This document shows, in pieces, positions 1-64,000 of a DNA stretch of 64,000 nucleotides. Under the pieces are notes generated by a model. It was not told the DNA's origin. It searched no databases and saw only the letters and a list, made by a program, of their open reading frames with translations. Position 1 is the stretch's first letter. Each line of letters opens with the position of its first letter. The DNA lies in the NCBI GenBank assembly GCA_961205875.1, contig OY540813.1:19253001-19317000 (forward strand), written 5' to 3'. Both the position numbers and the translations under genes were made by a program. The stretch is from Sialis fuliginosa (Eukaryota; Arthropoda; Insecta; Megaloptera; Sialidae).

Positions 1-3000
1 ATCGACGACGTCTGGTTTGTCAGCAGTTTCAGGTGTTTTAGCTTTAATTTCGTCTAGTGGTGATTTAGGTGCTTCATCGACCGGTGAAGGTTCTGTGACC
101 TTTTCAATTATTTTGTCTATTTTTTCAACCGCCTTTGTCACTTCTGTGACCTCGACAACTTTTTCAACAGATTCAATTTTCTCTGGTATTGTCTCTACAG
201 CTTTTTCATCGACGACGTCTGGTTTGTCAGAAGTTTCAGGTGTTTTAGCTTTAATTTCGTCTAGTGGTGATTTAGGTGCTTCATCGACCGGTGACGGCTC
301 TGACACCTTTTCAATTATTTTGTCTATTTTTTCAACCGCCTTTGTCACTTCTGTGACCTCGACAACTTTTTCAACAGATTCAACAGATTCAACTGTCTCT
401 GGTATTTTTTCTACAGCTTTTTCATCGACGACGTCTGGTTTGTCAGTAGTTTCAGGTGTTTTAGCTTTAATTTCGTCTATTAGTGATTTAGGTGCTTCCT
501 CGACCGGTGAAGGCTCTGACACCTTTTCGATTATTTTGTCTATTTTTTCAACCGCCTTTGTCACTTCTGTGACCTCGACAACTTTTTCAACAGATTCAAC
601 TTTCTCTGGTATTTTTTCTACAGCTTTTTCATCGACGACGTCTGGTTTGTCAGCAGTTTCAGGTGTTTTAGCTTTAATTTCGTCTAGTGGTGACTTAGGT
701 GCTTCATCGACCGGTGAGGGCTCTGACACCTTTTCGATTATTTTGTCTATTTTTTCAACCGCTTTTGTCACTTCTGTGACCTCGACAACTTTTTCAACAG
801 ATTCAACTTTCTCTGGTATTTTCTCTACAGCTTTTTCATCGACGACGTCTGGTTTGTCAGCAGTTTCAGGTGTTTTAGCTTTAATTTCGTCTATTAGTGA
901 TTTAGGTGCTTCCTCGACCGGTGAAGGCTCTGACACCTTTTCGATTATTTTGTCTATTTTTTCAACCGCCTTTGTCACTTCTGTGACCTCGACAACTTTT
1001 TCAACAGATTCAACTTTCTCTGGTATTTTCTCTACAGCTTTTTCATCGACGACGTCTGGTTTGTCAGCAGTTTCAGGTGTTTTAGCTTTAATTTCGTCGA
1101 TTGGTGATTTAGGTGCTTCCTCGACCGGTGAAGGCTCTGACACCTTTTCAATTATTTTGTCTATTTTTTCTACCGCTTTTGTCACTTCTGTGACCTCGAC
1201 AACTTTTTCAACAGATTCAACTTTCTCTGGTATTTTCTCTACAGCTTTTTCATCGACGACGTCTGGTTTGTCAGCAGTTTCAGGTGTTTTAGCTTTAATT
1301 TCGTCTATTGGTGATTTAGGTGCTTCCTCGACCGGTGAAGGCTCTGACACCTTTTCAATTATTTTGTCTATTTTTTTAACCGCCCTAGTCACTTCTGTGA
1401 CTTCGACAACTTTTTCAATAGATTCAACTTTCTCTGGTATTTTCTCTACAGCTTTTTCATCGACGACGTCTGGTTTGTCAGCAGTTTCAGGTGTTTTAGC
1501 TTTAATTTCGTCTAATGGTGATTTAGGTGCTTCGTCGACCGGTGAAGGCTCTGTGACCTTTTCAATTATTTTGTCTATTTTTTCAACCGTCTTTGTTACT
1601 TCTGGGATCTCGACAACTTTTTCAATAGATTCAACTTTCTCTGGTATTTTCTCTACAGCTTTTTCATCGACGACGTCTGGTTTGTCAGCAGTTTCAGGTG
1701 TTTCAGCTTTAATTTCGTCGATTGGTGATTTAGGTGCTTCCTCGACCGGTGAAGGCTCTGACACCTTTTCAATTATTTTGTCTATTTTTTCTACCGCTTT
1801 TGTCACTTCTGTGACCTCGACAACTTTTTCAACAGATTCAACTTTCTCTGGTATTTTCTCTACAGCTTTTTCATCGACGACGTCTGGTTTGTCAGCAGTT
1901 TCAGGTGTTTTAGCTTTAATTTCGTCTATTGGTGATTTAGGTGCTTCCTCGACCGGTGAAGGCTCTGACACCTTTTCAATTATTTTGTCTATTTTTTCAA
2001 CCGCCTTTGTCACTTCTGTGACCTCGACAACTTTTTCAACAGATTCAACTTTCTCTGGTATTTTCTCTACAGCTTTTTCATCGACGACGTCTGGTTTGTC
2101 AGCAGTTTCAGGTGTCTTAGCTTTAATTTCGTCTAGTGGTGATTTAGGTGCTTCATCGACCGGTGAGGGCTCTGACACCTTTTCGATTATTTTGTCTATT
2201 TTTTCAAACGCCTTTGTCACTTCTGTGACTTCGACAACTTTTTCAATAGATTCAACTTTCTCTGGTATTTTCTCTACAGCTTTTTCATCGACGACGTCTG
2301 GTTTGTCAGCAGTTTCAGGTGTTTTAGCTTTAATTTCGTCTAATGGTGATTTAGGTGCTTCCTCGACCGGTGAAGGCTCTGTGACCTTTTCAATTATTTT
2401 GTCAATTTTTTCAACCGTCTTTGTTACTTCTGTGATCTCGACAACTTTTTCAACAGATTCAACTTTCTCTGGTATTTTATCTACAGCTTTTTCATCGACG
2501 ACGTCTGGTTTGTCAGCAGTTTCAGGTGTCTTAGCTTTAATTTCGTCTAGTGGTGATTTAGGTGCACCATCGACCGGTGAAGGCTCTGACACCTCTTCAA
2601 ATATTTTGTCTATTTTTTCAACCGCCTTTGTCACTTCTGTGACCTCAACAACTTTTTCAACAGATTCAACTTTCTCTGGTATTTTCTCTACAGCTTTTTC
2701 ATCGACGACGTCTGGTTTGTCAGCAGTTTCAGGTGTCTTAGCTTTAATTTCGTCTAGTGGTGATTGTGGTGCTTCATCGACCGGTGAAGGTTCTGTGACC
2801 TTTTCAATTATTTTGTCTATTTTTTCAACCGCCTTTGTCACTTCTGTGACCTCGACAACTTTTTCAACAGATTCAATTTTCTCTGGTATTGTCTCTACAG
2901 CTTTTTCATCGACGACGTCTGGTTTGTCAGAAGTTTCAGGTGTTTTAGCTTTAATTTCGTCTAGGGGTGATTTAGGTGCTTCATCGACCGGTGACGGCTC

Positions 3001-6000
3001 TGACACCTTTTCAATTATTTTGTCTATTTTTTCAACCGCCTTTGTCACTTCTGTGACCTCGACAACTTTTTCAACAGATTCAACAGATTCAACTGTCTCT
3101 GGTATTTTCTCTACAGCTTTTTCATCGACGACGTCTGGTTTGTCAGAAGTTTCAGGTGTTTTAGCTTTAATTTCGTCTAGTGGTGATTTAGGTGCTTCAT
3201 CGACCGGTGAGGGCTCTGACACCTTATTGATTATTTTGTCTATTTTTTCAAACGCCTTTGTCACTTCTGTGACCTCGACAACTTTTTCAACAGATTTAAC
3301 TTTCTCTGGTATTTTCTCTACAGCTTTTTCATCGACGACGTCTGGTTTGTCAGCAGTTTCAGGTGTTTTTGCTTTAATTTCGTCTAGTGGTGATTTAGGT
3401 GCTTCATCGACCGGTGAAGGCTCTGACACCTTTTCAATTATTTTGTCTATTTTTTTAACCACCCTAGTCACTTCTGTGACTTCGACAACTTTTTCAATAG
3501 ATTCAACTTTCTCTGGTATTTTCTCTACAGCTTTTTCATCGACGACGTCTGGTTTGTCAGCAGTTTCAGGTGTTTTAGCTTTAATTTCGTCGATTGGTGA
3601 TTTAGGTGCTTCCTCGACCGGTGAAGGCTCTGACACCTTTTCAATTATTTTGTCTATTTTTTCTACCGCTTTTGTCACTTCTGTGACCTCGACAACTTTT
3701 TCAACAGATTCAACTTTCTCTGGTATTTTCTCTACAGCTTTTTCATCGACGACGTCTGGTTTGTCAGCAGTTTCAGGTGTTTTAGCTTTAATTTCGTCTA
3801 TTGATGATTTAGGTGCTTCCTCGACCGGTGAAGGCTCTGACACCTTTTCAATTATTTTGTCTATTTTTTCAACCGCCTTTGTCACTTCTGTGACCTCGAC
3901 AACTTTTTCAACAGATTCAACTTTCTCTGGTATTTTCTCTACAGCTTTTTCATCGACGACGTCTGGTTTGTCAGCAGTTTCAGGTGTCTTAGCTTTAATT
4001 TCGTCTAGTGGTGATTTAGGTGCTTCATCGACCGGTGAGGGCTCTGACACCTTTTCGATTATTTTGTCTATTTTTTCAAACGCCTTTGTCACTTCTGTGA
4101 CCTCGACAACTTTTTCAACAGATTCAACTTTCTCTGGTATTTTCTCTACAGCTTTTACATCGACGACGTCTGGTTTGTCAGCAGTTTCAGGTGTCTTAGC
4201 TTTAATTTCGTCTAGTGGTGATTTAGGTGCTTCATCGACCGGTGAAGGCTCTGACACCTTTTCAATTATTTTGTCAATTTTTTTAACCGCCCTAGTCACT
4301 TCTGTGACTTCGACAACTTTTTCAATAGATTCAACTTTCTCTGGTATTTTCTCTACAGCTTTTTCATCGACGACGTCTGGTTTGTCAGCAGTTTCAGGTG
4401 TTTTAGCTTTAATTTCGTCTAATGGTGATTTAGGTGCTTCCTCGACCGGTGAAGGATCTGTGACCTTTTCAATTATTTTGTCTATTTTTTCAACCGTCTT
4501 TGTTACTTCTGTGATCTCGACAACTTTTTCAACAGATTCAACTTTCTCTGGTATTTTCTCTACAGCTTTTTCATCGACGACGTCTGGTTTGTCAGCAGTT
4601 TCAGGTGTTTTAGCTTTAATTTCGTCTATTGGTGATTTAGGTGCTTCATCGACCGGTGAAGGCTCTGACACCTTTTCAATTATTTTGTCTATTTTTTTAA
4701 CCGCCCTAGTCACTTCTGTGACTTCGACAACTTTTTCAATAGATTCAACTTTCTCTGGTATTTTCTCTACAGCTTTTTCATCGACGACGTCTGGTTTGTC
4801 AGCAGTTTCAGGTGTTTTAGCTTTAATTTCGTCTATTGGTGATTTAGATGCTTCCTCGACCGGTGAAGGCTCCGACACCTTTTCAATTATTTTGTCTATT
4901 TTTTCAACCGCCTTTGTCACTTCTGTGACCTCGACAACTTTTTCAACAGATTCAACTTTCTCTGGTATTTTCTCTACAGCTTTTTCATCGACGACTTCTG
5001 GTTTGTCAGCAGTTTCAGGTGTCTTAGCTTTAATTTCGTCGATTGGTGATTTAGGTGCTTCCTCGACCGGTGAAGGCTCTGACACCTTTTCAATTATTTT
5101 GTCTATTTTTTCAACCGCCTTTGTCACTTCTGTGACCTCGACAACTTTTTCAACAGATTCAACTTTCTCTGGTATTTTCTCTACAGCTTTTTCATCGACG
5201 ACGTCTGGTTTGTCAGCAGTTTCAGGTGTTTTAGCTTTAATTTCGTCTAGTGGTGATTTAGGTGCTTCATCGACCGGTGAGGGCTCTGACACTTTTTCGA
5301 TTATTTTGTCTATTTTTTCAAACGCCTTTGTCACTTCTGTGACCTCGACAACTTTTTCAACAGATTTAACTTTCTCTGGTATTTTCTCTACAGCTTTTAC
5401 ATCGACGACGTCTGGTTTGTCAGCAGTTACAGGTGTTTTAGCTTTAATTTCGTCTAGTGGTGATTTAGGTGCTTCATCGACCGGTGAAGGCTCTGACACC
5501 TTTTCAATTATTTTGTCTATTTTTTCAACCGCCCTAGTCACTTCTGTGACTTCGACAACTTTTTCAATAAATTCAACTTTCTCTGGTATTTTCTCTACAG
5601 CTTTTTCATCGACGACGTCTGGTTTGTCAGCAGTTTCAGGTGTTTTAGCTTTAATTTCGTCGATTGGTGATTTAGGTGCTTCCTCGACCGGTGAAGGCTC
5701 TGACACCTTTTCAATTATTTTGTCTATTTTTTCAACCGCCTTTGTCACTTCTGTGACCTCGACAACTTTTTCAACAGATTCAACTTTCTCTGGTATTTTC
5801 TCTACAGCTTTTTCATCGACGACGTCTGGTTTGTCAGCAGTTTCAGGTGTCTTAGCTTTAATTTCGTCGATTGGTGATTTAGGTGCTTCCTCGACCGGTG
5901 AAGGCTCTGACACCTTTTCAATTATTTTATCTATTTTTTCAACCGCCTTTGTCACTTCTGTGACCTCGACAACTTTTTCAACAGATTCAACTTTCTCTGG

Positions 6001-9000
6001 TATTTTCTCTACAGCTTTTTCATCGACGACGTCTGGTTTGTCAGCAGTTTCATGTGTCTTAGCTTTAATTTCGTCTAGTGGTGATTTAGGTGCTTCATCG
6101 ACCGGTGAAGGCTCTGACACCTTTTCAATTATTTTGTCTATTTTTTCAACCGCCTTTGTCACTTCTGTGACCTCGACAACTTTTTCAACAGATTCAACTT
6201 TCTCTGGTATTTTCTCTACAGCTTTTTCATCGACGACGTCTGGTTTGTCAGCAGTTTCAGGTGTCTTAGCTTTAATTTCGTCGATTGGTGATTTAGGTGC
6301 TTCCTCGACCGGTGAAGGCTCTGACACCTTTTCAATTATTTTGTCTATTTTTTCAACCGCCTTTGTCACTTCTGTGACCTCGACAACTTTTTCAACAGAT
6401 TCAACTTTCTCTGGTATTTTCTCTACAGCTTTTTCATCGACGACGTCTGGTTTGTCAGCAGTTTCAGGTGTCTTAGCTTTAATTTCGTCGATTGGTGATT
6501 TAGGTGCTTCCTCGACCGGTGAAGGCTCTGACACCTTTTCAATTATTTTGTCTATTTTTTCAACCGCCTTTGTCACTTCTGTGACCTCGACAACTTTTTC
6601 AACAGATTCAACTTTCTCTGGTATTTTCTCTACAGCTTTTTCATCGACGACGTCTGGTTTGTCAGAAGTTTCAGGTGTTTTAGCTTTAATTTCGTCTAGT
6701 GGTGATTTAGGTGCTTCATCGACCGGTGAGGGCTCTGACACCTTTTCGATTATTTTGTCTATTTTTTCAAACGCCTTTGTCACATCTGTGACCTCGACAA
6801 CTTTTTCAACAGATTCAACTTTCTCTGGTATTTTCTCTACAGCTTTTACATCGACGACGTCTGGTTTGTCAGCAGTTTCAGGTGTTTTAGCTTTAATTTC
6901 GTCTAGTGGTGATTTAGGTGCTTCATCGACCGGTGAAGGCTCTGACACCTTTTCAATTATTTTGTCTATTTTTTCAACCGCCTTTGTCACTTCTGTGACC
7001 TCGACAACTTTTTCAACAGATTCAACTGTCTCTGGTATTTTCTCTACAGCTTTTTCATCGACGACGTCTGGTTTGTCAGCAGTTTCAGGTGTTTTAGCTT
7101 TAATTTCGTCTAGTGGTGATTTAGGTGCTTCATCGACCGGTGAGGGCTCTGACACCTTTTCGATTATTTTGTCTATTTTTTCAAACGCCTTTGTCACATC
7201 TGTGACCTCGACAACTTTTTCAACAGATTCAACTTTCTCTGGTATTTTCTCTACAGCTTTTACATCGACGACGTCTGGTTTGTCAGCAGTTTCAGGTGTT
7301 TTAGCTTTAATTTCGTCGATTGGTGATTTAGGTGCTTCATCGACCGGTGAAGGCTCTGACACCTTTTCAATTATTTTGTCTATTTTTTCAACCGCCTTTG
7401 TCACTTCTGTGACCTCGACAACTTTTTCAACAGATTCAACTGTCTCTGGTATTTTCTCTACAGCTTTTTCATCGACGACGTCTGGTTTGTCAGCAGTTTC
7501 AGGTGTTTTAGCTTTAATTTCGTCTAGTGGTGATTTAGGTGCTTCATCGACCGGTGAGGGCTCTGACACCTTTTCGATTATTTTGTCTATTTTTTCAAAC
7601 GCCTTTGTCACTTCTGTGACCTCGACAACTTTTTCAACAGATTCAACTTTCTCTGGTATTTTCTCTACAGCTTTTTCATCGACGACGTCTGGTTTGTCAG
7701 CAGTTTCAGGTGTTTTAGCTTTAATTTCGTCTAGTGGTGATTTAGGTGCTTCATCGACCGGTGAAGGCTCTGACACCTTTTCAATTATTTTGTCTATTTT
7801 TTTAACCGCCCTAGTCACTTCTGTGACTTCGACAACTTTTTCAATAAATTCAACTTTCTCTGGTATTTTCTCTACAGCTTTTTCATCGACGACGTCTGGT
7901 TTGTCAGCAGTTTCAGGTGTTTTAGCTTTAATTTCGTCGATTGGTGATTTAGGTGCTTCCTCGACCGGTGAAGGCTCTGACACCTTTTCAATTATTTTAT
8001 CTATTTTTTCAACCGCCTTTGTCACTTCTGTGACCTCGACAACTTTTTCAACAGATTCAACTTTCTCTGGTATTTTCTCTACAGATTTTTCATCGACGAC
8101 GTCTGGTTTGTCAGCAGTTTCATGTGTCTTAGCTTTAATTTCGTCTAGTGGTGATTTAGGTGCTTCATCGACCGGTGAAGGCTCTGACACCTTTTCAATT
8201 ATTTTGTCTATTTTTTCAACCGCCTTTGTCACTTCTGTGACCTCGACAACTTTTTCAACAGATTCAACTTTCTCTGGTATTTTCTCTACAGCTTTTTCAT
8301 CGACGACGTCTGGTTTGTCAGAAGTTTCAGGTGTTTTAGCTTTAATTTCGTCTAGTGGTGATTTAGGTGCTTCATCGACCGGTGAGGGCTCTGACACCTT
8401 TTCGATTATTTTGTCTATTTTTTCAAACGCCTTTGTCACTTCTGTGACCTCGACAACTTTTTCAACAGATTCAACTTTCTCTGGTATTTTCTCTACAGCT
8501 TTTACATCGACGACGTCTGGTTTGTCAGCAGTTTCAGGTGTTTTAGCTTTAATTTCGTCTAGTGGTGATTTAGGTGCTTCATCGACCGGTGAGGGCTCTG
8601 ACACCTTTTCGATTATTTTGTCTATTTTTTCAAACGCCTTTGTCACTTCTGTGACCTCGACAACTTTTTCAACAGATTCAACTTTCTCTGGTATTTTCTC
8701 TACAGCTTTTTCATCGACGACGTCTGGTTTGTCAGCAGTTTCAGGTGTTTTAGCTTTGATTTCGTCTAATGGTGATTTAGGTGCTTCCTCGACCGGTGAA
8801 GGCTCTGTGACCTTTTCAATTATTTTGTCTATTTTTTCAACCGTCTTTGTTACTTCTGTGATCTCGACAACTTTTTCAATAGATTCAACTTTCTCTGGTA
8901 TTTTCTCTACAGCTTTTTCATCGACGACGTCTGGTTTGTCAGCAGTTTCAGGTGTTTTAGCTTTAATTTCGTCTTGTGGTGGTTTAGGTGCTTCCTCGAC

Positions 9001-12000
9001 CTGTGAAGGCTCTGACACCTTTTCAATTATTTTGTCTATTTTTTCAACCGTCTTTGTTACTTCTGTGATCTCGACAACTTTTTCAACAGATTCAACTTTC
9101 TCTGGTATTTTATCTACAGCTTTTTCATCGACGACGTCTGGTTTGTCAGCAGTTTCAGGTGTTTTAGCTTTAATTTCGTCGATTGGTGATTTAGGTGCTT
9201 CCTCGACCGGTGAAGGCTCTGACACCTTTTCAATTATTTTGTCTATTTTTTCAACCGCCTTTGTCACTTCTGTGACCTCGACAACTTTTTCAACAGATTC
9301 AACTTTCTCTGGTATTTTCTCTACAGCTTTTTCATCGACGACGTCTGGTTTGTCAGCAGTTTCAGGTGTCTTAGCTTTAATTTCGTCTAGTGGTGATTTA
9401 GGTGCTTCATCGACCGGTGAAGGCTCTGACACCTTTTCAATTATTTTGTCTATTTTTTCAACCGCCTTTGTCACTTCTGTGACCTCGACAACTTTTTCAA
9501 CAGATTCAATTTTCTCTGGTATTTTCTCTACAGCTTTTTCATCGACGACGTCTGGTTTGTCAGCAGTTTCAGGTGTTTTAGTTTTAATTTCGTCTATTGG
9601 TGATTTAGGTGCTTCCTCGACCGGTGATGGCTCTGACACCTTTTCAATTATTTTGTCTATTTTTTCAACCGCCTTTGTCACTTCTGTGACATCGACAACT
9701 TTTTCAACAGATTCAACTGTCTCTGGTATTTTCTCTACGGCTTTTTCATCGACGACGTCTGGTTTGTCAGCAGTTTCAGGTGTTTTAGCTTTAATTTCGT
9801 CTAATGGTGATTTAGGTGCTTCCTCGACCGGTGAAGGCTCTGTGACCTTTTCAATTATTTTGTCTATTTTTTCAACCGTCTTTGTTACTTCTGTGATCTC
9901 GACAACTTTTTCAATAGATTCAACTTTCTCTGGTATTTTCTCTACAGCTTTTTCATCGACGACGTCTGGTTTGTCAGCAGTTTCAGGTGTTTTAGCTTTA
10001 ATTTCGTCTTGTGGTGGTTTAGGTGCTTCCTCGACCGGTGAAGGCTCTGACACCTTTTCAATTATTTTGTCTATTTTTTCAACCGTCTTTGTTACTTCTG
10101 TGATCTCGACAACTTTTTCAACAGATTCAACTTTCTCTGGTATTTTATCTACAGCTTTTTCATCGACGACGTCTGGTTTGTCAGCAGTTTCAGGTGTTTT
10201 AGCTTTAATTTCGTCGATTGGTGATTTAGGTGCTTCCTCGACCGGTGAAGGCTCTGACACCTTTTCAATTATTTTGTCTATTTTTTCAACCGCCTTTGTC
10301 ACTTCTGTGACCTCGACAACTTTTTCAACAGATTCAACTTTCTCTGGTATTTTCTCTACAGCTTTTTCATCGACGACGTCTGGTTTGTCAGCAGTTTCAG
10401 GTGTCTTAGCTTTAATTTCGTCTAGTGGTGATTTAGGTGCTTCATCGACCGGTGAAGGCTCTGACACCTTTTCAATTATTTTGTCTATTTTTTCAACCGC
10501 CTTTGTCACTTCTGTGACCTCGACAACTTTTTCAACAGATTCAATTTTCTCTGGTATTTTCTCTACAGCTTTTTCATCGACGACGTCTGGTTTGTCAGCA
10601 GTTTCAGGTGTTTTAGCTTTAATTTCGTCTATTGGTGATTTAGGTGCTTCCTCGACCGGTGATGGCTCTGACACCTTTTCAATTATTTTGTCTATTTTTT
10701 CAACCGCCTTTGTCACTTCTGTGACATCGACAACTTTTTCAACAGATTCAACTGTCTCTGGTATTTTCTCTACGGCTTTTTCATCGACGACGTCTGGTTT
10801 GTCAGCAGTTTCAGGTGTTTTAGCTTTAATTTCGTCGATTGGTGATTTAGGTGCTTCCTCGACCGGTGAAGGCTCTGACACCTTTTCAATTATTTTGTCT
10901 ATTTTTTCAACCGCCTTTGTCACTTCTGTGACCTCGACAACTTTTTCAACAGATTCAACTTTCTCTGGTATTTTCTCTACAGCTTTTTCATCGACGACGT
11001 CTGGTTTGTCAGCAGTTTCAGGTGTCTTAGCTTTAATTTCGTCTAGTGGTGATTTAGGTGCTTCATCGACCGGTGAAGGCTCTGACACCTTTTCAATTAT
11101 TTTGTCTATTTTTTCAACCGCCTTTGTCACTTCTGTGACCTCGACAACTTTTTCAACAGATTCAATTTTCTCTGGTATTTTCTCTACAGCTTTTTCATCG
11201 ACGACGTCTGGTTTGTCAGCAGTTTCAGGTGTTTTAGCTTTAATTTCGTCGATTGGTGATTTAAGTGCTTCATCGACCGGTGAAGGCTCTGACACCTTTT
11301 CAATTATTTTGTCTATTTTTTCAACCGCCTTTGTCACTTCTGTGACCTCGACAACTTTTTCAACAGATTCAACTTTCTCTGGTATTTTCTCTACAGCTTT
11401 TTCATCGACGACGTCTGGTTTGTCAGAAGTTTCAGGTGTTTTAGCTTTAATTTCGTCTAGTGGTGATTTAGGTGCTTCATCGACCGGTGAGGGCTCTGAC
11501 ACCTTTTCGATTATTTTGTCTATTTTTTCAAACGCCTTTGTCACTTCTGTGACCTCGACAACTTTTTCAATAGATTCAACTTTCTCTGGTATTTTCTCTA
11601 CAGCTTTTTCATCGACGACGTCTGGTTTGTCAGCAGTTTCAGGTGTCTTAGCTTTAATTTCGTCTAATGGTGATTTAGGTGCTTCCTCGACCGGTGAAGG
11701 CTCTGTGACCTTTTCAATTATTTTTTCTATTTTTTCAACCGTCTTTGTTACTTCTGTGATCTCGACAACTTTTTCAATAGATTCAACTTTCTCTGGTATT
11801 TTCTCTACAGCTTTTTCATCGACGACGTCTGGTTTGTCAGCAGTTTCAGGTGTTTTAGCTTTAATTTCGTCTTGTGGTGGTTTAGGTGCTTCCTCGACCG
11901 GTGAAGGCTCTGACACCTTTTCAATTATTTTGTCTATTTTTTCAACCGTCTTTGTTACTTCTGTGATCTCGACAACTTTTTCAACAGATTCAACTTTCTC

Positions 12001-15000
12001 TGGTATTTTATCTACAGCTTTTTCATCGACGACGTCTGGTTTGTCAGCAGTTTCAGGTGTTTTAGCTTTAATTTCGTCTATTGGTGATTTAGGTGCTTCC
12101 TCGACCGGTGAAGGCTCTGACACCTTTTCAATTATTTTGTCTATTTTTTCAACCGCCTTTGTCACTTCTGTGACCTCGACAACTTTTTCAACAGATTCAA
12201 CTTTCTCTGGTATTTTCTCTACAGCTTTTTCATCGACGACGTCTGGTTTGTCAGCAGTTTCAGGTGTCTTAGCTTTAATTTCGTCTAGTGGTGATTTAGG
12301 TGCTTCATCGACCGGTGAAGGCTCTGACACCTTTTCAATTATTTTGTCTATTTTTTCAACCGCCTTTGTCACTTCTGTGACCTCGACAACTATTTCAACA
12401 GATTCAATTTTCTCTGGTATTTTCTCTACAGCTTTTTCATCGACGACGTCTGGTTTGTCAGCAGTTTCAGGTGTTTTAGCTTTAATTTCGTCTATTGGTG
12501 ATTTAGGTGCTTCCTCGACCGGTGATGGCTCTGACACCTTTTCAATTATTTTGTCTATTTTTTCAACCGCCTTTGTCACTTCTGTGACATCGACAACTTT
12601 TTCAACAGATTCAACTGTCTCTGGTATTTTCTCTACGGCTTTTTCATCGACGACGTCTGGTTTGTCAGCAGTTTCAGGTGTTTTAGCTTTAATTTCGTCG
12701 ATTGGTGATTTAGGTGCTTCCTCGACCGGTGAAGGCTCTGACACCTTTTCAATTATTTTGTCTATTTTTTCAACCGCCTTTGTCACTTCTGTGACCTCGA
12801 CAACTTTTTCAACAGATTCAACTTTCTCTGGTATTTTCTCTACAGCTTTTTCATCGACGACGTCTGGTTTGTCAGCAGTTTCAGGTGTCTTAGCTTTAAT
12901 TTCGTCTAGTGGTGATTTAGGTGCTTCATCGACCGCTGAAGGCTCTGACACCTTTTCAATTATTTTGTCTATTTTTTCAACCGCCTTTGTCACTTCTGTG
13001 ACCTCGACAACTTTTTCAACAGATTCAATTTTCTCTGGTATTTTCTCTACAGCTTTTTCATCGACGACGTCTGGTTTGTCAGCAGTTTCAGGTGTTTTAG
13101 CTTTAATTTCGTCGATTGGTGATTTAAGTGCTTCATCGACCGGTGAAGGCTCTGACACCTTTTCAATTATTTTGTCTATTTTTTCAACCGCCTTTGTCAC
13201 TTCTGTGACCTCGACAACTTTTTCAACAGATTCAACTTTCTCTGGTATTTTCTCTACAGCTTTTTCATCGACGACCTCTGGTTTGTCAGAAGTTTCAGGT
13301 GTTTTAGCTTTAATTTCGTCTAGTGGTGATTTAGGTGCTTCATCGACCGGTGAAGGCTCTGACACCTTTTCAATTATTTTGTCTATTTTTTTAACCGCCC
13401 TAGTCATATCTGTGACTTCGACAACTTTTTCAATAGATTCAACTTTCTCTGGTATTTTCTCTACAGCTTTATCATCGACGACGTCTGGTTTGTCAGCAGT
13501 TTCAGGTGTTTTAGCTTTAATTTCGTCTAATGGTGATTTAGGTGCTTCCTCGACCGGTGAAGGCTCTGTGACCTTTTCAATTATTTTTTCTATTTTTTCA
13601 ACCGTCTTTGTTACTTCTGTGATCTCGACAACTTTTTCAACAGATTCAACTTTCTCTGGTATTTTCTCTACAGCTTTTTCATCGACGACGTCTGGTTTGT
13701 CAGCAGTTTCAGGTGTTTTAGCTTTAATTTCGTCTAGTGGTGATTTAGGTGCTTCATCGACCGGTGAAGGCTCTGACACCTTTTCAATTATTTTGTCTAT
13801 TTTTTTAACCGCCCTAGTCACTTCTGTGATCTCGACAACTTTTTCAACAGATTCAACTTTCTCTGGTATTTTCTCTACAGCTTTTTCATCGACGACGTCT
13901 GGTTTGTCAGCAGTTTCAGGTGTTTTAGCTTTAATTTCGTCTAGTGGTGATTTAGGTGCTTCATCGACCGGTGAAGGCTCTGACACCTTTTCAATTATTT
14001 TGTCTATTTTTTTAACCGCCCTAGTCACTTCTGTGACTTCGACAACTTTTTCAATAGATTCAACTTTCTCTGGTATTTTCTCTACAGCTTTTTCATCGAC
14101 GACGTCTGGTTTGTCAGCAGTTTCAGGTGTTTTAGCTTTAATTTCGTCTTGTGGTGGTTTAGGTGCTTCCTCGACCGGTGAAGGCTCTGACACCTTTTCA
14201 ATTATTTTGTCTATTTTTTCAACCGTCTTTGTTACTTCTGTGATCTCGACAACTTTTTCAACAGATTCAACTTTCTCTGGTATTTTATCTACAGCTTTTT
14301 CATCGACGACGTCTGGTTTGTCAGCAGTTTCAGGTGTTTTAGCTTTAATTTCGTCGATTGGTGATTTAGGTGCTTCCTCGACCGGTGAAGGCTCTGACAC
14401 CTTTTCAATTATTTTGTCTATTTTTTCAACCGCCTTTGTCACTTCTGTGACCTCGACAACTTTTTCAACAGATTCAACTTTCTCTGGTATTTTCTCTACA
14501 GCTTTTTCATCGACGACGTCTGGTTTGTCAGCAGTTTCAGGTGTTTTAGCTTTAATTTCGTCGAGTGGTGATTTAGATGCTTCATCGACCGGTGAGGGCT
14601 CTGACACCTTTTCGATTATTTTGTCTATTTTTTCAAACGCCTTTGTCACTCCTGTGACCTCGACAACTTTTTCAACAGATTCAACTTTCTCTGGTATTTT
14701 CTCTACAGCTTTTTCATCGACGACGTCTGGTTTGTCAGCAGTTTCAGGTGTTTTAGCTTTAATTTCGTCTAATGGTGATTTAGGTGCTTCCTCGACCGGT
14801 GAAGGCTCTGTGACCTTTTCAATTATTTTTTCTATTTTTTCAACCGCCTTTGTCACTTCTGTGACCTCGACAACTTTTTCAACAGACTCAACTTTCTCTG
14901 GTATTTTCTCTACAGCTTTTTCATCGACGACGTCTGGTTTGTCAGCAGTTTCATGTGTCTTAGCTTTAATTTCGTCTAGTGGTGATTTAGGTGCTTCATC

Positions 15001-18000
15001 GACCGGTGAAGGCTCTAACACCTTTTCAATTATTTTGTCTATTTTTTCAACCGCCTTTGTCACTTCTGTGACCTCGACAACTTTTTCAACAGATTCAACT
15101 TTCTCTGGTATTTTCTCTACAGCTTTTTCATCCACGACGTCTGGTTTGTCAGAAGTTTCAGGTGTTTTAGCTTTAATTTCGTCTAGTGGTGATTTAGGTG
15201 CTTCATCGACCGGTGAGGGCTCTGACACCTTTTCGATTATTTTGTCTATTTTTTCAAACGCCTTTGTCACTTCTGTGACCTCGACAACTTTTTCAACAGA
15301 TTCAACTTTCTCTGGTATTTTCTCTACAGCTTTTACATCGACGACGTCTGGTTTGTCAGCAGTTTCAGGTGTTTTAGCTTTAATTTCGTCTAGTGGTGAT
15401 TTAGGTGCTTCATCGACCGGTGAGGGCTCTGACACCTTTTCGATTATTTTGTCTATTTTTTCAAACGCCTTTGTCACTTCTGTGACCTCGACAACTTTCT
15501 CAACAGATTCAACTTTCTCTGGTATTTTCTCTACAGCTTTTTCATCGACGACGTCTGGTTTGTCAGCAGTTTCAGGTGTTTTAGCTTTAATTTCGTCTAA
15601 TGGTGATTTAGGTGCTTCCTCGACCGGTGAAGGCTCTGTGACCTTTTCAATTATTTTGTCTATTTTTTCAACCGTCTTTGTTACTTCTGTGATCTCGACA
15701 ACTTTTTCAATAGATTCAACTTTCTCTGGTATTTTCTCTACAGCTTTTTCATCGACGACGTCTGGTTTGTCAGCAGTTTCAGGTGTTTTAGCTTTAATTT
15801 CGTCTTGTGGTGGTTTAGGTGCTTCCTCGACCGGTGAAGGCTCTGACACCTTTTCAATTATTTTGTCTATTTTTTCAACCGTCTTTGTTACTTCTGTGAT
15901 CTCGACAACTTTTTCAACAGATTCAACTTTCTCTGGTATTTTATCTACAGCTTTTTCATCGACGACGTCTGGTTTGTCAGCAGTTTCAGGTGTTTTAGCT
16001 TTAATTTCGTCGATTGGTGATTTAGGTGCTTCCTCGACCGGTGAAGGCTCTGACACCTTTTCAATTATTTTGTCTATTTTTTTAACCGCCTTTGTCACTT
16101 CTGTGACCTCGACAACTTTTTCATCAGATTCAACTGTCTCTGGTATTTTCTCTACGGCTTTTTCATCGACGACGTCTGGTTTGTCAGCAGTTTCAGGTGT
16201 TTTAGCTTTAATTTCGTCGATTGGTGATTTAGGTGCTTCCTCGACCGGTGAAGGCTCTGACACCTTTTCAATTATTTTGTCTATTTTTTCAACCGCCTTT
16301 GTCACTTCTGTAACCTCGACAACTTTTTCAACAGATTCAACTTTCTCTGGTATTTTCTCTACAGCTTTTTCATCGACGACGTCTGGTTTGTCAGCAGTTT
16401 CAGGTGTCTTAGCTTTAATTTCGTCTAGTGGTGATTTAGGTGCTTCATCGACCGGTGAAGGCTCTGACACCTTTTCAATTATTTTGTCTATTTTTTCAAC
16501 CGCCTTTATCACTTCTGTGACCTCGACAACTTTTTCAACAGATTCAATTTTCTCTGGTATTTTCTCTACAGCTTTTTCATCGACGACGTCTGGTTTGTCA
16601 GCAGTTTCAGGTGTTTTAGCTTTAATTTCGTCGATTGGTGATTTAAGTGCTTCATCGACCGGTGAAGGCTCTGACACCTTTTCAATTATTTTGTCTATTT
16701 TTTCAACCGCCTTTGTCACTTCTGTGACCTCGACAACTTTTTCAACAGATTCAACTTTCTCTGGTATTTTCTCTACAGCTTTTTCATCGACGACGTCTGG
16801 TTTGTCAGAAGTTTCAGGTGTTTTAGCTTTAATTTCGTCTAGTGGTGATTTAGGTGCTTCATCGACCGGTGAAGGCTCTGACACCTTTTCAATTATTTTG
16901 TCTATTTTTTCAACCGCCTTTGTCACTTCTGTGACCTCGACAACTTTTTCAACAGATTCAACTGTCTCTGGTATTTTCTCTACAGCTTTTTCATCGACGA
17001 CGTCTGGTTTGTCAGCAGTTTCAGGTGTTTTAGCTTTAATTTCGTCTAGTGGTGATTTAGGTGCTTCATCGACCGGTGAGGGCTCTGACACCTTTTCGAT
17101 TATTTTGTCTATTTTTTCAAACGCCTTTGTCACTTCTGTGACCTCGACCACTTTTTCAACAGATTCAACTTTCTCTGGTATTTTCTCTACAGCTTTTTCA
17201 TCGACGACGTCTGGTTTGTCAGCAGTTTCAGGTGTTTTAGCTTTAATTTCGTCTAGTGGTGATTTAGGTGCTTCATCGACCGGTGAAGGCTCTGACACCT
17301 TTTCAATTATTTTGTCTATTTTTTTAACCGCCCTAGTCACTTCTGTGACTTCGACAACTTTTTCAATAGATTCAACTTTCTCTGGTATTTTCTCTACAGC
17401 TTTTTCATCGACGACGTCTGGTTTGTCAGCAGTTTCAGGTGTTTTAGCTTTAATTTCGTCTAATGGTGATTTAGGTGCTTCCTCGACCGGTGAAGGCTCT
17501 GTGACTTTTTCAATTATTTTGTCTATTTTTTCAACCGTCTTTGTTACTTCTGTGATCTCGACAACTTTTTCAACAGATTCAACTTTCTCTGGTATTTTCT
17601 CTACAGCTTTTTCATCGACGACGTCTGGTTTGTCAGCAGTTTCAGGTGTTTTAGCTTTAATTTCGTCTAGTGGTGATTTAGGTGCTTGATCGACCGGTGA
17701 AGGCTCTGACACCTTTTCAATTATTTTGTCTATTTTTTTAACCGCCCTAGTTACTTCTGTGACCTCGACAACTTTTTCAACAGATTCAACTTTCTCTGGT
17801 ATTTTCTCTACAGCTTTTTCATCGACGACGTCTGGTTTGTCAGCAGTTTCAGGTGTTTTAGCTTTAATTTCGTCTAGTGGTGATTTAGGTGCTTCATCGA
17901 CCGGTGAAGGCTCTGACACCTTTTCAATTATTTTGTCTATTTTTTCAACCGCCTTTGTCACTTCTGTGACCTCGACAACTTTTTCAACAGATTCAACTTT

Positions 18001-21000
18001 CTCTGGTATTTTCTCTACAGCTTTTTCATCGACGACGTCTGGTTTGTCAGCAGTTTCAGGTGTCTTAGCTTTAATTTCGTCTAGTGGTGATTTAGGTGCT
18101 TCATCGACCGGTGAAGGCTCTGACACCTTTTCAATTATTTTGTCTATTTTTTCAACCGCCTTTATCACTTCTGTGACCTCGACAACTTTTTCAACAGATT
18201 CAATTTTCTCTGGTATTTTCTCTACAGCTTTTTCATCGACGACGTCTGGTTTGTCAGCAGTTTCAGGTGTTTTAGCTTTAATTTCGTCGATTGGTGATTT
18301 AAGTGCTTCATCGACCGGTGAAGGCTCTGACACCTTTACAATTATTTTGTCTATTTTTTCAACCGCCTTTGTCACTTCTGTGACCTCGACAACTTTTTCA
18401 ACAGATTCAATTTTCTCTGGTATTTTCTCTACAGCTTTTTCATCGACGACGTCTGGTTTGTCATCAGTTTCAGGTGTTTTAGCTTTAATTTCGTCTATTG
18501 GTGATTTAGGTGCTTCCTTGACCGGTGAAGGCTCTGACACCTTTTCAATTATTTTGTCTATTTTTTCAACCGTCTTTGTCACTTCTGTGACCTCGACAAC
18601 TTTTTCAACAGATTCAACTGTCTCTGGTATTTTCTCTACAGCTTTTTCATCGACGACGTCTGGTTTGTCAGCAGTTTCAGGTGTTTTAGCTTTAATTTCG
18701 TCTAGTGGTGATTTAGGTGCTTCATCGACCGGTGAGGGCTCTGTGACCTTTTCAATTATTTTTTCTATTTTTTCAACCGCCTTTGTCACTTCTGTGACCT
18801 CGACAACTTTTTCAACAGATTCAATTTTCTCTGGTATTTTCTCTACAGCTTTTTCATCGACGACGTCTGGTTTGTCAGCAGTTTCAGGTGTTTTAGCTTT
18901 AATTTCGTCTATTGGTGATTTAGGTGCTTCATCGACCGGTGAAGGCTCTGACACCTTTTCGATTATTTTGTCTATTTTTTCAAACGCCTTTGTCACATCT
19001 GTTACCTCGACAACTTTTTCAACAGATTCAACTTTCTCTGGTATTTTCTCTACAGCTTTTTCATCGACGACGTCTGGTTTGTCAGCAGTTTCAGGTGTTT
19101 TAGCTTTAATTTCGTCTATTGGTGATTTAGGTGCTTCCTCGACCGATGAAGGCTCTGTGACCTTTTCAATTAATTTGTCTATTTTTTCAACCGTCTTTGT
19201 TACTTCTGGGATCTCGACAACTTTTTCAATACATTCAACTTTCTCTGGTATTTTCTCTACAGCTTTTTCATCGACGACGTCTGGTTTGTCAGCAGTTTCA
19301 GGTGTCTTAGCTTTAATTTCGTCTAGTGGTGATTTAGGTGCTTCCTCGACCGGTGAAGGCTCTGTGACCTTTTCAATTATTTTGTCTATTTTTTCAACCG
19401 TCTTTGTTACTTCTGTGATCTCGACAACTTTTTCAACAGATTCAACTTTCTCTGGTATTTTTTCTACAGCTTTTTCATCGACGACGTCTGGTTTGTCAGC
19501 AGTTTCAGGTGTATTAGCTTTAATTTTGTCTAGTGGTGATTTAGGTGCTTCATCGACCGGTGAAGGCTCTGACACCTTTTCAATTATTTTGTCTATTTTA
19601 TTAACCGCCCTAGTCACTTCTGTGACTTCGACAACTTTTTCAATAGATTCAACTTTCTCTGGTATTTTCTCTACAGCTTTTTCATCGACGACGTCTGGTT
19701 TGTCAGCAGTTTCAGGTGTTTTAGCTTTAATTTCGTCGATTGGTGATTTAGGTGCTTCCTCGACCGGTGAAGGCTCTGACACCTTTTCAATTATTTTGTC
19801 TATTTTTTCAACCGCCTTTGTCACTTCTGTGACCTCGACAACTTTTTCAACAGATTCAACTTTCTCTGGTATTTTCTCTACAGCTTTTTCATCGACGACG
19901 TCTGGTTTGTCAGCAGTTTCAGGTGTTTTAGATTTAATTTCGTCTAGTGGTGATTTAGGTGCTTCATCGACCGGTGAGGGCTCTGACACCTTTTCGATTA
20001 TTTTGTCTATTTTTTCAAACGCCTTTGTCACTTCTGTGACCTCGACAACTTTTTCAACAGATTCAACTTTCTCTGGTATTTTCTCTACAGCTTTTTCATC
20101 GACGACGTCTGGTTTGTCAGCAGTTTCAGGTGTTTTAGCTTTAATTTCGTCTATTGGTGATTTAGGTGCTTCATCGACCGGTGAAGGCTCTGACACCTTT
20201 TCAATTATTTTGTCTATTTTTTCAAACGCCTTTGTCACTTCTGTGACCTCGACAACTTTTTCAACAGATTCAACTTTCTCTGGTATTTTCTCTACAGCTT
20301 TTTCATCGACGACGTCTGGTTTGTCAGCAGTTTCAGGTGTCTTAGCTTTAATTTCGTCTAGTGGTGATTTAGGTGCTTCATCGACCGGTGAGGGCTCTGA
20401 CACCTTTTCGATTATTTTGTCTATTTTTTCAAACGCCTTTGTCACTTCTGTGACCTCGACAACTTTTTCAACAGATTCAACTTTCTCTGGTATTTTCTCT
20501 ACAGCTTTTTCATCGACGACGTCTGGTTTGTCAGCAGTTTCAGGTGTTTTAGCTTTAATTTCGTCTATTGGTGATTTAGGTGCTTCATCGACCGGTGAAG
20601 GCTCTGACACCTTTTCAATTATTTTGTCTATTTTTTCAAACGCCTTTGTCACTACTGTGACCTCGACAACTTTTTCAACAGATTCAACTTTCTCTGGTAT
20701 TTTCTCTACAGCTTTTTCATCGACGACGTCTGGTTTGTCAGCAGTTTCAGGTGTTTTAGCTTTAATTTCGTCTAGTGGTGATTTAGGTGCTTCATCGACC
20801 GGTGAAGGCTCTGACACCTTTTCAATTATTTTGTCTATTTTTTCAACCGCCTTTGTCACTTCTGTGACATCGACAACTTTTTCAACAGATTCAACTGTCT
20901 CTGGTATTTTCTCTACGGCTTTTTCATCGACGACGTCTGGTTTGTCAGTAGTTTCAGGTGTTTTAGCTTTAATTTCGTCTATTGGTGATTTAGGTGCTTC

Positions 21001-24000
21001 CTCGACCGGTGATGGCTCTGACACCTTTTCAATTATTTTGTCTATTTTTTCAACCGCCTTTGTCACTTCTGTGACATCGACAACTTTTTCAACAGATTCA
21101 ACTGTCTCTGGTATTTTCTCTACGGCTTTTTCATCGACGACGTCTGGTTTGTCAGCAGTTTCAGGTGTTTTAGCTTTAATTTCGTCTATTGGTGATTTAG
21201 GTGCTTCCTCGACCGGTGATGGCTCTGACACCTTTTCAATTATTTTGTCTATTTTTTCAACCGCCTTTGTCACTTCTGTGACATCGACAACTTTTTCAAC
21301 AGATTCAACTGTCTCTGGTATTTTCTCTACGGCTTTTTCATCGACGACGTCTGGTTTGTCAGCAGTTTCAGGTGTTTTAGCTTTAATTTCGTCGATTGGT
21401 GATTTAGGTGCTTCCTCGACCGGTGAAGGCTCTGACACCTTTTCAATTATTTTGTCTATTTTTTCAACCGCCTTTGTCACTTCTGTGACCTCGACAACTT
21501 TTTCAACAGATTCAATTTTCTCTGGTATTTTCTCTACAGCTTTTTCATCGACGACGTCTGGTTTGTCAGCAGTTTTAGGTGTTTTAGCTTTAATTTCGTC
21601 GATTGGTGATTTAAGTGCTTCATCGACCGGTGAAGGCTCTGACACCTTTTCAATTATTTTGTCTATTTTTTCAACCGCCTTTGTCACTTCTGTGACCTCG
21701 ACAACTTTTTCAACAGATTCAACTTTCTCTGGTATTTTCTCTACAGCTTTTTCATCGACGACGTCTGGTTTGTCAGAAGTTTCAGGTGTTTTAGCTTTAA
21801 TTTCGTCTAGTGGTGATTTAGGTGCTTCATCGACCGGTGAAGGCTCTGACACCTTTTCAATTATTTTGTCTATTTTTTCAACCGCCTTTGTCACTTCTGT
21901 GACCTCGACAACTTTTTCAACAGATTCAACTGTCTCTGGTATTTTCTCTACAGCTTTTTCATCGACGACGTCTGGTTTGTCAGCAGTTTCAGGTGTTTTA
22001 GCTTTAATTTCGTCTAGTGGTGATTTAGGTGCTTCATCGACCGGTGAGGGCTCTGACACCTTTTCGATTATTTTGTCTATTTTTTCAAACGCCTTTGTCA
22101 CTTCTGTGACCTCGACAACTTTTTCAACAGATTCAACTTTCTCTGGTATTTTCTCTACAGCTTTTTCATCGACGACGTCTGGTTTGTCAGCAGTTTCAGG
22201 TGTTTTAGCTTTAATTTCGTCTAGTGGTGATTTAGGTGCTTCATTGACCGGTGAAGGCTCTGACACCTTTTCAATTATTTTGTCTATTTTTTTAACCGCC
22301 CTAGTCACTTCTGTGACTTCGACAACTTTTTCAATAGATTCAACTTTCTCTGGTATTTTCTCTACAGCTTTTTCATCGACGACGTCTGGTTTGTCAGCAG
22401 TTTCAGGTGTTTTAGCTTTAATTTCGTCTAATGGTGATTTAGGTGCTTCCTCGACCGGTGAAGGCTCTGACACCTTTTCAATTATTTTGTCTATTTTTTC
22501 AACCGTCTTTGTTACTTCTGTGATCTCGACAACTTTTTCAACAGATTCAAATTTCTCTGGTATTTTCTCTACAGCTTTTTCATCGACGACGTCTGGTTTG
22601 TCAGCAGTTTCAGGTGTTTTAGCTTTAATTTCGTCTAGTGGTGATTTAGGTGCTTCATCGACCGGTGAAGGCTCTGACACCTTTTCAATTATTTTGTCTA
22701 TTTTTTTAACCGCCCTAGTCACTTCTGTGATCTCGACAACTTTTTCAACAGATACAACTTTCTCTGGTATTTTCTCTACAGCTTTTTCATCGACGACGTC
22801 TGGTTTGTCAGCAGTTTCAGGTGTCTTAGCTTTAATTTCGTCTAGTGGTGATTGTGGTGCTTCCTCGACCGGTGAAGGCTCTGACACCTTTTCAATTATT
22901 TTGTCTATTTTTTCAACCGCCTTTGTCACTTCTGTGACCTCGACAACTTTTTCAACAGATTCAACTTTCTCTGGTATTTTCTCTACAGCTTTTTCATCGA
23001 CGACGTCTGGTTTGTCAGCAGTTTCAGGTGTTTTAGCTTTAATTTCGTCTAGTGGTGATTTAGGTGCTTCATCGACCGGTGAAGGCTCTGACACCTTTTC
23101 AATTATTTTGTCTATTTTTTCAACCGTCTTTGTTACTTCTGTGATCTCGACAACTTTTTCAACAGATTCAACTTTCTCTGGTATTTTATCTACAGCTTTT
23201 TCATCGACGACGTCTGGTTTGTCAGCAGTTTCAGGTGTTTTAGCTTTAATTTCGTCTAGTGGTGATTTAGGTGCTTCATCGACCGGTGAGGGCTCTGTGA
23301 CCTTTTCAATTATTTTTTCTATTTTTTCAACCGCCTTTGTCACTTCTGTGACCTCGACAATTTTTTCAACAGACTCAACTTTCTCTGGTATTTTCTCTAC
23401 AGCTTTTTCATCGACGACGTCTGGTTTGTCAGAAGTTTCAGGTGTTTTACCTTTAATTTCGTCTAGTGGTGATTTAGGTGCTTCATCGACCGGTGAATGC
23501 TCTGACACCTTTACAATTATTTTGTCTATTTTTTCAACCACCTTTGTCACTTCTGTGACCTCGACAACTTTTTCAACAGATTCAATTTTCTCTGGTATTT
23601 TCTCTACAGCTTTTTCATCGACGACGTCTGGTTTGTCAGCAGTTTCAGGTGTTTTAGCTTTAATTTCGTCTATTGGTGATTTAGGTGCTTCATCGACCGG
23701 TGAAGGCTCTGACACCTTTTCAATTATTTTGTCTATTTTTTCAACCGCCTTTGTCACTTCTGTGACCTCGACAACTTTTTCAACAGATTCAACTGTCTCT
23801 GGTATTTTCTCTACAGCTTTTTCATCGACGACGTCTGGTTTGTCAGCAGTTTCAGGTGTTTTAGCTTTAATTTCGTCTAGTGGTGATTTAGGTGCTTCAT
23901 CGACCGGTGAGGGCTCTGACACCTTTTCGATTATTTTGTCTATTTTTTCAACCGCCTTTGTCACTTCTGTGACCTCGACAACTTTTTCAACAGATTCAAC

Positions 24001-27000
24001 TTTCTCTGGTATTTTCTCTACAGCTTTTTCATCGACGACGTCTGGTTTGTCAGCAGTTTCAGGTGTCTTAGCTTTAATTTCGTCTAGTGGTGATTTAGGT
24101 GCTTCATCGACCGGTGAAGGCTCTGACACCTTTTCAATTATTTTGTCTATTTTTTCAACCGCCTTTGTCACTTCTGTGACCTCGACAACTTTTTCAACAG
24201 ATTCAATTTTCTCTGGTATTTTCTCTACAGCTTTTTCATCGACGACGTCTGGTTTGTCAGCAGTTTCAGGTGTTTTAGCTTTAATTTCGTCGATTGGTGA
24301 TTTAAGTGCTTCATCGACCGGTGAAGGCTCTGACACCTTTACAATTATTTTGTCTATTTTTTCAACCGCCTTTGTCACTTCTGTGACCTCGACAACTTTT
24401 TCAACAGATTCAATTTTCTCTGGTATTTTCTCTACAGCTTTTTCATCGACGACGTCTGGTTTGTCAGCAGTTTCAGGTGTTTTAGCTTTAATTTCGTCTA
24501 TTGGTGATTTAGGTGCTTCCTTGACCGGTGAAGGCTCTGACACCTTTTCAATTATTTTGTCTATTTTTTCAACCGCCTTTGTCACTTCTGTGACTTCGAC
24601 AACTTTTTCAACAGATTCAACTGTCTCTGGTATTTTCTCTACAGCTTTTTCATCGACGACGTCTGGTTTGTCAGCAGTTTCAGGTGTTTTAGCTTTAATT
24701 TCGTCTAGTGGTGATTTAGGTGCTTCATCGACCGGTGAGGGCTCTGTGACCTTTTCAATTATTTTTTCTATTTTTTCAACCGCCTTTGTCACTTCTGTGA
24801 CCTCGACAATTTTTTCAACAGACTCAACTTTCTCTGGTATTTTCTCTACAGCTTTTTCATCGACGACGTCTGGTTTGTCAGAAGTTTCAGGTGTTTTACC
24901 TTTAATTTCGTCTAGTGGTGATTTAGGTGCTTCATCGACCGGTGAATGCTCTGACACCTTTACAATTATTTTGTCTATTTTTTCAACCGCCTTTGTCACT
25001 TCTGTGACCTCGACAACTTTTTCAACAGATTCAATTTTCTCTGGTATTTTCTCTACAGCTTTTTCATCGACGACGTCTGGTTTGTCAGCAGTTTCAGGTG
25101 TTTTAGCTTTAATTTCGTCTATTGGTGATTTAGGTGCTTCATCGACCGGTGAAGGCTCTGACACCTTTTCAATTATTTTGTCTATTTTTTCAACCGCCTT
25201 TGTCACTTCTGTGACCTCGACAACTTTTTCAACAGATTCAACTGTCTCTGGTATTTTCTCTACAGCTTTTTCATCGACGACGTCTGGTTTGTCAGCAGTT
25301 TCAGGTGTTTTAGCTTTAATTTCGTCTATTGGTGATTTAGGTGCTTCATCGACCGGTGAAGGCTCTGACACCTTTTCAATTATTTTGTCTATTTTTTCAA
25401 CCGCCTTTGTCACTTCTGTGACCTCGACAACTTTCTCAACAGATTCAACTGTCTCTGGTATTTTCTCTACAGCTTTTTCATCGACGACGTCTGGTTTGTC
25501 AGCAGTTTCAGGTGTTTTAGCTTTAATTTCGTCTAGTGGTGATTTAGGTGCTTCATCGACCGGTGAGGGCTCTGACACCTTTTCGATTATTTTGTCTATT
25601 TTTTCAAACGCCTTTGTCACATCTGTTACCTCGACAACTTTTTCAACAGATTCAACTTTCTCTGGTATTTTCTCTACAGCTTTTTCATCGACGACGTCTG
25701 GTTTGTCAGCAGTTTCAGGTGTTTTAGCTTTAATTTCGTCTATTGGTGATTTAGGTGCTTCCTCGACCGATGAAGGCTCTGACACCTTTTCGATTATTTT
25801 GTCTATTTTTTCAAACGCCTTTGTCACATCTGTTACCTCGACAACTTTTTCAACAGATTCAACTTTCTCTGGTATTTTCTCTACAGCTTTTTCATCGACG
25901 ACGTCTGGTTTGTCAGCAGTTTCAGGTGTTTTAGCTTTAATTTCGTCTATTGGTGATTTAGGTGCTTCCTCGACCGATGAAGGCTCTGTGACCTTTTCAA
26001 TTAATTTGTCTATTTTTTCAACCGTCTTTGTTACTTCTGGGATCTCGACAACTTTTTCAATACATTCAACTTTCTCTGGTATTTTCTCTACAGCTTTTTC
26101 ATCGACGACGTCTGGTTTGTCAGCAGTTTCAGGTGTCTTAGCTTTAATTTCGTCTAGTGGTGATTTAGGTGCTTCCTCGACCGGTGAAGGCTCTGTGACC
26201 TTTTCAATTATTTTGTCTATTTTTTCAACCGTCTTTGTTACTTCTGTGATCTCGACAACTTTTTCAACAGATTCAACTTTCTCTGGTATTTTTTCTACAG
26301 CTTTTTCATCGACGACGTCTGGTTTGTCAGCAGTTTCAGGTGTTTTAGCTTTAATTTCGTCTAGTGGTGATTTAGGTGCTTCATCGACCGGTGAAGGCTC
26401 TGACACCTTTTCAATTATTTTGTCTATTTTTTTAACCGCCCTAGTCACTTCTGTGACTTCGACAACTTTTTCAATAGATTCAACTTTCTCTGGTATTTTC
26501 TCTACAGCTTTTTCATCGACGACGTCTGGTTTGTCAGCAGTTTCAGGTGTTTTAGCTTTAATTTCGTCGATTGGTGATTTAGGTGCTTCCTCGACCGGTG
26601 AAGGCTCTGACACCTTTTCAATTATTTTGTCTATTTTTTCAACCGCCTTTGTCACTTCTGTGACCTCGACAACTTTTTCAACAGATTCAACTGTCTCTGG
26701 TATTTTCTCTACAGCTTTTTCATCGACGACGTCTGGTTTGTCAGCAGTTTCAGGTGTTTTAGATTTAATTTCGTCTAGTGGTGATTTAGGTGCTTCATCG
26801 ACCGGTGAGGGCTCTGACACCTTTTCGATTATTTTGTCTATTTTTTCAAACGCCTTTGTCACTTCTGTGACCTCGACAACTTTTTCAACAGATTCAACTT
26901 TCTCTGGTATTTTCTCTACAGCTTTTTCATCGACGACGTCTGGTTTGTCAGCAGTTTCAGGTGTTTTAGCTTTAATTTCGTCTATTGGTGATTTAGGTGC

Positions 27001-30000
27001 TTCATCGACCGGTGAAGGCTCTGACACCTTTTCAATTATTTTGTCTATTTTTTCAAACGCCTTTGTCACTTCTGTGACCTCGACAACTTTTTCAACAGAT
27101 TCAACTTTCTCTGGTATTTTCTCTACAGCTTTTTCATCGACGACGTCTGGTTTGTCAGCAGTTTCAGGTGTCTTAGCTTTAATTTCGTCTAGTGGTGATT
27201 TAGGTGCTTCATCGACCGGTGAGGGCTCTGACACCTTTTCGATTATTTTGTCTATTTTTTCAAACGCCTTTGTCACTTCTGTGACCTCGACAACTTTTTC
27301 AACAGATTCAACTTTCTCTGGTATTTTCTCTACAGCTTTTTCATCGACGACGTCTGGTTTGTCAGCAGTTTCAGGTGTTTTAGCTTTAATTTCGTCTAGT
27401 GGTGATTTAGGTGCTTCATCGACCGGTGAAGGCTCTGACACCTTTTCAATTATTTTGTCTATTTTTTCAACCGCCTTTGTCACTTCTGTGACCTCGACAA
27501 CTTTTTCAACAGATTCAATTTTCTCTGGTATTTTCTCTACAGCTTTTTCATCGACGACGTCTGGTTTGTCAGCAGTTTCAGGTGTTTTAGCTTTAATTTC
27601 GTCTAGTGGTGATTTAGGTGCTTCCTCGACCGGTGAAGGCTCTGACACCTTTTCAATTATTTTGTCTATTTTTTCAACCGCCTTTGTCACTACTGTGACC
27701 TCGACAACTTTTTCAACAGATTCAACTTTCTCTGGTATTTTCTCTACAGCTTTTTCATCGACGACGTCTGGTTTGTCAGCAGTTTCAGGTGTTTTAGCTT
27801 TAATTTCGTCTAGTGGTGATTTAGGTGCTTCATCGACCGGTGAAGGCTCTGACACCTTTTCAATTATTTTGTCTATTTTTTTAACCGCCCTAGTCACTTC
27901 TGTGACTTCGACAACTTTTTCAATAGATTCAACTTTCTCTGGTATTTTCTCTACAGCTTTTTCATCGACGACGTCTGGTTTGTCAGCAGTTTCAGGTGTT
28001 TTAGCTTTAATTTCGTCTTGTGGTGGTTTAGGTGCTTCCTCGACCGGTGAAGGCTCTGACACCTTTTCAATTATTTTGTCTATTTTTTCAACCGCCTTTG
28101 TCACTTCTGTGACCTCGACAACTTTTTCAACAGATTCAACTTTCTCTGGTATTTTTTCTACAGCTTTTTCATCGACGACGTCTGGTTTGTCAGAAGTTTC
28201 AGGTGTTTTAGCTTTAATTTCGTCTATTGGTGATTTAGGTGCTTCATTGACCGGTGAAAGCTCTGACACCTTTTCAATTATTTTGTCTATTTTTTCAACC
28301 GCCTTTGTCACTTCTGTAACCTCGACAACTTTTTTAACAGATTCAACTTTCTCTGGTATTTTCTCTACAGCTTTTTCATCGACGACGTCTGGTTTGTCAG
28401 TAGTTTCAGGTGTTTTAGCTTTAATTTCGTCTATTAGTGATTTAGGTGCTTCCTCGACCGGTGAAGGCTCTGACACCTTTTCAATTATTTTGTCTATTTT
28501 TTCAACCGCCTTTGTCACTTCTGTGACCTCGACAACTTTTTCAACGGATTCAACTTTCTTTGGTATTTTCTCTACTGATTTTTCATCGACGACGTCTGGT
28601 TTGTCAGAAGTTTCAGGTGTTTTAGCTTTAATTTCGTCTAGTGGTGATTTAGGTGCTTCCTCGACCGGTGTAGGCTCTGACACCTTTTCAATTATTTTGT
28701 CTATTTTTTCAATCGTCTTTGTTACTTCTGTGACCTCGACAACTTTTTCAACAGATTCAACTTCCTCAGGTATTTTCTCTACAGCTTTTTCATCGTAGAC
28801 GTCTGGTTTGTCAGCAGTTTCAGGTGTTTTAGCTTTAATTTCGTCTAGTGGTGGTTTAGGTGCTTCCTCGACCGGTGAAGGCTCTGACACCTTTTCAATT
28901 ATTTTGTCTATTTTTTCAACCGCCTTTGTCACTTTTGTGACCTCGACAGCTTTTTCAACAGATTCAACATTCTCTGGTATTTTCTCTACAGCTTTTTCAT
29001 CGACGACGTCTGGTTTGTCAGCAGTTTCAGGTGTTTTAGCCTTAATTTCGTCTAGTGGTGATTTAGGTGCTTCATCGACCGGTGAAGGCTCTGACACCTT
29101 TTCAATTATTTTGTCTATTTTTTCAACCGTCTTTGTCACTTCTGTGACCTCGACAAATTTTTCAACAGATTCAACTTTCTCTGGTATTTTCTCTACAGCT
29201 TTTTTATCGACGACATCTGGTTTGTCAGCAGTTTCAGGTGTTTTAGCTTTAATTTCGTCTAGTGGTGATTTAGGTGCTTCATCGACCGGTGAAGGCTCTG
29301 ACAACTTTTCAATTATTTTGTCCATTTTTTCAACCGCTTTTGTCACTTCTCTGACCTCGACAACTTTTTCAACAGATTCAACTTTCTCTGGTATTTTCTC
29401 TACAGCTTTTTCATCGACGACGTCTGGTTTGTCAGTAGTTTCAGGTGTTTTAGCTTTAATTTCGTCTATTAGTGATTTAGGTGCTTCCTCGACCGGTGAA
29501 GGCTCTGACACCTTTTCAATTATTTTGTCTATTTTTTCAACCGCTTTTGTCACTTCTGTGACCTCGACAACTTTTTCAACAGATTCAACTTTCTCTGGTA
29601 TTTTTTCTACAGCTTTTTCATCGACGACGTCTGGTTTGTCAGAAGTTTCAGGTGTTTTAGCTTTAATTTCGTCTAGTGGTGATTTAGGTGCTTCATCGAC
29701 CGGTGAAGGCTCTGACACCTTTTCAATTATTTTGTCTATTTTTTCAACCGCCTTTGTCACTACTGTGACCTCGACAACTTTTTCAACAGGTTCAACTTTC
29801 TCTGGTATTTTCTCTACAGCTTTTTCATCGACGACGTCTGGTTTGTCAGCAGTTTCAGGTGTTTTAGCTTTAATTTCGTCTAGTGGTGATTTAGGTGCTT
29901 CCTCGACCGGTGAAGGCTCTGACACCTTTTCAATTATTTTGTCTATTTTTTCAACCGCCTTTGTCACTTCTGTGACCTCGACAACTTTTTCAACAGATTC

Positions 30001-33000
30001 AACTTCCTCAGGTATTTTCTCTACAGCTTTTTCATCGACGACGTCTGGTTTGTCAGCAGTTTCAGGTGTTTTAGCTTTAATTTCGTCTAATAATGATTTA
30101 GGTGCTTCCTCGACCGGTGAAGGCTCTGACACCTTTTCAATTATTTTGTCTATTTTTTTAACCGCCTTTGTCACTTCTGTGACCTCGACAACTTTTTCAA
30201 CAGACTCAACTTTCTCTGGTATTTTCTCTACAGCTTTTTCATCGACGACATCTGGTTTGTCAGAAGTTTCAGGTGTTTTAGCTTTAATTTCGTCTAGTGG
30301 TGATTTAGGTGCTTCCTCGACCGGTGAAGGCTCGGACACCTTTTCAATTATTTTGTCTATTTTTTCAACCGTCTTTGTCACTTCTGTGACCTCGACAACT
30401 TTTTCAACAGATTCAACTTCCTCAGGTATTTTCTCTACAGCTTTTTCATCGACGACGTCTGGTTTGTCAGCAGTTTCAGGTGATTTAGCTTTAATTTCGT
30501 CTAGTGGTGGTTTAGGTGCTTCCTCGACCGGTAAAGGCTCTGACACCTTTTCAATTATTTTGTCTATTTTTTCAACCGCCTTTGTCACTTTTGTGACCTC
30601 GACAGCTTTTTCAACAGATTCAACTTTCTCTGGTATTTTCTCTACAGCTTTTTCATCGACGACGTCTGGTTTGTCAGCAGTTTCAGGTGTTTTAGCTTTA
30701 ATTTCGTCTAGTGGTGATTTAGGTGCTTCATCGACCGGTGAAGGCTCTGACACCTTTTCAATTATTTTGTCTATTTTTTCATCCGTCTTTGTCACTTCTG
30801 TGACCTCGACAACTTTTTCAACAGATTCAACTTTCTCTGGTATTTTCTCTACAGCTTTTTCATCGACGACATCTGGTTTGTCAGAAGTTTCAGGTGTTTT
30901 AGCTTTAATTTCGTCTAGTGGTGATTTAGGTGCTTCCTCGACCGGTGAAGGCTCTGACACCTTTTCAATTATTTTGTCTATTTTTTCAACCACCTTTGTC
31001 ACTTCTGTGACCTCGACAACTTTTTCAACAGTTTCAACTTTCTCTGGTATTTTCTCTACAGCTGTTTCATCGTAGACGTCTGGTTTGTCAGCAGTTTCAG
31101 GTGTTTTAGCTTTAATTTCGTCTAGTGGTGATTTAGGTGCTTCATCGACCGGTGAATGCTCTGACAACTTTTCAATTATTTTGTCCATTTTTTCAACCGC
31201 TTTTGTCACTTCTGTGACCTCGACAGCTTTTTCAACAGATTCAACTTTCTCTGGTATTTTCTCTACAGCTTTTTCATCGACGACGTCTGGTTTGTCAGCA
31301 GTTTCAGGTGTTTTAGCTTTAATTTCGTCTAGTGGTGATTTAGGTGCTTCATCGACCGGTGAAGGCTCTGACACCTTTTCAATTATTTTGTCTATTTTTT
31401 CAACCATCTTTGTCACTTCTGTGACCGCGACAACTTTTTCAACAGATTCAACTTTCTCTGGTATTTTCTCTACAGCTTTTTCATCGACGACATCTGGTTT
31501 GTCAGAAGTTTCAGGTGTTTTAGCTTTAATTTCGTCTAGTGGTGATTTAGGTGCTTCCTCGACCGGTGAAGGCTCTGACACCTTTTCAATTATTTTGTCT
31601 ATTTTTTCAACCGCCTTTGTCACTTCTGTAACCTCGACAAATTTTTCAACAGATTCAACTTTCTCTGGTATTTTCTCTACAGCTTTTTCATCGACGACGT
31701 CTGGTTTGTCAGCAGTTTCAGGTGTTTTAGCTTTAATTTCGTCGATTGGTGATTTAGGTGCTTCCTCGACCGGTGAAGGCTCTGACACCTTTTCAATTAT
31801 TTTGTCTATTTTTTCAACCGCCTTTGTCACTTCTGTAACCTCGACAAATTTTTCAACAGATTCAACTTTCTCTGGTATTTTCTCTACAGCTTTTTCATCG
31901 ACGACGTCTGGTTTGTCAGTAGTTTCAGGTGTTTTAGCTTTAATTTCGTCTATTAGTGATTTAGGTGCTTCCTCGACCGGTGAAGGCTCTGACACCTTTT
32001 CAATTATTTTGTCTATTTTATCAACCGTCTTTGTCACTTTTGTGACCTCGACAACTTTTTCAACAGATTCAACTTTCTCTGGTATTTTCTCTACAGCTTT
32101 TTCATCGACGACGTCTGGTTTGTCAGCAGTTTCAGGTGTCTTAGCTTTAATTTCGTCTAGTGGTGATTTAGGTGCTTCATCGACCGGTGAAGGCTCTGAC
32201 ACCTTTTCAATTATTATGTCTATTTTTTCAACCGCCTTTGTCACTACTGTGACCTCGACAACTTTTTCAACAGATTCAATTTTCTCTGGTATTTTCTCTA
32301 CAGCTTTTTCATCGACGACGTCTGGTTTGTCAGCAGTTTCAGGTGTTTTAGCTTTAATTTCGTCTATTGGTGATTTAGGTGCTTCCTCGACCGGTGAAGG
32401 CTCTGACACCTTTTCAATTATTTTGTCTATTTTTTCAACCGCCTTTGTCACTTCTGTGACCTCGACAACTTTTTCAACAGAATCAACTTTCTCTGGTATT
32501 TTCTCTACAGCTTTTTCATCGACGACGTCTGGTTTGTCAGCAGTTTCAGGTGTTTTAGCTTTAATTTCGTCTAATGGTGATTTAGGTGCTTCATCGACCG
32601 GTGAAGGCTCTGACACCTTTTCAATTATTTTGTCTATTTTTTCAAACGCCTTTGTCACTACTGTGACCTCGACAACTTTTTCAACAGACTCAACTTTCTC
32701 TGGTATTTTCTCTACAGCTTTTTCATCGACGACGTCTGGTTTGTCAGCAGTTTCAGGTGTTTTAGCTTTAATTTCGTCTAGTGGTGATTTAGGTGCTTCA
32801 TCGACCGGTGAAAGCTCTGACACCTTTTCAATTATTTTGTCTATTTTTTCAACCGTCTTTGTCACTTCTGTGACCTCGACAACTTTTTCAACAGATTCAA
32901 CTTTCTCTGGTATTTTCTCTACAGCTTTTTCATCGACGACGTCTGGTTTGTAAGAAGTTTCAGGTGTTTTAGCTTTAATTTCGACTAGTGGTGATTTAGG

Positions 33001-36000
33001 TGCTTCCTCGACCGGTGAAGGCTCTGACACCTTTTCAATTATTTTGTCTATTTTTTCAACCACCTTTGTCACTTCTGTGACCTCGACAACTTTTTCAACA
33101 GTTTCAACTTTCTCTGGCATTTTCTCTACAGCTGTCTCATCGTAGACGTCTGGTTTGTCAGCAGTTTCAGGTGTTTTACCTTTAATTTCGTCTAGTGGTG
33201 ATTTAGGTGCTTCCTCGACCGGTGACAGCTCTGACACCTTTTCAATTATTTTGTCTATTTTATCAACCGTCTTTGTCACTTCTGTGACCTCGACAGCTTT
33301 TTCAACAGATTCAACTTCCTCAGGTATTTTCTCTACAGCTTTTTCATCGACGACGTCTGGTTTGTCAGCAGTTTCAGGTGTTTTAGCTTTAATTTCGTCT
33401 AGTGGTGATTTAGGTGCTTCATCGACCGGTGAAGGCTCTGACACCTTTTCAATTATTTTGTCTATTTTTTCAACCGTCTTTGTCATTTCTGTGACCTCGA
33501 CATCTTTTTCAACAGATTCAACTTTCTCTGGTATTTTCTCGACAGCTTTTTCATCGACGACGTCTGGTTTGTCAGCAGTTTCAGGTGTTTTAGCTTTAAT
33601 TTCGTCTAGTGGTGATTTAGGTGCCTCATCGTCCGGTGAAGGCTCTGACACCTTTTCTATTATTTTGTCTATTTTTTCAACCGCCTCTGTCACTTCTGTG
33701 ACCGCGACAACTTTTTCAACAGATTCAACTTTCTCTGGTATTTTTTCTACAGCTTTTTCATCAACGACGTCTGGTTTGTCGGCAGTTTCAGGTGTTTTAG
33801 TTTTAATTTCGTCTAGTGGTGATTTAGGTGCCTCATCGACCGGTGAGGGCTCTGACACCTTTTCAATTATTTTGTCTATTTTTTCAACCGCCTTTGTCAC
33901 TTCTGTGACCTCGACAACTTTTTCAACAGATTCAACTGTCTCTGGTATTTTCTCTACAGCTTTTTCATCGACGACGTCTGGTTTGTCAGCAGTTTCAGGT
34001 GTTTTAGCTTTAATTTCGTCTAGTGGTGATTTAGGTGCTTCATCGACCGGTGAGGGCTCTGACACCTTTTCGATTATTTTGTCTATTTTTTCAAACGCCT
34101 TTGTCACTTCTGTGACCTCGACAACTTTTTCAACAGATTCAACTTTCTCTGGTATTTTCTCTACAGCTTTTTCATCGACGACGTCTGGTTTGTCAGCAGT
34201 TTCAGGTGTTTTAGCTTTAATTTCGTCTAGTGGTGATTTAGGTGCTTCATCGACCGGTGAAGGCTCTGACACCTTTTCAATTATTTTGTCTATTTTTTTA
34301 ACCGCCCTAGTCACTTCTGTGACTTCGACAACTTTTTCAATAAATTCAACTTTCTCTGGTATTTTCTCTACAGCTTTTTCATCGACGACGTCTGGTTTGT
34401 CAGCAGTTTCAGGTGTTTTAGCTTTAATTTCGTCGATTGGTGATTTAGGTGCTTCCTCGACCGGTGAAGGCTCTGACACCTTTTCAATTATTTTATCTAT
34501 TTTTTCAACCGCCTTTGTCACTTCTGTGACCTCGACAACTTTTTCAACAGATTCAACTTTCTCTGGTATTTTCTCTACAGATTTTTCATCGACGACGTCT
34601 GGTTTGTCAGCAGTTTCATGTGTCTTAGCTTTAATTTCGTCTAGTGGTGATTTAGGTGCTTCATCGACCGGTGAAGGCTCTGACACCTTTTCAATTATTT
34701 TGTCTATTTTTTCAACCGCCTTTGTCACTTCTGTGACCTCGACAACTTTTTCAACAGATTCAACTTTCTCTGGTATTTTCTCTACAGCTTTTTCATCGAC
34801 GACGTCTGGTTTGTCAGAAGTTTCAGGTGTTTTAGCTTTAATTTCGTCTAGTGGTGATTTAGGTGCTTCATCGACCGGTGAGGGCTCTGACACCTTTTCG
34901 ATTATTTTGTCTATTTTTTCAAACGCCTTTGTCACTTCTGTGACCTCGACAACTTTTTCAACAGATTCAACTTTCTCTGGTATTTTCTCTACAGCTTTTA
35001 CATCGACGACGTCTGGTTTGTCAGCAGTTTCAGGTGTTTTAGCTTTAATTTCGTCTAGTGGTGATTTAGGTGCTTCATCGACCGGTGAGGGCTCTGACAC
35101 CTTTTCGATTATTTTGTCTATTTTTTCAACCGCCTTTGTCACTTCTGTGACCTCGACAACTTTTTTAACAGATTCTTTCTCTGGTATTTTCTCTATAGCT
35201 TTTTCATCGACGACATCTGGTTTGTCAGAAGTTTCAGGTGTTTTAGCTTTAATTTCGTCTAGTGGTGATTTAGGTGCTTCCTCGACCGGTGAAGGCTCGG
35301 ACACCTTTTCAATTATTTTGTCTATTTTTTCAACCGTCTTTGTCACTTCTGTGACCTCGACAACTTTTTCAACAGATTCAATTTTCTCTGGTATTTTCTC
35401 TACAGCTTTTTCATCGACGACGTCTGGTTTGTCAGCAGTTTCAGGTGTTTTAGCTTTAATTTCGTCTAGTGGTGATTTAGGTGCTTCCTCGACCGGTGAA
35501 GGCTCTGACACCTTTTCAATTATTTTGTCTATTTTTTCAACCACCTTTGTCACTTCTGTGACCTCGACAACTTTTTCAACAGTTTCAACTTTCTCTGGTA
35601 TTTTCTCTATAGCTTTTTCATCGACGACTTCTGGTTTGTCAGCAGTTTCAGGTGTTTTAGCTTTAATTTCGTCTAGTGGTGGTTTAGGTGCTTCCTCGAC
35701 CGGTGAAGGCTCTGACACCTTTTCAATTATTTTGTCTATTTTTTCAACCGCCTTTGTCACTTTTGTGACCTCGACAGCTTTTTCAACAGATTCAACTTTC
35801 TCTGGTATTTTCTCTATAGCTTTTTCATCGACGACGTCTGGTTTGTCAGCAGTTTCAGGTGTTTTAGCTTTAATTTCGTCTAGTGGTGATTTAGGTGCTT
35901 CATCGACCGGTGAAGGCTCTGACACCTTTTCAATTATTTTGTCTATTTTATCAACCGTCTTTGTCACTTCTGTGACCTCGAGAACTTTTTTAACAGATTC

Positions 36001-39000
36001 AACATTCTCTGGTATTTTCTCTATAGCTTTTTCATCGACGACATCTGGTTTGTCAGAAGTTTCAGGTGTTTTAGCTTTAATTTCGTCTAGAGGTGATTTA
36101 GGTGCTTCCTCGACCGGTAAAGGCTCGGACACCTTTTCAATTATTTTGTCTATTTTTTCAACCGTCTTTGTCACTTCTGTGACCTCGACAACTTTTTCAA
36201 CAGATTCAATTTTCTCTGGTATTTTCTCTACAGCTTTTTCATCGACGACGTCTGGTTTGTCAGCAGTTTCAGGTGTTTTAGCTTTAATTTCGTCTAGTGG
36301 TGATTTAGGTGCATCATCGACCGGTGAAGGCTCTAACACCTTTTCAATTATTTTGTCTATTTTTTCAACCGCCTTTGTCACTTTTGTGACCTCGACAGCT
36401 TTTTCAACAGATTCAACTTTCTCTGGTAATTTTTCTACAGCTTTTTCATCGACGACGTCTGGTTTGTCAAAAGTTTCAGGTGTTTTAGCTTTAATTTCGT
36501 CTAGTGGTGATTTAGGTGCTTCATCGACCGGTGAAGGCTCTGACACCTTTTCAATTATTTTGTCTATTTTTTTAACCGCCCTAGTCACTTCTGTGACTTC
36601 GACAACTTTTTCAATAGATTCAACTTTCTCTGGTATTTTCTCTACAGCTTTTTCATCGACGACGTCTGGTTTGTCAGCAGTTTCAGGTGTTTTAGCTTTA
36701 ATTTCGTCTTGTGGTGGTTTAGGTGCTTCCTCGACCGGTGAAGGCATTGACACCTTTTCAATTATTTTGTCTATTTTTTCAACCGCCTTTGTCACTTCTG
36801 TGACCTCGACAACTTTTTCAACAGATTCAACTTTCTCTGGTATTTTTTCTATAGCTTTTTCATCGACGACATCTGGTTTGTCAGAAGTTTCAGGTGTTTT
36901 AGCTTTAATTTCGTCTAGTGGTGATTTAGGTGCTTCATCGACCGGTGAAGGCTCTGACATCTTTTCAATTATTTTGTCTATTTTTTCAACCGCTTTTGTC
37001 ACTTCTGTGACCTCGACAGCTTTTTCAACAGATTCAACTTTCTCTGGTATTTTCTCTACAGCTTTTTCATCGACGACGTCTGGTTTGTCAGCAGTTTCAG
37101 GTGTTTTAGCTTTAATTTCGTCTAGTGGTGATTTAGGTGCTTCCTCGACCGGTGAAGGCATTGACACCTTTTCAATTATTTTGTCTATTTTTTCAACCGC
37201 CTTTGTCACTTCTGTGACCTCGACAACTTTTTCAACAGATTCAACTTTCTCTGGTATTTTTTCTACAGCTTTTTCATCGACGACGTCTGGTTTGTCAAAA
37301 GTTTCAGGTGTTTTAGCTTTAATTTCGTCTAGTGGTGATTTAGGTGCTTCATCGACCGGTGAGGGCTCTGACACCTTTTCGATTATTTTGTCTATTTTTT
37401 CAAACGCCTTTGTCACTTCTGTGACCTCGACAACTTTTTCAACAGATTCAACTTTCTCTGGTATTTTCTCTACAGCTTTTACATCGACGACGTCTGGTTT
37501 GTCAGCAGTTTCAGGTGTTTTAGCTTTAATTTCGTCTAGTGGTGATTTAGGTGCTTCATCGACCGGTGAGGGCTCTGACACCTTTTCGATTATTTTGTCT
37601 ATTTTTTCAACCGCCTTTGTCACTTCTGTGACCTCGACAACTTTTTTAACAGATTCTTTCTCTGGTATTTTCTCTATAGCTTTTTCATCGACGACATCTG
37701 GTTTGTCAGAAGTTTCAGGTGTTTTAGCTTTAATTTCGTCTAGTGGTGATTTAGGTGCTTCCTCGACCGGTGAAGGCTCGGACACCTTTTCAATTATTTT
37801 GTCTATTTTTTCAACCGTCTTTGTCACTTCTGTGACCTCGACAACTTTTTCAACAGATTCAATTTTCTCTGGTATTTTCTCTACAGCTTTTTCATCGACG
37901 ACGTCTGGTTTGTCAGCAGTTTCAGGTGTTTTAGCTTTAATTTCGTCTAGTGGTGATTTAGGTGCTTCCTCGACCGGTGAAGGCTCTGACACCTTTTCAA
38001 TTATTTTGTCTATTTTTTCAACCACCTTTGTCACTTCTGTGACCTCGACAACTTTTTCAACAGTTTCAACTTTCTCTGGTATTTTCTCTATAGCTTTTTC
38101 ATCGACGACTTCTGGTTTGTCAGCAGTTTCAGGTGTTTTAGCTTTAATTTCGTCTAGTGGTGGTTTAGGTGCTTCCTCGACCGGTGAAGGCTCTGACACC
38201 TTTTCAATTATTTTGTCTATTTTTTCAACCGCCTTTGTCACTTTTGTGACCTCGACAGCTTTTTCAACAGATTCAACTTTCTCTGGTATTTTCTCTATAG
38301 CTTTTTCATCGACGACGTCTGGTTTGTCAGCAGTTTCAGGTGTTTTAGCTTTAATTTCGTCTAGTGGTGATTTAGGTGCTTCATCGACCGGTGAAGGCTC
38401 TGACACCTTTTCAATTATTTTGTCTATTTTATCAACCGTCTTTGTCACTTCTGTGACCTCGAGAACTTTTTTAACAGATTCAACATTCTCTGGTATTTTC
38501 TCTATAGCTTTTTCATCGACGACATCTGGTTTGTCAGAAGTTTCAGGTGTTTTAGCTTTAATTTCGTCTAGAGGTGATTTAGGTGCTTCCTCGACCGGTA
38601 AAGGCTCGGACACCTTTTCAATTATTTTGTCTATTTTTTCAACCGTCTTTGTCACTTCTGTGACCTCGACAACTTTTTCAACAGATTCAATTTTCTCTGG
38701 TATTTTCTCTACAGCTTTTTCATCGACGACGTCTGGTTTGTCAGCAGTTTCAGGTGTTTTAGCTTTAATTTCGTCTAGTGGTGATTTAGGTGCATCATCG
38801 ACCGGTGAAGGCTCTAACACCTTTTCAATTATTTTGTCTATTTTTTCAACCGCCTTTGTCACTTTTGTGACCTCGACAGCTTTTTCAACAGATTCAACTT
38901 TCTCTGGTAATTTTTCTACAGCTTTTTCATCGACGACGTCTGGTTTGTCAAAAGTTTCAGGTGTTTTAGCTTTAATTTCGTCTTGTGGTGGTTTAGGTGC

Positions 39001-42000
39001 TTCCTCGACCGGTGAAGGCTCTGACACCTTTTCAATTATTTTGTCTATTTTTTCAACCGCCTTTGTCACTTCTGTGACCTCGACAACTTTTTCAACAGAT
39101 TCAACTTTCTCTGGTATTTTTTCTACAGCTTTTTCATCGACGACGTCTGGTTTGTCAGAAGTTTCAGGTGTTTTAGCTTTAATTTCGTCTAGTGGTGATT
39201 TAGGTGCTTCATCGACCGGTGAAGGCTCTGACACCTTTTCAATTATTTTGTCTATTTTTTTAACCGCCCTAGTCACTTCTGTGACTTCGACAACTTTTTC
39301 AATAGATTCAACTTTCTCTGGTATTTTCTCTACAGCTTTTTCATCGACGACGTCTGGTTTGTCAGCAGTTTCAGGTGTTTTAGCTTTAATTTCGTCTTGT
39401 GGTGGTTTAGGTGCTTCCTCGACCGGTGAAGGCATTGACACCTTTTCAATTATTTTGTCTATTTTTTCAACCGCCTTTGTCACTTCTGTGACCTCGACAA
39501 CTTTTTCAACAGATTCAACTTTCTCTGGTATTTTTTCTATAGCTTTTTCATCGACGACATCTGGTTTGTCAGAAGTTTCAGGTGTTTTAGCTTTAATTTC
39601 GTCTAGTGGTGATTTAGGTGCTTCATCGACCGGTGAAGGCTCTGACATCTTTTCAATTATTTTGTCTATTTTTTCAACCGCTTTTGTCACTTCTGTGACC
39701 TCGACAGCTTTTTCAACAGATTCAACTTTCTCTGGTATTTTCTCTACAGCTTTTTCATCGACGACGTCTGGTTTGTCAGCAGTTTCAGGTGTTTTAGCTT
39801 TAATTTCGTCTAGTGGTGATTTAGGTGCTTCCTCGACCGGTGAAGGCATTGACACCTTTTCAATTATTTTGTCTATTTTTTCAACCGCCTTTGTCACTTC
39901 TGTGACCTCGACAACTTTTTCAACAGATTCAACTTTCTCTGGTATTTTTTCTACAGCTTTTTCATCGACGACGTCTGGTTTGTCAAAAGTTTCAGGTGTT
40001 TTAGCTTTAATTTCGTCTAGTGGTGATTTAGGTGCTTCATCGACCGGTGAAGGCTCTGACACCTTTTCAATTATTTTGTCTATTTTTTTAACCGCCCTAG
40101 TCACTTCTGTGACTTCGACAACTTTTTCAATAGATTCAACTTTCTCTGGTATTTTCTCTACAGCTTTTTCATCGACGACGTCTGGTTTGTCAGCAGTTTC
40201 AGGTGTTTTAGCTTTAATTTCGTCTTGTGGTGGTTTAGGTGCTTCCTCGACCGGTGAAGGCTCTGACACCTTTTCAATTATTTTGTCTATTTTTTCAACC
40301 GTCTTTGTTACTTCTGTGATCTCGACAACTTTTTCAACAGATTCAACTTTCTCTGGTATTTTATCTACAGCTTTTTCATCGACGACGTCTGGTTTGTCAG
40401 CAGTTTCAGGTGTTTTAGCTTTAATTTCGTCGATTGGTGATTTAGGTGCTTCCTCGACCGGTGAAGGCTCTGACACCTTTTCAATTATTTTGTCTATTTT
40501 TTCAACCGCCTTTGTCACTTCTGTGACCTCGACAACTTTTTCAACAGATTCAACTTTCTCTGGTATTTTCTCTACAGCTTTTTCATCGACGACGTCTGGT
40601 TTGTCAGCAGTTTCAGGTGTTTTAGCTTTAATTTCGTCGATTGGTGATTTAGGTGCTTCCTCGACCGGTGAAGGCTCTGACACCTTTTCAATTATTTTGT
40701 CTATTTTTTCAACCGCCTTTGTCACTTCTGTGACCTCGACAACTTTTTTAACAGATTCAACTTTCTCTGGTATTTTCTCTACAGCTTTTTCATCGACGAC
40801 GTCTGGTTTGTCAGAAGTTTCAGGTGTTTTAGCTTTAATTTCGTCTAGTGGTGATTTAGGTGCTTCCTCGACCGGTGAAGGCTCGGACACCTTTTCAATT
40901 ATTTTGTCCATTTTTTCAACCGCTTTTGTCACTTCTGTGACCTCGACAGCTTTTTCAACAGATTCAACTTCCTCAGGTATTTTCTCTACAGCTTTTTCAT
41001 CGACGACGTCTGGTTTGTCAGCAGTTTCAGGTGTTTTAGCTTTTATTTCGTCTATTGGTGATTTAGGTGCTTCCTCGACTGGTGAAGGCTCTGACACCTT
41101 TTCAATTATTTTGTCTATTTTTTCAATCGTCTTTGTCACTTCTGTGACTTCGACAACTTTTACAACAGATGGTATTTTCTCTACAGCTTTTTCATCGACG
41201 ACGTCTGGTTTGTCAGCAGTTTCAGGTGTTTTAGCTTTAATTTCGTCTAGTGGTGATTTAGGTGCTTCCTCGACCGGTGAAGGCTCTGACACCTTTTCAA
41301 TTATTTTGTCTATTTTTTTTACCGCCTTTATCACTTCTGTGACCTCGAAAATTTTTTCAACAGATTCAATTTTCTCTGGTATTTTCTCTACAGCTTTTTC
41401 ATCGACGACATCTGGTTTGTCAGAAGTTTCAGGTGTTTTAGCTTTAATTTCGTCTAGTGGTGATTTAGGTGCTTCCTCGACCGGTGAAGGCTCTGACACC
41501 TTTTCAATTATTTTGTCTATTTTTTCAACCACCTTTGTCACTTCTGTGACCTCGACAACTTTTTCAACAGTTTCAACTTTCTCTGGTATTTTCTCTACAG
41601 CTGTTTCATCGTAGACGTCTGGTTTGTCAGCAGTTTCAGGTGTTTTAGCTTTAATTTCGTCTAGTGGTGATTTAGGTGCTTCCTCGACCGGTGAAGGCTC
41701 TGACACCTTTTCAATTATTTTGTCTATTTTTTCAACCACCTTTGTCACTTCTGTGACCTCGACAACTTTTTCAACAGTTTCAACTTTCTCTGGTATTTTC
41801 TCTACAGCTGTTTCATCGTAGACGTCTGGTTTGTCAGCAGTTTCAGGTGTTTTAGCTTTAATTTCGTCTAGTGGTGATTTAGGTGCTTCATCGACCGGTG
41901 AAGGCTCTGACACCTTTTCGATTATTTTGTCTATTTTTTCAAACGCCTTTGTCACATCTGTGACCTCGACAACTTTTTCAACAGATTCAACTTTCTCTGG

Positions 42001-45000
42001 TATTTTCTCTACAGCTTTTTCATCGACGACGTCTAGTTTGTCATCAGTTTCAGGTGTTTTAGCTTTAATTTCGTCTAGTGGTGATTTAGGTGCTTCATCG
42101 ACCGGTGATGGCTCTGACACCTTTTCAATTATTTTGTCTATTTTTTCAACCGCCTTTGTCACTTCTGTGACCTCGACAACTTTTTTAACAGATTCAACTT
42201 TCTCTGGTATTTTCTCTACAGCTTTTACATCGACGACGTCTGGTTTGTCAGCAGTTACAGGTGTTTTAGCTTTAATTTCGTCTAGTGGTGATTTAGGTGC
42301 TTCCTCGACCGGTGATGGCTCTGACACCTTTTCAATTATTTTGTCTATTTTTTCAACCACCTTTGTCACTTCTGTGACCTCGACAACTTTTTCAACAGTT
42401 TCAACTTTCTCTGGTATTTTCTCTACAGCTGTTTCATCGTCGACGTCTGGTTTGTCAGCAGTTTCAGGTGTTTTAGCTTTAATTTCGTCTAGTGGTGATT
42501 TAGGTGCTTTCTCGACCGGTGAAGGCTCTGACACCTTTTCAAATACTTTGTCTATTTTTTCAACCGCTTTTGTCACTTCTGTGACCTCGACAACTTTTTC
42601 AACAGATTCAACTTTCTCTGGTATTTTCTCTACAGCTTTTTCATCGACGACGTCTGGTTTGTCAGCAGTTTCAGGTGTTTTAGCTTTAATTTCGTCTTGT
42701 GGTGGTTTAGATGCTTCCTCGACCGGTGAAGTCTCTGACACCTTTTCAATTATTTTGTCTATTTTTTCAACCACCTTTGTCACTTTTGTGACCTCGACAG
42801 CTTTTTCAACAGATTCAACTTTCTCTGGTATTTTCTCTATAGCTTTTTCATCGATGACGTCTGGTTTGTCAGCAGTTTCAGGTGTTTTAGCTTTATGTTC
42901 GTCTAGTGGTGATTTAGGTGCTTTCTCGACCGGTGAAGGCTCTGACACCTTTTCAAATACTTTGTCTATTTTTTCAACCGCTTTTGTCACTTCTGTGACC
43001 TCGACAAATTTTTCAACAGATTCAACTTCCTCAGGTATTTTCTCTACAGCTTTTTCATCGACGACGTCTGGTTTGTCAGCAGTTTCAGGTGTTTTAGCTT
43101 TAATTTCGTCTATTGGTGATTTAGGTGCTTCCTCGACTGGTGAAGGCTCTGACACCTTTTCAATTATTTTGTCTATTTTTTCAATCGTCTTTGTCACTTC
43201 TGTGACTTCGACAACTTTTTCAACAGATGGTATTTTCTCTACAGCTTTTTCATCGACGACGTCTGGTTTGTCAGCAGTTTCAGGTGTTTTAGCTTTAATT
43301 TCGTCTAGTGGTGATTTAGGTGCTTCCTCGACCGGTGAAGGCTCTGACACCTTTTCAATTATTTTGTCTATTTTTTCAACCATTTTTGTCACTTCTGTGA
43401 CCTCGACAAATTTTTCAACAGTTTCAACTTTCTCTGGTATTTTCTCTACAGCTGTTTTATCGTAGACGTCTGGTTTGTCAGCAGTTTCAGGTGTTTTAGC
43501 TTTAATTTTGTCTAGTGGTGATTTAGGTGCTTCATCGACCGGTGAAGGCTCTGACACCTTTTCAATTATTTTGTCTATTTTTTCAACCGCTTTTGTCACT
43601 TCTGTGACCTCGACAGCTTTTTCAACAGATTCAACTTTCTCTGGTATTTTCTCTACAGCTTTTTCATCGACGACGTCCGGTTTGTCAGCAGTTTCAGGTG
43701 TTTTAGCTTTAATTTCGTCTAGTGGTGATTTAGGTGCTTCCTCGACCGGTGAAGGCATTGACACCTTTTCAATTATTTTGTCTATTTTTTCAACCGCCTT
43801 TGTCACTTCTGTGACCTCGACAACTTTTTCAACAGCTTCAACTTTCTCTGGTATTTTCTCTACAGCTGTTTCATCGTCGACCTCTGGTTTGTCAGCAGTT
43901 TCAGGTGTTTTAGCTTTAATTTCGTCTAGTGGTGATATAGGTGCTTTCTCGACCGGTGAAGGCTCTGACACCTTTTCAAATACTTTGTCTATTTTTTCAA
44001 CCGTCTTTGTTACTTCTGTGATCTCGACAACTTTTTCAACAGATTCAACTTTCTCTGGTATTTTTTCTACAGCTTTTTCATCGACGACGTCTGGTTTGTC
44101 AGCAGTTTCAGGTATTTTAGCTTTAATTTCGTCTATTGGTGATTTAGGTGCTTCCTCGACTGGTGAATGCTCTGACACCTTTTCAATTATTTTGTCTATT
44201 TTTTCAACCACCTTTGTCACTTCTGTGACCTCGACAACTTTTTCAACAGTTTCAACTTTCTCTGGTATTTTCTCTACAGCTGTTTCATCGTCGACGTCTG
44301 GTTTGTCAGCAGTTTCAGGTGTTTTAGATTTAATTTCGTCTAGAGGTGATTTAGGTGCTTTCTCGACCGGTGAAGGCTCTGACACCTTTTCAAATACTTT
44401 GTCTATTTTTTCAACCGCTTTTGTCACTTCTGTGACCTCGACAACTTTTTCAACAGATTCAACTTCCTCAGGTATTTTCTCTACAGCTTTTTCATCGACG
44501 ACGTCTGGTTTGTCAGCAGTTTCAGGTGTTTTAGCTTTAATTTCGTCTAGTGGTGATTTAGGTGCTTCCTCGACCGGTGAAGGCTCTGACACCTTTTCAA
44601 TTATTTTGTCTATTTTTTCAACCGCCTTTATCACTTCTGTGACCTCGACAATTTTTTCAACAGATTCAACTTTCTCTGGTATTTTCTCTACAGCTTTTTC
44701 ATCGACGACGTCTGGTTTGTCAGCAGTTTCAGGTGTTTTACCTTTAATTTCGTCTAGTGGTGATTTAGGTATTTCCTCGACCGGTGACGGCTCTGACACC
44801 TTTTCAATTATTTTGTCTATTTTATCAACCGTCTTTGTCACTCTTGTGACCTCGACAACTTTTTCAACAGATTCAACTTTCTCTGGTATTTTCTCTACAG
44901 CTTTTTCATCGACGACATCTGGTTTGTCAGAAGTTTCAGGTGTTTTAGCTTTAATTTCGTCTAGTGGTGATTTAGGTGCTTCCTCGACCGGTGAAGGCTC

Positions 45001-48000
45001 TGACACCTTTTCAATTATTTTGTCTATTTTTTCAACCACCTTTGTCACTTCTGTGACCTCGACAACTTTTTCAACAGTTTCAACTTTCTCTGGTATTTTC
45101 TCTACAGCTGTTTCATCGTAGACGTCTGGTTTGTCAGCAGTTTCAGGTGTTTTAGCTTTAATTTCGTCTAGTGGTGACTTAGGTGCTTCATCGACCGGTG
45201 AAGGCTTTGACACCTTTTCAATTATTTTGTCTATTTTTTCAACCGCTTTTGTCACTTCTGTGACCTCGACAGCTTTTTCAACAGATTCAACTTTCTCTGG
45301 TATTTTCTCTACAGCTTTTTCATCGACGACATCTGGTTTGTCAGAAGCTTCAGGTGTTTTAGCTTTAATTTCGTCTAGTGGTGATTTAGGTGCTTCCTCG
45401 ACCGGTAAAGTCTCGGACACCTTTTCAATTATTTTGTCTATTTTTTCAACCGTCTTTGTCACTTCTGTGACCTCGACAACTTTTTCAACAGATTCAACTT
45501 TCTCTGGTATTTTCTCTACAGCTTTTTCATCGACGACATCTGGTTTGTCAGAAGTTTCAGGTGTTTTAGCTTTAATTTCGTCTAGTGGTGATTTAGGTGC
45601 TTCATCGACCGGTGATGGCTCTGACACCTTTTCAATTATTTTGTCTATTTTTTCAACCACCTTTGTCACTTCTGTGACCTCGACAACTTTTTCAACAGTT
45701 TCAACTTTCTCTGGTATTTTCTCTACAGCTGTTTCATCGTCGACGTCTGGTTTGTCAGCAGTTTCAGGTGTTTTAGCTTTAATTTCGTCTAGTGGTGATT
45801 TAGGTGCTTTCTCGACCGGTGAAGGCTCTGACACCTTTTCAAATACTTTGTCTATTTTTTCAACCGCTTTTGTCACTTCTGTGACCTCGACAACTTTTTC
45901 AACAGATTTAACTTCCTCAGGTATTTTCTCTACAGCTTTTTCATCGACGACGTCTGGTTTGTCAGCAGTTTCAGGTGTTTTAGCTTTAATTTCGTCTATT
46001 GGTGATTTAGGTGCTTCCTCGACTGGTGAAGGCTCTGACACCTTTTCAATTATTTTGTCTATTTTTTCAATCGTCTTTGTCACTTCTGTGACTTCGACAA
46101 CTTTTTCAACAGATGGTATTTTCTCTACAGCTTTTTCATCGACGACGTCTGGTTTGTCAGCAGTTTCAGGTGTTTTAGCTTTAATTTCGTCTAGTGGTGA
46201 TTTAGGTGCTTCCTCAACCGGTGAAGGCTCTGACACCTTTTCATTTATTTTGTCTATTTTTTCAACCGCCTTTGTCACTTCTGTGACCTCGACAACTTTT
46301 TCAACAGATTCAACTTTCTCAGGTATTTTCTCTACAGCTTTTTCTTCGACGACGTCTGGTTTGTCAGCAGTTTCAGGTGTTTTAGCTTTAATTTCGTCTA
46401 GTGGTGATTTAGGTGCTTTCTCGACCGGTGATGGCTCTGACACCTTTTCAATTATTTTGTCTATTTTTTCAACCGTCTTTGTCATTTCTGTGACCTCGAC
46501 AACTTTTTCAACAGATTCAACTTTCTCTGGTATTTTCTCTACAGCTGTTTCATCGTCGACGTCTGGTTTGTCAGCAGTTTCAGGTGTTTTAGCTTTAATT
46601 TCGTCTAGTAGTGATTTAGGTGCTTTCTCGACCGGTGAAGGCTCTGACACCTTTTCAATTATTTTGTCTATTTTTTCAACCGTCTTTGCCACTTCTGTGA
46701 CCTCGACAACTTTTTCAACAGATTCAACTTTCTCTGGTATTTTCTCTACAGCTTTTTCATCGACGACGTCTGGTTTGTCAGCAGTTTCAGGTGTTTTAGC
46801 TTTAATTTCGTCTAGTGGTGATTTAGGTGCTTCCTCGACCGGTGAAGGCTCTGACACCTTTTCATTTATTTTGTCTATTTTTTCAACCGCCTTTGTCACT
46901 TCTGTGACCTCGACAATTTTTTCAACAGATTCAACTTTCTCTGGTATTTTCTCTACAGCTTTTTCATCGACGACGTCTGGTTTGTCAGCAGTTTCAGGTG
47001 TTTTACCTTTAATTTCGTCTAGTGGTGATTTAGGTATTTCCTCGACTGGTGACGGCTCTGACACCTTTTCAATTATTTTGTCTATTTTATCAACCGTCTT
47101 TGTCACTTTTGTGACCTCGACAACTTTTTCAACAGATTCAACTTTCTCTGGTATTTTCTCTACAGCTTTTTCATCGACGACGTCTGGTTTGTCAGCAGTT
47201 TCAGGTGTTTTAGCTTTAATTTCGTCTATTGGTGACTTAGGTGCTTCCTCGACCGGTGATGGCTCTGACACCTTTTCAATTATTTTGTCTATTTTTTCAA
47301 TCGTCTTTGTCATTTCTGTGACCTCGACAACTTTTTCAACAGATTCAACTTTCTCTGGTATTTTCTCTACAGCTTTTTCATCGACGAAGTCTGGTTTGTC
47401 AGCAGTTTCAGGTGTTTTAGCTTTAATTTCGTCTAGTAGTGATTTAGGTGCTTTCTCGACCGGTGAAGGCTCTGACACCTTTTCAATTATTTTGTCTATT
47501 TTTTCAACCGTCTTTGCCACTTCTGTGACCTCGACAACTTTTTCGACAGATTCAACTTTCTCTGGTATTTTCTCTACAGCTTTTTCATCGACGACGTCTG
47601 GTTTGTCAGCAGTTTCAGGTGTTTTAGCTTTAATTTCGTCGATTGGTGATTTAGGTGCTTCCTCGACCGGTGAAGGCTCTGGCACATTTTCAATTATTGT
47701 GTCTATTTTTTCAACCGTCTTTGTCACTTCTGTGACCTCGACAACTTTTTCAACAGATTCAACTTTCTCTGGTATTTTCTCTACAGCTTTTTCATCGACG
47801 ACGTCTGGTTTGTCGGCAGTTTCAGGTGTTTTAGCTTTAATTTCGTCTAGTGGTGATTTAGGTGCTTCCTCGACCGGTGATGGCTCTGACACCTTTTCAA
47901 TTATTTTGTATATTTTTTCAACCGTCTTTGTCACTTCTGTGACATCGACAACTTTTTCAACAGATTCAACTTTCTCTGTTAATTTCTCTACAGCTTTTTC

Positions 48001-48621
48001 AACAACGACGTTTGGTTTGTCGGCAGTTTCAGGTGTTTTAGCTTTAATTTCGTCTATTGGTGATTTAGGTGCTTTCTCGACCGGTGATGGCTCTGACACC
48101 TTTTCAATTATTTTGTCTATTTTTTCAACCGTCTTTGTCACTTCTGTGACATCGACAACTTTTTCAACAGATTCAACTTTCTCTGGTATTTTCTCTACGG
48201 CTTTTTCATCAACGACGTCTGGTTTGTCAGCAGTTTCAGGTGTTTTAGCTTTAATTTCGTCGATTGGTGATTTAGGTGCTTTCTCGACCGGTGAAGGCTC
48301 TGGCACCTTTTTAATTATTGTGTCTATTTTTTCAACCGTCTTTGTCATTTCTGTGACCTCGACAATTTTTTCAACAGATTCAACTTTCTCTGGTATTTTC
48401 ACTACAGCTTTTTTATCGACGACGTCTGGTTTGTCAGCAGTTTCAGGTGTTTTATCTTTAATTTCGTCTTGTGGTGGTTTAGGTGCTTCCTCGACCAGTG
48501 AAGGCTCTGACACCTTTTCAATTATTTTGTCTATTTTTTCAACCGTCTTTGCCACTTCTGTGACCTCGACAACTTTTTCAACAGATTTAACTTTCTCTGG
48601 TATTTTCTCTACTGCTTTTTC
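1..48621 (-). repeat. Tandem array of 235 coding repeats, 69 aa / 207 bp each
   Basis: The unit boundary (plus-strand ATCGACGACGTC) recurs every 207 bp from position 1. Correcting for seven in-frame length variants, the boundary at 48,622 is exactly unit 235. The variants are +9 bp near 375 and 3,075, -3 bp near 35,171 and 37,652, and -12 bp near 41,168, 43,230 and 46,112. Each consensus unit starts VDEKAVEKIPEKVESVEKVV (residues 1-20). It continues with a Lys/Glu/Val/Ile stretch to about residue 39, then a Pro-rich part with Ser43-Pro44, Ser51-Pro52 (in KSP) and Thr60-Pro61, ending KPDV. The consensus contains no Gly, Cys, Arg, His, Met, Asn, Gln or aromatic residue. It has 12 Lys against 19 Asp/Glu, a net charge of about -7 per unit. 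Hydrophobic residues at 6, 9, 13, 16, 20, 29, 32, 36 and 39 give 3-4 spacing compatible with an amphipathic helix. The array continues beyond the left edge, so the true copy number is unknown. Confidence 0.95.
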
Positions 48622-51600
48622 ATCGACGACGTCTGGTTTGTCAGCAGTTTCTGGTGTTTCAGCTTTAATTTCGGTTATTAATGGTTTAGGTGTTTTCTCG
48701 TCTGGTGAAATCTCGAACGACTTGTCGATTGTTTTTCCAGATTTTATTTGTGTTGTGATATCATGTTCATATTTATATTTTAAAATGATGTCCTCTTGAG
48801 TTTTGGATAAATCCAATATTTCCAGCTGTGTATCTTCAGTTGTATCATCGCTTTCTGGCGATTCTGTGTATTCGTCAGTTTTGTTGTATGTTTCGATTTC
48901 TATTACATTATTTTCGACTTGTTTTTCTTCATATTGTTTCATATCGTTAATGGGTTCTCTTTTTTTGCTTTCTAGTTTCATTTTTGTTTGAGGTCCTTCC
49001 TCTTTTTGTATTTTTGTTGATTCTTTAGATTTATCAGGGATTAAATTTTTGTTTGAAAATTGTAAATGTGTATTATCTGTTTCAACATCCTCACTATAGA
49101 TTCTTTTGACAACAATTTGTTCACATATCGGTTCTTGGCATATACTATCGTATTCTTTGAATGTAGTATCCTCTAATGCAGTAATGAATTCGTCGATAAT
49201 GTTTTCTTTATCTATTTTCTTTTCTGCCATTAATTGTTTATCAATACTAGTCCTATTTAAATCACTATCTAAAATATCAGTACGTTTTGTTTCATTATCC
49301 ACAGCCATAGTTTCTGCAGAGTGTTCCTTCTGCTTCATTATCACAGTCTCATTTTTTATTTTATAATTACTGTACGCTTTTGGACTTTCAAATGTTTTTT
49401 CCAATTTTATTGGATGGACTTCTACATCTATACTATCTATCAAACTTTCTTTGGTATAAATTTTATCATGTTTTTTAGGTTGTGATTGTTTTGCATTAGG
49501 CAAACTTGTTTTTTCATCAGCTATTCTTTTTTCAATTGTTTCAATAACTTCTGATATATGAGGATAAGTAATTGGGGTTGGTATTTTTTCTGGTTTCGGT
49601 TCTTTTTGGTCAATTATTTGGTAATTATCATATTCATTAATTTTGGTCTTCTTTGTAGTTATACTTGTTTTTGGCTTTTCTTCATAATCTGCATCACTCA
49701 AGTCAGAAGACTGAGAAAATAATTTTTGAAGTTCTGCAATTTTTGGACCTACTTGTTTAATAAAAATTGATGATGTGTGAGTATCTTCGTGTTTTATATG
49801 TATTATCTTACTTTCTTCCATTTGCTTTTGTTTTTCATAACTAAATTCGTCTATTTGTTCATCAAACGAGGCTTCTGAAGATAATTTATATGGTACATCT
49901 TCACTATCAATTATACTTGACATTTCGTCTTCACTATCAACATTGAATTCTATTTTTTTTCGTATTTTATCAGTTATACTTTTAGATATTTGTGATTCTT
50001 CTATTAGTTTTACTATTGATTTTACGTCCTTAATATAATGAGAATCTTTTTGCAATGCGCTCTGTTCTTGAAGTACGTCAGGATCAATTGGACTGACTGT
50101 AGCATCTTTTGTTTCAACTGGATCTGTGATTGTAGCAACTTCTGATGTATCAACTGTTATTGAATCACCGAAATCGATAGGACTTGTTCCAATATCTGAA
50201 AATTGTGTCTGAATTCCTGGGTCATCAAAAACAAATTCATCTTGTATAAATGCTACATCATCTGCTTGAATTGGACTTAACCCAGCATCAGTGAGTTCTG
50301 CTTCTTCTTCAATGTCAACTGCCGTATCAGATATCATTTCCGTGATACCTGAAGTGTGTATAGGAGCTAATTTATCTACACTTGTAGCCATTGTAGTTTC
50401 TGTCATAGTGCCGCGAGTTAAAGATATTCCTGTATCTGTTATGTGATGTGACACACTTTCTTCACTTCCTGGAGTAGTGATAACCTGATCATTGTTAGTT
50501 TCATATCTATAAATACTCCTCTTATTACTAAAATTGACTTGCTCGTCACGTTTACGTTGTTCATTACTGGGCGGAATAATATATGCTGAATGTTTATCTA
50601 TTGGTGTTGTAGCTAACGGGGGCACAGTTGTAAATTCATCAGGAGTGGGTGCGCCGCCCATTCCGGCAGATGCTGTCATTCCAACGTCTAAACGTTCTGA
50701 AGTTTCTTTGCCAGATGTATCACGTCTTGTTGTTGTAACGGAAATGTGACTTTGCGAACGAATAGATATTTCAACATCACGAGATCCATACAAAGTAAGA
50801 CGACTTTCTGCCGTTGCTGATGCATCACGTGTACGGACTTCTTTACGACCAATTACAAGTTCAAGTGTCGGAGGAATATCATATTTGCTTTCAAATTCAC
50901 CTTTAGTAGGTTTAGGGGGGATTTGAGGTGATTCTACAATTTCACTTTTACTTTTTGACGGGTGATATTTATCCGCATGTCCCAGATCTTCAGAATAAAT
51001 GTCAGATTTTTCATCAATATCACGTTTTTTATAACTTTTGCCTTTATCATACTTAGGAGTTATATTATGATGTTCTTTTGTACTTATATTCTGAAATTCG
51101 TTGTCAATTTCAGATTCACTGGTCTCCTTACCTTCATCTAAATTAATATGCCGTTCTCTAATATATCTTCGTTTGGAAGATAAACGAGTATCCGAAACAG
51201 CGACATTTGTACTCCCTCTCGTGTGTTTAGATTTAATCAAAAACGTTTCGTTGTCAGTGACAATTTCGTTGTCTGCACCACCATGAAGACGTTCAACATT
51301 CTTTCCGTTCTTGCGCTCATAGTCTTCTGGATTTTTAGAATCTCTGGTACCTTTTTCCTCTGGCGTAATGAGACGTTTAATATCAAGTACTCCTGGACGT
51401 GTAACAGTGAAAGGCAGTATAGGTGTTTCAACATCGAGATCTTCAGTTGATGCCAGTCTCTTGCGAGCATTGGACATGAGATTGGATTGGTTACGGTAAT
51501 ATTGATTAACGTCATCATAGATTGTAATGCTGTCAAGATTGGCTGGTGAAACTGCATCAGATGTTTCAAGTAAATAATCCTCGTCGCGGAAACCATCCGT

Positions 51601-51672
51601 GTCCAAGGAGTCGTCATCTTCTTGAGGCGAAGCTGTTTCTATTCCATTTGACAGTTGATTGTAATTGTGGTG
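1..51672 (-). CDS. Giant repeat protein exon, partial (at least 17,224 codons, open past the left edge)
   Basis: Reading the minus strand with codons on plus positions 1-3, 4-6 and so on, I find no stop between an in-frame TAA at 51,673-51,675 and position 1. The product has 1,017 unique residues followed by 235 copies of a 69-residue repeat. The first in-frame Met is codon 66 (51,475-51,477). The codons before it encode an ordered-looking acidic segment that includes DDDSLDTDGFRDEDYLLE, so the exon is probably entered by splicing near 51,635-51,655 (AG dinucleotides follow ATGGAAT, AAAC and CTCA). The C-terminus lies outside the window. All seven length variants among repeats are multiples of three, which strongly supports translation. 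The protein is acidic and Lys/Glu/Val/Pro-rich, with no enzyme motif, signal peptide or membrane segment seen. Family knowledge suggests a cytoskeletal linker (giant ankyrin, MAP1B/Futsch, nesprin or titin-like tails), but none is demonstrated. Confidence 0.85.
48622..51672 (-). other. Unique N-terminal part of the giant open frame (1,017 codons)
   Basis: This is the non-repetitive head of the giant frame, to the right of the array. It is hydrophilic, mostly acidic and Ser/Thr-rich, and looks disordered. Basic patches occur early (NARKRLAS near codon 70, SSKRRYIRER near codon 160). A Gly/Pro-containing stretch, ASAGMGGAPTPDEF, lies near codon 335. Three similar Ser-Pro-Ile motifs (GLSPIQADD, GTSPIDFGD, TVSPIDPD) lie between about codons 460 and 530. 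The last 30 or so codons before the array (ISPDEKTPKPLITEIKAETP) are a diverged partial repeat, so the array grades into the head. I recognise no folded domain. ZU5, death, calponin-homology or spectrin domains, if present, would be in exons outside this segment. Confidence 0.8.
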
Positions 51673-52250
51673 TTAATAACAGGTCCGCATAAAAATGCAG
51701 CGTGTAACAACAACAATATGTTAAACATTAATCAACACACAACATTTATATCACAATTCACTCTCCACGTTCAGACGAACTCAAAATGAAGATAAACAAA
51801 CAGACGAAACGATGAAATAAGAACTAAATATATCCAACGATGATAATGTTCAGTGATAATTGGTTCATTAGGTAAAGGTGTGGTCAAAATAGATCCAACG
51901 ATGGGTGTTTTATAAGGATATGTACAGCCATTCGCATTTTTGATAAGAAGCCATCTACTTCACATTCCTTTATATAAGCGTTTAAAATATTCTAGCGGTA
52001 AAGTGACCACTAAATGTGGCACTACGCGGTTTCTAATAAGGAAAGGTGCTCTAAAAAAACTCTTAGTGTTAAAACACATCAAGTTTTCCTGCGTGCTATA
52101 AATTTTGCGCGATGCGCTTTCCTCTATATTCCTAACCATGCCACTAACCTGTTAAGAGCCTTTGCTCTTTGACGCACCAGCCAACTCTAGATCTGCTGAA
52201 AGGAATCGCATCTGCATCTTTATAGGAAACCCACTGTTATTTTATTGTTT
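51673..52250 (-). promoter_or_regulatory. Less AT-rich sequence just upstream of the giant exon; possible alternative promoter
   Basis: Compared with the DNA to its right, this stretch is noticeably less AT-rich and not simple-sequence. On the minus strand it holds a TATA-like CTTATATAAAGG at 51,967-51,978, about 300 bp upstream of the giant frame. This could be an alternative promoter or a 5' UTR for isoforms that start in the giant exon at codon 66. No recognisable initiator sits at the expected distance, so the call is weak. The stop at 51,673-51,675 and the poor pyrimidine content of the sequence before the frame leave open whether this is intron or 5' UTR. Confidence 0.25.
52149..52195 (-). 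other. Candidate 47-nt noncoding exon with splice signals
   Basis: On the minus strand, ATTCCTTTCAG (an acceptor with a short pyrimidine tract) precedes CAGATCTAGAG. 47 nt later, CTTAACAG is followed by GTTAGT, a reasonable donor. The interval lies in the less AT-rich island upstream of the giant exon. It could be a 5' UTR or microexon joined to the giant exon. Only the two motifs and their spacing support it, and such pairs also arise by chance. Confidence 0.2.
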
Positions 52251-53200
52251 TTTTTTTAATCGAAATTTATAAATTTGTATTTATCAATTTTTTATTTAAT
52301 TTGGTTTCCTGCGATACAGATGTTATTTTATCATGCAAATACAAATATATCTTTGTAGAGTTTGCATTCGATTTTAACTAAGCAGCGAAAAATAAATTAA
52401 TAACCAAATCATTGAAGCTAGGATTAAGGAATAATTTGGATTCATTTAGGATGATAAGGAATATTTTTTTATCATATAAATATATGAACAATTCTGTCAA
52501 AACGTTGATATGAGTATGGTTTTAAAAACAGTGAAAATTGACTAGTTATAAAAATATTTTATACATTTTATATATCATTTATAATACTTTACTTATTCAT
52601 AGATTCTAGTGATATAATTTTCCAAGTACTTCTTCTTTACGTCAAATTTTTATGTATATGATATATAAAAATATATAATATTATTATAGATCAAAAATTT
52701 TGTGATGATCGTATGATCCAAAAAATAAATTAAATATAATGTTAGTCATTCATTCAAACGCACAACATACCACTTTCTGGAAATGTATACAAATAAACAA
52801 TATACCTATAAAATAGTTAACTTTATTTATATTTTGTACATTAATATAATATATCGTAATTTTATATACATATGTTTGATTTAGCATACTATATAGAATA
52901 TTTTCAAAGTTAACACATATGTATACATAATTATTTTACAAATACATTAAATCAAAATATTTTTATTTCTACTGAAATACTATTTACACCACTGGTTCAA
53001 AAAATGTGTGTTGATTTCATTTGTAATCAATTTTAAAAGTAATTTATTACTAAATATTTTTGGACCAATCGTGTAGATGAAACATAAATTATTGAGCCAA
53101 TGCAAACACTTGAAATAGAAAATAGATCACTTCGTATCTATCATATGTATCTCTTTAATGTGTTTGTACTAATTACTCATTTGTCAATCATGGTATAACC
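52251..53200. other. AT-rich noncoding stretch, nothing recognised
   Basis: The sequence is very AT-rich, with short A/T runs and stop codons in all frames. I see no gene, RNA gene or clear repeat. It is probably intronic if the promoter at about 62 kb belongs to the giant gene. Confidence 0.6.
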
Positions 53201-53263
53201 ATAGTTTGTACAAAATTTGTCCAAATCATTGGGAGCTTATGGACTTGGCACATATTATATTCT

Positions 53264-53382
53264 CAGGCCCAGCGACAGAAATGTCGGTGTCCATTATTTA
53301 TATCAAATTATCTATATCACATGGAGCCCCAAAGTCCAAGCCTGGTATAGCTGTACCCCTAGCCCTCTTTGTCGCCGGGCCT
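53264..53382. mobile_element. Short MITE candidate with CAGGCCC/GGGCCT ends
   Basis: The left end CAGGCCCAGCGACAGAAA is mirrored at the right end by TTTGTCGCCGGGCCTT, with about two mismatches over the paired ends. The interior (about 120 bp) is less AT-rich than its flanks. Flanks on both sides contain TTATAT-like sequence (left TTATATTCT, right TTATATAC), which could be a target-site duplication, but its exact length is unclear. The two short open frames here (about 53,206-53,438) run through it and look spurious. Confidence 0.45.
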
Positions 53383-53439
53383 TTATATACCTACTGTTGA
53401 TTTCGATCTACCGACACATGCTCAAATTCAAGCTGTAAT

Positions 53440-54930
53440 AACGTTTCAAGCATGCAGCATTATTATTTGAATAAATCATTTTAAAGATAAATGAATATTA
53501 TATACGAAATCATTCAACCTAGATAACAATTCTTTTAAAACAACGCCTGAAATTATCATACTAGACGAAGAAAGTATGCTGAATAAAAATATAATTTTCG
53601 AAACATTTTATCTAGGTTAATCTTATTCGTTTAATCTTTATTAAATGGATCATTAAGTTAAAAAGTATTGAATATCACAATATTTTTGGTATCTACTATG
53701 TATTGATCTTGAATACTATTTTGCTTTCTATTAGTTTTCTTGCGATATGTTAAAATACTTGTTATTTCTATATTAAACTTTACATTTAATTTTCAATATC
53801 AAAACATTTCAAAAATAGTGTGGTCTGCGAAAAATCAGTGATTAATATTTACAATGCTGTTTAAAATTTAACTGTTATGGCATGTGTACTTAAGAGGTCT
53901 TTTAAACAACAATGTAGTTATATAATAAATAAAATAAAACAGTGATTGTTTTAGCTTGCATTGTGATTAAACTTTATATATTATAATATATAATGTTCAA
54001 AATCAAAAAAAATAAATAAAGGTAAGTGCACGAGCGATAGTAAAATTAAACAAAAAATAACCTATCCTATCTTTCTAGCTAATAATTAGTACACCTGCAA
54101 TAAATACGCTAATTGTAAGCTAAATGCGATACAGATAAAGTCATTATAATAAAGCTTATATTTTTCGCTTAATATTTACGATTTGACTTTATAAGATATA
54201 CTGGTAATTATATAATACCTACTCAAGTACTTATATTTACTGCATCAGCGTGCAGCTCAAATTTACAAGAAGTGCTATACTATTTTATAAGAAGTTGCAT
54301 TTGTCTAAGTTAATTAATTTTTGTTTAGTTGGTACTAATTACTAATTCAGTTCATTTTATAAATAACAAGCAGTGCAAGACCTAAATAATCTTATAGATT
54401 CGACTAAATTATTGCACAGAATAGCTTCATAAATGTGCAACAGTGAACCAACTAGATAAATGCATCATTAATTAAACATATCGCTCTTTCTTTGTCATTA
54501 TATAATAAATAAATCACTAATATAGTTTAAAAAAATGTAAGGTTTACGATCTATGGACATTATAATTAAATTAATTTCATTATTTGTCATGTAAAGTCCC
54601 GTAAAAATAGAAAACAGTTTTATATTAAAATTTTGTATAGATGAAGCGACGAAAAATAGTATAAAAGTGAAATAAAATCTAATTAAGGTGAATATTGCAC
54701 ACCATACATAGATGAGAGGTCGTATGAAAGGGACGCATATTGAAATAGACATTTGCTGTAGAGTCAAAAGTATAAATATTATAAAAGTTTCCAACAACGT
54801 TTATATGTAGATATCTCTAAATATATGTTTTTGAATCAGAGTTTAGCATTACTATTGTGAAATTAAAAATATTTTATTAATTTATTTTTGTTTTTTTTAT
54901 TATTATTTATGATTAAAATTAAAATACTCC
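53440..54930. other. AT-rich noncoding stretch, nothing firmly recognised
   Basis: I see no supported gene. A minus-strand open frame of 99 codons (54,498-54,797) is rich in Phe, Ile and Leu, as expected from AT-rich DNA, and I did not accept it. Confidence 0.55.
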
Positions 54931-55014
54931 CAATCCACGAAAGCGTTGCCCCATTATATATTCTGCTTATCAATTAGCATGCACGTCCACAGTGAGGGCC
55001 AAACGAGGCTCCTG

Positions 55015-55031
55015 CCCCCCCCCCCCCCCCC
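55015..55031. repeat. Homopolymer tract of 17 C
   Basis: A run of 17 cytosines lies in a C-rich patch (about 54,940-55,110) within otherwise AT-rich DNA. A second C-rich run follows near 55,100. The patch may be a transposon remnant like the C-rich interior of the MITE at 61.3 kb, but no terminal repeats were found. Confidence 0.8.
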
Positions 55032-55109
55032 TTCCTAGGATTGAGTAAATTAATGCAATAAAAATTTATGTAATTATTTGGTCACGAGCTATGCCTCCCT
55101 TCCCCCCTA

Positions 55110-55932
55110 AAATATAACTCATTAAAATAATAATAATATTTAATCGACATAGATTTTCCCATTTTTATAAAACTGAATTGAAACTCATACAGATTATAAA
55201 ATTAAAATATCAAGACTCTCTGTTAAAAAAATTATTTTCTTAAATCAACCTATTACAAAATATGACTGCGCAGTTATTTTCGGAATTATAATAAATTTTT
55301 AAAATACCCTTTCAAGAGATCTCTCCCCTGCAACTGATTTTGAATCACTGTTACTTTGCGTATTAATTTTTAACATTTTGAAACTGGGTCCTGTAGATAA
55401 ACTTGCATGAATTGTATAGTTTAGAAAATATTCTTTCCAAAAGTATTATTTAAAATATATTTAATATAGTTTTAATAGTAATCATATGGTTTTAATTATC
55501 AAAAGTTATCGCTATATCTCTACTTTTTTAAAAATATTTTTACACTCTTTTTATTATTTTTTTATTAACCATCCCTTTTTATTTATTTATATTTACGATA
55601 ACGAATAGAAGTTTACAATAAAGAATAACACTTTATTCAGTGGCCCCTCCAAAAGAAATAGAAGAAGTCACAAAATTCATAAATAAAAATAATACAATAT
55701 TATTATAGGTATTAATAATAATAATACTACCTCAACTTAACATTTATTGTAGGTATTAATTATTATTTTTTATGTATTTCATAAAATATTTTTCATACTT
55801 TGTTGAAAATTTTCATAAGTGGTATTTATCAATTGTTTCTCTTTAATTTATAAATTGTTTCCATTTGTTAACATTAATCTTTTAACTGACGTATTAAGTA
55901 TCATATGTCAAATGTATATATAACCCGAAAAC
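55110..55932. other. AT-rich noncoding stretch, nothing recognised
   Basis: AT-rich sequence with runs of ATT/ATA between 55,690 and 55,770. I see no gene, splice context or inverted repeat. Confidence 0.55.
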
Positions 55933-56295
55933 GCCCATTAAGTGAAAAAATCTACCACAATGCATTCTGGATTCTCAGATCCAGCCGCAATGCAAATTTC
56001 GTATCGTGGCACATTCAAAAACGCTCATAAGGCATATTGGTATATTCAAAAAGATCACAAAATGAAATTGGTGGTCTTTTTTGTTGCGTTGTGGCATTTT
56101 CACATTGTCAAAACGCGTTTAGCTCTATTATTAAAAAAATCTCAACACAAATTTCACTTTGTCTTCTTTCTGAATATACCAAAACGCGTTGTGAGTATTT
56201 TTGTAAGAGCTACAATACGAAATTTGCATTGTGACTGGATCTAACAATAAGAAGTCAGAATGTGTTGTAATCGTTGTTTTTTTCGCTCAATGAGC
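55933..56295. mobile_element. Foldback MITE, about 363 bp
   Basis: The two halves are imperfect reverse complements over nearly their full length. The strongest part is AGATCCAG...CAATGCAAATTTCGTAT (55,977-56,004) against its mirror at 56,215-56,242, with two mismatches in 28. Outer parts also pair: GCCCATTAAGTGAAAAA at 55,933 with the mirror of TTTTTCGCTCAATGAGC ending 56,295, and CATTCTG near 55,963 with its mirror near 56,256. Inner parts pair as well (TTGGTATATTCA near 56,037 with TGAATATACCAA near 56,172). The plus-strand open frames inside are by-products of the palindrome. No transposase is encoded, so it is non-autonomous. The family is not assigned. Confidence 0.75.
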
Positions 56296-56671
56296 ATTAT
56301 AGAAATTTGAGCCTAACATGTATGCTCAAAATAAAACGTTTCGACTTTTTATTTCGCAAAGTAAACTGTTAACAGATAATATTTTCAGATTGGTGTTTTC
56401 TATTCTATGTCAGTTTTTCTTTTCTTAATGGTTATATTTTTTATGAGTACCTATAGGTTTTGGAGAAGAGTTTCTTATTTTGCATATAAAATTAGATACT
56501 TGAAATAAAAATATCAGTTATCATTAAAAAAACAAACATAGAAAACACCATTTTTTTAATATCATGATATTGCCCCCTCCAAACTGAGTTGCTTTCGTCT
56601 AAAAAGTTTTTTTGTAAACAGCTCACTTTTGTCAATAAAAAATTCAATACGTTTTATTTTGAACGCTCGGT

Positions 56672-58434
56672 ATATAGGCAATTCTAAATAAAATTTTCCT
56701 TTTTTGGCAAAATTAGAATATATTTTTTTATAAGCACTTTCTCGTAACCCAAATTTTCTTTCGAATCAGTTTATATATAAACGTTAAAAATCATGAACAT
56801 AAAAAAAACTCGTGACAACCTTTGTTAATTTTTAAATGCAAATCGGCTCATTTTCAAATATTACTCAGCTTTTTGATATATAATTGCATGCAACATATGA
56901 TCTCTCAAATAAAAGCTTTAACATCTACTTTATGGATGCAAAAATTGCCGATTGCTTAATTTTGAAATATTTACACAGCGTTTAAATTATATTTGTTTTA
57001 ATAATTCTAAAATTACTGAAAATGAAGGGTTCTTTATCATGAATCGATTGAGACTTGTTTCAAGTCCATAGGATGACAATTGTTTTTATTACGAAAATTC
57101 ACTTCATCTATTTGCAGAATAAAACTCTGCCAAATCGGATAACTAGAAGTAAGGAAATTTTCAGTTTATTTAAATAAAAATTGATATTTCTACGATAATT
57201 TTTTTGTAAAATATTATTTAGCGGAACTTTCAAAAATATCTGCTGATAGGCAGTAGCGCTGTCATAATTATTATAATGTGTTATAGGTTAGTATATTCTG
57301 TATTTTATTCAAATGTATGCCTTTTTGCAAATAGATCATCTTGAGTTATGCTTCATTACGTTACATCTTTAATCGAGAAAAAATCTGATAAGTTTGCATT
57401 AAAAAATGTAGAGCGTATTTATTTACATCAGCCATACCTATGTACATTTGTCATTTATCTAAAAAATGTACATTTAAATTTTGTGACGTATTATATTAGT
57501 TAATGGCATTGTCACTTATTGTATAATACATTTTTTTATGAAAATTTATGACGATAATAAACATCTGGATATTATTATGTGTTCTGAATTTCGTATGTTT
57601 CATGATTTAAAAAAATCAATTTTGTTTGTTGAATTCGAATATTATGTAATTGTGAATAATTTTAAAGATAATACATTATTATTATTATTTGTGGAATACT
57701 TTTTTCGCGTATTGTATTTATTTATTCTTTTTTAGCAGATCGATTTATTATTTATTTGATATGATTTCAAAAGAACTTACATAATCACTATTATTACTAT
57801 TAATATCCGTTTTTTACAAAAAATGCGAGTAAACATATGAAAACTACACTAACACATCCTTAAACAAATTAATTGACAGTTAACAACCTTATTAATTATT
57901 ACATTTAAAAAAGTTTAAGGGGTGTGCATTTTATGACCAAGCCATCTTATTTTTTGGCTTATTCTAAGCACATTTTATTCTTTGCAAATTTTTTAAAAGT
58001 TGGTTCTTTAGGAGATAAAAATAATAATAGAATAACTAAAACATACAAAATAATTTGAACGCTGTGTAAATATTTCAAAATTAAGTAATCGACAGTCTTT
58101 GCATCCTTAGTGGGCGTTAAGAGCTTTTATTTGAAGGATCATATGTTGCGATTATATGTCAGCATAAGCCGATTTGCATTAAAATTAACGTTATTTTTAC
58201 TTTCTTATATCCATGTATATGGAATATATACATAATATATAAGTAAAGTATCGATTTATTTTTAAACGTCAAAAAAAGGTTGTCACGATGCAGTTTTTTT
58301 ATGTTCAAGATTTTTTACGATTATATATTAGACTGTTACGCAAGAACATTTGGGTTGTGAAAATGTGCTCATTAAAAAATTAATGTTCTAATTTTGCGAA
58401 CAAAGGTACATTTTATTTAGAATTTCCCATATAC
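56672..58434. mobile_element. Large foldback element, about 1.76 kb with arms of about 350-400 bp
   Basis: The left arm (56,672 to about 57,010) and right arm (about 58,030-58,434) are diverged inverted copies. ATTCTAAATAAAATTTTCCT at 56,680 mirrors the sequence around 58,402-58,422. GACAACCTTTGTTAAT near 56,814 mirrors AAAAAGGTTGTCACG near 58,272. GCAAATCGGCT near 56,839 mirrors AGCCGATTTGC near 58,168. TTGAAATATTTACACAGCGT near 56,962 mirrors ACGCTGTGTAAATATTTCAA near 58,060. The middle kilobase is AT-rich without a credible coding frame. The arms differ by many substitutions and indels, so the element is old. Confidence 0.7.
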
Positions 58435-58794
58435 ATATATAGTAACAACTTAAAGTACCATGCAAAGAAAGATAGAACAATTGTTATGAAAAGTATCGAA
58501 AATATAGTTTTCCAAAATATATCCGTTTCCACGACACTTTTTGTGTATTGCAGTGTATATCATCGTGTATATAAATGATTTGAAATACGTATAAATGAAA
58601 ATAATAGTAAATAAATAAATAACAGAACCTAAATATTATATAAAAAATATACGTTTCTTTTCTGTTCAATTATTTTGAATGATAAAATTATTCAAACTAG
58701 CTCTACATATGTCAATAAATTTTGGCAAACACATAACTTCTGAATTATGTTATTTTCAGAACTTATGTACTCCGTTACTGCCAGTATAATACAT

Positions 58795-59672
58795 ATACAG
58801 GATGTTCGCCAGAATCGAGTGATCATTACTAACATTGTTATTATTGGAGCTATAAGATCGGTTAAATGCGCAAAGTATAACTACATTTTTGGGATGAATA
58901 ATGGCGGTGTCAAAAAAATCAATTTTAAAAGATATATTAAAATATAACTTTTTTTAATGGAATAGCCTGTATATTATTATTGGATTTTATAACTGAGAAT
59001 ATTTTCTATCTAAGAGTGTATACATACATCATGGTAAAATTTATAGAAAACAAGTTATAACAAGTATAAAATTAATAGAAAATACCGAAAAATAGTGTAT
59101 AGTAGATTTAATAATAAAATACAAACAAATGAATTTTAAAACAACAATTTCAGGTATTTATGTCTATTTCGCACATTTTTAACGTTTTTGGGTATTATTT
59201 ATAAAAAATTATAATTAATTATGATAAATAATATTTTTCTTTATCAATAAATTTTAAAAACGTTAAAAATCTGTGAATAAATTATATAAATACCTGAAAC
59301 TATTGTTTCAAAATTTTTAATCATTTCTTTCTATTTTATTTAATCTGCTTAGCACACTATTTTTCGATATTTTCTATTAATTTTATACTTGTTATATCTT
59401 GTATTCTATCAATTTCACCATCATGTATGTATACACTCTTATAAAGAGAACATTGCCAGCTATAAAATCCAATAATAATATACAGGGTATTCTATTTAAA
59501 AAAAAGTTGTATTTCAATATATCCCTTAAATTCGGTATGCAAGGTTTTTTTGATACCGCCATTATTCATTCCAGAAAAAATACTGATACTTTGCCCATTT
59601 AACCAATCTTCTAGCTCCAATAATATTAATAAAGTTAGCAATGATCACTCGATTCTGGCGGATAGCCTGTAT
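58795..59672. mobile_element. Composite palindrome, about 880 bp, bounded by two inverted copies of a 180-190 bp element
   Basis: The outer ends are ATACAGGATGTTCGCCAGAA at 58,795 and its mirror ending at 59,672 (TTCTGGCGGATAGCCTGTAT). Each arm begins and ends with ATACAGG/CCTGTAT-type sequence (58,795-58,972 and 59,480-59,672), so each arm looks like a small element in its own right. The inner part also pairs: ACTATTTTTCGATATTTTCT near 59,357 mirrors AGAAAATACCGAAAAATAGT near 59,077. The pairing closes on an AT-rich loop near 59,230. The short plus-strand frames at 58,747-58,947 and 59,399-59,602 lie in the arms and are not genes. Confidence 0.7.
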
Positions 59673-59679
59673 GTATACA

Positions 59680-61290
59680 TTATTAAAAGCTAATTTAATC
59701 TTTACATGCAGTAACAATAAAACGTTTTTAAACCTTCAGGTTAAATTTAAGCATTTAATATTACTCGTATGTACTTATATTATTTGTTTCAAAATTATAT
59801 TGGTCACACGCTCTTAATAATGGTTGTAAAAGGTAGATCAGTTTTGATCAACAACACAATATAAAATTTAGATAAGTATATTGACATATATGGCAATTTT
59901 AATCAATTCTAGCCCTTTCCAAAGAAATAAATATATATCAATGTTTACATGAATGCGAACATATTACAATAACACAGGCCCACAAAAAAAATATTTCACT
60001 TCTAATCGGACTATGTTTTTCTTACGTATATTTGGGCACCGAAAACGAATTTGACAATAAAAAATCTCGTCCATTCCTGAATTTTTTTTATCGTCAGAAA
60101 TTGCAAAAAATAATAAGTAAATAATTAAGTTTTTTCTCTTCGATTTTTTTTGTATTGCTGAACAACCGTTTTTGACCGAGTTATGAAAAAAAACTTTCAG
60201 CTTTCCAAATCTACTCTTGGATTTTTTACGATTTTCTGTTCCCTAGTTATACGCGTTTAAAGTTTAAATTGTGGTTTTTACTTGGATCGCAACAAATTAT
60301 TTTATTTTTTAATAATAACCACACGAAATCGAACACAAACCATAAATATTTAATATTTTTAATACCTATATCAATATTTCAAATCACATGTATAATATAT
60401 AAATGATATACATTTCGAAAATAAAAATGTTTTTTAAAATAATATATAAAATAAATAGAAAAGAAAAAATATATTTTCACATATAAGTGCTAAGGAAGGT
60501 TTCTAGGATTTTGGTTTCTGGGATTAATTTTTGTTTTTATTATTACATTTTCCATAATATTTATATTAGTTTTAATAGAATGCAAACCCTATAACCTTTG
60601 ACGTACCATTTTATTGATAATAAAATAATGTTAATCTCTTTTTTAATTCGCTTATCGCAAGGTAGTATAGAAAAAATTGTATTATAAATTCTGTCATTAT
60701 TTTGCAATATATATAATCACAAAATTTTAAATTATAAAATAAATACCTAATTACTTTTTTTTTTAATTTCAAATATATTTTCAAATAAAAACTTGTCTTA
60801 TATCCAATATTGTCTTATAACCAATATTATATGTTCTACTTTTTATTATATTCGTGATTATATATGTCAGTATTAACTCTTAAAATTACATTTCATTAAG
60901 TAAGATTACTATTTGAAACGATGTATAGTAATAAATAGTTTTAAAATCTTTACACTTGACTTTCTAGTTTATTTACAATGTTTTATTCAAAATTCTTCAC
61001 AGAGTGAATAAGAAAGTAAGTATGAATCATTAATTCTATAGCGTAAAATATTAACATTTTCTATAAAAATGTATTCGCTAATAATTTTCCACAATTTATC
61101 TAATCAAATTTATTATGTGACATTATATTTTAGAGGTATGGCATAATTGACAAGTTTTTTTAAATAGCATATTATTCAGTCACGCAGTAAAATTTAAAAT
61201 ATTGAATTTTGATTTTCCAATTTACTACGATATTATGTAACATACATACAAATTATACGGTATACTATTTCAAAATGCCAATATATGTAC
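59680..61290. other. AT-rich noncoding stretch
   Basis: I see no gene. The part from about 59,990 to 60,300 is less uniform, with phrases such as GACCGAGTTATGAAAAAA and CCCTAGTTATACGCG of the kind seen in degraded repeats. I found no terminal repeats, so it is not called as an element. Confidence 0.5.
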
Positions 61291-61298
61291 ATATATCT

Positions 61299-61571
61299 CA
61301 GTGGTGGACTAAGGAAGGTTGGTACCCAGTTGTCCCCTCCCCCTTCCCTAAAACTTTTTTCAACCATTTTAATGACCTGATTTTTTTGTTGTCACAAAAT
61401 TTTGGCGCCCCCTAAAAGTTACTTTTGCACCCCCCCTGTAGTTTATGAAGACCAATATTTTTTGTCATCATGCGTCACTTTTTAATCCTCATCAAGCTCT
61501 TCTACCTCATTTTAGCACCCTCCATTCTCTTGTGGCAGACCGACCCACCCCCCCCCCTTAGTCCACCACTG
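61299..61571. mobile_element. hAT-type MITE with 8-bp target-site duplication
   Basis: Perfect 16-bp terminal inverted repeats CAGTGGTGGACTAAGG / CCTTAGTCCACCACTG bound a 273-bp element. It is flanked by ATATATCT on the left (61,291-61,298) and ATATTTCT on the right (61,572-61,579), matching at 7 of 8 positions. Terminal CAG...CTG with an 8-bp duplication is the hallmark of the hAT superfamily. The interior is C-rich and encodes no transposase, so it is non-autonomous. The 68-codon frame at 61,209-61,415 that crosses its left end is not a gene. Confidence 0.85.
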
Positions 61572-61579
61572 ATATTTCT

Positions 61580-61900
61580 CTGAAATATGACGTTACATAA
61601 AAAATATAAATAGTTGAATTGTGGTAAATAATTAACAAACAAAAATCTGTAGAAAACGTTTCTTTTTCTAAAGTTGATATTTTAGGCTATAGAATTAATG
61701 TTCCATACTTTATATTCATCCTGTATCTGTACGTATGTAATAGAACCAAAAAAAACTAGCGATATTTTAATACTTTTTTTAACAAACAATAAAATTATTA
61801 ATTTTCATTTCAATCTATTTAAATTAATAATTCGTATTCAAAGAGTTAATACAGATAACGACAATATGATAATTTAAATATAATTAAAACAATAAAATCT
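61580..61900. other. AT-rich noncoding stretch next to the candidate splice donor
   Basis: No gene or repeat is recognised. On the minus strand this would be the start of the first intron. Confidence 0.5.
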
Positions 61901-61905
61901 CTTAC

Positions 61906-62001
61906 CTATTTCAAGTGCAATAATTATTTAAATACTCTACACTTATCAAAATTTTGAAATAATAAACACACTAAACACAGAAGATATAAGAACGCAACAC
62001 T
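61906..62001 (-). other. Candidate first, noncoding exon of the giant gene
   Basis: On the minus strand an arthropod-type initiator TCAGTG (A at 62,001) is followed 96 nt later by AATAG|GTAAGAG, a near-consensus 5' splice site whose intron begins at 61,905. The only ATG around it opens a frame that ends within a dozen codons, so the exon would be 5' UTR. It points toward the giant exon about 10 kb downstream, and no other minus-strand gene lies between. Linkage to the giant gene is inference. Confidence 0.4.
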
Positions 62002-62110
62002 GATTCCATTAGAGAGTTCAACAAACAATGCGGCGTACCCCCGGTGTCACGGCACGGTAATCGCATTGAAGAAGACATACAAAACCCTCTACAACTTAAT
62101 ATAATACGTG
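62002..62110 (-). promoter_or_regulatory. Candidate core promoter region
   Basis: A GC-enriched patch (it includes GGCGTACCCCCGGTGTCACG near 62,032-62,051) stands out from AT-rich surroundings directly upstream of the initiator at 62,001. No TATA box is seen 25-35 bp upstream, so it would be a TATA-less, initiator-driven promoter. Confidence 0.35.
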
Positions 62111-63940
62111 CTATGTTTGTTTGTTAACCAAGGACGCAGGCTGTAACTTATAGTGTTGGTAACCATATCCCTACATGTATTTAACAACTGTGAATTATTT
62201 AAATATGAAAAAATATATATTTTTGAGTTCCAATTTTCTAAATACAATTACTAAAATTTTCATCTATAGACTTTCGTGGTTGTTATCCATATTAACTTAA
62301 TTACAGAATACGTCATGTCCTAATTTTTATCTTATTAGAACCCATTTTAATTTTTATATAAATATAATTTTTTTTAATCCCAAGCTACGAAAATACGCAG
62401 AACAAACGTTTTTTGATATTATCTCAGAAATGGAGACATTAAATCAAAAATTGTTTTGAATAAGATCTAATCTTTTAAAGAAAATCACGAGATATTAAAA
62501 GTATGTTCTATCACTCTAAATTTTTCTTTTATCTATTGTTAAAATGTTAAAAACAATTTTGGCCATGAAAATCTAAAAATCAAAGTAAGATAACGCTATC
62601 TGCGATGTATTAAATATAAATGATAACCCACTGACAGTTCTAATGAAGGGTAAGGTTTATATGAATGGCTTTAATACATGCGCATTAAGTAGAAATCAAC
62701 GATCTACAAGGAGTAGTGGCAATTGTACCTTATAAAATGCTTATCATTTACATAATTATACATTTATTACCACTGTTCTAAAATCCCGAGCCAATTAATG
62801 TTCATTTAACACCTCACACATAGCATTAGCTTAGCTTTTGCTCTAAAGCTAATTCTTTATAATACCTGAGATAAATCATGTATTGATACATTTTCTATAA
62901 CTCTTTTACTTTTCCTAAATTTCTGAATATTCTTACAATGGAAAGTATTAGTATCTGTAGTTAAAGTTTTATTTTTTAATACATGCATGATATCTTTGTA
63001 AAAAAACGCAGCTTTCTTTGAAATAAGTAATACGAGTATACCTTATGTTCTACTTTTTGTTTAATGACTGTGTATGGTTTCCTTTACATATGTATGCTTA
63101 AATACTTTTAGAAAATCGATGCACAAGTTAAATATAATATGTATATATCATAATAGAGCTTTATTTAAACCTTTAATGTTATTCCGTATCATATTTTAAC
63201 ATCCATGTTATTTAAAATCTGTCTGTTCGAGAGACATTAACCAAATTGTATACATAATAAACTTACTGCAATTTAACAAGAATTTTTATTATTTCCCAAT
63301 CAAAACAAAATTTATAAAGTTTTCATGTTTTATATTACAATATACAAAGGCTGCATATATATTTTCAAACTATCTTACAGAAGGCCGCACTATAATAAAC
63401 AATAACTACAAAAAAATTCCACAAGTTCCTCGTCCCTGTCCTAACTGATTGTGTTAACTTTTTTTATATATCTTTACATTAAATAAAAAAATCTTTAAAT
63501 TACTTCACTATTTAATTAATTTGATACTAATATTAGCAAACCATCGAATACATTGACCTGACCGTTTGGGTAAAGTTTTACAATTAATTAAAATATTAAA
63601 AAAATAAAATAAAATAAAACAGTATTGTATTATTTTCGTTATAAAATAAATGGTTTAGCTAATTGTAAAATCTCATTACATTGTACTAATGTCACATATT
63701 GACTTGTTAGTTCTAGAAACCTCCATTGTGATCCCCCAAGGACGTTATTCCGTCTTTTGTCTACTAAATTAATAAAAGCAAATTAGATTAGGAACTTATA
63801 TCTTTCGTTTTATACACTTATTTTTATAGCTTATAAATACTTGTTTTATGTAGATATTTATAAATCGATGAAGTTGTATACAAATAATAGTCTAAAATAT
63901 TGATTTTTTAAATAAATATAATTTAGTGATGTTAAATAAA
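62111..63940. other. AT-rich noncoding stretch upstream of the candidate promoter
   Basis: No open frame of convincing composition, no RNA gene and no inverted repeat was recognised. It could contain regulatory sequence, but nothing specific is supported. Confidence 0.5.
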
Positions 63941-63946
63941 TAATAA

Positions 63947-63982
63947 CCTGACGATGATTCTATGAATCGAAAGCTTGCACGA
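63947..63982 (+). other. Hairpin motif resembling retroelement-end or hammerhead-like sequence
   Basis: CCTGACGAT is followed by a perfect 5-bp hairpin GATTC-TAT-GAATC and then GAAAGCTTGC. The order CUGA(N)GA - stem - GAAA recalls a hammerhead ribozyme core, a motif known from Penelope-like elements. It also recalls the hairpin found at ends of some non-LTR elements. One extra U sits between GA and the stem, and flanking helices are not visible before the window ends. The element, if real, probably continues past 64,000. Confidence 0.3.
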
Positions 63983-64000
63983 ATAATTATTGCTCTAATA

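Follow-up and report, generated by a model that had tools for sequence, protein, structure and literature searches.

Giant ankyrins, in which a canonical ankyrin gene carries a very long exon, are the closest described counterparts of the locus analysed here. In the accessible part of a survey of the family, such proteins are reported from every bilaterian group examined, with 30 long exons of 8,103 ± 4,850 bp in length whose products contain more than 55% of the residues S, E, T, D, K and P (PMC5135030). The same part of this source locates the long exon of protostomes after the death domain, finds arrays with repeat numbers of 5 to more than 160 in a subset, and describes recognisable repeats to be common only to very closely related species. 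Of the two ankyrin genes of insects, Ank is described in these excerpts for two cases, both devoid of long exons, and no open frame in the fly genome is larger than the XL exon of Drosophila with its 93 repeats of 76 residues. The repeats are postulated there to act as a molecular spacer, of which a mere fraction is needed for axon diameter (PMC5135030). On the functional side, the accessible text of studies in Drosophila describes Ank2-L and Ank2-XL as neuronal, with XL organising presynaptic microtubules together with Futsch/MAP1B (PMC6703079) and Ank2-L linking a synaptic adhesion molecule to microtubules (PMC6703079, PMC4958632), and it ascribes the setting of axon diameter to Ank2-XL, Ank2-L and Futsch in animals without neurofilaments (PMC6131297).

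A minus-strand reading frame of 66.4 kb

We have analysed a stretch of 64,000 nucleotides from Sialis fuliginosa (C5:19253001-19317000, referred to as the window) in the context of its parent assembly of 392 Mb in 20 contigs, with 100 kb added on either side. The original prediction of a single open minus-strand frame of at least 17,224 codons is borne out, with exactly this number of codons and neither a stop nor an N between window positions 1 and 51672. The proposal of one enormous minus-strand coding exon is equally supported and turned out to be an underestimate, as the frame covers 66.4 kb instead of 51.7 kb: when followed to the left, as had been suggested, it continues for 14.8 kb beyond the window edge through the end of a repeat array and a unique tail before it ends at C5:19238244, with more long minus-strand frames found downstream. 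The full frame (C5:19238244-19304672, corresponding to window -14756..51672) encompasses 66,429 bp and 22,143 codons without any N, and its product of 2,446 kDa consists of a head of about 1,000 residues, 294 complete repeat units and a tail of 853 residues, both head and tail being unique. The expectation that neither end of the coding region is contained in the window was correct for the 3' end, but the upstream stop is located inside, as is the likely splice-acceptor region at about 51613-51631 (or up to about 240 bp further in). The remark that such a frame would easily be missed by tools requiring a stop still stands. The features of the locus, in window coordinates, are as follows:

1..51672, minus strand: in-window part of the giant frame, which is proposed to form the giant exon of an ankyrin similar to Ank2
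48673..51672, minus strand: unique N-terminal head of up to 1,000 residues, 54% S/T/E/D/K/P, without confident Pfam match
1..48672, minus strand: in-window part of the repeat array, with units of mostly 69 residues (207 bp)
51613..51631, minus strand: three candidate splice-acceptor AGs, all phase 1, with poor pyrimidine tract
51673..64000, minus strand: putative upstream (5') intron, AT-rich, with no frame above 100 codons
68044-68742 (linker), 69331-69681 and 70961-71308 (death domain), minus strand: exons next upstream of the giant frame, outside the window

The combined share of S, E, T, D, K and P amounts to 65.6% in the whole frame, 66.5% in the array, 56.9% in the tail and 54.0% in the head, the last value being just below the figure of more than 55% given in the accessible part of the survey (PMC5135030). 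In Pfam searches, the head obtained a sub-threshold match to a DUF only (E 0.14) and the tail, with 870 residues submitted, no confident match. Relatives of the head were sought in viral contigs only, without any pattern match, and a structure search with a 133-residue frame of the same region (window 51237-51638, in a different frame) found no match.

Ankyrin exons upstream of the giant frame

On the minus strand, the giant frame is preceded by exons encoding, in this order, Ank, ZU5, UPA and Death, followed by death-domain tail and linker exons and a putative intron of about 16 kb. Exons of the ankyrin core were located by their reading frames, whereas those of the death-domain tail and linker were assigned by eye. 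The ankyrin-repeat block contains 13 signature motifs distributed over seven minus-strand frames (window ~99.8-116 kb), and a single ankyrin-repeat exon submitted to Pfam matches Ank with an E-value of 6.6e-31; in a genome-wide search for Ank_2, no entry of contig C5 is found among the 150 matches listed of 210. A ZU5 match (C5:19345172-19345402, minus strand, E 1e-19) crosses one stop, which is probably an exon edge, and a ZU5-region exon, which obtained no Pfam family match, finds Ankyrin-2 among the solved structures (6m3q and 4d8o; E 1.1e-26 and 1.5e-26). The UPA exon is assigned to UPA_2 by Pfam (E 4.6e-23), and Death is detected at C5:19323979-19324140 (minus strand, E 5.9e-9; E 2.4e-11 in Pfam on the exon), with matches that cover part of the model, the remainder presumably being encoded by the following exon. 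Both the Death and the UPA exon match solved structures of ankyrins 1-3. The locus displays the hallmarks of a canonical ankyrin, with repeats on the N-terminal side (13 motifs counted, compared to a full number of 24), a ZU5-ZU5-UPA cassette in which the ZU5 copies may be partial, and Death after UPA. It also carries those of a giant ankyrin, namely a very long open frame 3' of Death on the same strand with a composition above 55% overall.

A second ankyrin gene is located on contig C9, where the largest frame in the 30 kb examined, a stretch that includes UPA-like and death-domain-tail exons as judged by eye, extends over 366 codons. With long frames in the ankyrin of C5 and none in these 30 kb of C9, the former resembles Ank2 rather than Ank, and the latter agrees with the description of insect Ank in PMC5135030. 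Because exons for Ank, ZU5, UPA and Death are found upstream on the same strand in canonical order, with the frame placed after the death domain, we consider it highly probable from the sequence that the giant frame corresponds to the long exon of XL type in an Ank2-like ankyrin gene of an insect, that is, one huge coding exon filled with repeats.

Muscle titin/PEVK, Msp300 and Futsch had been suggested as candidates by composition and were abandoned upon the discovery of ZU5, UPA and Death exons upstream. The PEVK spring segments of titin and kettin are repetitive and rich in Pro, Glu, Val and Lys, like the array in composition, but they are part of a different gene, whereas the upstream frames encode the core domains of an ankyrin.

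Comparison with known giant ankyrins

As far as described in the accessible part of the survey, Drosophila melanogaster Ank2-XL (~1,200 kDa) agrees with our locus in the Ank-ZU5-UPA-Death core and in a long exon that follows the death domain and is built around near-identical tandem repeats. In both cases the locus contains more than one such long exon, and another ankyrin gene of the genome is devoid of them. The two differ in the dimensions of their arrays, with 93 units of 76 residues in the fly and 294 of 69 residues here (a comparison of sizes), and with a fly array of about 21 kb the frame of 66.4 kb is about three times longer. Further counterparts are found in C. elegans UNC-44, the Ciona ankyrin and vertebrate ankyrin-G and -B, which in the sources as available also combine a canonical ankyrin gene with a very long exon and a product rich in S, T, E, D, K and P, although the long exon of chordates precedes the death domain and vertebrate ankyrin-G is devoid of a repeat array.

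From the mean and standard deviation given in PMC5135030, a ceiling of about 34 kb can be computed for any exon of its set (mean + 29/sqrt(30) SDs), which is exceeded by the 66-kb frame, thus placing it outside of this set as described in the accessible text. No coding exon of such size is named in the titles and abstract openings that we searched outside of subscription papers. To our knowledge, the frame would be among the longest coding exons known if it is transcribed as read. A giant ankyrin exon is a known kind of object, which is here of extreme size.

Organization of the repeat array

Within the window, Tandem Repeats Finder detects one array (1-48709) with a period of 207, 235 copies and 95% matches. 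In the array as a whole, which covers about 61 kb, 286 of the 294 units have a length of exactly 69 residues, and the other eight, with 65, 68 or 72 residues, differ by -4, -1 or +3 codons, without a single frameshift. Each unit, with the consensus EIKAKTPETADKPDVVDEKAVEKIPEKVESVEKVVEVTEVTKAVEKIDKIIEKVSEPSPVEEAPKSPLD, is made up in alternation of a charged linker rich in Pro and a segment with a high hydrophobic moment, which begins near residues 37-40 and could form a short helix. When the genome was searched with the unit consensus, 150 of 297 candidates were scored and every scored one was found inside the giant frame. Val and Ile together account for 24.8% of the residues of the array, a richness outside the composition bias described for giant ankyrins.

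The identity between units stays at 95.4-95.8% over lags of 1 to 100 and slowly declines beyond, reaching 94.1% at a lag of 250. The mean divergence from the consensus peaks near both ends of the array (6.8 and 7.4 differences per unit compared to 4.4-6.2 between them). The flat similarity over lags 1-100 combined with the diverged ends is the pattern expected from homogenisation by unequal exchange. Distinct sequences are found in 220 of the 294 units, an identical twin in 115, and exact direct repeats within the frame do not exceed 1,685 bp.

These properties bear on the alternative that the exon is real but inflated in length by the assembly, with a true allele that would contain far fewer 207-bp units. 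Assemblies are notoriously error-prone in long tandem arrays, and more than a hundred units of the array described here have an identical twin. Conversely, accurate reads of 10-20 kb could place units uniquely, because exact repeats are short and most units distinct, the divergence rises towards both ends as in a natural array, and the 66.4-kb stretch is free of N. We thus consider a gross inflation of the length to be unlikely and retain the full-length ankyrin exon as preferred reading.

Maintenance of the open frame

At their own base composition, the head and the tail would be open by chance with a log10 P of -34 and -28, respectively, and in 200 base shuffles of each sequence the longest open run covered 147 codons for the head and 122 for the tail. 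These probabilities, together with the test of stop-making changes described below and the fact that indels comprise whole codons, led us to reject a chance open frame. The openness of the array is partly inherited, as its copies descend from one stop-free unit, and we therefore examined the changes between copies by comparing the 286 standard units to their consensus, with the expectation taken from the same types of changes at other sites.

In the sense frame, none of 32 possible stop-making single changes is seen where 16.2 would be expected (model P 10^-10.1). If counted by copies, the 1,573 differences divide into 1,111 replacements, 462 silent changes and no stop, with 110 stops expected. 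In three antisense phases serving as controls, such changes are observed in 6 of 19, 14 of 22 and 3 of 27 cases (expected 9.3, 14.1 and 10.1). The last of these phases has a stop-free consensus and contains 12 stops in the array, with a count by copies of 6 stops compared to 84 expected. Since this phase is also short of stops, the model P of the sense frame is too strong. Still, among the four phases compared, only the sense frame is without stop-making changes, and the difference is significant against the pooled antisense phases (0/32 vs 23/68) but not against the phase with stop-free consensus alone.

The dN/dS-like ratio of the array is 0.77. By copies, radical replacements reach 0.72 times, conservative replacements 1.9 times and synonymous changes 1.3 times their expectation, whereas by distinct changes the classes differ little (silent 64/141, conservative 46/111 and radical 124/337 seen). 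The surplus of conservative changes in the copy count is in good part due to Glu-to-Asp. The openness of the frame looks to be under selection, and we conclude that the reading frame appears to be maintained while the exact residues would be mildly constrained.

The same observations speak to a satellite-like expansion in an ankyrin intron, which would owe its openness to its origin from a unit devoid of stops and would never be translated. Most copies of such a unit stay open, and both the ratio of just 0.77 and the low number of stops in the antisense phase with stop-free consensus would be compatible with this scenario. It is opposed by the absence of stop-making changes in the sense frame compared to the pooled antisense phases, by the restriction of indels to whole codons, by the common frame of head, array and tail, of which head and tail are too long for chance, and by a position and composition that match known giant ankyrin exons. 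We therefore regard an untranslated satellite as very improbable and continue with the translated ankyrin exon.

Candidate exon edges and splice phase

Splice sites were scored with weights taken from general knowledge. The three AGs at 51613-51631 all score below the four best acceptors, and the highest score in frame is obtained for a site at 51392, likewise of phase 1. Owing to the weak AGs at the edge and the better score of this second site, the 5' edge of the proposed giant exon is uncertain by about 240 bp. The upstream frames have donors of phase 1, which is compatible with the candidate acceptors of the giant frame, all of the same phase. Among the tail frames, the best-scoring donor is of phase 1 in 10 of 10 cases, several with low scores, and seven of the ten have a best acceptor of phase 1. 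On the 3' side of the giant frame, two candidate donors look usable, one of phase 1 at window -14571 and one of phase 0 at -14651. A separate, non-ankyrin gene on the same strand, either nested or neighbouring, for which the gap of about 16 kb to the nearest upstream ankyrin-tail frame and the in-frame ATGs of the head, the first at residue 66, could be invoked, deserves very little credence in view of the common phase 1 of upstream donors and candidate acceptors and of the long exon directly after the death domain, which in the sources as available is the rule in protostome giant ankyrins.

Frames downstream of the giant frame

Five further minus-strand frames are found downstream, termed B (787 codons), D (448), E (3,475), F (271) and G (2,336). 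Frame C, with 250 codons, is doubtful. Different from Drosophila Ank2-XL, three frames after the death domain exceed 2,000 codons (22,143, 3,475 and 2,336), of which frame E contains a second array, with 45 units of 51 residues each, that is unrelated to the 69-residue units. For 2,176 of its 3,475 residues, Pfam reports Apolipoprotein A1/A4/E with an E-value of 8.9e-64, and Phasin, Col-Pyo_DNase, MID_MedPIWI and Elf4 also above the cut-offs. We read these matches as probably reflecting generic helix-like repeats instead of descent. Frame B, whose acceptors have poor scores, contains a PAM2 match of 22.9 bits (cut-off 20), whereas no Pfam match was obtained for the 1,598 of 2,336 residues of frame G that were submitted. 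In viral contigs, the search with frame G returned two pattern matches and no relative. Past frame G, a gene on the opposite strand with LIM and homeobox letters, which we take to be Islet-like, closes the neighbourhood. In light of their strand, phase and position, and with the opposite-strand gene as boundary, it is plausible that frames B-G represent 3' exons of the ankyrin gene that contains the giant frame.

Discussion

In the mechanism that we propose, a neuronal splice form would join the death-domain exons to the giant exon, which alone would contribute an ankyrin segment of about 2.4 MDa. With an ankyrin core of usual size, the total would amount to about 2.6 MDa, and the downstream long frames could raise it to possibly more than 3 MDa. 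Membrane proteins and spectrin would be bound by the N-terminal core. The array of about 20,300 residues, with its Pro/Glu/Lys-rich linker alternating with a short amphipathic stretch, may act as a flexible spacer of great length or as a multivalent binder that reaches the microtubule/MAP1B (Futsch) lattice, as described for Drosophila Ank2-XL. Fully extended, the array would measure about 7 micrometres (20,290 residues x 0.36 nm). It would grow and become homogenised via unequal exchange between near-identical units, with selection against stops and frameshifts acting as a filter on its copies. Based on the position and composition of the giant frame, we infer by analogy that its product may share the microtubule- and Futsch-related role of Drosophila Ank2-XL. 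Taken to its full extent, this line of thought leads to a single coding exon of about 66 kb that supplies about 22,100 residues to a neuronal ankyrin, as part of an adaptor of 24,000 to about 31,000 residues (2.6 to more than 3 MDa) which, with about 7 micrometres of extended chain in its array, could span a whole axon, with the repeat number as a ruler that tunes axon calibre between species. In this complete form we advance the proposal tentatively and consider it possible, though doubtful.

If transcribed as read, the exon would far exceed in length the giant ankyrin exons covered by the published survey, and the giant frame would represent a natural length variant of Ank2-XL. Its size bears on the limits of splicing, with exon definition across 66 kb, of translation and of the maintenance of arrays, and it carries the warning that annotation tools and short-read assemblies may overlook or shorten such exons. 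Should the diameter of axons or the spacing of their microtubules be set by the array as a spacer, its tripled length leads to a testable prediction on the axon architecture of this insect.

Long frames in the ankyrin tail

On the minus strand, the giant frame (66,429 bp), proposed to be an exon of an Ank2-like ankyrin gene, is followed by further long frames that plausibly belong to the ankyrin tail. These and associated loci are listed here, with negative window coordinates lying below C5:19253001, L-numbers denoting sequence stretches and C-numbers contigs of the parent assembly G000.

Window -17359 to -14999 (L010:2641-5001), minus strand: 787-codon frame directly after the giant frame, with a PAM2-type motif
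Window -36529 to -26105 (C5:19216471-19226895; L008, L009), minus strand: second giant frame of 3,475 codons in the ankyrin tail
Window about -66000 to -53155, plus strand: convergent neighbour gene in which LIM and homeobox letters can be read
G000:C9:20252001-20282000 (L025-L027): second ankyrin gene

The 3,475-codon frame contains an array of its own, consisting of 45 units of 51 residues that are unrelated to the 69-residue unit of the giant frame, and in Pfam it scores as Apolipoprotein A1/A4/E as well as four further unrelated families. The 787-codon frame carries the sequence KLSVNAPEFVP, a motif of the type that binds poly(A)-binding protein, for which an ankyrin tail is an unexpected place. 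The convergent neighbour is presumably Islet/tailup-like.

Ankyrin repeats elsewhere in the genome

No long frame was found at the second ankyrin gene within C9:20252001-20282000; on its 3' side, a gene that shares its strand is taken to be sirtuin-like. Among the matches listed from a genome-wide Ank_2 search (150 of 210), ankyrin repeats occur in many long single frames, each exceeding 1,000 codons, on C4, C8-C11, C13, C14 and other contigs, several near the low end of their contig. Their abundance is unusual and bears no relation to the giant-frame locus.

Splice phase of the tail frames

Throughout the tail (minus strand, window -44796 to 71308), the best-scoring donor is in phase 1 in all ten frames and the best-scoring acceptor in seven of the ten. 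Long exons could therefore be retained or omitted with the frame unchanged, behaving as cassettes from which very large isoforms would be assembled.
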